Below are positions 1 through 64,000 of a stretch of DNA of 64,000 bases, in pieces. A program made the position numbers and the translations under genes. This DNA comes from Chiridota heheva (Eukaryota > Echinodermata > Holothuroidea > Apodida > Chiridotidae). The notes below the pieces were generated by a model, which worked only from the letters and a program-made list of their open reading frames with translations, ran no database searches and had not been told where the DNA came from. Location of the stretch: contig JAIGNY010003313.1 of assembly GCA_020152595.1 (NCBI GenBank), positions 186,001 through 250,000 of the forward strand, read 5' to 3'. Position 1 is the stretch's first letter, and each line of letters opens with the position of its first letter.

Positions 1-2
1 AG

Positions 3-3000
3 AGCGTAGAGGGTAAAGTCAAAGATGAACCCAACAGGACTGATCCGTTAAAAGAGGAATTAAAAGTAAAGGATCAGCCAAATAGGACTCAAAAGCAATC
101 GCAAGAAAGTAGAACCGTGCCTGATGAATTACCTGCAGAACAGAGAAAAAGTCATGAACAAGTTGATGGTAAATTGGACAAAATTTCTGCAAATTTTGAA
201 CACTCTTGCCCTCCAGCTCCCTCAAATGAGAAGGTTAGAAATAAAGGGGAGCCACATAGGACAGATGACTTAAAGGAAAAACATGCAGCACCTTCTAAGG
301 AAGAGGAGAAGGGCAAAGGTCATTATAAAGGGGATGTGAACAATGCAGCAGCTCCACCTGTAGTGAGTAATGAAGAAAACAAACAATCTATGCAAAGAAA
401 TGTGAGTGCTTCCACAGCTAGAAAAGCTGTCCCACCTATCATGATACCCCCTTCACGGGATAAACTTGGTCTGGAGCCTTCCAAAGAACCACAGAAGACA
501 CAGACTGACGAAAGGAGTAAACCCCAGAAGGCTAAAAATGATAAGAAATTCCTTCCTCAGGAGAAACATGCTGCCTATCAGGGCATGGTGAGATCTCCAT
601 CTCATGAGCAAAAAGTGTATAAAGTGACATTGCAAAGTCCCAAAGCCATTGCCAGTAGATCCAAAAGTTCATCCAGCAATAAAAGTAACTCTCCTTCCCC
701 TGTTGAACCTGAAATCAAACCAGAAGCAATCATGCCTGTACAGTTCACTTTCCCGTTAAAAACTTTTAAAGAAGCAGAGACCCAAAATGATAAGCAAGCA
801 GGAGACGGTGATGAAGTCCACAATGAAGAGGAAAGGATATTTGAACCGTCTAAAAACAGAACAAAAACTATGGAGAATAGAAAACAAGGTTCAAATCAAG
901 GTGTTATGAGAACTGATTCAAATGGAAATAAGTGTCTACAAAACAAACAGGGTGAAAGTTCAATAGGTGTCAAGGGTCATCAAGGTCAACACAAAGTGCC
1001 TGAAAATGATGCAAATGTCAAAATGGACAAAAGGGTATCTCCAGAATTCCAAGAAAATAAAAATGATGTACCAGACCAACCCGATGTGATGCAAGAGCAA
1101 GGAGAAGAGGGGTACGATGCTGGGCTGGACGAGTCAAAACAACTAACACCTCCCAAATTGAACAATGATCGGAAAATGATGGAGGATATATTTCAGTCGA
1201 GTGTTTCTGAAATGGAAGAAGAGAATTTGAAAAACAGGATGAGAGTGCCTCCCAAAATTATTCATGGGAAAAAGTTACCAAAGGAGACCAGCAAGAGCGG
1301 AAGCTCGGGTAGCACACCTGATAAGAAACTCACTGTGGACAGGAAAATGAATCATTTGAGTCCAGATAGCCCGAGAAATGCATTTTTAAGACCTGAAAGT
1401 CCAAGAGATACCGGGTCAGATAGGTCGGGACAAATCAATGATAGGGTTCAGATGGAAGAACTCTTGGAAAGTTGTTTTGATCCGGGAAAAGGATCAGTTA
1501 AAAAGGAACATAGAATAAAAAGCGTTGAAAATTTCACTCAAAAAATGAATGGGAAAGTGTCCCCCACATATGGTGGGAAAGGGCAGCAACTGGACTTACC
1601 AGATGATGTAAGAAGGAACGAAGGAGAGGATCGTGATGGCACCTACCTCGAGAAATTACAGTCGTCGCTTGTTAGCAAGAGGTCCCAGGAGAGGAAACTC
1701 ATGGAGCATATGATGTTTGATGAAACAGAGGAGGTTTATCTTGAGAAAGACATGATTGTCACACCAGACATGTACATAGCCGGTGTGTCTCGCATGCTGC
1801 TGAAACAGCCAGGTACAAGAAAAGAGATACTATGGCAGTCATCGCCTCCGAATGGTACAGGAAAAATATCACCGACCTACGGTAAAACTTCTCCGACTGG
1901 CAAAATTTCCCCATCTGGGAGAGTATCTAGCACAGAGAAAAAATCAAAGGGGAAAATGGATGCAGAGGAAATTATAACAAAAGTTACAGTGGAGAAGAGG
2001 CGAGATGATAGACTTCAGATGGAGGAAATATTCATGGGCTTGCAGAACGGGTCATTAAGTGACAAGAAGCAACATTACAATGACATCATGGAAACTAAAG
2101 GGAAAACAAGAAAGAGTCCATCTCCTAAAAGCAAGGAGGAAAGAGAAAAAAATGGTGACAAACCAGTGAAGAAGGACAAACCAAAACGAACCCTACAAAG
2201 ACAGAACAGCTTTGAGAAAAGTAATAAGAGTGGAACGTCACAGACAGAGGGGCAGAGTAGCACCACAGGGTCGGGGTCGGGGAAAACAAAGAGTCGAGGA
2301 AGGAGTCCAGGGCGTGCAAGGCAGCTTCCAAGTGTACCTGAAAGGAACAATAAGAATCACTCCTCCCTGTCTCTTTCACCTTCCTCATCTCCTGTGAATG
2401 GTAGAAATGAAACTGGTAATGCACACACTGGCCGAAAGATGTTAGGCAAAGCTCGCAAATTACCGGAAGTGCCAAAGATTCTCCTCCAGAATAAATTGGG
2501 AAAGCTGAAGCATGAAAGATCAAAAAGCGCAACCAGAGCACCAAGGTCCTCACCACAGACATTAAATAGGGTACCCTCTCAGTATTCACCTCGAATGGAG
2601 AGACAGAGATTGCAGCAGTCATTACAGCCCTCGGAGAGCAAGGATGAATCCAGTCATTCTCCAATAGATGATGATATGCGGGGAAGGTATATAGGGGACC
2701 CATCTACCTATGCTGTCATGTGTAGTTTTTTACAGGATGGTGATTTTTCCAATTGTGATACCCAAAAGTTAGAGCCAAGTATGTTTACTGACATTCTCTC
2801 AAAGAGGGAGAGTCTACGAGAGAAAGTAATGCCAAATGATGCAGACGATAAGAAAGAAGGTTCAAAGAAAATGCCTCAAAAGGAACCCCTTTTACAAGTT
2901 AGTAATCTGTCCCTTAAAAATAGTCCTCTTGCCAGTAAAAGTGGTGTTTCTATTAGTCATGACGAACCATTGACGAATCAGACTGCTGTTGCAAAGAAAG

Positions 3001-3329
3001 CTCTCTTTCAAGATGAAAACGAGGAAGGGATCACAAACAATCAACAAATAAATTCTTCCCCAGGAACTGTTGATCAAGAAATACAGAATGATGGCATTAA
3101 AAAAGAAAACAGTGGTCTTCCTCCTGCAGCAATCAGCAGTGGAAACCTAGAGAATTTGCCAAAAAAGGAAATGGTTGATAGTGGTGCGGTGCTTTCTGAA
3201 TCCAAATCTCTTCCAAAAGCTCCTAGTTTAAAAATTAAAGTTGAAAGCAAAGCCATCCCTCAGCTGCAACACCAAACTACCCCCTCACCCAAAGTTCCAT
3301 TACTTTTGGAAAAGACTAAAACCCTTTAG
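3..3329 (+). CDS. Large Lys/Ser/Pro-rich disordered protein, partial exon (segment 1)
   Basis: An open frame runs without a stop from the left window edge (frame beginning at base 3) to TAG at 3327-3329, so the exon and protein start outside the window. About 1108 residues are visible. Composition is dominated by K, E, S, P, N and Q, with no membrane segment, signal peptide or recognised globular domain; the protein is probably intrinsically disordered. Internal repeats are visible. A short motif of the form [DE]R-x-x-ME-[ED]-[IL]-[FL] recurs at about 1162, 1440, 1690 and 2008. Two GK[IV]SPTYG boxes lie at about 1551 and 1861. Two AR[QK]LP[SE]VP boxes lie at about 2314 and 2452. Near the left edge, units of the type KDEPNRTDPLKE repeat. 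I do not recognise the family. The frame is lost near 3318 and continues in another frame in segment 2. Coding status is supported by length and by the splice donor at the end of segment 2. Confidence 0.8.
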   Translation, partial: SVEGKVKDEPNRTDPLKEELKVKDQPNRTQKQSQESRTVPDELPAEQRKSHEQVDGKLDKISANFEHSCPPAPSNEKVRNKGEPHRTDDLKEKHAAPSKEEEKGKGHYKGDVNNAAAPPVVSNEENKQSMQRNVSASTARKAVPPIMIPPSRDKLGLEPSKEPQKTQTDERSKPQKAKNDKKFLPQEKHAAYQGMVRSPSHEQKVYKVTLQSPKAIASRSKSSSSNKSNSPSPVEPEIKPEAIMPVQFTFPLKTFKEAETQNDKQAGDGDEVHNEEERIFEPSKNRTKTMENRKQGSNQGVMRTDSNGNKCLQNKQGESSIGVKGHQGQHKVPENDANVKMDKRVSPEFQENKNDVPDQPDVMQEQGEEGYDAGLDESKQLTPPKLNNDRKMMEDIFQSSVSEMEEENLKNRMRVPPKIIHGKKLPKETSKSGSSGSTPDKKLTVDRKMNHLSPDSPRNAFLRPESPRDTGSDRSGQINDRVQMEELLESCFDPGKGSVKKEHRIKSVENFTQKMNGKVSPTYGGKGQQLDLPDDVRRNEGEDRDGTYLEKLQSSLVSKRSQERKLMEHMMFDETEEVYLEKDMIVTPDMYIAGVSRMLLKQPGTRKEILWQSSPPNGTGKISPTYGKTSPTGKISPSGRVSSTEKKSKGKMDAEEIITKVTVEKRRDDRLQMEEIFMGLQNGSLSDKKQHYNDIMETKGKTRKSPSPKSKEEREKNGDKPVKKDKPKRTLQRQNSFEKSNKSGTSQTEGQSSTTGSGSGKTKSRGRSPGRARQLPSVPERNNKNHSSLSLSPSSSPVNGRNETGNAHTGRKMLGKARKLPEVPKILLQNKLGKLKHERSKSATRAPRSSPQTLNRVPSQYSPRMERQRLQQSLQPSESKDESSHSPIDDDMRGRYIGDPSTYAVMCSFLQDGDFSNCDTQKLEPSMFTDILSKRESLREKVMPNDADDKKEGSKKMPQKEPLLQVSNLSLKNSPLASKSGVSISHDEPLTNQTAVAKKALFQDENEEGITNNQQINSSPGTVDQEIQNDGIKKENSGLPPAAISSGNLENLPKKEMVDSGAVLSESKSLPKAPSLKIKVESKAIPQLQHQTTPSPKVPLLLEKTKTL

Positions 3330-4572
3330 TTGAAGAACCCAAAGGCACATATGTTGTGCAAAATATGAACATTCAAAGTACTGCAAACGTACTAACAAGT
3401 GCAATAGTGATACCACAGTCTTCTGTGGTACCCCCCTCAGTTCCTCAGGATGTGACTAACCCCGTCATATCCCCCAGGGTTTCCTCCTTTCCAAGTCCTA
3501 AGCCATCGCAGAGGAGGGCAGAAATGACCCCTACCAAGATAGCATTATTAAAGGCAAAGAGGCTTAGAAACAGAACTGATCCTGGCCCAAGCTTACGAAA
3601 ATCAAGTCCTTCAGATACTTCAGCTGCAGGAACAGAACTTGTTTCAGGTATTCATCCAAAAGCTGGTCGAAAAGACAGTGGTTCATCTACGGATGACGTA
3701 TTTTATGATTTAATTGGGAGAAAGCAACACTCGAGACCTAGTCATTTGGGTGAAAAGCAAGCTTCCCATGAGGATGAAAACGTGGAAAGTGTAACGGACT
3801 CTCTCATATCAGCATCATCTCGATTAGCGTGGGAGACTCTTACTCCCAGGCAACGGAGGAGGCGCATGAAAATGGCCCAGGATAGGTTGCCCAAGGATAG
3901 AGAGGAAGACTGTTGCTCAGATGGGGAGCAATGTGATGATCATTTTGTTAATGTGAATGCAGTGAGGAAATCTAGATTACCCTCGGAAACTGACATTAAT
4001 GTGAACGCGACAAGACTTCATGACAAAGGTGTTATTAGAGGAGGGGGAGGGGTGAGGGTAAATTCTAATCCTGCGATGCGTACTGACGCATCTCAGAAGG
4101 TTGATAGAATTCCGTCCAGTGAACTTAGAGAGGGAAGTACGCAGCAAGTTGTTCATTCTTCTCCTGCTGCTCCTCAAACTGCACATGTTGTGAGTAGGAC
4201 ACAGCACGAGCAGTTGGACAAAATACTGGAAGGTAACCTTGAACATTCAAATCATTTAAAACCTCCATTAGGAAGTGAAAATTCACCGAGATTGACCCCC
4301 TCGGAACATCATGATGGTGCTACAAGTGCATCAGGGACATTTCCTGATACACCCATGTCCACTCCCCGGGACATGCAATATTGTGACAGACTTCAAGAAG
4401 GCATGTGTGAACCAAAGCCAGAGAAAAAACAGTGTGCTAGACCCAGAGGAGGGGAGGAGTCTCGTGAAGAATGCAGCCAATCGTCATCACTGTCTGCTGG
4501 CTCACAGGGGGGTGGTCTACGTCCCAGACCACCAGATGGAAGAAGACCTGACAAATCCATGGTTGGAGGAAG
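3320..4572 (+). CDS. Same disordered protein, exon continuation after a frame change (segment 2)
   Basis: The frame starting at base 3320 is open to 4572, where GGAGGAAG is followed by gtgagt, a near-perfect 5' splice site at 4573. The composition is the same as segment 1: Ser/Pro/Arg-rich, with patches such as TPRQRRRRMKMAQDR. The two segments therefore belong to one exon interrupted by a one-base difference within ACTAAAACC near 3318. The GTG at 3356 is not a plausible start. The codon frame at the donor is phase 2. Either the assembly lacks one A, or this allele is broken, or a short intron removes the junction (a phase-compatible but weaker donor exists at about 3185 with the TAG acceptor at 3329). 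Confidence 0.7.
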
Positions 4573-5390
4573 GTGAGTTTCCCACAAAACAAGAACTTTT
4601 ACTTATTTATTAATACTTTTATTTACTTATACTTACTTCAAAAATAGAATTTTTACTTATTTTACATATTTAAGAAATTAATATTGTATATAGTAAAATT
4701 GTTTGATTGCTCTTTAAAATGCATCCAGATATTTCATAAAATGTTTCAATTGGGTTTTACTTAAAAAGTAGATTAGGAAATGAGGATGCCTTATTACAAG
4801 TCACATATTAGTTTGTGGAGACAGGCCAAGATATAAATGAAAAATATTTGTTTCGTTTACAATTGAATTGAGAAAAAACTTCTTTTTTTTTTTTTTTTGA
4901 GTATCCCCCAAATTTTTGCTGCACATTTTTATAGGCATTATTTGCACGTGCTTGGTTTTGGTATAAAAACTGAAAGAGTTGTCCTATGGCAGTAATTGGA
5001 TTGTGCGTTATGAGAGTGACAGGAAAAGTTATGAAATCACATTAAGCATAAGTAGCATAATTAATAGTCAAAAGATATTTTTAAGATCCATTGACTAAGC
5101 AATTGCATTACCAACAAAAGCCAAATGTGTTTCTTAAGATGTGTGGTTATACTAATTGTACTTGTAATTCCTTCCATTGATTGGATCTGTTGATAATTCA
5201 TCACGAGCTGGAATACAAAGTCATGTGAGAAACCTGAAATCCATGCAACTTCCGTCAGTCTTGTTGAATCAAGCATTATTTCCTCACATTGCTTACTGTT
5301 TATGCAGCTGCAATAACATGCATGCTTTTAAAATTGTAGCAACCAGTTTCTAGACTTATTATATGTTGCCACAAGATAATGTTTTTGTTA

Positions 5391-5940
5391 AAGGATTAGT
5401 TTCGTGTTCAAGCTAGTTTACCTTATATGAAAGAGGACTTGAATAGAAACAAAATAATTAAAAATTAATTCAACTTCTTATTCCGTCAAGGAGATATATA
5501 AGTTTTAAGTTCTGTCTTATATTTGTAGAAATGACTGGTGTAGTAAGTCTACTATGGAAGGTTTGTGCCTTAATCCTTATTTTGTTAACAATTGATGATG
5601 CATTTAAAGAAAAGTAATTAACTTTTTACTTTTTTATTTTTCCTCAAACATTCTGCAGATGGTATATTATAATTACCCTTACTAGATTCTGTTTTGCTGC
5701 TTTCCTGACATATCCAATGGCTTTTAAGCCACAAAATCAAAGGAAAATATATGGTAGAATACATAAAGACTTTGAGGAATGTGAGGATGTGACATCACAA
5801 CTAGTCGGATTTCAGTCGTTTCTACACAAATGATACAGAATTTTAAACTTAATATCTCATTAATGGAATAAGACAGTTAATTGCTTTCTTTACCATTTCT
5901 TTTTTTTTATATGAACTTGCTTGACCACTGAATTAATTCT
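5391..5940. mobile_element. Foldback MITE-like element, copy 1
   Basis: The two ends are diverged inverted repeats of about 170-250 bp. The right end read in reverse (ggtcaagcaagttcatat, then aagaaatggtaaag, tcttattcc, gtgtagaaa) matches the left end. A second copy of the same family lies at 45941-46525. There is no coding capacity. It fits a non-autonomous DNA transposon; the superfamily is not determined. Confidence 0.6.
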
Positions 5941-6544
5941 ACAATAGGCAAATTTCCCTCTTTGGGGAAAATATTCTCTTGGCACATTTGACTCTGATTG
6001 TCGTAGTGCTATTAAACCTAAACAGACAAACAAACAAACATATCATTTCCCTCTATGCATGATACCATGAAATTGTTGTATGACACCTTCTTAATGCTGC
6101 CTTCAAAACTATACTATAAACTGATTTGCTTTAGATTATATTGGTACAGGACTATAAACTGAATTGCTTCAAATTATATTGGTACAGGACTCTTAAAGGA
6201 CTATGGACATCTAGCAGATTTAGGATATGTGAAACTTTTGAGCATGGAATTCTGAGTGAAACAGTCTTTACAATTTGTAAAAAGCTTATTTAATTTTCAA
6301 GTTATGACTAAACCAAAGTTTCATGTTTGTTAATTAGTACAGAATTTGTGATATAGTAAGAGGAACACATCTCAAAATTGTTATGTAATTCTTTAAATTC
6401 TGTTTTTCATATTCAGCTTTTTTTTTTAGAATGTCTGTTCTAAAGGCATGATGATTCGGGGTATGACCAAATTTTTAGATATGTGCACAGAGTCCAATGC
6501 TATATTTCAAACAACATTGACAGAGGAATAAAAGATAAAGTGTT

Positions 6545-6700
6545 ACAAAAGGTGATGAAGGATCCTTCCCCCTTTGATGCCACACATTATTGCACAATAA
6601 CAGCTAAAAATTAAAAATGATGTATATTGGTCAATTTTTAACCAATTTTGATGTAATATTTTGCTGTTTTATTGAATAAGATCATATTTTAAACCAATTA
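6545..6700. repeat. Dispersed repeat, also at 45650-45790
   Basis: The segment with ATTGCACAATAACAGCTAAAAATTAAAAATGATG followed by TTGGTCAATTTTTAACCAATTTTGATG aligns in the same direction with 45655-45775. The function is unknown. It may be a fragment of a longer element. Confidence 0.45.
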
Positions 6701-6879
6701 GACCCATGTTGCTTCTAGCTGTCCATGGTCCTTTCAGAAATGTGCCTCTCTTCATGGGTCATCTGCTTGAAAGAGGTAGATTGTTCAGGATGTCAGTCAT
6801 CTTTCCATCCTCATCTCACTGTTATGCATCCACACCTTTGTTTGTCCATTCAGAGAATCTCAAAAGGGAAATTGAGTTG

Positions 6880-7090
6880 ACTTTGTTTCAAATTGTGTCC
6901 ATAAGCAAGGCATTTCACTCTACTTGCTTTAGTCCACTCAGCTGTAAAATGAGTACCAGCACTGCTGGGGAGTTAATCTGCAATGGACCGGCGTCCCATC
7001 CAGGGGGAGTCATGAGCTCTCATATGCTTGTGCCGTGGAAACCAAGGATAAGTATCGGCCCTATGAGCCTAATGGCTCGCATGGATTAGC
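6880..7090 (+). mobile_element. SINE body fragment
   Basis: This stretch carries GTGTCCATAAGCAAGGCA, CTCTACTTGC, AGTCCACTCAGCTG and AAAATGAGTACC. The same order of blocks is partly present at 48090-48150, next to a tRNA-like head, and at about 14740-14830. I infer a truncated tRNA-derived SINE lacking its 5' promoter part. Confidence 0.45.
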
Positions 7091-7824
7091 GTTTAAGCTT
7101 CTTCAAATTAATTATATTAATGGAGCACAATGCCACCTTATTTAATACCAAGAGAACATAACATGTTTTAACTGGTGGGTCAGTCAATTCCTGTACATTG
7201 AAATCAGTTAATAAAAGATTTGTAATCAAGAAGTCTTTTTTATTATAGTCATGAAGAAAAACATTCAGTTGGTTTGATTAAGTTTCTTAAATTTTTTTCC
7301 AGTGGTAAAAGTAAGTGTTTTGGCCATTGAGGCAAATCATATACATTTCTGTTTGTTGCACATTTTATTATATAAAAGACAAAATTATTTCTTTCTCTCA
7401 CTTTAACGAGTTGCTCAAAATGTTTCCAAATTCTTTCAGGAATAAAAGGATTCGATGAGTAAAATAAAAGAAATATATAACTAAAATGCCACCCCTGTTA
7501 CTACAAGGTGTCTGAAGATGGTACAAACCATATTGAGTATTTTGAAATGCTTATAAATGTGTCAGGCTATTGTGCCTCAATCAATTTCATGCTTAGCAGA
7601 CAGATTCAGAATCACACCACATGACCACGAGGCATCACGAAACATAAGGTAGCACGGAACTGATTATTTTCTCCATTGAAACTTATCATAAAAGAATTAG
7701 GTTTGGGGTCCCTGTGGGATCAAGCTTAATCTAATATCTTTTGGGTGAGGGTAATTAGTGTTTCACCAGAGGTTTTGGCCTTCAAAAGGTAGTATATACT
7801 CTAATATGATAACACTATTTGCAG

Positions 7825-7990
7825 CAGCTGCGTAGCCAAAGGGTGGGCAGAGGGGGCGATTGCCCCACCAAAATTGTATTTGTATTGGTTTAAAATTATT
7901 ACCATTTATTAGTAGGGTCCATATTTTGTATCCTGTTAGTTTATTTCTGTTACTTGCCCCACCAATATGAAATTCCTGGTGACACCACTG
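7825..7990. mobile_element. hAT-type MITE, 166 bp, with exact 8-bp target duplication
   Basis: The ends are CAGCTGCGTAGCC and GGTGACACCACTG, i.e. the CAG...CTG inverted ends of the widespread CAGNGGCGTAGCC family. The element is flanked on both sides by the identical 8-mer ATTTGCAG (7817-7824 and 7991-7998), as expected for hAT insertions. Confidence 0.7.
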
Positions 7991-8054
7991 ATTTGCAGTA
8001 TTGCCACTTGATAAAATAGTCCCACAACAACTATTTCTGAATGTGACCAATTTC

Positions 8055-8758
8055 TATAGGCCACACTTGAAATGGCAACCATAGGGGTTATTAGTGTTAG
8101 GCTGCATAAAAAACAAAAAAACAAAAAATTGTTGATTTTTTATTCTTATTTAAAGACTCTCGCATCCCCCCTTCCCCCCCTTCTCCCCACCCCTTTTCTT
8201 CCTCCCCCGGTAATGAAACTCTTAAAAGTTGCAAGAAAATTTCCTAACAATCCATTCCCTGCAACAAATATTCAAAAACTTTCTCCTTGGGTGCAAAATC
8301 AGGGAAAATATGAGACACTTTTTGAGGCCTTAAAAATTAAATTCCAGTAGTTTTTTTATTTTTTTATTAGCAAAATCAATCTAAATAACACTAAATACAT
8401 CTGATCATAAAAAAATTAGGGTGAAAATAACTATCCAAACATATGTTGCCTATTAATAAATTATTAATTAATTAGTTACCACAATGCATTTGGTAGAGGC
8501 TGCAAACAACCAGCTGTTTTAAGTCTAACATGGCTTTCAGAAAAGCTTTTAATATTTCCCCCGATTTTGTATCTAAGGAGGAAAGGTTTTCAACATTTTT
8601 CTTGCATGGAATAGATTGTTATCAAATTCATCTTGCAATTTTTAGGTTTCTTGACTAGGGATGCAAATTTTTTAAATAAGAATCAAAATTTACAGTTTTT
8701 CCTATACAGCCTTACACTAATGACTCTTATGGTTGCCATTTCAAGTGTGGCCTACATT
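8055..8758. mobile_element. Inverted-repeat element (MITE-like), copy 1
   Basis: The left end, AGGCCACACTTGAAATGGCA followed by ACCATA and ATTAGTGTTAGGCTG, reappears inverted at 8705-8757 (CAGCCTTACACTAATG, then TATGGTTGCCATTTC, AAGTGTGGCC). The terminal inverted repeats are about 50 bp. A diverged second copy lies at 59677-60190. No transposase frame is present. Confidence 0.65.
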
Positions 8759-9036
8759 CATGGTTGCAATATATTCCTTTTATAAACCGACTGAAATGTC
8801 TAAAGCTTGTTTTGTAAAATGGCAATCCCTCAAAAATTATTTTTAGCCTTTATGGAGGGAGATCTCATTTGACTCTGCAGATTAATACTTAATTAGTTAC
8901 GTGCTCCCACATGAGAGCATATACCTTAGCTTCATGTCGCATAACCAGTCAAAAACATATCACATCACTTTATATTGCAGCCAGACATCACATCACCTGA
9001 CCAACAAGATTACATATCATATATAAATGCAATGTT

Positions 9037-9612
9037 AAAGAAATATTCCCATGGCTTTTCATTTTTTTTCATATATGATAAGAGAAAAAATTTAGAAACA
9101 AAGTGGTGAAAAAACTATGGTAATATCTTATTCTGTAATTTGGAAGTTACACAATTTTAAAGTATTTTTAAATTTGGACAAAAGTGACTGATTGGCAACA
9201 TCTGTCATAGAGACAATTTCAACAAAATGTCTTTTGTATTTAGTATTTCTTTTAAAATCATTTGGATTTTCTTCTTATTGTAAATGTGATGTACACCAAG
9301 AAAAAAACAAAATGATTTCTTCTAAATTATATATTCCACCCTATCTCTATGATGAACCAAAAATGCTGTTCAATAATGTAAATAAGTGTGATTAAATTGA
9401 TAAGAAATATATAAGAACTGTGCTGGAGTTGCCTTGATGACTTCACCAAGCTGAAGGACATACTGTTTTTAAGAACATTTTTCTACACTCTTTAAATTGT
9501 TATAACTTCTATACCGAATAAGATATTAACATGACTTTTTCACCACTTTGTTTCTACCAATTTTCTCTATCATATGTGAAAAAATAAAAATCCATGGGAA
9601 TATTCCTTTAAT
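9037..9612. mobile_element. Inverted-repeat element with about 110-bp arms
   Basis: The left arm (AAAGAAATATTCCCATGG, then TTCATATATGATA and AAACAAAGTGGTGAAAAA) returns inverted at 9520-9612 (TTTTTCACCACTTTGTTT, then CCATGGGAATATTCC). The interior has no convincing gene. It is a non-autonomous element. Confidence 0.6.
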
Positions 9613-10239
9613 GAAACTGTCATTTTGTGGGATGTATCATTAAAATGAAAATAAGTTTTGGGTACTTACAAGTACACACTTAAAACAGGCTAAGTTGCTT
9701 TAATTAGCCACTCTCAAAATGTTAAAACACCCTGTAAAGTGTATCATTTATAACTTTTAATTTTCATGCCTACTTTTAAGACAAAAAATGCAGTTGTGCT
9801 GTTATGATGGGAACTCAGTTCCATTTGCTAAGAGAAGTCCTTTGGGTTTTTGTTCTCTACTGTCTTGTAGAGATACAGTACCTTGGAAATTAGCTGGTGT
9901 GTATATGTACATGATGTAAAAACATTGAACTTCATTTAATATGCAAAGTGGGCTGGGCTTAAAATGATTTTGCTGAAAAGAGCTTGTAAACACGGTTTCT
10001 CAAGAATGGTAAACTGGATTCATGTCATATGTGGTACACAGATATCCCATGGTCCATAGGTGTGCCCTATTGTTGACGGTGATGCCATGCATATTAATGA
10101 GTAGGCGGGGCTTAATGTAAAAATCTTGAAATGTTTTCACTCAAGTTTCTTATGAAAATGTAAATGTAAAATAAGTTAACAAATAGTTTAATATTTGTAG
10201 CATCATGCCAGGACTTTGTTTTTCTGATTTTGAATTTTT

Positions 10240-10411
10240 GAATAAAAATGATGGTATAAAAATGATGGTTTAAAAAGGATGGTATAAAAATGATGGTATA
10301 AAAATGATGGTATAAAAATGATGGTATAAAAATGATGGTAAAAAAAATGATGGTATAAAAATGATGGTATAAAAATGATGGTATAAAAATGATGGTATAA
10401 AAATGATGGTA
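10240..10411. repeat. 14-bp minisatellite (about 11 copies)
   Basis: The unit is TATAAAAATGATGG, almost perfectly repeated with one copy altered by an A insertion. Confidence 0.85.
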
Positions 10412-10546
10412 TTGAAAGTTTTGAATGTGTTATATTTCTTTGAGTTTGTGGACATGATGGTTCTTGTGGCAGATATCTTGTGTAAAAAACAGTAACATAA
10501 TCAACGTATCCTGCATCACTCAGAAAATCTTGATTTTTCTTTCCAG

Positions 10547-10598
10547 AAGGAGAAGATACCGAATCGCTCCCATGGGCACAGTGAAGGATGATAGCTGA
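10547..10598 (+). CDS. Probable last coding exon of the plus-strand disordered-protein gene
   Basis: A polypyrimidine tract plus acceptor (tttctttccag) precedes base 10547. The donor at 4572 leaves two bases (AG) of a codon; the first base here (A) completes Arg. The reading then gives RRRYRIAPMGTVKDDS and TGA at 10596-10598. Phase agreement and a basic start matching the preceding residues (VGGR then RRRYR) support the join. Other exons could lie between 4573 and 10546, although I saw none. The short Arg-rich C-terminus is not a motif I recognise. Confidence 0.5.
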
Positions 10599-10990
10599 CC
10601 ATGTGTGAATGTCTGTTGCGTTCTAATGGGATGCTGGCATCCTGGGATACATGTATTCATGGGGCAGGGTCCAATCATCTTCCGTTTCTCTCCCCTTCTC
10701 CTTTCCTTTCTCTTTACTTTCTTCTTTTTAAATCAAAAATCCAAACAGATTTTAGGTTGATTTTAGCCTGTTTGGATATGATTTGTGGATTTAATGTTTT
10801 GTATATGATTAGTCTCATGGGTCTTGTAGATAAGAAGTGGGCCTTGTCCACTGTGTGTGTGCCTTGTGTCTACCATGTGAAAGTACAGCAGGACTCTTTT
10901 TTTTTTTTTTCCATTCAGTGAAATTGATCTATTTTGTAATTTTTATAATTGAGATTTGCAGTAAAGAAAAAGTAATAAAAAATAGGAAAA
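10599..10990 (+). other. Putative 3' UTR with polyadenylation signal
   Basis: This non-coding stretch follows the TGA. It contains a poly-T tract (about 10899-10912) and a canonical AATAAA at 10974-10979, after which an 18-bp tandem repeat begins. It is inferred to be the 3' UTR of the plus-strand gene. Confidence 0.35.
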
Positions 10991-11002
10991 ATTATGGAAC
11001 AG

Positions 11003-11110
11003 AAAAATAGTGGGCATTGGGCAAATAGTGGTCATTGGGCAAATAGTGGTCATTGGGAAAATAGTGGTCATTGGGCAAATACTGGGCATTGGGCAAATAG
11101 TGGGCATTTG
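11003..11110. repeat. 18-bp minisatellite (6 copies)
   Basis: The unit is AAATAGTGGTCATTGGGC with T/G and A/C variants. Confidence 0.85.
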
Positions 11111-11399
11111 ATTGAAAAAAATTGTTAGTCCTGTTGTGTGTGCAAGGGGAAATCTAAATCACAAATTTTCTTTTGTGAATATTTTATTTATTAGGAAACC
11201 TAGCCAAAAAGTCCTAATTCTACTCTCATGTTTATATCAGTCTAATGTTGAAGGTAATTTCAGGTGTATTATACTAGGTCCAAAAGCAAATCAAAAACAA
11301 GCCACAGAAGTATTTTTGTTTCACTTGTTATTATATTAGTAAATATAAAATTAGTCATTAATAATGAATGATGAAAATTAGTTGTCATGATAATAAAAG

Positions 11400-12252
11400 T
11401 ATGGAATAATAAGAATGTTTCAAGAGATACTAGTACGATTGAGATATTGTACTATTTGTTTCACATCAACCTGCCATCATTCATGTTTGTTAGTCAGATG
11501 AGAGCCAAATTGGGGTATAAAGCAAAGACCCACATTTCCCCTTTCACATGGTACTGTACATAACATCCAGTATGGAATAACAAGAATGTTTCAAAAGATA
11601 CTAGTACAATTGAGATATTGTACTAATTGTTTCACATCAAGCTGCCATTATTCATGTTTGTTAGTCAGATGAGAGCCAAATTGGGGTATAAAGCAAAGAC
11701 CCACATTTCCCCTTTCACATGGTACTGTACATAACATCCAGTATGGAATAACAAGAATGTTTCAAGAGATACTAGTACAATTGAGATATTGTACTAGTTG
11801 TTTCACATCAACCTGCCATCATTCATGTTTGTTAGTCAGATGAGAGCCAAATTGGGGTATAAAGCAAAGACCCACATTTCCCCTTTCACATGGTACTGTG
11901 CATAACATCCAGTATGGAATAACAAGAATGTTTCAAGAGATACTAGTACAATTGAGATATTGTACTAGTTGTTTCACATCAACCTGCCATCATTCATGTT
12001 TGTTAGTCAGATGAGAGCCAAATTGGGGTATAAAGCAAAGACCCACATTTCCCCTTTCACATGGTACTGTGCATAACATCTAGTATGGACTAACAAGAAT
12101 GTTTCAAGAGATACTAGTACAATTGAGATATTGTACTAGTTGTTTCACATCAAGCTGCCATTATTCATGTTTGTTAGTCAGATGAGAGCCAAATTGGGGT
12201 ATAAAGCATAGACCCACATTTCCCCTTTCACATGGTACTGTACATAACATCG
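11400..12252. repeat. 171-bp satellite, five tandem units
   Basis: Units begin TATGGAATAA at 11400, 11571, 11742, 11913 and 12084, exactly 171 bp apart with only a few substitutions. Each holds a partial dyad around ACTAGTACAATTGAGATATTGTACTA. There is no open frame of note. Confidence 0.9.
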
Positions 12253-12531
12253 AGATAATGTTTCTTTAGAGATTGTGTAGGCTGAATAGTTTCTGAAGCT
12301 GGTAGGCAAAATGTTTACTATTATGTCTTCTAGTATAAGTCTGATTCACAGGGCATCTCTGGATGCCAGAGATGGTATTCATCAAATCTTTTTTGTTTTT
12401 TTGTTTATTGAATGATCAGGTGGGCATTGAGCAATCATGTCTTATTGAAAACTCTCATCACATATTATTTTATGTGTGGACTAGATTATAAGTGTCAAAA
12501 TAGATCATTTGGGCATTATTATAGAGTATTT

Positions 12532-12695
12532 CATGGGTGTAGCCAGGGGGAAGGGGGGAAAGATGACAGGGTCATACGACCCACAAAAGTAAAATGGCAA
12601 TGGTGAAAATTTGCTTAAAGGTTCAAATATTTCCCATGACGACCCCCCCCCCTCCCCCTTCCTTTCCCCAGTGCGAAAAGCTGGCTACACCCCTG
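12532..12695. mobile_element. MITE, 164 bp, GGGTGTAGCCAG ends
   Basis: The ends GGGTGTAGCCAG and CTGGCTACACCC are perfect inverted 12-mers and resemble the family at 7825. The interior is G- and C-tract rich. A target duplication is not clear. Confidence 0.6.
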
Positions 12696-14650
12696 CATTT
12701 CTATTACTGGGAAACATTTCTTAGGATTGGTCACATATATCCCAACATACACAAATAATTCATTTGTGGAAATTCCTCTAATATTACTGCAAATGTCTCG
12801 TCTACCTTACCTTGTTCCATCCAGTTCCTATTATTATAACCCCCATGGTTTTGCTGTGTGACAGCAACCTGTGACCATTGGTGACATCATTATGCTCAAG
12901 GGTGGGGATTTCCCCTGCTTCCTATGGTTCTCTATTGTGGTAAGATTACCATGCCAACCATTGTCATAACTAGAAGCTGGAATTCCCCTACCTTTTGTAT
13001 TCTAATTGTTATTAACCATTGCACCATAGCTATTGGGTAGTTTTGTTAACAGTTGATTGTGCCAAGCTACAACTAAAAGTGGGTAATCTGTCCTCATATC
13101 GTAGCAAACACTTTTGTCTACATCAAGTTTAGTGTACTTAATGAAAAGGTTGATTCAGAATCCAATCTGTACCTTTGTAGTGAACTAATCAGAACCTATT
13201 TTATATCTAGATAAAAAAATTGGGATTATTGGGTAGGTAGGTTGGAATACTAACAATGAATTGTGACTGATGTTCATATCAGTATCGGCTTGGACACTCC
13301 CCTAACCCCAATGAGTATCGGATGGGGAATATATGAAGATGCCATTGCCGTTCTGTAGAGGTAATTTTGATTTATGTTTGTGTTGTAGGTATAGTATACA
13401 AATAGGAATTTATTAAGAGTATATCAAATCATGTTTAATCAAAATCATCAGAGAAATCATCACAAGTATTTATTTAGTGAGGATGAAATTGAATTTGTAT
13501 TTTGCTTTTGGCAATTACTACATTGACCTCGATATGTGTCTTTGATTTACGAAGAACCCAAAGGATTTTTTCCCCGTTACATGCGACCTTAACACGAGAA
13601 TAAAATCAGTTTGCCATGGGTGTAAATCAGACAAGCATTGTGTTTGGTTGATGGAAAGATTTTGATTTCAGTAAAAAATGTTATTCATTGAAACTTAGAA
13701 GACAAATACATATATAATGGGAAGAAATTGATCGAGAAGAATATGAGTGCAATATGTTTCAAGTTGTTGGAACTAATGCAATTGTTGTATTGTTGCTGCT
13801 ATCTGGTGCTCTGTGTTGTAGTAATAGAGGGTTCCAGGTCTTTAACCCAGCTATAGAGGTACTTTGAATTGAGCTGTAGTATTTTCAAAAACCTAGGAAA
13901 TTTGCAATTTTTCTATTACATCATGTTAGTCTGCTTGCCTTGCAGCTAGAACCTCATTTAATTTGCTATTGAAGATTTTTAAAAAGTTTTTTTTTATTAT
14001 AAGAAATGGGTGTTGAATGACAGACGCTAAAGCAGTCCCTTGCAGAAAATGTTGTTTTAATGGCAATCTGCGAGTCATAAGCTTTCCAGACTGTTTGACC
14101 AATTTGTCATAAGCACCAGCACCTTAGACCTTCTGTACTCTGTGTATGTGATATTATTGATACTTACAAAGAGTACAATTTGTAGTAGTGCCATTGTTTT
14201 AGACGATTAATGCCAGTAGTTTTCATTTCATATTTGGAGCTGAAAGAAGAGTCTTTAATTAACCCTACTTCCCAGACCCGTAAAAGATGATTAAAGGGAC
14301 ATGTGCTAACAGAATGATCATCTACCTAAATTGTGCTGTATACGTTGAGGCTTTATTCTTGTTCATCACCTTGGTTTTATTTCCCAAAAGATACTTTTTT
14401 AGTTGGGATTTTAAGGTATTTTAGGGTCATTGTTTAATTGGCTAAAAGTCAGGAAGGTATTAAATGCTTGTGCTTTGGTAATGTCATTGACAAAACAGCT
14501 ACAGGTATCATTGGCATGGTAAGTGCTGACTGAAATTTTTCTCCTGTGTGTCATTTACTGAGTTGCCTAGACAATATTGATTACAAAATAGGTCTTTTAT
14601 GATCAGAGGTCCCCGGTGTAATGCTTCAGAAAACAGACTGGAGAAGTACC
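12696..14650. other. Intergenic, nothing recognised
   Basis: AT-rich sequence without a convincing reading frame, splice pair or repeat. Confidence 0.4.
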
Positions 14651-14850
14651 TTAGTGGTTGCTTATCAAGCTGAATCCAATGCTTAGAACACAAGTGTACG
14701 CACTGGGTTGGATTGTTGAGAAAGACGGTTGAATTTGTTCAGCGATAAAATGAGTACCACCTTTCACCTTGAGTGGACTGGTGTCCTGATCATGCCCTTC
14801 CGTCCATCCACTTGGCATTACATCATCGCTATCCGAGCCCACAACACAGG
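14650..14850 (+). mobile_element. Diverged SINE body fragment
   Basis: AAAATGAGTACCA followed by GTGGACTGGTGTCC and CATCCACTTGG parallels the blocks in the 6880-7090 fragment. It is decayed. Confidence 0.3.
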
Positions 14851-14859
14851 AATGGATGG

Positions 14860-15864
14860 CTTAATATGGCTTATTTTAAATGTATGGTAGTAATTAGTTC
14901 GGTCCAAGTTATAAAGCTGAAGTTGCTTTCTATAGGACATAATGTCCAAAGAAATCTGAGATAGTCCGCATCCAAATCCACATATATATTGATCAGGAAC
15001 AGTATCATGGAAAATTGATCGTAGAGCGAATGATCATTGTCTGGATTGTAAGGCTAAAATAAAATACCATTCTTGACTAAAACTAAGACCCCCTGATACC
15101 TATTAGGTAACTTTGTGTAAAGAAAGAGTAGGCTTATAGATAAAGTAGGTTTTAAGTTTGACTTAGATATTATAAACCGTGTAGGAAAGCTTAAAAAGAG
15201 CATTGTCAAGTGGCACACCAATCTTGAGATTTCATTTGCTAAAGTAGAATCTTTCCCTTCTTCTCTTCCTGTCTTTTTCTCTCAACTTGTGCGGGTAAAA
15301 TATTTCCCATTCTTGAAAAATCCTTAACAATCAGACAAGGTTACATGACTTTTCATGTTATATTCTCTGTGATGTTTGTTACACAACTCCTTGCATAAAG
15401 TTTCATGCATTTATCCAGGCTTACATATATATTGTTGAAATTCTTGCCATTATGTAATCTTTATTTTCTATGTGACTGTAAACACAAACTTTTGCATGGG
15501 CACAGAGCTGTAAATAAAATGTGAGAATTCAGGTTCATGTGTCATTTTTGTTGTTATTATTTCAAACCTTTAATAAATGTTGCACAAAATTTTCCACCTT
15601 TGAATAAGACTTTAAAAAACCTTTAAAAACTTAAAAGGTCAACGGACAAAGAGGCAATTATTGTTTGAAAACAAAAATGATAAAAAACCATTTTGGAAGC
15701 AAAATCACAAAAAGATGGCCAGATGTTAAACTTGTTCAAGCCAAGAGAGTTTGTAGTCTTGCACTGCTGAAATGATAATGGGGGAATGTCTGCTGAAAGC
15801 ACTTGATCTTGTACAAATAAAGATGAAGTTTAAGAACTGTTTGGAGGAGCCAGTTTATGTATGG
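14860..15864. other. Intergenic, nothing recognised
   Basis: AT-rich sequence without gene evidence. AATAAA-type hexamers at about 15514 and 15572 are isolated. Confidence 0.35.
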
Positions 15865-15870
15865 CATTTG

Positions 15871-16269
15871 CAGACCTGCCAACTAGTACGTTTTTGCCGT
15901 ATTTAATACGGGAAAATGTTGAGAATACGATTGTACGTTTTTTGGCACCAGAATACGATTTATTTTTATTTTTGTATTTATCTATTTATTTATTTTTTAT
16001 TATTTTTTATATATAATTTTTTATTAACTCATACTTTTTACGCTCGGTTGGCGTTCATGTCTTCTTGAAGGATTGATTTTGCCGTCTTGAACGATTCAGA
16101 TTCAGATTCGTACAATAAGAGAAACTGAAAGTACAGTGGTAATTTTTTTTCAGCCACAGTAAACCTTTGTTTTGTACATTTTGTTTGAAGAGTACAGTTT
16201 TTGTTATCAAAAATACAACTTTTGTAGTTCCAGAATACAGTTTGGTTATCCTAAAGGTTGGCAGGTCTG
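15871..16269. mobile_element. MITE, 399 bp, 13-bp terminal inverted repeats, 6-bp target duplication
   Basis: The ends CAGACCTGCCAAC and GTTGGCAGGTCTG are exact inverted 13-mers. CATTTG flanks both sides (15865-15870 and 16270-16275). The interior is AT-rich and non-coding. The superfamily is not decided. Confidence 0.75.
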
Positions 16270-16275
16270 CATTTG

Positions 16276-18076
16276 AAACAGCTCCATCAATGCCTCATAG
16301 CCATGTGCTTTACACTGGTGAAAATTGTGCGCAATAAGATCCTCAGTTCTCAAGCTGCTGATCTAAGTAGGTAATTTTTTGAAACGCTCACACCTATAAA
16401 GTAGAAAACGATAATGGTACTTTTATTGTTATATCTAATTCTGATTAAGTTTTAAAAACATCAGGATAAAAAATTTCAGCATAAAATACATTTTTGTAAG
16501 AATTGTACAATGTTCATAAAAAGTACAATTGAGCATACCAAAAAAAAAAACTTTCAGTTCAAATTATAAAAAAAAAATTGCATATTTCTATCAATGAATC
16601 TTAATGAATAAAAATTTACATATAAATGGAAACAAGTTGGAAATGTCTAGATAAAAATGCACCTAATTTATTTACAGGTGCAGAGTAAAGAACGATGGGT
16701 GTTTTCCACTTAATTCATGAATGATTCATTTTGTCCTCGATGGCTGTGTGGTTCCTGTCAACGATCATTCTTATCGAGGCCCCTGAAATATCAGACTGGT
16801 TGCATGAAAATTGAGGCCATCAGATCTCATAGCAGTTATTGAAATATCACAGGAGTAAAATATTGATGAGAATCATTACATCGGCATTGAATGACCGGGA
16901 TAAAAGAAAACTTCTCAACTATTGGCGGATCAAGGATTTTCTAATGGGGGTTGGACTAGATCTGGCAAGTAAACGAGCCCAGATTCTGTAAGAGTTTGTA
17001 TTCCAGGTATAACTAAAGAGGGGTGGTTGTTAATGTGCCCCAGGGACTACCCCCTGCTCCTAAATCGGCCCCTGTTCCTTCTCCGACACTGGTTTCCTCC
17101 CATACTCGTACAGCAGTGGCACAAGTCTTAATTAGTGTCTGCCTCGCATGATGCGTCTGAACTTTTGGTGCTGGAGGATGAAGACAATTTGCTTCGTGTG
17201 GAGAAGAATCTTGAAGACGGAGACAGAGATGCTCCTACCCAATGTCTTAGCTGGAATAAGAAATTAGAATGCATCTATTTCATCTTGCTCCACAGAAAGA
17301 AATTTTAAACAATAAGGAATGGCAATTAATACAAAAGGATAAATGGTAATTTGTTATTTCAGTAACTGAAAATAAAATAATCCCATTCACCTAGCTCAAC
17401 AGAAAAGTGGCAAACTTGTGATGTTAAGCAACAATCTGAATTCAACTATAAGACTAATCATACCAATAAAATGATATACCCAGTTTTCTACCAAAACTAC
17501 AAGACTATTTCAGTTTCCCACACAAAACTATAAGACTAAACCAGTTTTCCACAAAACTATAAGACAAATCCTACCAATAAAATAGCAACTTTTTCACAAA
17601 CAACTTTTTTATCATTTTATAAATGCATTTCCATTTGCATTGATTTGATCGAGCTGATAAAATAACTTTATTGTACTTACAAAGAGGAACTTAACAGTTA
17701 GATAAATGATTTGAAAACAAGTTACCTTACAAGGTGAAAAAATCATGAGGAAAAGCACACTATTCATATAACTACAGAGTTAATTCCCATGATGGCATAT
17801 ATGCTCTTACAATCTAATGTCAGAATTCACAATCTAGGTAAGCAGAAATTTTTACTTTTTCCTCCATAGATTCTGATATAAATTCATCCTATAGATATGA
17901 TCCTATTTATTTCATTAATCTGTCGAGTCCTACTTGTTTTGTAATCATGGTTTACCACCTAGAGTGCATTTATGCTCGTCAAAATCAATGTTACAAACAA
18001 GACACGTTAATTGCAAACAATACTATGTATGAACAACTTTTCTTTATCAAAATTCATTGTCTTAACAACCTGGTTT
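16276..18076. other. Intergenic; one weak minus-strand exon candidate
   Basis: Mostly AT-rich with no gene. The exception is 17128-17250, where the minus strand shows a good acceptor (cttattccag) followed by 40 Ser-rich codons and TAA. No partner exon was found, so it is not called as a gene. Confidence 0.3.
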
Positions 18077-19611
18077 CAGGGGTGTAGGAAGTTTTGGAAA
18101 AGTGGGGGGTGGGGGGCATGACCGCTTAGGAGGCACTTCCCCAAGTCATGCATATTCTGCCCCGTCTGTAGATGATAAAGTAAAAGTGCACTTCATTTCA
18201 CAAAGGAGCAATTTTCCAAAGGGGAACCCATTACCCCATACATGGGACTGACAAAAGTTGTCAGTTTCCTACTATTGGGTCGGCCCCCATACATGGGACT
18301 GACAAAAGTTGTCAGTTTCCTACTATTGGGTCGGCCCCCATACATGGGACTGACAAAAGTTGTCAGTTTCCTACTATTGGTCGGCCCCCCATACATGGGA
18401 CTGACAAAAGTTGTCAGTTTCCTACTATTGGGTCGGCCCCCATACATGGGACTGACAAAAGTTGTCAGTTTCCTACTATTGGGTCGGCCCCCATACATGG
18501 GACTGACAAAAGTTGTCAGTTTCCTACTATTGGGTCGGCCCCCATACATGGGACTGACAAAAGTTGTCAGTTTCCTACTATTGGGTTGGCCCCCATACAT
18601 TGGACTGACAAAAGTTGTCAGTTTCCTACTATTGGGTTGGCCCCCATACATGGGACTGACAAAAGTTGTCAGTTTCCTACTATTGGGTTGGCCCCCCATA
18701 CATGGGACTGACAAAAGTTGTCAGTTTCCTACTATTGGGTGGCCCCCATACATGGGACTGACAAAAGTTGTCAGTTTTCTACTATTGGGTCGGCCCCCAT
18801 ACATGGGACTGACAAAAGTTGTCAGTTTCCTACTATTGGGTCGGCCCCCATACATGGGACTGACAAAAGTTGTCAGTTTTCTACTATTGGGTCGGCCCCC
18901 ATACATGGGACTGACAAAAGTTGTCAGTTTTCTACTATTGGGTCGGCTACTATTGGGTCGGCCCCCATTGGACCAGTTTCCTACATGGACTGACAAAAGT
19001 TGTCAGTTTTCTACTATTGGGTCGGCCCCATACATGGACTGACTGACAAAAGTTGTCAGTTTTTCTACTATTGGGTCGGCCCCCATACATGGGACTGACA
19101 AAAGTTGTCAGTTTTCTACTATTGGGTGGCCCCCCATACATGGGACTGACAAAAGTTGTCCCCCACTATTGGGTCGGCCCCCATACATGGGACTGACAAA
19201 AGTTGTCAGTTTCCTACTATTGGGTCGGCCCCCATACATTGGACTGACAAAAGTTGTCAGTTTCCTACTATTGGGTCGGCCCCCATACATGGGACTGACA
19301 AAAGTTGTCAGTTTCCTACTATTGGGTCGGCCCCCATACATTGGACTGACAAAAGTTGTCAGTTTCCTACTATTGGGTCGGCCCCCATACCTGGGACTGA
19401 CAAAAGTTCTGTTTCCTACTATTGGGTCGGCAATTTGGGAGCATTTCATTTTAAAAGGGGCACTTTCGTAATATTTTTTTTGTTGAAGTGTGCGCAAATT
19501 CCATTTGACAGTAATTAAGGGGTACTTATCATTTTCAAAAGAGGCACTTTTGTCATTTTTTGAAAAAGTGGAAGGTGCATGTGCCCGCCCCCATCCAGTT
19601 TTATTTATTCC
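18077..19611. mobile_element. Degenerate element with CAGGGGTGTAGGAAG end, interrupted by a minisatellite
   Basis: The left end at 18077-18115 (CAGGGGTGTAGGAAG followed by a G tract) and the right part at 19490-19600 (GAGGCACTTTTGTC, then GTGCATGTGCCCGCCCCC) look like two ends of one non-coding element. A similar right part (GGCACTT...GGGCATGTGCCCCC) lies at 49800-49965. The 1.2-kb 51-bp array sits between them. The right boundary is uncertain. Confidence 0.4.
18234..19436. repeat. 51-bp palindrome-containing minisatellite (about 23 copies)
   Basis: The unit is about 51 bp and carries the perfect dyad CTGACAA-AAG-TTGTCAG, followed by a CTACTATTGGGTCGG and CCCCCATACATGG stretch. Because 51 is a multiple of three and the units have no stop, long frames are open on both strands (17-residue repeats). 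Copies near 18940-19160 are truncated or fused. The open frames are not called as genes. Confidence 0.9.
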
Positions 19612-19744
19612 ACTTCTTAATTTCAATGTTAATGCAATCAAGAAAACTGGTGAAACAACTGGTTCACATATTTTTTGCAAGGTTTGATAAGAATCAATGC
19701 CAATATTTTGTAATTTCTATTTCGTTTACATTCCATTAAATCAT

Positions 19745-20203
19745 GAAAAACAATACGGATCCCCAAAACAATACGGATCCCCAAAACAATACGGATCCCC
19801 AAAACCATACGGATATCCCCTAAAAAATACGGATCCCCAAAACAATACGGATCCCCAAAACAATACGGATCCCCAAAACAATACGGATCCCCAAAACAAT
19901 ACGGATCCCCAAAACAATACGGATCCCCAAAACAATACGGATCCCCAAAACAATACGGATCCCCAAAACAATACGGATCCCCAAAACAATACGGATCCCC
20001 AAAACAATACGGATCCCCAAAACAATACGGATCCCCAAAACAATACGGATCCCCAAAACAATACGGATCCCCAAAACAATACGGATCCCCCAAACAATAC
20101 GGATCCCCCAAACAATACGGATCCCCCAAACAATACGGATCCCCAAAACAATACGGATCCCCCAAAACAATACGGATCCCCAAAACAATACGGATCCCCT
20201 GTT
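19745..20203. repeat. 18-bp minisatellite (about 25 copies)
   Basis: The unit is CAATACGGATCCCCAAAA, nearly identical throughout and containing GGATCC. Variants (CCCAAA, GATATCC, CCATACGG) cluster near the two ends, as in arrays that homogenise in the middle. The frames are open because the period is a multiple of three. Confidence 0.92.
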
Positions 20204-21424
20204 GCAAGGTACGATTTCTGGTTGGAAGAACTTTACAAGTTGTTTTTCTGTGTAACAATAACATAGAAAATTACTTTCAAAAAACCTCTTTGCAATTGGG
20301 TGTTAAGATGCCTGTAATAAGAATTACAAGTAATTCCATGACAACATAGTATTAAGTTAAGAAGTGATTGGTTTCATTTTAAAAATATCTTAAAGATATA
20401 TTTGTCACCTTTTACAAGGAATGTGATCATTGTTTGGAAATGATTTCTTCAATAATCAGGCTGGAATCAAATAGTACTGAAAAACAAAAACCTTGTTTTT
20501 GTTGGTGTAAAATATTGGCAAATGTATCAAGTTTATCTACTGGATCTGATACAGTAATTAAGATTATTATTTAAAGATGCATTGAAGTACATTTTTGAAG
20601 AATGATTTTGTAACTCTTTAATTTATTTTTTTAGTGGCTCTAAATTTTTCACTTTAGATCATATGTGAAAGATCTATGAAAATTATAATTTCTCAATAAT
20701 GGAAACTAGGAGGAATGGTAAAAATGACTACAAATCTCTTTCCTCTGTAAATAGTAACATTAAGACAACATGGCTTCAATAAGATTCTCTCAAATTCTAT
20801 CAAAAGTGGTGTCAGAAGCCAACAATCCTTAATCCAACATAATTATTAAAATTTGTCAATAAGTTGACAAAACTTACAAAAACTGAATTTAAAATGCAGA
20901 CAGAAAAAATGAAATAATAATAGTTTTTTATCTCCATTTTGAAAAATTGAGAAATGTCAGAAAATCTTCTTCATACAATAGATTGGTACTTAGCAACTAT
21001 TGAAATAATTTACGCTGATAACTACAAACAATTTATTATCATTTGGTTCAAAGATTTTGCTAGAAATTTTCTCATCAAAAAATCATGTATTCAGATGCCT
21101 GGGCATGATAAAATAATACATACCATAAGGAAGAAGGAACCAAGATAAGTGACAAAATCACTATCTATTCTTCAAAGATGAAATCACCCATCCCAGACCT
21201 GTCACTATCTCTTGACCATCATTACCACAGTACAGTGACTACACTATCCCACATGACACCTACATCAAGGGCAGTGTTTATAGCCATGGGAATGGCAAAG
21301 CTACGCGGAGATCTGAATTGTCTTTTCAAAATGAAACCACTACAAGGCATAAGGCCAGTGATAAATATGCCAGTTGATTTGTGTTTACATATTTGTACTA
21401 ACTAAAGAATAATCACCATTATAG
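20204..21424. other. Intergenic, nothing recognised
   Basis: AT-rich sequence without supported features. Confidence 0.35.
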
Positions 21425-21850
21425 GTTTGTTTGTATGTTTGTTTGTATGTACATGATCCTCCCTTGCGGGGAACTCGGCAAGACTCCTATATGGAGCATA
21501 GACGCCAAGCTATAGCCTGCATAGCAGATGCCAGTCTCGTGCGACCGAGACGGAAGTGGATGAACACCAGGTTTTCACCCTACTCTTTTCGAGAAGTGTT
21601 CAGAGAACCAGGTAGGGTGTCACTGTCCTACCATTGGGACCGACAGCTAAATGTCCCTTCCGAAGGACTTTTCTCAACAGCTAAATGAGGAGCAGGAGCT
21701 GCAAACGACGTACTTCCGCTTTGATGATCGGCATATCTGTCTGCATAGCTGTAGAAAAAGTAATTAGACCTGTCCGAGGCTTGAACCGGGTACCTCCAGC
21801 ATCTCAGTCGTGTGCTCTACCCACTAAGCTACCTGACTCCTCCTCATTAC
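21425..21850 (-). mobile_element. tRNA-derived SINE
   Basis: On the minus strand, a tRNA-like head at about 21780-21845 carries a box A (TAGCTTAGTGGGTAGAGC) and a box B (GGTTCAAGCC). A roughly 300-bp body follows, then a tail of CAAA-type repeats at 21425-21450. It is not a functional tRNA: the acceptor-stem pairing is poor. Confidence 0.65.
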
Positions 21851-22211
21851 TACAGGTACTCAAAAAGCTGTCAAATTCCAAACCAAAGTGTGTTCAGAAA
21901 CCCAAAATGTACGAATACTCCTTATACAAAATCTTTACTGGCAGAAAATTTATAAACATTTGTCTAATTTATAAAAAATATTTTTATGAAAAATATCTTA
22001 CCACTCAATTTCCTAAATTTGATAAAATTCTGATGTACTCTTACCATCGTTATATATGTATGCTATATATATATATATTTGAATAAATTCTTTAATTATG
22101 CATATATATCTCTGTGAGATAAAGACTTCAATATCTTCTACATTCAGTTTCTATCACTGCAACATCAAACAGCTTAAAAAATGTATTATTGATGTTTTGA
22201 GATTGGCTTAA

Positions 22212-22764
22212 GGTGTAGTGTCACATTACTATGCATGTAGTGTCACATTACTATGCATGTAGTGTCACATTACTATGCATGTAGTGTCACATTATTATGC
22301 ATGTAGTGTCACATTACTTTGCATGTAGTGCCACATCACTATGCATGTAGTGTCACAATACCATGCATGTAGTGTCACATCACTATGCATGTAGTGTCAC
22401 ATTACTATGTATGTAGTGTAACATTACTATGCATGTAGTGTCACACCACTATGCATGTAGTGTCACATTACTATGCATGTAGTGTCACATTACTATGCAT
22501 GTAGTGTCACATTACTATGCATGTAGTGTCACATTACTATGCATGTAGTGTCATATTACTATGCATGTAGTGCCACATTACTATGCATGTAGGGTCACAT
22601 CACTATGCATGTAGTGTCACATTACTATGCATGTAGTGTCACATTACTATGCATGTAGTGTCACATTACTATACATGTAGTGTCACATTACTATGCATGT
22701 AGTGTCACATTACTATGCATGTAGTGTCACACCACTATGCATGTAGTGTCACATCACTATGCAT
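22212..22764. repeat. 22-bp minisatellite (about 25 copies)
   Basis: The unit is ATGCATGTAGTGTCACATTACT with scattered single-base variants. Confidence 0.92.
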
Positions 22765-23545
22765 CAACATCATGCACAGCTGTTATTGCAGCCACGCTTT
22801 TACACACCTTTTAACACATATTTTAATTCAAAAAGGTAAATACATCAAAAATCAAATTCATGCTGATGACTCTATGTAAAAAGAGGACATTAAAATTGAA
22901 GAAAATACTCAAAAGTTGTATTCCATAAAGAAGATATTCAAGTTCTATATGAACTGAGCACATTACCAAAGCCACTTCAGACTGTTTTAATTGGGAAGTG
23001 CTTTACTTAAGCTGAGGAATACAAATATTCAAAACATAAAGAAGCACTTGGTGTAATAATAATTACATACAATTTGGCAAAAACAGATCCATTCTATTGC
23101 AATAGAGGAAGAGATATTCAGGCTTAATATTTGAACTGAAGCTAATTTTTTCCCTAGAAAATCCCCTTTCTTGGCAAAAATGTTAATGGTTCATCATATC
23201 ATTGGCAGCAGTAAGAGACTTTAGTTGGAGAGGCAAAATATGATTGGGGGAAGGGGGAGGCAGGAGGAATAAACATTTCTTTTATTAAACATTTCATATA
23301 TACAAAAAAGCGATTAGCAAATCTTTGGGACAAAAGTAGCCCCTATCGCACCACTGCATCATATAACAGCTAAAATGCAGTCAAAACTAATGTTAGGTTA
23401 CCCTAACAAAGAGGAGAAAAATGTTGTCCTGGGTATTATTTGTGTCCAGAGTCCTGGCAAGATTTTAAATTAAACACGCTCTCAAGTTGTGAAAAGGCTA
23501 GCTCAAGAATTGAAATTACAAAACACACCAATAAAAAATAATGGA
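22765..23545. other. Intergenic, nothing recognised
   Basis: AT-rich sequence with one short purine-rich tract around 23245-23275. No gene is supported. Confidence 0.35.
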
Positions 23546-23648
23546 TTAACCCTTACTCTACTACGCGGCGATATTATCAAAATTTTGGAATCTTTGACTC
23601 CGCCTCCCAAGAGTGTTTAAAAAAAAGTGCTGGCAGAGATAGGGTTAA
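23546..23648. mobile_element. Very short piggyBac-like MITE, copy 1 (TTAA-flanked)
   Basis: The element is 103 bp, bounded by TTAA at both ends, with CCCTTACTCTACTAC and a matching inverted right end (GTGCTGGCAGAGATAGGG). A homologue lies 270 bp downstream. Confidence 0.55.
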
Positions 23649-23919
23649 TTAACCTGCGCCAAGTGTGCCAACTTGAAAATATATGCAGCTATTGTGTGCC
23701 AGAAGAATAGGATTAGTTGGTCTTAGAGTAGGACACATTATTATGTGGACTGGTGCTGGGTTGAATTTATTCATAAGCAGCTTACCAAGCTGGAATAGAC
23801 TGAGAAAGAATATGTTGAGCAAGTTAAAGAGCAAGTGGTCGCCCGCCGGGTCGCTGAAGTGGAACGAGTCCGACTATGCAACTCAGAAGACAGAGGACCC
23901 TTCAATAATCAGCCTGTGC

Positions 23920-24028
23920 TTAACCCTTACTCTACCACACGGCAATATTATCTTCCATTTTGGGTGCCCCATCTTTGACTCCGCCTCCCAAGCGTGTTTT
24001 CAAAAAGTGCTGGTAGAGTATGGGTTAA
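23920..24028. mobile_element. Very short piggyBac-like MITE, copy 2 (TTAA-flanked)
   Basis: The element is 109 bp with TTAA ends, CCCTTACTCTACCAC on the left and GTGCTGGTAGAGTATGGG on the right. It shares the central TTTGACTCCGCCTCCCAAG with copy 1. Confidence 0.55.
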
Positions 24029-24357
24029 AATCTAGTTTTGATTTATATATAGTGGAAATGGAAAGAGTGCAAGAGAATGGTAGTGGCAAAAGCCTTATGA
24101 CTATCTGTTCTTCCCTGATGAGATATTGAGCAACCATTTTTTATTTTTTTCATAACTAAAATTTGTTCCCTCTAATTGCCAGAAAAGTTATTTCAGTGAT
24201 ATATTATTAAACGAAAATCTAATTGCAATTAATTATTAAACGAAAATCTAATTGCCAATTTAACACTGAAATTCATACTTAGCAGAATTTCTCTTTCTGA
24301 ATAATGTGTAAATGCAGCTGAGGTAATTTGAATAAAAAATCTTGCATTTTTTTATTT
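24029..24357 (-). other. Likely 3' UTR and downstream flank of the fusion gene
   Basis: On the minus strand TGA is followed directly by AAATAAA (rc of 24350-24356) and AT-rich sequence. A short direct duplication, ACGAAAATCTAATTGC, lies at about 24212-24254. The true poly(A) site is not determined. Confidence 0.3.
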
Positions 24358-24834
24358 TCATTTTCCATTTAAATACGCTTCTAGAATTTGAATCCCTTCC
24401 ACTTGCTGGATGTCTCTCAATGCTTCCTGCAGGTCATCCGTGCCTAGATCCACATACTCCACATACTTAAACACCTCCATGGCTGGACTGACCTTGTCCC
24501 TAAACCCCTCACACAGGGTAGTATTGATACCAAGAGCGTGAGCTAAAGCACGCCAGTTATGCCCCTCTCTTTCACCATCTAAAAGTGTTGCAAGTTTTTG
24601 TTTGACTGTGAAAGGTAGATGAGCAGAGGAAGATGCAAGTTCTTTGTTGTGACTGGTTGACGACGATGAATCATGTGACGAATTTGCATGTCTGGTATGA
24701 GGAAAGTGGAACTTTTCCTTGGCATGAGAATCTGAAAAATGTCGTGGAATGGGCTCTTTGTAATGTGGTGTCGGTCGTCGTTCTGTGAGTGGCACGTGCT
24801 GCGGAATATAAGCACTTGCAAATGCTCCCTTTGT
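24358..24834 (-). CDS. Fusion gene last exon: linker and Death domain
   Basis: The acceptor (aattcacag) is in phase 0. A roughly 70-residue His/Ser-rich linker is followed by a Death domain: LPFTVKQKLATLLDGE (helix 1), HNWRALAHALGI (helix 2 with the conserved W775 and LA..LG pattern), and a C-terminal DDLQEALRDIQQVEGIQILE pair of helices. It ends LNGK and TGA. AATAAA starts one base after the stop. Confidence 0.88.
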   Translation of the reverse strand, partial: TKGAFASAYIPQHVPLTERRPTPHYKEPIPRHFSDSHAKEKFHFPHTRHANSSHDSSSSTSHNKELASSSAHLPFTVKQKLATLLDGEREGHNWRALAHALGINTTLCEGFRDKVSPAMEVFKYVEYVDLGTDDLQEALRDIQQVEGIQILEAYLNGK

Positions 24835-27800
24835 CTGTGAATTAAGATGTGATAAATAAAGGTGCATGAACTACAGACTAATTGGATGCATGCTCTATAC
24901 ACTACATAGACTAGACAAACTATCTCACCCCTGAATGAAACATAGAGTGCAATTCTCAATTCACACAAAACTGATACGATAAAAGTTATCAAATTTCAAT
25001 CAAACTTTTGAGACATTAAGTATATTGGTTCCGCCGCTGGAGGAATTCTATCCTAAAATAAGAACTTTCAATTACTGTGCAGGAAATAATTTAAATGTAG
25101 TTGTTTATTCTAATATTCTAAAGTTCAACATGTGTGCCCCTATTAATTTGAACCATTGTTGTTTCAAGGTCTTAGCTAAGAGAAGGGTAATCTCTAAAGG
25201 GTGAAAACAGGTATAGAGCAAAGGCACATGCAATCATTCCTTCCCAATTGTTTTGCAAAAATATGAAGGACAGAGATACAGGGTTCTCTTTTAGCTTTAC
25301 TGAGTAATTTTCCTTCACATATACTACCATAACCCAATTTTACCTACAGTCCCCAACCAGGAAGATTAAATTCTCTTCAGGATGGGGAAGTCACTGGCGT
25401 AACACTCAGAGGCCCTTGACGGTTAGATTGGCGGCCCCCTGTAAAAGTTTTGTCTGTTCGAGACCTCAAATATGCTAAAAACACTCCTGGCCCCCAGTGT
25501 ACGTTTCTGCAGCAGACATCTGACTCACATAAATAACCTGCACTTATTAAATAGAGTTTCAATATCCAATATTACCAGGTTTTGATGGGTAAGCATTTAA
25601 AATAATTTGGCAGAGTTTAGCGCAGCAACGTAGAAAGCACATATAGGAAGTTCTATAGTTTTGGTAGCAATAGTTACAATTTGTGATTGCCCAGTGGTGT
25701 AATTGTATTGCTTGATTGATATAAGTTCTGAAAGATAAGTCAGAGCTGAGCCATCAATGCAACCATGAACCAAAAAGATGATAGATGAAAATTGATGCAT
25801 GCTTAGGCTTAGACAAGTTTGTAGGAGAGGGGTGGCATGCATGCTTTTGGTTGTAACAAGATTAACATTGCTCTTCAATTCTAAATCTTTCTTAATCATT
25901 TGAAAATTGTGTCTTAGGTATGCCAATAGGAACAGATTTGATTTGATTGAATAATTTCCACACTAATCATGATAATTTAACAACAAAGCTTTACATTCAG
26001 ATAATGAACGAGCTGTTGCTCTTCCAAAGTAGACCCTGTACAAACAATTAAATAAAGAAACATTAGATAATGAGAACTTATATATACAGAAAAAATACAT
26101 ATAGAGTAGACTAATACCCCCCTCCCCCATCATAGTACATTTGCAAAACTGAAGTCAAGGTAGGCCTGTAGCCAGCATAGGGCATTCCCCCCCCCACCTT
26201 ACAAAAAATAAAACAATAAATAAGACACAAGGGTACATGGAGAAAGTGTACCCTCGCTAAGTCTTCCTCCCCCTCCCCTCAACCTTGCAAAAACATCATG
26301 ACTACGGGCCTGAGTCAAGGATGCAATAAATGCATGGATTAATAGAATAAACAATCACTCATTTCCTTAGTAAGGTGGGGTCAAACAGAGTGAATATTCG
26401 TCAAAGGAATGCAGCAAAACTTTAAACAGACTACCAAAAGAAAAACTGAAGAAAATTGTTTGGCACTACCTCTACACAATCTAAACAGCCACCATCATTT
26501 ATACCATTTAGAAGGCTGTCCATTAAGTATGTGCATGGAGGGGTGCAGGGGTTGGTGCCAATGCATACTGGTTTTTACAGGGAGAGCAATGGGAGGTGGC
26601 CAATGGAAACATACAGGGGAGTGCAATATCATGCATATGGACAATGGTGGCGACAAGGTTTTGATTTCGAGGGGCAGCTTTGTCTTATGGGAGGAAAAGG
26701 CCTATAGATCAGACAAAATTTGTCGCCCATACAGAACAAATTTTTGGGGAAAAATGATCCCCCCATAATGCCACCACTGCAAATAGACTGATCATTTAAT
26801 ATCCCCAGCAAAGAAATGGGAAGGAGCAGGGGTCAATGCAATAGCAGACACATTATATACAGATAATGAGGGGTCAAAGGTTGTGATGCAAACAGGCCTA
26901 AGGCCCCTTGTCATAATAGTGGCAGCCGAGGTATTACTGCAGCCAACGCAGCTTCAGACTGTTACTATGCAGGTGACTTTTAACAATAGACCTATCCACA
27001 CTCAGCGTCGCATATCAAGATTTCTAGTAAGCTGTGTATTTCATGCATGAGAGATTTCAACCTATGTGTAAATCTTTCAGATCAGATGGACGCGGCCGCC
27101 ACGGTATAGGACTTTGCTAAAATGATAATAAACAGATTAGATGGACATGACCGCAGCGGTATACTATAAGACTGCCATGGTTCAAATATAGACATTTCAT
27201 GGATGTGACCGCCGCGGCATACGAGTTCACGATCTTCAAAATAATTTTGAAAAAGAAAATAGTTGGACCTATCTTTTGTTTTGTCTTCTTTTAATATTCC
27301 CCGGGAAATTTTGATTCAGTTTATCCATGTGGAAAAGTTATATTTGAAGAATTAAAAATTATTTGTTGCATCTGATATTGGGATGAGAGGGCATAAAGAA
27401 AGTAAAATAAGAAAAGTTTATCCTACCTCACCATGCCCGCTGCAGTATAACTGAGATCTTTGCCATCGTGAAAATATATATAACTGATGACGTGACCGCC
27501 ACGGTATAATGATCATCAAAATAAATTCGAGAAAAATAGCAATCTTCTGTTTGGTTTTCTTGTTTATTTCCTTGAAAGTTTTGATGCAAGTTTTCCCCAT
27601 ATTGAAAAAGATTAAATCAATTTTTGGATACATGTAAGGGCAGAAATAGACTGAAATTAGAAAAGTTTATCCTACCTTACCATCACAAAAATATAAATTA
27701 ATTCCTTATAAATGTGTAAATGTCTTTTCTTCTCCTCAAAGATTTTATAATCCCTTGGCCCTGTGTTTTATTTTTTCCAATCTACCTATTCCTAAAGTAA

Positions 27801-30800
27801 TGGTTGGCTTAGAAGAATTTGTGTTGAAGGTTAGAAACACACCAGTCATGAATCAAACCAGGGTAGCAATGCAAAGAAATCAAGAATAATCATAGGCATT
27901 GATGACCTGTGGCCCATCGTTGAAAGTATTCCAGCTGTAAGAGTCTACTAATGTGCGATGAAAATATTGAAGAAATTATTGTTTTACACCTAATGAGATA
28001 AATATTACAGATTAATCCATGTCTTTTAACATTCACTTCAAAGAGTAACAATGAATTCAAAACTAATAATTGTAGTTACGGACAGATTAAAATTAAATGT
28101 TTGCCTGGGTATTGTTACTTTTTACGACCGGAATTACGCATCGCAAAATCAGCACGTGTTGACATAAATTAATGAGGTAACAGCCTGCTCAAGCTCAAAA
28201 CTCGTAAAATTCTCACGCCTTGTGATCTGTCATCCCCAGTTGCGGAATTCATAAACATATGTAGCCGCTATAACATTTCCCAACATGTGTAGTTACGAAA
28301 AACAAACCATCATTCTTGTTTTTTTAGTAATAAAAACTTAAAACGCTTGACTATTTATTGATACATAACAGCCCCATCAGCAAGTTAAAGTATACTCACG
28401 TTAAAAGGGCGTCCACTTTTGACAACAGGCCTGATGGAAATCCCCTACAGGAAACATCTAACACACATTTCAGGAACAACCCAAAACAATTCAGTACAGA
28501 TTATTTTGCAGATTATCATAAGTCTATCATGTGTCCCTCTATTCAAGTGATGACTTAATGTTTTTTTGCTATTCATTCGCAAGACACTTCATTATAAATT
28601 CCATTCAGTCGTCAGATCTATTATTCAACATTTTTTCATACCACAACAAATCCTTTAATTGCTGCTATTCAAGTCTGGGATGTATTTGTTCTCCTTTACA
28701 TAATTTTTTTTACTTCATAAAAATAGTGGGGAATTCCTTCCTAGGGCAGCTATCTTTAGTTCCCTAGTAGCTAAACAATGAATGAGGCCGGACGGACAAC
28801 AATGTGGACGGACGGACAAACGGACGGACGAACGGTAAAGATGCTATATCCCCTCTTCACCACCTTTGTTGGCAAGGGGATAATCAAGGCATTCATATTT
28901 GCGGCATTCATATCTCACCTCAGAGCTGGTGCATAGATCTAGGTACGCCAAGACCTGTGATGATGAATGGCGCTCCTGAACAAACAGAAGCTGGCAGAAA
29001 CCAGATGGGGCAGTCTTTATGAATTCCAAGAAATACATTGAATGGGCTTTGCACCATACATCTTGGTAAGGTATTTTCTGTGAAAAGATGATTTAAAGGT
29101 TTTGAATATGGCTTCCACAACTTATTCAAGAAATACAGAATAAAACATTTGTCAGTGTCGCAGTTCTACTTCACAAATGGGGGACAGCAACTCCCTAATT
29201 TCCCTCCACAAAAAACCCACTCCCTTGGGAATTATGACCCTGAACATGTAATAATTTCATAGCATACCGTGAAAATGAAAGCATAATTTAATATCTAATT
29301 TACAATATATTTTTGTACTCTCTGTTTATGCATAAAATAAGTACTGCACTTATAGTCATCAGCGTAAATTTCTTATAATATTTGTCTTTCCAAAATATAA
29401 CTACATAAATTTGTTACTTGGTTAACAATACTATCATAATACTTTCAAATTTTGCAATTTACAGTTTCCTCTCTTTTACTTTTTATACTTATTTAGCAAT
29501 AAAGTTTTATACATTGCACAAACCATTTTCCTGTTCTTATACAAAAAATTTCAATCACGTAAGTACTACTTTCAGTTTCTGTATATGCATCTAATCAACT
29601 TTTGATAACTAAGAGTTGTCAAATTTTCTTCTTTAAAATTTTCAAAGTTTTTGCTGAAAATATTTGACTTTTCCCACAAAATTAATGATTTTTTTGCTCA
29701 ATATATCTGACATTTTCCTCCAAATCTGCTCAATATATCCAACTTTTTGCTCAAACTTTCTGATGTATTCGCTCAAAATATCTGACATTTTGCTCAATTT
29801 TTTTTTAAATTTGTGTCATTCTGCCCCCACCCCAGGAAAGTCTAGCTATGTCAATGAAGTGTGATTTCAATCATTTCTACACGAATCAAATAGAACCGAG
29901 ACAAAATACAATTTTTTAACCCTTCCTTCATCATTTTCATGTCCTCTTTCATATAATATAAACATGTAGGACCACTAGACTCATCCTTCTTAAGTGCTAC
30001 AAAAAACAAATATCACTGGTGAATGACAGTTTCTCACCAAAGTACTGAAGCTTCCAGGAAACACCTGTAGACCCTGCAGATCCTGAATGGATATCATAAG
30101 GGCACCATTAGCTTCGAGGACTGCAAATGAAGGGGACTCATCCAACAGGTCAAACCCATTTTCTTTCTCTCTCCTTAGGACATTCTGACAAACAAAAGGA
30201 TGCAAATCAATTTAGAATACTTTTATCCTCCTCTGTATCTGTTAAAACACATGAATATCACATAAATATTCCTGGTAATAGAAATAGATCAAATCAAGCA
30301 AGCACAAATACTTCATTATTATCAAAAAGTAATAATTGTGGTGGACTTGGTTGAACGCACGGAACATTGTGTACCCTAATTTGATAATCTGAGAGTAACT
30401 GGCATGAAGTTTCATGTTTTCGCCTCTGCCAATCAAGGCAAGGTGCTGCTTTAAGAAACATATACCAACCATCTTGCTCCCTCCATATTTCTTTTGCAAA
30501 GTGTCCATCTGTCAAAATATTAAATCACAGTATTCATGTCCCTGTAGCCCCTCCCCGCCCCCTCTCCTCCCCACTGCTGAATGCCTTCAACAGTTACCAA
30601 AATAACCATGGACTGATTTTTAACTTCTATGAAGCATTATCATCTCCCAAAACAGGAATTTTGAAAATGGACAATAGCCACGCTTTCCACGTGTGCACCA
30701 TACATTGCATAGCGTAAGATAGGATATCAAAATGACATAACAAGGATGCTATCTATTCATCTTGGTGGAAAACTAATCTACAGGTCACTTTTGATTCTTT

Positions 30801-33800
30801 CGTCTTTTTTAAAGTATATAGCTGTTTTGAGCTCTAATTAGTGTTTTTTTAAAACCACGAAATAGAGCCTCCGGATGAGATGTTCAAGATTAGCAGTATC
30901 CTCCTCGCAACAAGCAAGACAAGGGATGCACTTAAGAACGTCATGTCACGGATTTATGCATTCTATCAACTTGCATGCCCTTTAATTAAATCAGGATTGA
31001 CATATCATTTGCATATCTATATAAGTTTCAATCCTCTCACAAATCCTACAGAAAATCTTTGAATGAAAATATTTATCATAAAAAGCCATTTCTGCACCAT
31101 GTCTATCACATTTAATCAAATGAAAAGTTGTTTGTCATTGAGAATTAATGTGTCATGCACTCACACAGGGTCTGAGGAAAGGGTGTGGTTTTTCATGAAT
31201 TCTACAGAACACCACCTAGAGGTGAGGGTGTAAAGTTTCGTCTTTTTCTCTATCCTAATTGTTCGGTACTTTTTTTAGAATTGGCATGCAAACACCATTG
31301 TAAGAATTTAGAAGCTCAATTCTGGAAATTGCCCCAAAATTTAATGTTACTGACACTAGCCAGAGTCAAACTTTAACTCAATTTTGGCTATAACTTTGCT
31401 TAAAACCAGAAACATCTCAACCGTCCCTCAAATGGAGCAGGGCTGGTCAAGTAAAAGTTCTATATTTCTTTGTTTCCCAAACCACAAAACTGTATACAGT
31501 TTCACCTTTCCTAGGCTCCTTCAAGATTACAACTACTCCCACTGGTGTTACATGGTATTTTTAGTGACACACATCAAAATATAATGGCATTTCTTGTAAT
31601 ATAAGTAGTAACCATAATCAATGCTGGCATTGTTTGTCTTTGCTGCTGGGGAAAGGTGAAATTAACTATAAGCAGAGAACTATTTATACCTCAATGTTAT
31701 GATGCAAAATTAATCTTGTGGAACAGTGTGGTTAATTTGTTGCTTGAAAATTGCAGGCCAATTTTTAAGCAGTGCCTCTACTAATAAAGTCTATGGACCT
31801 TGAACTGACTCTTGAGATACATTAAGGGGATATCCCACCCACACACCTGTCTGGGCCCCCTCTCTACATTACTAACTTACCCTTAACTTACACTATAAGC
31901 CTTATCAGTCTAATTGAATTCTGATCACTTTATTGCATAAACACTAGATCGCAATCAAGTTTGCCCCCTCTGGTGGCTCAAGTTAACCAGATACGTTACT
32001 GGCTATAATGCCAGTGTTCCAGCAATTTACACTTTCAGCTTTCAATGCAGAACTACATAACACCCAAAATAGGAATTAGTTAACACAATGTATCTCAGTG
32101 ATTATTTAAGGGATCACGGATGATAGCTAGTCATGTTGCTGCAGAATATTGGACGGCTAAGTGACCTGAATGGATGAGCTGATAAGCAAGTCCGCTAATA
32201 GATATTTGATTATTCATTATTTTTTAAACGCAACTTCTTAAAATGTTTTTCATTTTTCCCAACTTGAAAATGTTCATACATCATGGGATAATGGACCATG
32301 CAAATAAGGCGTGTGTCCCCATCAACTAATCACTTTGTAGGAAACTGTGTAAGGTCTATATCGTAAAGTGCACTGACCTGCCAGAACAGACCGCTCACAT
32401 CATCATTCACTATGTAGACCCGTATTTCTTCATTCTCTGACTGTCTGTCCTCAGAACAGAAAGCTGCACATTTTAATCTCTTTCCCAGGACTCCTTCCCC
32501 TTCAACAGTCACAGCAAAACTTGAAAAATACATCGATGATATAACAAAGGAATGATCTCTGACCTTGCATGATACTTCCAGGTCACTGTCCTTTACTTTC
32601 TTCCACTCATCTGCAAATAAACGAAAAGTTAATTTACTGACTACAGTGAGAACGATGAATAAACACCTGAGAGCAACTGTTAAGTATCAAGTTGAGATTA
32701 AGATCTTAAAGCCATTTGTTTATAAATATAGCAAGCCTCCTCTACCCTCTTTATCCTGATTCACAATTTGTAGATGAAACCAAGCACACAAGATCCAACA
32801 CAACATATTTTACACACTTGATGAAATGGCTCAAATGTAGGTTATAGTAGCAATGTCGTTTTGTAGTGTGGTAGGGTTGAATACTTTTACATTCTCTGTC
32901 AACTTAGACTGATTTGTAAGTTTTAGACCCAAATCTTCATATCTGTACCAAAACTGGTGAACCAAAGAACCTAATGGTTTCTGCTTATTACCCTGATCCA
33001 GCACCAAAGAACCTAATGGTTTCTGCTTATTACCCTGATCCAGCACCAAAGAACCTAATGGTTTCTGCTTATTACCCTGATCCAACACCAAAGAACCTAA
33101 TGGTTTTTGCTTATTACCCTGATCCAGCACCAAAGAACCTAATGGTTTCTGCTTAATACCCTGATCCAACACCAAAAAAGCTAATGGTTTCTGCTTATTA
33201 CCCTGATCAAACACCAAAGAACCTAATGGCTTTTGCTTATTACCCTGATCCAACACCAAAGAACCTAATGGCTTTTGCTTATTACCCTGATCCAGCACCA
33301 AAGAACCTTATGGTTTCTGCTTATTACCCTGATCCAGCACCAACTATGGTTTTTTGGGTGAATATTACAAGGGACACATCCCTTTATTTGTGACCAGTCC
33401 ACGATCTGAACTCTACTAGGTAATTGAAGTTGTAATACTGTTCTGCATAAACATTAGATAACATGAACTACCTGGCCCATCCAACCCCTTTAGCCCTCGA
33501 TAACTCTCCTTGCCAGGGGCCCCACTTGACTGCTCAAGCTGGATACCCCACTGCAAAGCATGCAGCCATGGTGTTATTCATAGCAGAGCCATAATTCTCA
33601 CTCAAAAAGTGAGGAGAGGACAAAGCCTCTTATCCAATTAGTGTGAGGGGAGGGGGAGGTTGCCAAGAGGCAAAATTTCCCCAAAATTGACTGAATTGTT
33701 AAAATTCTCCTGAAAAGTGAGGGACATGTCTTCCTGTCCCCCAGATATTACGGCTCTGATTGATACCCAGATATTATGGCTCTGATTGATACCCAAATAT

Positions 33801-35651
33801 TACAGCTCTGATTGATACCCAGATATTATGGCTCTGATTGATATTCAAATATTATGGCTCTGATTGATACCCAGATGTTACGGCTCTGATTGATACCCAG
33901 ATATTATGGCTCTGATTGATACCCAGATATTACGGCTCTGATTGATACCCAGATATTACGGCTCTGATTGATACCCAGATATTACGGCTCTGATTGATAC
34001 CCAGATATTCCGGCTCTGATTGATACCCAGATAATACGGCTCTGATTGATACCCAGATATTACGGCTCTGATTGATACCCAGATATTACGGCTCTGATTG
34101 ATACCCAGATATTACGGCTCTGATTGATAGTGTTTGTTACAATTCTACAAAACAAGGATACCTTCATCTTCTTGCTTCTTCCATAGAACTGGATTAACCT
34201 TGTCTGAATCTTCACTTAAGATGACACAATGCTGTAACTCCAGCTGAATGGGATGCAGAACGCCAATCACAGGATCAGATGATTTACATTTAAATACAGG
34301 GCTCACTGTCCCATGAACCTTAGTTCCAGAAATTTCTTGTACATTTATAAATAGGACTGACGTGCTTATAGCTGCAGTTGTAATGTCCCCCACATCTATT
34401 CCGTGAGGGGGAACTTTTAAAGTTAAAACTTGCTCGTTGACTGATAAGCCTCTGTTCGACACCCACTGATCATCAGAAATTATATTTTCACTAGATAAGG
34501 TGTGATAGTCAATAAGCTCAATAATATCGTCCTCAGAGTCCGTGTAGCTTACACTACTCCTGGTGTCACTAGACAATGATCCTGATGAACCTGGTTTTTC
34601 ATTCCTTTTGATCCCTGGCCTTGGTAAAGTAGCTGGACTTCTATCTGCAGATCAAAAAAATTAAGTCATGAAATCATGTAAAATCTTATATGAATTATGA
34701 TGAACTTGCAATTTGTTTTGAAACAGCAGTTAATTTGCCCAGGGCACTTCTATATATGGGATATATGCATGTGTGAATGATACATCATGAATAAGTATTG
34801 TTCAAATTCTTTTGTTTAGTGCCTAATGTCTGCAGTAACTGATTAGTAGGCAGCCTTTTGTTGCGCACCTTGTTTAATATGGTTTGCTTGCACCCTTGCT
34901 TTGCTTGCATCATTTCTTCAGCAGCATTCTTCATTGACATCCGTTGATGCTTTTCCTTAAGCTTTATTTACCTTTCTTTCATTTATCACAAAAGATTGAA
35001 TCAAAGTTTTTACATTTTCAAACTTAGCTCCTCTTCCTGAAACACTTGTTTACCAGTGTGCTAATAACACTTTCCCTAATGTTTTCAACGGTTGCTTTTT
35101 GTCCAGCACTTATTTCCATGTTTATACCATGAAATTTAGACCTCCACTTTTCACAAGCACTTTGCCAAAGCAGTATTTAATTTTCTGCTTCATGATATTT
35201 GTAATTCCTGAATTCCCAAGAAAAATTAATTTCTCACCTGCACTTTAATGCCTTAAAGTCAAATTTAAAACAATATTTATTTTTGAATTACCTTGGTTTA
35301 TATCTTGAAAACTTCTTGGAACTCTTAATTTTTCATGTATTCCTTCTTTTTTAAGTGTTGCTATTATCCCTATTGTTATCTTTTCATGCATTATTTTTAT
35401 GTAAATCATTATTCTTTTGTTTTTTATCTATTTTTAATCAAATTTTTATTATTATTATTAATATTATTATTATTTATTTTATTTTTTAAATTTATTCTAT
35501 TATCAATTATTATTATTATTATTAGAAAATATTATAATTATTATTACAATTATAATTATAATTATTATAATAATCATAACAATTATATCAATTATAATAA
35601 TAATGATTATATTACTTACAATTATATCAATTATAATAATAATGATTATAT

Positions 35652-35685
<34 letters not shown>

Positions 35686-35686
35686 G

Positions 35687-35749
<63 letters not shown>

Positions 35750-38700
35750 TTATATTATATTTTACTTTGTTTATTTATTTATTTATTTATTTACTTTTTT
35801 TTTTTTTTTTGGGGTGGGGGGAAGGGATACTGAGCAAGCACTTATAAGGTTTTTTTTTTTCCCTGAACCAATGCAATGCATCTAATATGTATCTCTGTAT
35901 ATCCCTGAACCAATGCAATGCATCTAATATGCATCTCTGTAAATGTTTGTATTCTATGTTATTTCTTCAATATATCCCTGAACCAATGCAATGCATCTAA
36001 TATGCATCTCTGTATTTGTTTGTATTCTATATGCAATTTCTTCAATATATCCCTGAACCAATGCAATACCTCTAATATGCATCTTTGTATTTGTTTGTAT
36101 TCTATATGCTATTTCTTCAATATATTCCTGAACCAATGCAATGCATCTAATATGTATCTCTGTAGTTGTTTGTATTCTATATGCTATTTCTTCAATATAT
36201 CCCTGAACCAATGCAATACCTCTAATATGCATCTCTGTATTTGTTTGTATTCTATATGCTATTTCTTCAATATATCCCTGAACCAATACCTTTAATATGC
36301 ATCTCTGTATTTGTTTGTATTCTATATGCTATTTCTTCAATATATCCCTGAACCAATGCAATACCTCTAATATGTATCTCTGTATTTGTTTGTATTCTTT
36401 ATGCTATTTCTTCAATATATCCCTGAACCAATGCAATGCATCTAATATGTATCTCTGTAAATGTTTGTATTCTATATGCTATTTCTTCAATATATCCCTG
36501 AACCAATACAATACCTCTAATATGCATCTCTGTAAATGTTTGTATTCTATATGCTATTTCTTCAATATACCCTGAACCAATGCAATACATCTAAAATGTA
36601 TCTCTATAAATGTTTGTATTCTATATGCCATTTCTTCAATATATCCCTGAACCAATGCAATACCTCTAATATGTATCTCTGTAGTTGTTTGTATTCTATA
36701 TGCCATTTCTTCAATATATCCCTGAACCAATGCAATACCTCTAATATGCATCTCTGTAAATGTTTGTATTCTATATGCTATTTCTTCAATATATCCCTGA
36801 ACCAATGCAATATATCTAATATGCATCTCTGTAAATGTTTGTATTCTATATGCTATTTCTTCAATATATCCCTGAACCAATGCAATACCTCTAATATGCA
36901 TCTCTGTATTTGTTTGTATTCTATATGCTATTTCTTCAATATATTCCTGAACCAATGCAATGCATCTAATATGTATCTCTGTAGTTGTTTGTATTCTATA
37001 TGCTATTTCTTCAATATATCCCTGAACCAATGCAATACCTCTAATATGCATCTCTGTATTTGTTTGTATTCTATATGCTATTTCTTCAATATATCCCTGA
37101 ACCAATGCAATACCTTTAATATGCATCTCTGTATTTGTTTGTATTCTATATGCTATTTCTTCAATATACCCCTGAACCAATGCAATACCTCTAATATGTA
37201 TCTCTGTATTTGTTTGTATTCTTTATGCTATTTCTTCAATATATCCCTGAACCAATGCAATACCTCTAATATGCATCTCTGTAAATGTTTGTATTCTATA
37301 TGCTATTTCTTCAATATATCCCTGAACCAATGCAATACCTCTAATATGTATCTCTGTAGTTGTTTGTATTCTATATGCCATTTCTTCAATATATCCCTGA
37401 ACCAATGCAATACCTCTAATATGCATCTCTGTAAATGTTTGTATTCTATATGCTATTTCTTCAATATATCCCTGAACCAATGCAATGCATCTAATATGCA
37501 TCTCTGTCTTTGTTTGTATTCTATATGCTATTTCTTCAATATACCCTGAACCAATGCAATACCTCTAATATGCATCTCTGTAAATGTTTGTATTCTATAT
37601 GCTATCTCTTCAATATACCCTGAACCAATGCAATACATCTAAAATGTATCTCTGTATTTGTTTGTCGTCTATATGCTATTTCTTCAATATATCCCTGAAC
37701 CAATGCAATACCTCTAATATGCATCTCTGTATTTGTTTGTATTCTATATGCTATTTCTTCAACATATCCCTGAACCAATGCAATACCTCTAATATGTATC
37801 TCTGTAAATGTTTGTATTCTATATGCTATTTCTTCAATATATCCCTGAACCAATGCAATACCTCTAATATGTATCTCTGTAGTTGTTTGTATTCTATATG
37901 CCATTTCTTCAATATATCCCTGAACCAATGCAATACCTCTAATATGTATCTCTGTAGTTGTTTGTATTCTATATGCCATTTCTTCAATATATCCCTGAAC
38001 CAATGCAATACCTCTAATATGCATCTCTGTAAATGTTTGTATTCTATATGCTATTTCTTCAATATACCCTGAACCAATGCAATACATCTAAAATGTATCT
38101 CTATAAATGTTTGTATTCTATATGCTATTTCTTCAATATATCCCTGAACCAATGCAATACCTCTAATATGTATCTCTGTATTTGTTTGTATTCTATATGC
38201 TATTTCTTCAATATATTCCTGAACCAATGCAATGCATCTAATATGTATCTCTATAAATGTTTGTATTCTATATGCTATTTCTTCAATATACCCCTGAACC
38301 AATGCAATACATCTAAAATGTATCTCTATAAATGTTTGTATTCTATATGCCATTTCTTCAATATATCCCTGAACCAATGCAATACCTCTAATATGTATCT
38401 CTGTAGTTGTTTGTATTCTATATGCCATTTCTTCAATATATCCCTGAACCAATGCAATACCTCTAATATGCATCTCTGTAAATGTTTGTATTCTATATGC
38501 TATTTCTTCAATATATCCCTGAACCAATGCAATATATCTAATATGCATCTCTGTAAATGTTTGTATTCTATATGCTATTTCTTCAATATATCCCTGAACC
38601 AATGCAATACCTCTAATATGCATCTCTGTATTTGTTTGTATTCTATATGCTATTTCTTCAATATATTCCTGAACCAATGCAATGCATCTAATATGTATCT

Positions 38701-41700
38701 CTGTAGTTGTTTGTATTCTATATGCTATTTCTTCAATATATCCCTGAACCAATGCAATACCTCTAATATGCATCTCTGTATTTGTTTGTATTCTATATGC
38801 TATTTCTTCAATATATCCCTGAACCAATGCAATACCTTTTAATATGCATCTCTGTATTTGTTTGTATTCTATATGCTATTTCTTCAATATACCCTGAACC
38901 AATGCAATACCTCTAATATGTATCTCTGTATTTGTTTGTATTCTTTATGCTATTTCTTCAATATATCCCTGAACCAATGCAATGCATCTAATATGTATCT
39001 CTGTAAATGTTTGTATTCTATATGCTATTTCTTCAATATACCCCTGAACCAATGCAATACATCTAAAATGTATCTCTGTAAATGTTTGTATTCTATATGC
39101 TATTTCTTCAATATATCCCTGAACCAATGCAATACCTCTAATATGCATCTCTATAAATGTTTGTATTCTATATGCTATTTCTTCAATATATCCCTGAACC
39201 AATGCAATACCTCTAATATGCATCTCTATAAATGTTTGTATTCTATATGCTATTTCTTCAATATACCCTGAACCAATGCAATACATCTAAAATGTATCTC
39301 TATAAATGTTTGTATTCTTTATGCTATTTCTTCAATATATCCCTGAACCAATACAATACCTCTAATATGCATCTCTGTAAATGTTTGTATTCTATATGCT
39401 ATTTCTTCAATATATCCCTGAACCAATGCAATACATCTAAAATGTATCTCTGTAAATGTTTGTATTCTATATGCTATTTCTTCAATATATCCCTGAACCA
39501 ATGCAATACCTCTAATATGCATCTCTGTATTTGTTTGTATTCTATATGCTATTTCTTCAATATATCCCTAAACCAATGCAATGCATCTAATATGCATCTC
39601 TGTAAATGTTTGTATTCTATATGCTATTTCTTCAATATATCCCTGAACCAATGCAATACCTCTAATATGCATCTCTGTATTTGTTTGTATTCTATATGCT
39701 ATTTCTTCAATATATCCCTGAACCAATGCAATACCTCTAATATGTATCTCTGTATTTGTTTGTATTCTATATGCTATTTCTTTAATATATCCCTGAACCA
39801 ATGCAATACCTCTAATATGTATCTCTGTATTTGTTTGTATTCTATATGCTATTTCTTCAATATATCCCTGAACCAATGCAATACCTCTAATATGTATCTC
39901 TGTAGTTGTTTGTATTCTATATGCTATTTCTTCAATATATCCCTGAACCAATGCAATACCTCTAATATGCATCTCTGTAAATGTTTGTATTCTATATGCT
40001 ATTTCTTCAATATATCCCTGAACCAATGCAATGCATCTAATATGCATCTCTGTCTTTGTTTGTATTCTATATGCTATTTCTTCAATATACCCTGAACCAA
40101 TGCAATACCTCTAATATGCATCTCTGTAAATGTTTGTATTCTATATGCTATCTCTTCAATATACCCTGAACCAATGCAATACATCTAAAATGCATCTCTG
40201 TATTTGTTTGTCGTCTATATGCTATTTCTTCAATATATCCCTGAACCAATGCAATACCTCTAATATGCATCTCTGTATTTGTTTGTATTCTATATGCTAT
40301 TTCTTCAACATATCCCTGAACCAATGCAATACCTCTAATATGTATCTCTGTAAATGTTTGTATTCTATATGCTATTTTTGTAATTGACCAATTGTTCCCA
40401 TGCAGAAATGTTTATACATGGTTGTAAAAATTTTTTTGAATAAAATAAATAGCATTTTCTGATTCAGAAGCATCACCTTTCATTCAGCTGCTTGTGTGCC
40501 ACCCATATTGCAGCCTTTTCTTCTGGCTTGCTTTTCTTACCTTCTCTTACGATGTTTAGCGCCCTATTTTTACCACTTTATCACCATCATCTTACCACTT
40601 TTATCTTCCATATAGGCCAATTTCTATAACAATGCTTATTCAGCCATTTTTATTTTATTATCCTTTGCTTAGCAGCCTGATTAGAATCATGGCACTAATC
40701 TGTCAAGACACTTTAACATTCTTTACTTGGCAACCTTGTATTGTTCATGCTCCTAGCAATCTTCATAAAGCACCCTGCTTCATAAAGCACCCTGCTTCAT
40801 AACGCACCCTGCTTCATAAAGCACCCTGCTTCATAAAGCACCCTGCTTCATAAAGCACCCTGCTTCATAAAGCACCCTGCTTCATAAAGCACCCTGCTTC
40901 ATAAAGCACCCTGCTTCATAAAGCACCCTGCTTCATAAAGCACCCTGCTTCATAAAGCACCCTGCTTCATAAAGCACCCTGCTTCATAAAGCACCCTGCT
41001 TCATAAAGCACCCTGCTTCATAAAGCACCCTGCTTCATAAAGCACCCTGCTTCATAAAGCACCCTGCTTCATAAAGCACCCTGCTTCATAAAGCACCCTG
41101 CTTCATAAAGCACCCTGCTTCATAAAGCACCCTGCTTCATAAAGCACCCTGCTTCATAAAGCACCCTGCTTCATAAAGCACCCTGCTTCATAAAGCACCC
41201 TGCTTCATAAAGCACCCTGCTTCATAAAGCACCCTGCTTCATAAAGCACCCTGCTTCATAAAGCACCCTGCTTCATAAAGCACCCTGCTTCATAAAGCAC
41301 CCTGCTTCATAAAGCACCCTGCTTCATAAAGCACCCTGCTTCATAAAGCACCCTGCTTCATAAAGCACCCTGCTTCATAAAGCACCCTGCTTCATAAAGC
41401 ACCCTGCTTCATAAAGCACCCTGCTTCATAAAGCACCCTGCTTCATAAAGCACCCTGCTTCATAAAGCACCCTGCTTCATAAAGCACCCTGCTTCATAAA
41501 GCACCCTGCTTCATAAAGCACCCTGCTTCATAAAGCACCCTGCTTCATAAAGCACCCTGCTTCATAAAGCACCCTGCTTCATAAAGCACCCTGCTTCATA
41601 AAGCACCCTGCTTCATAAAGCACCCTGCTTCATAAAGCACCCTGCTTCATAAAGCACCCTGCTTCATAAAGCACCCTGCTTCATAAAGCACCCTGCTTCA

Positions 41701-44700
41701 TAAAGCACTTGCTTCAAAGCACCCTGCTTCATAAAGCACCCTGCTTCATAAAGCCTGCTTCATAAAGCACCCTGCTTCATAAAGCACCCTGCTTCATAAA
41801 GCACCCTGCTTCATAAAGCACCTGCTTCATAAAGCACCCTGCTTCATAAAGCACCCTGCTTCATAAAGCACCCTGCTTCATAAAGCACCCTGCTTCATAA
41901 AGCACCCTGCTTCCACACCATATAAGCTAATGATCTTTACTTACTGCAGTTCTAGAAAAATTTTAGAATTTGCTTTTCTTTTTGCTCCCAATGAATATGC
42001 GAAACATATTAAAATGACAAACTTTAGAACTAAAATATCATAAACACTGCCAATAAATGGATTTCTTTACTGAAAGGGTAGCAAATAATAACAAACATGT
42101 AACTCTTAAAAAAAATAACATTGCAAATGTAAGTAACCTGCAAAAAACACCATTCCCCTAATTCAAAACAACATTATAATTTCAAATAAAAGCAAACTTA
42201 GGGATTCCATTCAATTTGAAGAGCCAGCTTGTGCTGTAAATTTGGCTCCATCTTAAAACACCTGCAGTTTTACACCAAGAAATACTTTGCCAGACATTGC
42301 TAACAACAGAGGGGTATTTTCATACCGATTTGAACTGCAACAACCATACATTGTTCTGCCTCTGAAACAATGAATTATCAGGTACTTTATGTTAACGCTT
42401 CCTCTGAAACAATAGATTATCAGGTATCATATGTTAACGCTTCCTCTCTAAAACAATGAATTATCAGGTATTATATGTTAACGCTTTCTCTGAAACGATG
42501 AATCTTTAGGTATCATATGTTAACGTTTCCTCTATAACAATGAATTATCAGGTATTATATGTTAACGCTTCCTCTGAAACGATGAACTTTTAAGTATTAT
42601 ATGTTAATGCTTCCCCTGAAACAATAAATTATCAGGTATTATATGTTAACGCTTCCTCTGAAACAATGAATTATCAAGTATTAAATTTTAATGCTTAACA
42701 TCAGTCATCATCTATAGTCTATTCATTTCAAAAAATAAATGAATCAAATTCACAAAATGATACAAACTTTGCCAAATTTGGTTTTAGACCTACCTTTATT
42801 GCAAGCTTGATGAATTGCTTTGATCCAAATCTGACGATCAAAATCTTCCTCTGCAATTAAGTGATAGGTTCTACCCGGGGTCCTTAGTTTGAAGTGGTAC
42901 CCTTTCTGAGCTGAGTCTTTCTCCAACCCACTCAATATGACTGAAATTTCAGAATCCAGCATTATCACTCCCTTGGGATTGGCATCCTATTGAAAAGCAA
43001 TACAATTATATCTAACAATGAAATTTTATTTTATTTTATCATTTTTCTGGGGATGGGGGAGAACACACCAATCCATCCTAATGTTTTGATATAGAAGCAA
43101 TTTGGGGGTGGGCAGCACAAGCCTTGGTAATCTCTCCCATAAATATATGACTTGTAACCATACAACCACATAATGAATTTGAGTGTTGTTTATCATGTTC
43201 ACGTTAGAAATATAGTGGAAGCAATATGATATATACACATGCCCAAAATATCGAGTAGTTGTAATTATTTATGCTGAAAGGTATATGGAAAGGTAGCAAG
43301 CACTTTGCATAAACTGATACAAATGCCCTTTATAAACACTCACCACTTCGCATAAACTGATACAAGAACCTTCATAAACACTCACCACAAACCCTTTCTT
43401 ACAAAAACGATCCCAAAATGTGAAAAATCTGTGGCTTATGTTTAGGTCTCCAAACATATGCTCATTACGTATTGGGTTTTTTGTGAGGTAAGGGTAGGAC
43501 AGTACATTCCGTGATCCACTCTGATTGAATGACACACAATGGTAGGATAACCTGTTGAAATTCTCCATTAACTTTCCTTTGCTCTCTCCCCCCAATAGTT
43601 TACACTCAATAAATGAAGCACAACTTTTTTATCAGTACCATTTTTGTACAATCATTTATGCAGCTTCTTTTGTTCCAAAAATGGTTGTAGACACAACACT
43701 AACATTATGTGAAACTTACAGTGTACCATGCAGTAATAACCTAGCGTAATGAGTGGAGTTGGCCGATCGTAAAGACATACTGGAACTGAACTTTTTTTAA
43801 TAGTGGAAGTCCATCCATTTCTTGGGACTTAATTTTTCACTTTTTTGCGAATATCTCAGAAACGAGTTTTTGATAGATATATGTTCATAAAATGTTCAGA
43901 ATATTAAAAGAAACATATTTATGGCAAAATCACTACCTGTCCATATACCGTAAAGTTTTTAGTTTACTTACAATTTCGAGACCAAAAATCATTCTGATAA
44001 ACAAATATAGAGGCAACAAATATGGCAGTAGACATACCATGACTGAACCGACTTCAGGCCCTTTCCTTTCAGGGATAAGTTTCATTTGGATACCCAAGGA
44101 TTATCAGGGGTCAAATGATGATTTTGGAGGAAAAAAAGAAGGGTGCAGGCTAATAGCCAGGATCATTCTCAAAGAGAGGGGGGAATTTTGATGCTCAGTA
44201 AAGGATGCATGCTCATAGCCAGGATCATTCTCAAAGGGAGGGGGGAATTTTGATGCTCAGTAAAGGATGCATGCTCATAGCCAGGATCATTCTCAAAGGG
44301 AGGGGGAAATTTTGATGCTCAGTAAAGGAAGCATGCTCATAGCCATGATCATTTTCAAAGGAGGGGGGAATTTTGATGCTCAGTGGAGAATGCAGGCTCA
44401 GGAACATTCTCAAAAAGAAGGGAATTTTGATGCTCAGTGGAGGATGCAGGCTCATAGTCAGGGTCATTCTCAAAGGGAGGGGGAATTTTGATGCTCAGTG
44501 GAGGATGCAGGCTCATATTTAGAATCATTCTCAAAAAGGGGGGAATTTTGATGCTCAGTGGAGAATGCAGGCTCATAGCCAGGATCATTCTCAAAGGGAG
44601 GGGGGAATTTTGATGCTCAGTGGAGGGTGCAGGCTCATTCTCAAAGGGGGGAGCACAAATACTTCAACAAAATAGGCAGTCTCCACATTATATTGTTATA

Positions 44701-47700
44701 TATTTCTTCGCTTCATATCACACACAGGGGGCACAGACCATCGCAAGACGGAGCAGTCCCGCCATCTCCATAGTTGGCAATAATTGCATAGAACAATCCA
44801 CAAATCATTCAGCATTATTATTATTACACTGCATCACTCTGCTATAGATCAAATAAAAACAGAAAATATTTGAAGAATATTATAACATCCTTTTCCAAGA
44901 CATATTATACAAACTAAATGAATGAAGGAGACCCACCAATGGTTCTTTAAAGTACAGCAGCCTTTTGCCATGAAGCACCATCCACCGCTTCCTGAATGCC
45001 TCGCTTCCTTTTCTCCCCGTTTTCAGCAGATACCCCTCCTTTAATATGTCATCCCCTACCAGAGAGCTGATCTGATTAGAAAGGACATTCGTATAATGTA
45101 AAATTATCTTTGAATTTTGAAAATGACAAACATATTTGGGTTTTGAGACTGAATAGGACTTTGTCAAATTTGTTGATGATTGCCAAAAATTAAAATGCAT
45201 GATAGAAGTAACAGCTCAATATATGCTTTGAATGCTATATGCCATCAATTCTGTTTTGCTATTTTCATCATGCATAATCTTATTTTACCTCTTGTTCATA
45301 TACACCTTAAAAGGCCTAGTGACTTGTAGCAGCTTTTTCACATGTCAAAGAACATTAAAATTTGAGTAAAATCCCCTTTCAATCTTTAAAAAAGCTTGTG
45401 TAGTTTTTAAGTTATGGTCATTCAAAGTGTCAGGATTTTATCAGGCAGCAAAACTTTGTGATGTCATCAGATGAACAAAGAGCTTAATAATCTTAAGAAA
45501 TTATTTTAAATGTGTTCATCAATTTTAATCAGTTATACAACCAAGTATTACAATATTAGGATGCATTCAGATATTGACCTTCGAAATATATTTTAAAGAG
45601 GATTGTAAAACAAAAGATTTTTACAAACAATTGAAGAAACAAAGTGAATCGGCCTATACCGCAGATTATTGCGCATCAAGGCTAAAAATTAACGATGCTG
45701 TAAAATGGTCACTGTTTAACTGATTTTGATGCGAGTTTTTTTTTTTTAATAATTGGTCCATTCTTATATTTGGAATTATTTAAACTCAAATTACCCTCTA
45801 GATGTCATTAGACCTTTAACAACATATCACTATAATAAATAAGTAATTATGCAAAAAACAGAGATGTAATTTTAGATTCTTAGAGTAATAACATTGAGGT
45901 TATTTCAGGTTATTTTAATGATCTTTTCTGGGTCTGAATTAAAGGATTAGTTCAGGGGTCAAGCAAGTCTATCGGATTTAAAAGAAGACTTCAAAAGAAG
46001 CAAAATGGTTAAGAAAGCATTTAAAAATCTTATTCCGTTAAAGAAATATCTAAGTTTAAATTTGTTTACCTTGGGTTTTTTCAAGTTTATCATTTGTGTA
46101 GAAATGACTGAAATTAGACTAGTTGTGATGTCAAAAGCCTCAGATTCCTCAAAGTCTTTATGTATTCTATCATATTTTGTCCTGCAATTTTGTGGCTTAA
46201 AAACCATGGAATTTGTCCAAAAAAAGTAGTAAAACTAAATCTAGGAAGGGGTTTTATAATGTACCACCTGAAGAGAATTCGAGGAAAAATGATTTAAATA
46301 GTGAAAAAATTAAATAAACTTTCTTTAAAATAAATTAACAATTGTTAAGAATGTGAGAATGAAGATACTAACTTTCCAAAGTAGACTTACTACACCAGTC
46401 ATTTTTACACAGATAAAAACAGAGCTTTAACGAAATAAGATTTTTGAACCGTTAAATTCTTTACCATTTTGTTTCTTATGAGTCCTCTTTCATATAAGAG
46501 GGACATACTTGATCACTGAACAACTTCAAGCAACTTCATAGCCCTTAAATCACTGAAATGGCCGACTGACTTGATAATAAGCTACTTATATTATATTAAA
46601 TATTCCAGTACAAATTTAAAACATTTGTAAAAAGGAAAAAGTACATGCATATACATATTAAAACACATAGCAGAAAATAAAAGAATATGAATGAATAAAT
46701 AAGGACAAACAATTAAAGATACAAAATTCAAAACAGTAATTCTAACTCTCCTGTCTGTAAGTAAATTGCTGCACTGTAAATGAATGTATTTTTGTAGACG
46801 TTTATTCTGTATTTTGGCACTATGTTAGGGTTTTGAAGGTTTCTGTTTGAACGTACTAGATGACTTTGTAATGTATTGTGTAAAGGATGGTTTTGTTCTT
46901 TGTTGATTTTTGTCACCATTGCAATGAATTCCAATTTCGTCCTGTCATTTAAAATTTCAATAAGCATGGGATAATGTAGGTTAAGAATCTCTGAAGTATA
47001 CTTAAAAAATTTCCTGATTCTGTCTTTGTCTCTCTAAGATTAAATGATACCAAACGGGTACAGCATAAGGAACATGTGATAAAATAACTGATTTAAAAAG
47101 AATAACTCTAGCATTAAGATTACAAAAAGATAAAATGTATGATAAACTCGAAACAATATAGTAAACTTTACTCAAAATTTTGGACACATGATGGGAAAAA
47201 GTCAGTTCATCATCAATACATACACCAAGATAATCAGTTTTTACGCATTTTGCAACTTCTGAACCTTGAATAAATATGTTGTCTGATTTTGATTTCAAAA
47301 GCCCTGTATGTTTGACGTTTTTGTTTACAAAACACATTTCCTTGATTTCTTTAGGTTCAGCAACAAGTTCTTTTCACTACATTTTGACACAGACTCATCA
47401 ACAAATGACTCGTACTCTACTTGATCCTCATTTACAGAATTTTTAGCGATTTTTACATAAAATAGCAGTATCATTGGCATACTTTATCACACAAATAGTT
47501 TCGTTTGATCTTATTTCGTCGGTATAGATGGTAAAAAGTGCAGCAGATAGAGGGCCTCCCTGTGGTACACCTACATTTATTTCAGATTGTTCTGACAAAC
47601 CTTTGTCCAGTTTAATTTGTCTTGTCCACCCTTGAAGAAACTGTGCCAACCAATGAATGAGCCACGGGTCTTTTATAAATATTGTCAAACATTTAAGTAG

Positions 47701-50700
47701 GTAGTTTGGCAAGACCGTATTGAAAGCACTTGAAAAATTGAGAAAAAGAACCTTTGACATGCTTGTTTCTTTACAATTTATATGAGTCACTATATCGTTA
47801 ATTAAAACTAGTACAGCATCTACACATGAAACACCCTTCTTGTAAGCAAATTGATACACATCTCCAAGTTGTTCTACACAGCGAGGCAGTAACAAAATTC
47901 AAATTCAATTAATCTGAGCCATTATTTGCCCACAAGGCCGGTGCTTGTCTCTGGTTTCCTATGATGGTGCAAGCAGATGAGGTCATATGCCTCCCACTGG
48001 ACGGGAGATGCTTAGTGGACTCAGTGGTTAAGGATCATCGTGCTCATATGCAAAAAGTGCCGGAATCAACTCCCGTTGTGACCACTGCATTATGTCCTTG
48101 AGCTTGACTCTACTTGCCCCAGCCCGCTCAGTGTACTACCAATTAAGACACCTTTATTTGATCAATTGTTACCTTTGTCTTTTCCATAGTAGGATTCTCA
48201 GTTTCTAATTGAATATATTTGCGAATCCTCACAGCTTCATACCATTCCACCATTTCCTGAAAATAGATAAACAAAAATGATACAGCGCATTAAGCCTTCA
48301 TCCAAAGCACTTCAATAAATGTATAAATCTTGTTATAGTTTTAGGTAAACAATTGTTGCCTTCATGTATGCTATGAATCATCAGCGGCGCTGTCAGGGGT
48401 TTGATATTGGGGGAGGGGGCACAAATCTTTTTGGCATGGGGTCAAGGGGCCCGCCTTGGAGCTCCTTGTGCGGTCCAGGGAAACCTCGCATTTTCCAAGT
48501 TTTAAGTGCCCCAAAAAGACTTGGAATGTGTGCAGCAATACACTGCTCTTCGAAATAAATTAGGATGATTAAAAACGTTCTAATATACCGGCTTATAATT
48601 GTAGAATGATACAGACTACCTCCCCACCCCCCCTCCCGACCCCTTATTAAAAAAAGGTCAAAAATAGGGATTCGATATTTGAGAGCACAAACCTTTTCAG
48701 CATGGAGTCTGTGCAAAGCCCTGGTGGAGGGTCCTGGGGGCAAAGAACCGGGAAAACCTTGCATTTTCCAAGTTTTAGATACCCCCAAAAACTCTGAATA
48801 TGTGCAATACGCGGCTTTTAAAACTAAATTAGGATGATTATGAACAATCTAGTATAGCAGCATATAGTGTTGCAATGATACAGACTGCCCCCTCCCCCTC
48901 TCCCATTAAAAAATGTCAAAATAACCATTTTAAATTTGTTGGCATTTCAGACATACAGTACCCCCCTACCCCTGACAGTGCCACTGGATATCATTTTACT
49001 CAATTTACTGATAGAACTTATTCAAATGAAAACATTGAATACAAATTGTAAGTACTTTTTAAAAATCTTGGTACTTAACAACAATGGTAAATAACAACAA
49101 TATACTAGAAAACAATAATTTACTTCCACCTGAATTCAATGTGCTGGAAGGGACATCATAATTGTAGCCAGGGGCTTGAAAGCTTTTAATTATATCTTAC
49201 TAAATACAAAACAACCATGGATCTAAAGCAGAGGCGGCGGAAGATGTTTGCAACTTGAGGGGAACAGAATCTGAGGGGCACTTTCCAACTGTCATATTTC
49301 ATAGCATGTAGCACAGCAGCATAGCTTTATAGAGTTGACTCTCCCCCTCCCCCCTAAGATAAAGATCAATTATTTTCATCTCTGTAGAGAGGCACCTTTT
49401 AAACTTAACAACAAAGATGGGGGGAGGGCATGTCATGATCAGTTTATGCCATGACAATGGTCCAGGTCCAAATAGTAAGTTTTGCTCTGCATGGCCCATC
49501 TCAAAGATGCCCCAATAATAAAATTTGGTTTGATCCTATTCTAAAGAGTTTTTACAAACTATAAGGTGAGAAAACAAAGGTAGGCAGAGTCAAAGGTTTT
49601 TTAAGTATGAAAAATTCCAAAATGTAAGGCTGTTGGGCCCTAACTTTGTCTTTAGGGGAAATTCAAAACAGTGTATGCGTACAAAGCGAGTAAATTTTCA
49701 CAATTTTGGTTATTGTAGGGCAATATTTATGTTACTTTCTTTATTGAAAAGATCAGATATATAGTCTTTTCTTCAGAGAAAAAGTGTTTCAATGTTTGAA
49801 AGAACAAGTTAACTCTCTAAAAAAAAAGGCACTTGTCCTCTTTAAAAGGGCACTTTTCCTTCTGAAAAAGAGCACTTTTGCCTCCTGGAAAGGACTCTTT
49901 TCTTTTCTGAAAAAGGACACTTTTTAAACTTTTAAGAAAAGTAGGGGCATGTGCCCCCCTGTACCCCCCCCCCCCCTTCCCCATCAACCCCAGATTCCAC
50001 TGCCTATGACCTAAACTATGACCTAAATCAAGTCACAATACTGCAATATTCCCATTTAATCCCAATTTCTGTATTATTGATATTTCAAGACCACTGAATT
50101 ACCAGAGCTTCTTGGGATTTTCCCCTGGGCTGCCACCGAGGGTTTACCATTTAGATCCAACTGGGGGACATTGTGATGAAATAAGGTACTCTCACACACT
50201 TTGTATGCTGGCTAGTTCTGCCACTTCCTGAAATCTGACAAAAATGACCCCCTAAAATTTTCAAGTTTTTTTCTTCTTAAAATGACTACTTCATGATCTA
50301 GTAGCGATAGATAGTAGCAATCATCAATATAACCATTGCCTTTACTGCATGAATGTTATACCCATATCACATGAGGGAAATACCTCCTATTGTGCATGCT
50401 ACCATACTGGTCTGGTACTTCCTTAACAATTTCCTATTTAAAACCATTTACAACATTCATGCAGGCACACACACAGCTTTTGGTGCTTGGTATTTTCATC
50501 TTCAAGGAAAAGCTAAGGAGGAAATGATCTTGATCTAAACAACGAAGAACAACAAACTGTGTGTGGCAGGTAGAGCAAGCACAAGATAATCTTGCTGATA
50601 AGTTGAGAGGTCAGAATAATGTAAATAATGATCAACTTTCAGTGCAGGAGCATGCTTATTATTTTAGGAACATGTATAACACTTGAGAATATTAAAGCCA

Positions 50701-53700
50701 TATTGTTCATATGTTACAGTAAATGTAATATTTCCTAATGTGTATACTTAAAATATCATACAAAATATTTGTTGAAAAACATTTCATTTTTCAAAATGGC
50801 TGTTTTGCACCTAAAAGCCTAGCTCTATTGTCTATTATTTCTAATATTTCAAAATGGCATGGTGAACATATCAAATGGGAGTGGAATTTTTTTGTTAGCT
50901 ATGACTTTAAAGTTTCCCCTAACAAAGATATTTTTCCCAGACGTATTCCAAATTTGAAATATGTAACATAGCAAAGGAACATGGGAAATATCACAAAATT
51001 TTGGCTCAGCTTCCACGTAATAAAATGATCCAATTGTTAGGAACATTTGTGTTCCTTTTAGCAGGCATGCTCCCAGACTGACTTTGACCTTCTTCTATTC
51101 AGCAGATATCTATGAGACATATATCACAAGTTTGCTGAAAATGACTGGTGAAGGAATTCTACTGTAGGATATTGACATCACCCCCTTAACTTCCTTTCCA
51201 ATTATCAATGTGCATTAATTAAAAATCAATGTTGAGGCAGTGTTTATATAAGCATTTAATGCACTGGGCAAAGGACTTTGGTTTGAGTGGAATGTCCCGG
51301 CTTTAGGAGGGCCATTGGCGAGTGCAAAGTCCTTTGAACAGTGCATTAAATGCGTATATAAACACAATGTCGAAAACATGATTCCTTTTGTACAATTTCT
51401 GTGTTAGATTGTTTAAAATGAATGAAAAACAATTCAAAAGAATGAAGAACCAGAAAAGTGTACATATATTGTTTCACTTTATCAAGAAATTCACCCGTTG
51501 TAAAAATGAGCTCTTTCCAATTTTTGAGCTCCTTCCAAATTTTGTTCACGTAGTACATATCATTTATGACCTTATCAGCTGATCATCCAATGCTTCAAGT
51601 CACAGGAAATAATTCAATGAAAATATGCAAAGACTTTTAATGAATATGCAGTGGTCTTTTATAGGCTGTTTTCCTTGTTTGTAATGAAATCTGTTTTTCA
51701 CCATGTTGTGTCTTTTAACATCCTTGACCACTAAAGCAGCACCACCGACTGGGGGGTCTTGTTCCTCTCAGTTCTCCCTAAGATTAAAGTTCCATGAGTC
51801 TCTTTATGGAGTGGACCCTTCCATCATCTATACTATTTTGTTAAGTTTTGTTAACTGCTGTTTACAAGGCTTTAATCAGCACCTATATTTCAAGCTGGCT
51901 TGGTTCTCCCTACCCCCCACTCCAAAAATAAAATAATAAAATAATAATAATAATAATAATAATAATAATCATAATCATAATAATCATAATCATAATCAAA
52001 ATAAGCATAACAAATAAATAAATTGAAAAGGCCTTTGCCACAGAGGCATTGAAAACGGAAAAAGAATTCCTGAAAATGAAGGAAATTGCACAAAAATGAA
52101 GGAAATTTTATCAAAATAAAGGAAATTTTATCAGAATTGAAGGAAATTTCCCAAAGATTCTTCTCAAAAATAAAATCAAAATTGCCGAAAATTAAGGAAA
52201 TTGCATGAAAATTGAAGGAAATTTCCCAAAAATTGAAGATTCCCCAAAAGCAAAGATTTCTGGAAGAAAAGGTGGCAATATTGTGTCTGACTCTTCATTT
52301 ATTACTTATTATTTTAATATATTCACTTCATAGGAATATTTTCCAAGGGTCAAAAAGCTTACCACTGGTGGAGGGAGGAGGGGGAACAATCAAAAGGAAT
52401 GGGGGGGGGCATTTTCTCCCAGTTAGTATGCTAAAACAGGATATGCAAAATACTATATGGTGGAACAACTTGAGGAAGTTGAGCAGAGCATTCTCACAGA
52501 AGGGTGGTGCCCCTGACTCAAATCTAAGGTAAAGAAATGGTTGCGACTGCATGGGGACTCATGCACTTACTTTGGCTGCTTCGGCATAAAGGTATATAAC
52601 CCTGATGGTGTTTCCTTTGGTCTCAGGAAAGAGTAGTTGCATAGCATTTTCGTTATCAATCTTATCCTCCGAGGCTAGGCACAGATCGAGGTCCAGTAGT
52701 TTTATTTCTCCCCGAAGTTGCCGCTCCTGAAAATAGAAATATGGGAAAGTGTCATCAAACATGGTTGCATGATCAAGAAAGGGGACACATTCCTGCACAA
52801 GTATTACAATACGTCTTTCAATAGCATTTGTAAAATTTGCTTTTTGTTTCAAAAATTCCTTTTAAGTGTGATTATGATGACATTCATTTTTTCATTTTTT
52901 TAAGCTAAATATCACTGTTGAATATTTGCTAGGCATGAATTGTCCTAAATGAGTGATTCTGTAGATTTACGGCAATAACCTTCGAGAGTTCACCATTCTC
53001 ACTATGACTTTTAAGAGTTCATCGCCTCTACCTGTCTATTAGCTACATAATTAGATGAATGGGCACTTAATTTTACATCTCATCATGAAAATGGCAGTTA
53101 TAAACATTGTCCACCTGTCGACGAAGACAACGAGTATTTAATTACTATGACGGGGTCGTCGCCTGCGTATTCGGTTATGATAGTAACAATGCTATCATGA
53201 AACGCTTAATATGACCCAGACGAGAACACAGGTACAACGTACTGACAGACATAACATCGACAACCAAGTCAATGTCCAAGGCCTTTGATAACCAGTTGTG
53301 GGGCACTGGCATGTCTACCCAACCCAGGCTTGAACCCAGGGCCTCGTGGTATGTAGACATGTATGATGATCGCTACACCACAGTTAGCATCAGTGGTATT
53401 TATAGGGAGACATGCTGTGGTTCTTCTAAGGGTGGTATACTGGTATTTGGGATGTGGTCAGTCAGATAGATCTAGTTCAGTTAATGAATGTTTTAAACTG
53501 TTTGTATTTTGTGATTTCCTATATGTCAATTGTTGGAAGTAACCAATCTTAGACTTAAGATATTACTTAAGATATTTGTGGGGAAGCTCCCTAATTCAAT
53601 AGAGATATTTACTAGAAAAGAGAATAAATATAGGTGATTTTGAGAGCAAAGAAGTCAGTTGGAGTTGAAGCCAAGATATACTAGTAGCAATATAGCAGAA

Positions 53701-56700
53701 TACAGCGCAGAAACCAATAAGAATATATCAAAATATTGACTGATGTGAGCTGTGTGTCAGAGAACATTGTCTAAGATAACCAGACTGGAATTATAGCCCT
53801 TCAAATAACGTTTCACAATCAATAATTTCTTTGACTATCTAATCTAGCATTAAGAGGGCAGCATACACGCTGAAAAGTTTCTCTTGAAGCCTACCCACAC
53901 CCGACACCTTAGTTAATCCTGAAAACTCAGGTATGACAATTACCAACCCGACTTCCTGTTCAGTGTATTGTGTTTCCACGCCAAACAATGATTGTTTATT
54001 TGCCAACCATGTACGCCACAACCAAGTAGCCCAAGGCTTTTTGTGTGTATAAGATTACGCAAAGCCAGAGCTGAATAATCAAGGCACTTTTGTGATTGAA
54101 ATCACTCATCTGTCTTAGGTGTCTTAATGGGAGAAGTTTTGTTTTCAAACTGGTGGTAAAAATAGCTGTGTATCTTAATACCTGAGGTAATAATGAGCAC
54201 CAACTGTGATTGATGGACAGACCATTTCTCCTAAGGAAAGATATTGCTTCATGTAGGCATAGGAAACAGGGGTACTGGGAAGCTTTAGCCCCCCCCCCTC
54301 CAATAAAAATAATGTGGGGCTGAAGCAAAGCACACACAGGCACCCACTTTTTCATAGAAAAAAGTGGGCCAGGGTGGAGTCTTGCTTTGAGTCACCACTA
54401 ACTCCTACACCTATGGAGGGCAGTAGAGTCTTGCTTTGAGTCACCACTAACTCCTACACCTATGGAGGGCAGTGGAGTCTTGCTTTGAGTCACCACTATC
54501 TCCTACACCTATGGAGGGCAGTGGAGTCTTGCTTTGAGTCACCACTAACTCCTACACCTATGGAGGGCAGTGGAGTCTTGCTTTGAATCACCACTAACTC
54601 CTACACCTATGGAGGGCAGTGGAGTCTTGCTTTGAGTCACCACTAACTCCTACACCTATGGAGGGCAGTGGAGTCTTGCTTTGAGTCACCACTAAATCCT
54701 ACACCTATGAAGGGCAGTGAAGTCTTGCTTTGAGTCACCACTAACTCCTACACCTATGGAGGGCAGTGGAGTCTTGCTTTGAGTCACCACTAACTCCTAC
54801 ACCTATGGAGGGCAGTGGAGTCTTGCTTTGAGTCACCACTAACTCCTACACCTATGGAGGGCAGTAGAAAAGTGGAACAATTATGGGACTCCACATGATT
54901 TCTCTAATTTGAAGTTAATATTTCAAAATAGATGTAATTTTCAATTGAACAAGAATCATGATGCATAAACTAGTATGCACGCATGAAATCCTAATTCCTT
55001 GTTAATTTCTTTCATATTTCAGAGAAGAAACAAAGTTCACATACTTTCACTGTAAAAAATTGCATACAGCAAATTAAGTCAACAAAATAATAAGGGGACA
55101 CAGGAAGCATGGAGGATGGAGAATGATAAAGGTTTTAAGTGGAAATAAATACCTGTACTTTCTGATATGACTAGGTTTACACTTCATATACATATCCCAA
55201 TAGTTAATTGTTCGGAGTCATTGTTGTTTTTAGATCATGGACATGCTGATGAATTGCATAAAATAACGATAAGGTATTATTCCAATACGAAAATAACCTG
55301 CTTAACTTGAAGGAAATCCTCCGTTTGACCATATACCTGCGTCAGCTCAGTATAGATCTTTTTGTTTTAGATAAACTGGATACTATTGTGGTATGAAGGT
55401 TAAGCTTCATGTCTAAAAGGTGATTTAAGTTTAAGATTGTCAGCTATCATGCATCTAGGATGGGTCATAATACCTCTGGTGATAACGTAGTTTTTAGCAA
55501 TCGCTAGTGCAAAATCCATTTTCCAAAAATTGCACAAGAGTGAAACAAATTTCCCAAACATTGAAAGGGATATCACAACTATTAAAGAAAATTTCCCTAA
55601 AAATAAAAAAAAATTACCAAAAATTGAAAAAAATTACACAAGAAATGAAAGAAATTTCTCAAATATTGAAAGTGATTTTCTAAACATTGAATGAAATTTA
55701 GAGAAAGTTGAAGTACTTTACTGATAAATCTAAATAAAATTACTCCAAAATGAAGAGAATTTTCCGAAAATTGAAGAAAATTACACGAGAATGAAAGAGA
55801 TTTCTCAAATACTTAAAGAAATTTCCCAAATTGAAGGAAAATGATCGATAATCGAAGAAAAATTGCCCAAAATTGAAAGAAATTTCCCAAACATTGATGA
55901 AAATTTCCCAAAATTTGAAAAATATTTGCCAAAAATCATGAAGAAAAAGTGCTCCAAAATAAAGAATTTTTTTTGAAAATTGCACAAGAATTAGGGAAAT
56001 TTCCCAAAGATTGAATGAAATTTTCCACAAATTGAAGATAATTATAATAAACCGTGATTAAGAATTATCTCATGGTAAAGAAAAGTATTATCGGAAAAAT
56101 CTCAGGGGGCCATGGTCCCCTGGCCCCTCTCTGGATCCACCCTTGCTCCAAAAGTTTGAATGAAATTTTCAAAAAATTGAAGAGAATTATAATAAAGAGT
56201 GATTAAGAATTAAGAAGTTAACCAGCAAATGCAGTGTATTTGCTTGCCTTATTAGTTCAGGGTAGTGAAGCAGAAAGCTTACTGAGCAACAATAGTTGGC
56301 GGTTTAAAGCATTTAGAGCTAAATGATTTGTCTGCAGAGAGCATTCATGACTAAGTTTAGTTAAAATTTGTTAAAGAAATATTTTCAGCACAGAGCCTAA
56401 CGGCCCTTACTCCTAATAAATTGTTCCAATTTTTCTACTTCACCTGTTATTTGAGAGCTACAGCCATGTTTTGCAGTTAATGGGAATCAGCGCTAAGAAA
56501 TTTCCTTTATATTATTTATGGCAAGCATGCGAAGCATAATGCAAACCTATGTAATGGCGATTTCGCCCGTCCAGGTCATATGATATGGGTGTCAATTTAC
56601 ATGGTATTTACCATTCTATTTATTATTCTAGGGATCCTAAAATAATATCCCCTCACTACGTGTTCCTTAGCCCTGGGCCATGTTCCTTAACCCTGGGCCC

Positions 56701-59327
56701 TATTCCTTAACCCTGGGCTGTGTTCCTTAACCCTGGGCCATGTTCCTTAAACCTGGGCAGTGTTCCTCAACCTTGAGCAGTGTTCCTTAACCCTGTGCAT
56801 ATTTCTTAAGCCTGGGCCGTGTTCCTTAACCCTGGGCTGTTCCTTAACCATGAGCCGTGTTTCTTAACCCTGGGCAGTGTTCCTTAACTCTGGGCCATGC
56901 TCCTTAACCCTGGGCTGTGTTCCTTAACCCTGGGCCATGTTCCTTAAACCTGGGCAGTGTTCCTCAACCTTGAGCAGTGTTCCTTAACCCTGTGCATATT
57001 TCTTAAGCCTGGGCCGTGTTCCTTAACCCTGGGCTGTTCCTTAACCATGAGCCGTGTTCCTTAACCCTGGGCAGTGTTCCTTAACTCTGGGCCATGCTCC
57101 TTAACCCTGGGCCATGTTCCTTAACCCTGAGCATGTTTCTTAACCCTGGGCCGTGTTCCTTAACCCTGGGCCGTGTTCCTTAACCCTGGGCCGTTCCTTA
57201 ACCATGAGCCATGTTCCTTAACCCTGGGCAGTGTTCCTTAACCCTGAGCATGTTTCTTAACCCTGGGCAGTGTTCCTTAACCCTGGGCCGTGTTCCTTAA
57301 CCCTGGGCAGTGTTCCTTAACCCTGGGCCGTGTTTCTTAACCCTGGGCCGTTCCTTAACCATGAGCCGTGTTGCTTAACCCTGGGCCGTGTTCCTTAACC
57401 ATGAGCCTTGTTTCTTAACCCTGGGCCGTGTTCCTTAACCATGAGCCGTGTTCCCTAACCCTGGGCCGTGTTCCTTAACCCTGGGCCGTTCCTTAACCAT
57501 GAGCCGTGTTCCTTAACCCTGGGCCGTGTTCCTTAACCCTGGGCCGTGTTTCTTAACCCTGGGCCATGTTCCTTAATCCTGGACTGTGTTCCTTAACTCT
57601 GGGCCATGTTCCTTAACCCTGGGCCCAAATCTGGTATCAGGCTCTTAAAAACACACACTTTGAGGTCTATGAAAACATGCACTCACCTCATGGTCTATGT
57701 AGTACTTAAGCATTGGAATATCCTCTACATCCAGCACGAACCATCTCTTCTGGAACAGCTTGTCCCCTCTGCCCCTTTTCCAGAGATATCCACTCTTCAT
57801 ACCCCCAAGGTATCGGGGTTGATTTGACCGATTAAAAAATTGTTTCTTCACGTATTTGGTATTTATCCAGTGCTCCCTAAACCTCCTGTCAGACAAAATA
57901 AAATGTTCAGGATATATGAATCAGAGAACAAAATTATTCATATTAGAGCTATTTTCACAGTTGTTTTTGCATTTTTTAACCTAAAAAAAGAAATATTTTC
58001 ATGGACCAAATTGCCACCAAAAGTAAATAGATGCAAGTCCAGATTAACTCTCCAAACTTGATAGATAGCTAAGTTAGGTGAAATGTTTGAACAAGTATTA
58101 GTGTTAACAATATTTAGCTTTTTTATGTTGATAAAATATGATCAGTGAGCCCCACTCAGGTACTTCTATCCCCAAGAGGCGCCTCTTCTATACTCAGGCT
58201 GTACAGCAGCTGGGAGATACTGCTTGGATTCAAAACCCCAGTTACACTTCTAGATTTAAAACCCCAGTTATACTTCTGGATTCAAAATCCAGGTTACACT
58301 TCTGGATTCAAAACCCCATTTACATTCCTGGATTTAAAACCCCATTTACACTTCTGGATTCAAAACCCCAGTTATACTTCTGGATTCAAAACACGTTACA
58401 CTTCTACAATCTTGGACAAAAATGTTGGCTTTTTGAGAACTACATATATTATAGTGTTGTTTCTTTAATATTTTTTCAGAGAATTGTAACCCCCTAAGCC
58501 CTACCCCCTTCCCTGCTCTCCCTTTCGATGTTGAATTTAGTTATTTTTTAACGTCATTTCCAGGAAAAACAGTAACAACGGCCAACAATGGATGGGGAGG
58601 GGGAGGGGAGGACAATTAATATAGTGAGGTTGGGGATGGGGACACTGGCGGCATCAATGAAATGATAAAAATGTCCTTAAAATTTAAAAATATTAATCAA
58701 AATTGGAAAAGTAGAGATTGAAGAAGCGACAGAAATTTTTTTCCAGCATTTCTAATTTCTAAATGTGCAATAATTTACAAAAGAAAAGTAGCTTCATGAA
58801 AAGCATCACATATTTTCACCAAGTGTTTCAACGAGTTTTGTTTAAGATTGTAGATTCAAAACCCCAGTTACACATCTAGATTCCAAACACCAGTTACACT
58901 TCTAGATTCCAAACACCAGTTACACTTTTGTTTAGAGACTATAACAAAATTTAATGAATAGATGTAAGACACACTTTATTTCTGGAAACAAATGGCTGAT
59001 TAACAAATAGTTTGTTTGTTTGTTTGATGAGGGCTTAACGGCACCATGACAACGAAGGTCAAATTGTGCCTGAGAGGTCAGATCATTCTAGAGGTAGGAA
59101 GAAAAGACTTAGTTTTATGAAGTTAAGGTTGGGGTTAGGTTAGGGTTAGGGATTTTTCTACTTTGTCACCACTTATAAACAACAGGTGCCAAGGAAATTT
59201 TCACCACTTGTACAGCAGCGTGACTGAGACCCTACCTGTCAAAACATCGTGTTGGTCTTCTGTATGCGATGGGCAAGTCTTTTTCTAGTCTGTTATTGGT
59301 GCTTTCATTTGATACGAGGGAAACTGC
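24358..59327 (-). CDS. ADAP-like (ArfGAP tail, PH, PH) fused to ZU5-UPA-Death domain protein; 12 exons, 5' partial
   Basis: Twelve exons on the minus strand join without a phase conflict: 59327-59236, 57885-57687, 52726-52571, 48256-48173, 45071-44937, 42986-42794, 34644-34162, 32610-32378, 30508-30347, 30184-30038, 29077-28919 and 24834-24358. If all are used they give 839 residues. Visible order: ArfGAP C-terminal helix region (1-40), PH1 (60-165), PH2 (186-283), Ser/acidic linker, ZU5 (about 345-447), UPA (about 449-680), His/Ser-rich linker, Death domain (about 754-836), stop. The first part matches ADAP1/2 (centaurin-alpha), phosphoinositide-binding GAPs for Arf6. The rest matches the ZU5-UPA-Death supramodule known from UNC5, PIDD and ankyrin. 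Vertebrate ADAPs end shortly after PH2. I infer a membrane-recruited adaptor linking PIP3/Arf signals to death-domain partners. The zinc-finger exons were not found and should lie upstream. Two adjacent genes is the alternative, but the PH2 exon has a perfect donor and no stop. Confidence 0.75.
26161..26312. mobile_element. hAT-type MITE, 152 bp, exact 8-bp target duplication
   Basis: The ends TAGGCCTGTAGCCA and TGACTACGGGCCTG are near-perfect inverted repeats. AGTCAAGG flanks both sides (26153-26160 and 26313-26320). Confidence 0.65.
27090..27690. repeat. Diverged tandem duplication (about 287 bp) with recurring CCGCNNCGG boxes
   Basis: GACCGCCACGGTATA-like boxes lie at 27094, 27149, 27207, 27435 and 27494. 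The stretches after 27207 and after 27494 align (AAAATAAxTTxGA, TTTCCxTGAAA, TTTTGAT, AAAAGTTTATCCTACC). Confidence 0.5.
28791..28836. repeat. GGAC-type microsatellite
   Basis: Interrupted GGACGGACGGACAAAC units. Confidence 0.7.
28919..29077 (-). CDS. Fusion gene exon: end of UPA domain
   Basis: The exon is 53 codons, phase 0 to phase 0, with acceptor tcttttcacag and donor GAG followed by gtgaga. KIPYQDVWCKAHSMYFLEF corresponds to the UNC5 UPA stretch EIPFYHIWSGSQKALHCTF, and LLFVQERHS fits the strand that follows. Confidence 0.75.
29640..29815. repeat. Degenerate short-period repeat
   Basis: TTTGCTCAAxATATCTGACATTTT-like units recur about six times within the J-K intron (29078-30037). The rest of that intron shows nothing. 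Confidence 0.5.
30038..30184 (-). CDS. Fusion gene exon: UPA segment, possible alternative exon 2
   Basis: The exon is 49 codons, phase 0 to phase 0, with acceptor tttgtcag and a strong donor (TTTG followed by gtgaga). ENGFDLLDESPSF and ALMISIQDL align with the UNC5 UPA piece LLEEPKPLPF and LRLSIHDL. Confidence 0.75.
30347..30508 (-). CDS. Fusion gene exon: UPA segment, possible alternative exon 1
   Basis: The exon is 54 codons, phase 0 to phase 0. The acceptor (attttgacag) is good; the donor (CAA followed by gtccac) is weak. The sequence MDTLQKKYGGSKM and GENMKLHAS resembles the UPA stretch that follows the RVYxxND strand. The next exon, only 162 bp away, matches the same stretch, so one of the two may be used at a time. 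Confidence 0.6.
30509..32377 (-). other. Intron inside UPA
   Basis: GT-AG bounded, AT-rich, no repeat or exon recognised. Confidence 0.45.
32378..32610 (-). CDS. Fusion gene exon: first half of UPA domain
   Basis: The acceptor is tatttgcag and the donor is gtcagt; phase runs from 1 to 0. Features typical of UNC5/ankyrin UPA domains are present in order: W450 after ZU5, a CKVRDHSFVIS and FSSFAVTVEG strand pair, a GKRLKCAAFCSE strand (KRLRLAVFA in UNC5), and EEIRVYIVNDD (LRVYCLDDT in UNC5). Confidence 0.8.
32960..33346. repeat. 42-bp minisatellite (about 9 copies)
   Basis: The unit contains AACCTAATGGTTTCTGC, TTATTACCCTGATCCA and GCACCAAAG. It lies in the ZU5-UPA intron. Its period is a multiple of three, so both strands show open frames of no significance. 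Confidence 0.9.
33740..34128. repeat. 26-bp minisatellite (about 15 copies)
   Basis: The unit CTGATTGATACCCAGATATTACGGCT (26 bases) repeats with C/T variants. The array ends about 30 bp from the ZU5 exon donor. Confidence 0.9.
34162..34644 (-). CDS. Fusion gene exon: linker and ZU5 domain
   Basis: The acceptor is gatctgcag and the donor is gtatcc. Phase is 1 on both sides. The exon encodes a Ser-rich and acidic linker (SSVSYTDSEDDIIEL), then a ZU5-like fold. VLTLKVPPHGIDVGD parallels the family pattern of a beta strand followed by IPPGAI. GTVSPVFKCKSSDP.IGVLHPIQLELQHCV parallels the SPVVxxxP.G..F.xPVxLxIPHC core. Confidence 0.8.
35445..35810. repeat. ATT/ACT trinucleotide and poly-T microsatellites
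   Basis: Runs of ATT and AAT are followed by about 32 ACT triplets (35652-35748), TTTA units and a T tract. Confidence 0.9.
35866..40377. repeat. 75-bp minisatellite, about 60 copies (4.5 kb), with higher-order blocks
   Basis: The unit includes CCCTGAACCAATGCAATACC, TCTAATATGCATCTCTGTA, TTTGTTTGTATTCTATATGC and TATTTCTTCAATATAT. Variable sites mark subtypes (TACC/TGCA, GTATTT/GTAAAT/GTAGTT, TGCT/TGCC). Blocks of subtypes recur in the same order: about 36540-37130 matches about 38280-38830, and about 37240-37860 matches about 39930-40377. Open frames of 60 to 337 codons on both strands come from the period of 25 codons; units one or two bases short break them. Confidence 0.95.
40766..41913. 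repeat. 17-bp minisatellite, about 67 copies
   Basis: The unit is CTTCATAAAGCACCCTG. Copies are almost perfect, with length variants only near the two ends (41700-41830 and the first units). The homogeneity suggests recent expansion; copy number may be under-assembled. Confidence 0.95.
42364..42699. repeat. 42-bp degenerate minisatellite (8 copies)
   Basis: The unit includes CCTCTGAAACAATGAATTAT, CAGGTATTATATG and TTAACGCTT with several substitutions per copy. It ends about 95 bp from the PH2 donor. Confidence 0.85.
42794..42986 (-). CDS. Fusion gene exon: rest of PH2
   Basis: The exon encodes DANPKGVIML (ADAP: DAFARGEVFIG) to DRQIWIKAIHQACNK with the helix Trp W276. The acceptor is ttcaatag. 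The donor is AAAG followed by gtaggt, phase 1, so the protein does not end with PH2. The first base G joins AT of the exon at 34644 to give Asp. This junction carries the fusion. Confidence 0.88.
42987..44936 (-). other. Intron inside PH2
   Basis: GT-AG bounded. It holds a roughly 61-bp minisatellite (44145-44650) and a short duplicated segment around CATAAACTGATACAA (43309-43390). Confidence 0.5.
44145..44650. repeat. About 61-bp minisatellite (8-9 copies)
   Basis: The unit includes GGCTCATAGCCAGGATCATT, CTCAAAGGGAGGGGGGAA and TTTTGATGCTCAGT. Copies vary in the G-tract length and in AAAGG/GGAGG. Confidence 0.88.
44937..45071 (-). CDS. Fusion gene exon: start of PH2
   Basis: The exon is 45 codons, phase 0 to phase 0, with acceptor ctaatcag and donor gtgggt. 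DILKEGYLLKTG followed by AFRKRWMVLHGKRLLYFKEP matches ADAP PH2 (LKEGYMEKTG, FRKRWF, LMYFKDPLDA). The basic K-x(n)-RKRW pattern is typical of phosphoinositide-binding PH domains. Confidence 0.9.
45941..46525. mobile_element. Foldback MITE-like element, copy 2 (inverted relative to copy 1)
   Basis: The ends GGTCAAGCAAGTC and GACATACTTGATCACTG are inverted. Internal blocks (AATGACTGGTGTAGTAAGTC, TTGAGGAAT/CTGAGG, TGTATTCTATCATAT) match 5391-5940 on the opposite strand. It lies in the intron between 45072 and 48172. Confidence 0.6.
46560..47900 (-). pseudogene. Decayed non-LTR retrotransposon, reverse transcriptase part
   Basis: Minus-strand frames at 47895-47443, about 47430-47330, 47337-47002 and 46967-46728 together resemble the palm and thumb of a LINE reverse transcriptase. 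KVLFLNFSSAFNTV stands where LFLDFSSAF is expected (catalytic Asp replaced by Asn). GVPQGGPLSAALFTIYTDEI is a clear block 4. IKYANDTAIL stands for the YADDT box with its first Asp replaced. Frameshifts and stops separate the pieces, and the endonuclease part is missing. It is a dead 5'-truncated copy in the same orientation as the host gene. Confidence 0.8.
48005..48150 (+). mobile_element. tRNA-derived SINE
   Basis: A box A-like TAGTGGACTCAGTGGTTAAG at 48013 and a box B-like GGAATCAACTCC at 48061 are followed by ATGTCCTTGAGC and CTCTACTTGCC blocks shared with the fragment at 6880. It sits about 30 bp from a PH1 exon donor. Confidence 0.6.
48173..48256 (-). CDS. Fusion gene exon: C-terminal helix of PH1
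   Basis: The exon is 28 codons, phase 0 to phase 0, with acceptor ttttcag and donor gtaaca. EMVEWYEAVRIRKYIQL carries the invariant PH-domain helix Trp (W154) and aligns with EIVDWFNALRAARF of ADAP1. Confidence 0.85.
48382..48985. mobile_element. MITE-like element with internal duplication
   Basis: The ends CAGCGGCGCTGTCAGGGG and CCCCTGACAGTGCCACTG are inverted 18-mers with few mismatches. Inside, a block of about 270 bp (AAACCTCGCATTTTCCAAG, TTAGGATGATTA, ATGATACAGACT) is present twice in direct orientation. Confidence 0.65.
49229..50002. mobile_element. Degenerate non-coding element (CAGAGGCGGCGGAAG end)
   Basis: The left end is CAGAGGCGGCGGAAG and a possible right end is ATTCCACTG. It shares the AAAAGGCACTT and GGGGCATGTGCCCCC region with the element at 18077-19611. 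Confidence 0.4.
50003..51239 (-). other. Intronic sequence, nothing recognised
   Basis: Part of the intron between 48257 and 52570. AT-rich, without a repeat or exon that I can support. Confidence 0.35.
51240..51367. repeat. Hairpin, arms of about 42 bp
   Basis: The left arm TGTTTATATAAGCATTTAAT plus GCACTGGGCAAAGGACTTTG pairs with the right arm CAAAGTCCTTTGAACAGTGC plus ATTAAATGCGTATATAAACA, around a loop of about 42 bases. It is probably a small foldback element. Confidence 0.75.
51934..52245. repeat. AAT microsatellite and degenerate GAAGGAAATT repeats
   Basis: Runs of AATAATAAT and ATAATC are followed by AT-rich units of the form TGAAGGAAATTxxxxCAAAAA. The same degenerate family reappears at 55510-56040. 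Confidence 0.7.
52571..52726 (-). CDS. Fusion gene exon: middle of PH1
   Basis: The exon is 52 codons, phase 0 to phase 0, with acceptor tattttcag and donor gtaagt. The sequence EIKLLDLDLCLASEDK and TIRVIYLYAEAAK fits PH strands beta5-beta7 and aligns with the ADAP segment ending IFIYHEDGK. Confidence 0.85.
53190..53400 (-). mobile_element. tRNA-like SINE head
   Basis: On the minus strand a box A-like GTGGTGTAGCGATC (about 53375-53388) and a box B-like GGGTTCAAGCC (53328-53338) stand about 40 bp apart. The flank is non-coding. A functional tRNA is unlikely, as the stems do not close. Confidence 0.45.
53401..54360 (-). other. Intronic sequence, nothing recognised
   Basis: Part of the intron between 52727 and 57686. 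A C tract lies at 54290-54300. No exon is supported. Confidence 0.35.
54370..54868. repeat. 49-bp minisatellite (10 copies)
   Basis: The unit includes GTGGAGTCTTGCTTTGAGTC, ACCACTAACTCCTACACC and TATGGAGGGCA. Copies are nearly identical. Confidence 0.93.
55510..56210. repeat. Degenerate AT-rich short-period repeat
   Basis: About 25 diverged units of the form AATTGAAGAAAATTxCCCAAA occur here. The same motif family is at 52060-52245. Confidence 0.7.
56645..57632. repeat. 20-bp minisatellite (about 49 copies) with 197-bp higher-order unit
   Basis: The unit is TTCCTTAACCCTGGGCCGTG with variants (CAGT, CATG, CTGT, ATGAGCC). A block starting TGGGCTGTGTTCC at 56714 recurs at 56911 with the same order of variants, a 197-bp higher-order period. 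It ends about 55 bp from the PH1 exon donor. Confidence 0.93.
57687..57885 (-). CDS. Fusion gene exon: linker and first half of PH1
   Basis: The acceptor is gtctgacag and the donor is gtgagt. The exon encodes RRFREHWINTKYV, matching the ADAP helix (LREQWIRAKY type), then PH1 strands beta1-beta4 with GYLWKRGR and FQKRWFVL. Basic residues K67, R68, K77 and R78 lie where ADAP PH domains contact inositol phosphates. It ends in phase 0. Confidence 0.88.
58210..58400. repeat. About 25-bp minisatellite (7 copies)
   Basis: The unit is TTCTGGATTCAAAACCCCA followed by GTTACAC. Three more diverged units lie at 58850-58930, so the two may be parts of one split array. Confidence 0.85.
59010..59115 (-). 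mobile_element. 3' end fragment of a non-LTR retrotransposon
   Basis: TTTGTTTGTTTGTTTGATGA, then GGGCTTAACGGCACC and GGTCAAATTGTGCC, matches the 3' end of the LINE at 62891-64000. On the minus strand it ends in a CAAA tail, typical of LINE 3' termini. It is heavily 5'-truncated. Confidence 0.6.
59236..59327 (-). CDS. Fusion gene, first visible exon: end of ArfGAP domain
   Basis: The acceptor is tatttacag and the donor is gtaggg. Residues 1-30 include EKDLPIAYRRPTRCFD, which aligns with the ADAP segment where the ArfGAP domain's last helices meet the linker (FESKVP..YYRP in the family). This predicts a zinc-finger exon further upstream on the minus strand. The exon ends in phase 2 (AG), completed by G of the next exon to Arg. 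Confidence 0.75.
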
Positions 59328-59676
59328 CTGTAAATAAAACAAATATATATACTGTATGATCAAATCAATTCATTTTTGTTCTCAATACTTTACACACCTC
59401 AAGTCATGTTAATTCCATGAAGACATAGCGCTGGCCTCCATTAATTGTACCAGCCCCTCACCTCCCCCCCCCCCCTCCCAAAAAAAAAGAAGTTTCTGTA
59501 TGCTTAGATAATAACGTCAAAAATGAACTATGAAGATGAAAATCCAGAACACATATTTAGTACTGCAACATTCTGTTTTCACCATGAGCAACACATATTT
59601 TGTCCAATTATTGTATAGTACTGCTACTGCTAAGTCTAATCTGTGTTGTATGTATGACTGCATGCATATAGGCAGA

Positions 59677-60190
59677 AAGGCCACACTTGAAAAACCTTTA
59701 ATTTTGTTGAATTTTGATTCTTATTTCAAAATTCTTGCATCCCTGGACATGAAACTCGTCAACATTGCAAGATGAATTCCATTCCCTGCAAAAACTATTC
59801 ACAAACATTTCTCATCAGATGCGAAATTGTGGAAAATTTGGAGCTATTCTGAAAGTTATGTAAGATTTACCAAAACAGCCATTTGTTTGCAGTCTCTATC
59901 AAATTCATTGAGATTATTAATTATTAAATGAGTAAATAACAGTCAACATAATTTAAGAGGATATTTTCACCCCAAGTTTCGAATTTGTTCATGATCAAAT
60001 GTAAATAGTTGTGTCCTGAAAAGTGTCTCAAATTTTACCAGGTTTGGATGAAAATTTTGCATATTCTTACTTTTTAAGAGTATCATGGCCACGAGCGTGA
60101 GACTTTTTAAGTAAGAATCAAAACCGCGAAAAAAACATTGAGGTTTTTCCTATGGAGTCGAACACCAGGCTGCTATTTCAAGTGCAGCCC
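59677..60190. mobile_element. Inverted-repeat element (MITE-like), copy 2
   Basis: The left end GGCCACACTTGAAA and the right end GCTATTTCAAGTGCAGCC match the copy at 8055-8758. The interior is similar (GAATTCCATTCCCTGCAA, CCTATGGAGT). There is no coding capacity. Confidence 0.6.
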
Positions 60191-61535
60191 AAATGATGCA
60201 GCTCAGATGGTACAAGTGTTTTTGCAGTCGAGTATGAGTCTGTGACTTCCAACTTTCAGAATGATCTTTACGGAGTGTATCTTGGAAATTGTGGATAGAT
60301 CTTTTAAGATAAAGAAATGCTGAAAGGGAAATGCTGATGGCTTAATTTATCTTGATAATTTTGTCCAAATAACTGTCTATTCGGGGGGCATACACACACT
60401 AGCTGCTCTAAGGCTAAAAAGGATGAAAAAGGTCATCAAACTCAAAATCTGCTACTTTAAACATTCTCTGGATGATCCTTAATCTACTACATTTTCTGGG
60501 AGGAGCTGGGTGGGGATCATGTCACAATTTCACCCCCTTGCATAGATTATTATCATACACAGTGTTGTTTTGAGTTTAACAAGCATTTTTTAAATGAATG
60601 TCTTTTGTCCAAAATGTTCAATCTATTCGTAGAACATCTAACCTATTTTGACCATATTTTCGTCATTTCCTGCAAGAAAAGTTATGAAAATAAAGTTTGA
60701 CTTAAGTTTTCCTATAAACTTGGCTAAAGAAGAGGGGGAGGTAACATTAATGATCCATCTATGTTATTGTGTGAAGTAGTATCTATGGCTAAAGTGGTGC
60801 TATGATAAGAAATGAAAAAATAAGAAAGGACACTTCAAAATTTTGGTTGGCCACACCAAATTTTGCATCCTGGCTATGCCCCTGCCTTGTAACCTGTCAT
60901 AAGAGATGAATTAAACTAAAACTTGTGAAAAATAATTATGATGTATGTTTTGTGTGTAGAAAGGGAGCTCTCTGATGCAATGCAGAACAACAAAAAATAT
61001 TTTAATTAGTTATTTATTTACAAAATGAATGAAAAGCAATCAACATTAACCCAAATGAAACAGAAATCTGTACTGAACCTAATTTTTTCTGACTTTATCT
61101 GATATTAGCTTCACTTCAGTTCAAGTACCTCCCTGATTCAATTCAGGGCCTGAAAAACAGGTGACCTTGGCATTTAACTTATGTGCTGTTTATTTCTTTT
61201 CAATGAAATTAAAAGACTGCTACCTCAATCTCTGAACAAGTATTTGAAATAATTTGTACTAAATGTTGATCATTAATAAACAGTCATACAATATAGGTTT
61301 TCATTATAATTGATGTAACATTTACAATCAACGAATGAGGAACAGAAAATAATTTTTAACTGGCATCTGTTTTGTTTAAAAGTAAATGATTACTCCGACA
61401 GGTAAACCTAGTAGTTATTACCAAAATACATTTCACATGTAAAGGCCAGATATCGAGTTAACATGAACAGTTATATACAATAAAAATCAAAGTTTCTGAT
61501 TGGTCACAAGTACTGACAAACAATCAATAACCATC
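60191..61535. other. Nothing recognised
   Basis: AT-rich sequence upstream of the first visible fusion-gene exon. I looked for an ArfGAP zinc-finger exon (CxxC pattern on the minus strand) and saw none. Confidence 0.35.
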
Positions 61536-61625
61536 CGGAAGTGCAAGCGGAAGTGCAAGCGGAAGTGCAAGCGAAAGTGCAAGCAAGAGTGCAAGTGAAA
61601 GTGCAAGCGAAGTGCAAGCGGAAGC
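61536..61625. repeat. 12-bp minisatellite (about 7 copies)
   Basis: The unit is GGAAGTGCAAGC with small variants. Confidence 0.85.
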
Positions 61626-62464
61626 ACACTGTCACACATACACACACAATGCGTACAGTAAATACTTTAGAAACAATCCACAACTGGACGTGATGTGAAC
61701 ACAATTTTACGAATTTTACTGAAACAAGATCCCTTCTTTAATTGAAGTAATAGACTGAACAAAACATTTCTATTTGTGATTATTTTTAGAATAAATGAGT
61801 AACAGATTAAATTAAAGAAGGCCGGCTATGTTGTGCATGCTTTTCATTTACAAACTGAGCCTTTAACCCAACACAACACTTTGGCTTATAGTGTCCCCTT
61901 TAAGTACAGCATTAAAATGTATAAAAATTCATGAGGAGTAAAGGTTGTTAGGCTCTGTGCTGACAATATTTCTTCAAGAAAACTGCATTAATTACAACTA
62001 AAGTTAGACATGCATGCTCTCTCCAGACAAATCACTTAGCTACATGTATAACATACACTTTATAAGAACACACTTAACCCATGTGTTCATGACATGAACC
62101 TTACACTCCAAGTAAAAGAAAAACATTGTTTTGTTTTATATATATAAATAAGGACTGTCTTGGATCTATAATAACATGGCTTCAATGCCTTATTTGCTTA
62201 CTGTCATTCAGTTGTGATGAAATAAATTATTTTCTAATTCTTAAATTTGAGAAGTCCTTGTGATGTCATTTTGAGATATCATTGTGCTCCAAAACATTTC
62301 TTAGTCATTTTTTACCCTATGACCTCGCTTGGACGGCATGCAATTGTCATCAAATGGTTCAACAAATCAGGGAGTTGGCATGAACAAATTTCATGAATGG
62401 AATTTAGTCTTATGGAGTGCTTAGTCATGCAACTTGGTTTACAACTACTGTATAACATATGAGC

Positions 62465-62495
<31 letters not shown>

Positions 62496-62890
62496 GGTTA
62501 AATGTGCTTTTTAAATACTCAATTTAAATACTGCTTCTCTCTTAAAGATTAGCAGTGGGAGTTCAGACCTAGATCTATTGAGTTGTATTCCAGACGCTAA
62601 AACCCGTAACTTCATGATCTTCATCTTTTGTAAATAGTTTTCCTGTGTGTATCCTGTAACTTGAACCAGCATATTCTGCAATAAATTTTGTGATCATAAC
62701 CTAATGCTATCTGTGTGACTTAGTTTTGTTTTGGAAGCTACCACCTGTTTTAATCAACTTTGTTTTATTTTGGACTCGGATATTTATTCAATCAACAACC
62801 TACACCCCATGTTACCGATCTGCCTTAAAGACATCATATTTTACACTGCAGGTCACTTTTCAACACACACATGCAATCTTTGAAATACAC
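61626..62890. other. Nothing recognised apart from a 34-base T tract
   Basis: The poly-T run lies at about 62467-62496. No gene evidence. Confidence 0.35.
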
Positions 62891-64000
62891 GTTTGTTTGT
62901 TTGCTTGATGAAGGCTTAACGGCACCGCGACACAAGGGTCAAATTGTGCTGGAGAGGTTAGATTATTCCAGAGGAAGGGAAAAAAGTTAATAGGAGAAGT
63001 CTGATAGAAGGACAGGAGCTAATAGCAAAGAACCTGGAACCGAAAGAGGAAGTGCAGGGGTGCAAAAAAAGGGAAAAGGTAGAGGAATGGGGGAGGACTA
63101 AATATGGTTGTAGAGGGAGGTATGGTGAAGGAAGAGATATTTTTATCTGGGGAGTTATTCCAAAAGAGCTCGGCTATGGAGTTGTGAGGGGTGAAGGTAG
63201 CTCTGGGGAGGTTGTACAGGGGACAGGCAAGGAGGATATGGTGGACAGTGAGGGGGAAATAATAATTATTGCAGAGGGGTGGGGAATCCAGTAAGGAGGT
63301 AGGGGTGGGTGAGGTGGAGGTGGGGCGGGTGAGGTAAAGGTGGAGGTGGGTGAGGTGGAGGTGGAGGTGGGTGAGGTGGGGTGAGTGAGGTGGAGTGGGT
63401 GAGGTGGATGGTGGGGTGGATGAGGTGGAGATGGGGTGGGTAAGGTGGAGGTGGGGGTGAGGTGGAGGTGGAGGTGGGGGGGGGTGGGTGAGGTGGAGGT
63501 GGGGTGGGTGAGGTGGAGGTGGGGGTGGGTGAGGTGGATGTGGGGTGGGTGAGGTGGAGGTGGGGGTGGGTGAGGTGGGGGTGGGGGTGGGTGAGGTGGA
63601 GGTGGGGTGGGTGAGGTGGAGGTGGGGTGGGTGAGGTGGAGGTGGGGGGTGGGTGAGGTGGAGGTGGGGTGGGTGAGGTGGAGGTGGGGGTGGGTGAGGT
63701 GGAGGTGGGGTGGGTGAGGTGGAGGTGGGGTGGGTGAGGTGGGTGTGGCCTATTCTAAGGCAGGTAATGTGGACATTGTCTTTTCAGGAGACTGAGGTTG
63801 TGGATGATGGGTTTGGTTGGACTGGATGTTGTGGACTTTGTTATTATCGGTAACTGGCGGGGTCGGTGTTGTCCTTCCCTGGTTTGGGGATGGGGGTGAT
63901 GATAGCTGTCCTCCAGATATGAGGAAAAGAGTGTGAGGACCAAATTTGGTTGAGGATGGTGAGTAGGGTAGCTGTGGCCTTGTTGGAGAGGTGTTTCAGG
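62891..64000 (-). pseudogene. Decayed LINE (reverse transcriptase to 3' tail), split by a minisatellite; runs off the window
   Basis: Reading the minus strand from the window end, 63999-63847 gives a reverse-transcriptase N-terminal segment (TLLTILNQIWSSHSFP, WRTAIITPIPKPGKDN, then stops). At about 63775-63740 VHITCLRIGHTHLTH is the conserved RIGHTRLTH block near the LINE C-terminus, so the polymerase core between them is deleted. At about 63275-63110 PLTVHHILLACPLYNLPR is the HxxxxCPxY block that normally follows. The element ends at 62891 with CAAA repeats. The family is probably Jockey/CR1-like. The minisatellite at 63305-63745 lies between the RIGHT and HILL blocks. Confidence 0.75.
63305..63745. 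repeat. GGTGGGTGAGGTGGA minisatellite inside the LINE
   Basis: About 20 irregular units of GGTGGGTGAGGTGGAGGTGG. On the opposite strand it is CACCCACCTCACC, which continues the LINE codons for HTHLTHL. Confidence 0.9.

Follow-up and report, generated by a model that had tools for sequence, protein, structure and literature searches.

The window, by which we mean the whole 64,000-nucleotide stretch of Chiridota heheva DNA analysed here, carries on its minus strand a gene model that runs from an ADAP-type ArfGAP-PH-PH protein into ZU5, UPA and a C-terminal Death domain, an architecture that had been proposed earlier and is supported here by the rebuilt model, the alignment with orthologues and the Pfam calls. 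When the 24-64 kb region was re-read and the gene rebuilt, the spliced model comprised 11 exons and 785 residues, with GT-AG at every intron border and compatible phases throughout. The minus-strand exon order, splice borders and matching phases of the original prediction were thus confirmed, whereas its 12 exons and 839 residues were not, and its acceptor of exon 2 was corrected to 57885, from which the translation reads CFDRRFREHW (CFDWRFREHW in the Apostichopus counterpart). No twelfth exon is needed between 28919 and 24834, since exon 10 (29077-28919) joins exon 11 (24834-24358) in phase 0 and the join aligns with the orthologues. The exons and the intron at the PH2/ZU5 junction are as follows.

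Exon 1 in the window, 59236..59327, minus strand: final part of the ArfGAP domain, aa 1-30; acceptor TTTACAG, donor GTAGGG.
Exon 2, 57687..57885, minus strand: final ArfGAP helix and beginning of PH1, aa 31-97; acceptor TTTGTCTGACAG.
Exon 3, 52571..52726, minus strand: middle of PH1, aa 98-149; matched by all 11 family proteins.
Exon 4, 48173..48256, minus strand: last helix of PH1, aa 150-177; 84 bases, matched at a loose threshold only.
Exon 5, 44937..45071, minus strand: first half of PH2, aa 178-222; contains the basic stretch FRKRW.
Exon 6, 42794..42986, minus strand: second half of PH2, aa 223-286; phase-1 donor.
Intron 6, 34645..42793, minus strand: spans the PH2/ZU5 junction; 8149 bases long, with tandem repeats making up 73%.
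Exon 7, 34162..34644, minus strand: linker plus the greater part of ZU5, aa 287-447; lacks an in-frame Met.
Exon 8, 32378..32610, minus strand: remainder of ZU5 and beginning of UPA, aa 448-525.
Exon 9, 30038..30184, minus strand: UPA, aa 526-574.
Exon 10, 28919..29077, minus strand: end of UPA, aa 575-627; placed by tblastn and splice borders.
Exon 11, 24358..24834, minus strand: a linker, the Death domain (aa 705-781) and the stop codon, with AATAAA following at 24356.

At the PH2/ZU5 junction, the phase-1 donor 42794 and the acceptor 34644 form one Asp codon, exactly as claimed. The accompanying claim that no stop follows PH2 holds only if donor 42794 is used; unspliced, exon 6 reads through 14 more codons to a stop, and ATTAAA lies beyond that stop at 42692. 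The tandem arrays of intron 6 consist of a 75-base unit repeated 60 times (35898-40377), with long open frames on both strands, and a 17-base unit repeated 68 times (40761-41913). Intron 4 contains a reverse transcriptase fragment on the minus strand (47446-47898, RVT_1, 4.6e-16), which, together with the adjoining frames down to 46731, looks like a remnant of a non-LTR retrotransposon. Two overlapping long open frames of 1108 and 418 residues lie at 3-4573 on the plus strand; they have no Pfam match at E<=0.01 and may represent a coding exon that belongs to an adjacent gene. Scans for tRNA genes and Rfam families found nothing, and a tblastn search of 59328-64000 with eight family proteins (E<=10) gave no minus-strand ArfGAP match that would place the zinc-finger exons there.

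A protein search with the draft model returned eight proteins, five of which had precomputed Pfam ZU5 and/or Death domains besides ArfGAP and PH; the three holothurian proteins among them had precomputed ArfGAP and PH only, and their C half was recognised by alignment. A profile built from seven family proteins then matched 28 proteins, of which 11 form the family (P0001-P0011, the first eight included); the remaining 17 comprise vertebrate ADAPs, ArfGAPs of other kinds and two unusual proteins. Its named members come from Apostichopus japonicus (two models), Asterias amurensis, Patiria miniata, Acanthaster planci, Amphiura filiformis, Diadema antillarum and Lytechinus pictus, so that the order ArfGAP-PH-PH-ZU5-Death is also predicted in named relatives; the 11 proteins do not equal 11 independent genes, as P0001 and P0003 are both from A. 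japonicus. No hemichordate or crinoid fusion was named among the 28 profile matches, for which candidates were limited by shared words and length. A scan of viral contigs with the PH-PH part gave no match. A separate protein, P0012 (1060 residues on a 3395-base contig), seemingly has two ArfGAP and several PH domains.

At E<=1e-3, tblastn with the 11 family proteins matched the window 73 times, without exception on the minus strand and within 10 of the 11 exons; exon 4 appeared only at a looser threshold. Exons 2, 3, 5, 6 and 8 were matched by every family protein, exon 7 by five, exon 11 by four, and exons 1, 9 and 10 by three each. Reversed or shuffled versions of the same proteins gave no match to the window, hence the matches exceed chance. 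Identity to P0001 was 53% for exon 1 (residues 111-142) and 70% for exon 2 (142-207), exon 5 was 39-71% identical to family proteins, and exon 10 matched P0001, P0002, P0003, P0006 and P0007, and P0004 weakly.

A Pfam search of the joined protein recovered PH twice (3.5e-32) and UPA (PF17217, 6.7e-10, aa 491-612); Death scored below the Pfam cut-off (0.0064) and ZU5 was not called in the window model. In the six orthologues scanned, ArfGAP was found in all (2.4e-11 to 5.2e-17), ZU5 in three (4e-7 to 9e-7) and Death above the cut-off in three (1.3e-10 in P0005); UPA was above it in none, being sub-threshold in P0001 and P0002 and unlisted for P0005-P0008, and P0001 and P0002 had neither ZU5 nor Death above it. 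The Death domain of the window matched that of NF-kB p100 (3.3e-4), and its nearest solved structures by sequence are those of NF-kB p100/p105 and UNC5B. A four-sequence profile of ZU5-UPA had no match among solved structures at E<=1. Taken together, the protein has the ZU5, UPA and C-terminal Death domain of the UNC5, PIDD and ankyrin group and the tandem PH domains directly after ArfGAP that characterise ADAPs (two Pfam PH domains, the ArfGAP tail in exons 1-2 and the ADAP1 fold in P0001 and P0005), but it does not end soon after PH2.

That a single gene encodes this whole order, from ArfGAP-PH-PH through ZU5-UPA-Death, we regard as close to certain. A tree of the N half was calculated from ten family proteins, the window and six ADAPs, and one of the C half from the same ten and the window, P0003 being omitted as the shorter A. 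japonicus model. In both trees the window clusters with Apostichopus and P0002 (support 100/100), and the echinoids (100/100) and asteroids (100/99) each form a group. Amphiura is placed with the asteroids in the C-half tree (100/98) and has no resolved place in the N-half tree, so that the halves show no supported conflict; the fusion is therefore probably older than the divergence of the four echinoderm classes sampled. In the N half the window shares 59% identity with P0002, and in the C half 38% with Apostichopus. Two family proteins sit on contigs too short for a genomic copy with introns this long, P0002 (887 residues, 5564 bases) and P0011 (1057 residues, longest contig 4939 bases), and are thus probably assembled transcripts; P0004 (928 residues, 7317 bases) may be one too.

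The stop and the ATTAAA immediately beyond unspliced exon 6 could also mean that the one gene has two products, a short ADAP-like form polyadenylated after exon 6 and a long form made by full splicing. We consider this improbable: a search restricted to proteins of about ADAP length, in which 2106 candidates were scored, contained no family form ending after PH2 among the best 120 of 217 matches. The same read-through stop and ATTAAA would provide an ADAP-like ending for the first of two adjacent genes, an ADAP and a ZU5-UPA-Death gene joined in error across an 8.1 kb intron made mostly of tandem repeats, and this very improbable reading was rejected, because the 11 family proteins are predicted in one piece (two on short, cDNA-like contigs), exon 7 has no in-frame Met, the trees of the two halves show no supported conflict, and the best 120 of the 217 ADAP-length matches are at most 39% identical to the query, whereas four family members reach 48-57% in this N half.

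The arginine finger (the GIHR position, R49 of ADAP1, which carries GIHR in the alignment with P0005) is kept in none of the 11 family proteins, the residue being E in P0001, P0002, P0003, P0008, P0010 and P0011, Q in P0004 (by alignment), P0005 and P0006, C in P0007 and Y in P0009. Among the matches listed, 127 of the 136 non-family proteins fit the motif and nine do not; the fitting ones have R in 121 cases, C in four, and L and Y in one each. The six reptile-named, ADAP1-like proteins with C, L or Y (P0035, P0047, P0064, P0068, P0078 and P0079) indicate that the arginine was lost outside the family too. An ordinary echinoderm ADAP with the arginine was not recognised among the best 120 of the 217 ADAP-length matches, whose named members (all but ten) are, we presume, vertebrate. 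The four zinc-finger cysteines are kept in orthologues with a complete finger; by eye, sea-star and brittle-star orthologues have CX2CX16CX2C with more cysteines before it, while the spacing in holothurians and Diadema differs. A Cys-rich insert that ADAPs lack precedes or extends the finger, and additional cysteines stand at its start in P0001-P0003 and P0005-P0011 (CADCQDCDCPHC in Asterias), possibly forming a second metal site.

ArfGAP catalysis requires this arginine (PMC4644846), and its replacement in ADAP1-R49K served to produce a mutant deficient in GAP activity (PMC6892435). The ArfGAP domain of the family is thus probably GAP-dead; for the window copy this would follow from its relatives, since its own zinc finger lies outside the window, beyond 64000. 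The original prediction of an Arf regulator is, in the catalytic sense, left unsupported, because none of the 11 family proteins has the arginine. A reading along its lines, in which an active Arf6 GAP couples its activity to an output through the Death domain, could draw on the clearly retained ArfGAP domain (Pfam in six orthologues and the ADAP1 fold) and on the four zinc-finger cysteines; with the catalytic residue missing from every family protein, we consider it improbable. A GAP-dead ADAP can nevertheless do part of the work, as ADAP1-R49K still speeds cell migration, slightly below the wild type, but does not raise invasion (passages of PMC6892435).

Structures were predicted for the family proteins P0001 and P0005 and were of modest confidence (mean pLDDT 71 and 66, pTM 0.46 and 0.42). 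The best match of the N half of both models was ADAP1, and that of the C half was the cytoplasmic domain of UNC5b. The latter aligns with ZU5-UPA only (463-750 of the P0001 model); the Death domain follows after 67-78 low-confidence residues in the two models, and a linker of this kind would allow an open form as an alternative to the closed, autoinhibitory packing described for UNC5b (PMC9596381). Passages of PMC3210808 describe self-cleavage of PIDD, NLRP1 and CARD8 at an HF/S or SF/S site. This site, placed by eye, is not conserved in the eight aligned proteins, which read YFG in Apostichopus, TGC in the sea stars and YFS in the window, the sole F-S and one without His; self-cleavage is therefore unlikely in the family. 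The basic PH residues K179, K305 and R317 (numbered as in P0001) are invariant in 20 aligned family and ADAP proteins. The earlier proposal of membrane docking is, through the PH domains, plausible.

The family thus shares with ADAP1 and ADAP2 (centaurin-alpha1/2) the ArfGAP-PH-PH order, fold and basic PH residues; the ADAPs listed are mostly 346-476 residues long and end after PH2, whereas the family lacks the arginine finger and adds about 500 residues of ZU5-UPA-Death. It shares the ZU5-UPA-Death order with the netrin receptors UNC5A-D, from which it differs in having no Pfam Ig or thrombospondin domain in the seven proteins scanned and a long UPA-Death linker. From PIDD1, NLRP1 and CARD8, with their autoproteolytic ZU5-UPA/FIIND, it is separated by the unconserved cleavage site. 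SH3BP4 and MACC1, which we take to be soluble adaptors with ZU5-UPA-Death and similar to the family in this respect, presumably carry SH3 where the family has ArfGAP-PH-PH. The Death domain was found in nine of the 11 family proteins when their ends were read; P0003 and P0007 (Acanthaster isoform X2, predicted) lack this region, thus Death-less forms may exist.

From these results, the explanation that fits best, and which we favour with some confidence, is an ADAP-derived protein of a single gene, arranged as ArfGAP, PH1, PH2, a disordered linker, ZU5-UPA, a long linker and Death. Its two PH domains would dock it on a membrane rich in PIP3 or PI(4,5)P2, and the ArfGAP domain, presumably no longer able to promote hydrolysis of Arf-GTP, might retain Arf binding or keep the PH domains positioned. 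ZU5-UPA would act as an adaptor that keeps or presents the Death domain, and as the protein gathers on the membrane, the Death domain could recruit a Death-domain partner of the caspase or NF-kB branch. This mechanism of membrane docking and Death output is a tentative one, to which we give slightly less than an even chance. Bolder, and on balance unlikely, is an echinoderm-specific pseudo-GAP that senses PIP3 or Arf6-GTP and builds a Death-domain platform on the membrane, as a lipid-gated counterpart of PIDD or a receptorless counterpart of a death receptor. The protein might instead be a cargo or cytoskeleton adaptor, like ankyrin or the ZU5-UPA of UNC5, whose Death domain takes no part in cell death; we think this unlikely, given that the domain is kept in most of the family and that NF-kB p100/p105 stand, with UNC5B, among its nearest solved structures.

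The original prediction knew of no described protein with this domain order. This agrees with the open-licence literature searched, in which no paper on an ArfGAP-PH-PH-ZU5-UPA-Death protein could be recognised from its title and the start of its abstract. Databases, however, already contain predicted proteins of this kind, the majority annotated 'uncharacterized'. For TRADD-N proteins, PMC8195603 mentions fusions with UPA-Zu5, in passages that contain no term beginning with Arf. The gene appears to be old, being found in four echinoderm classes. If the proposed mechanism is true, phosphoinositide/Arf membrane identity would be linked to Death-domain signalling in one polypeptide. To the best of our knowledge, no other protein makes this link. 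The family would also offer a natural GAP-dead ADAP, with which the scaffold function of ADAPs could be told apart from their GAP function, and embryos of sea urchins or sea stars would lend themselves to testing it.
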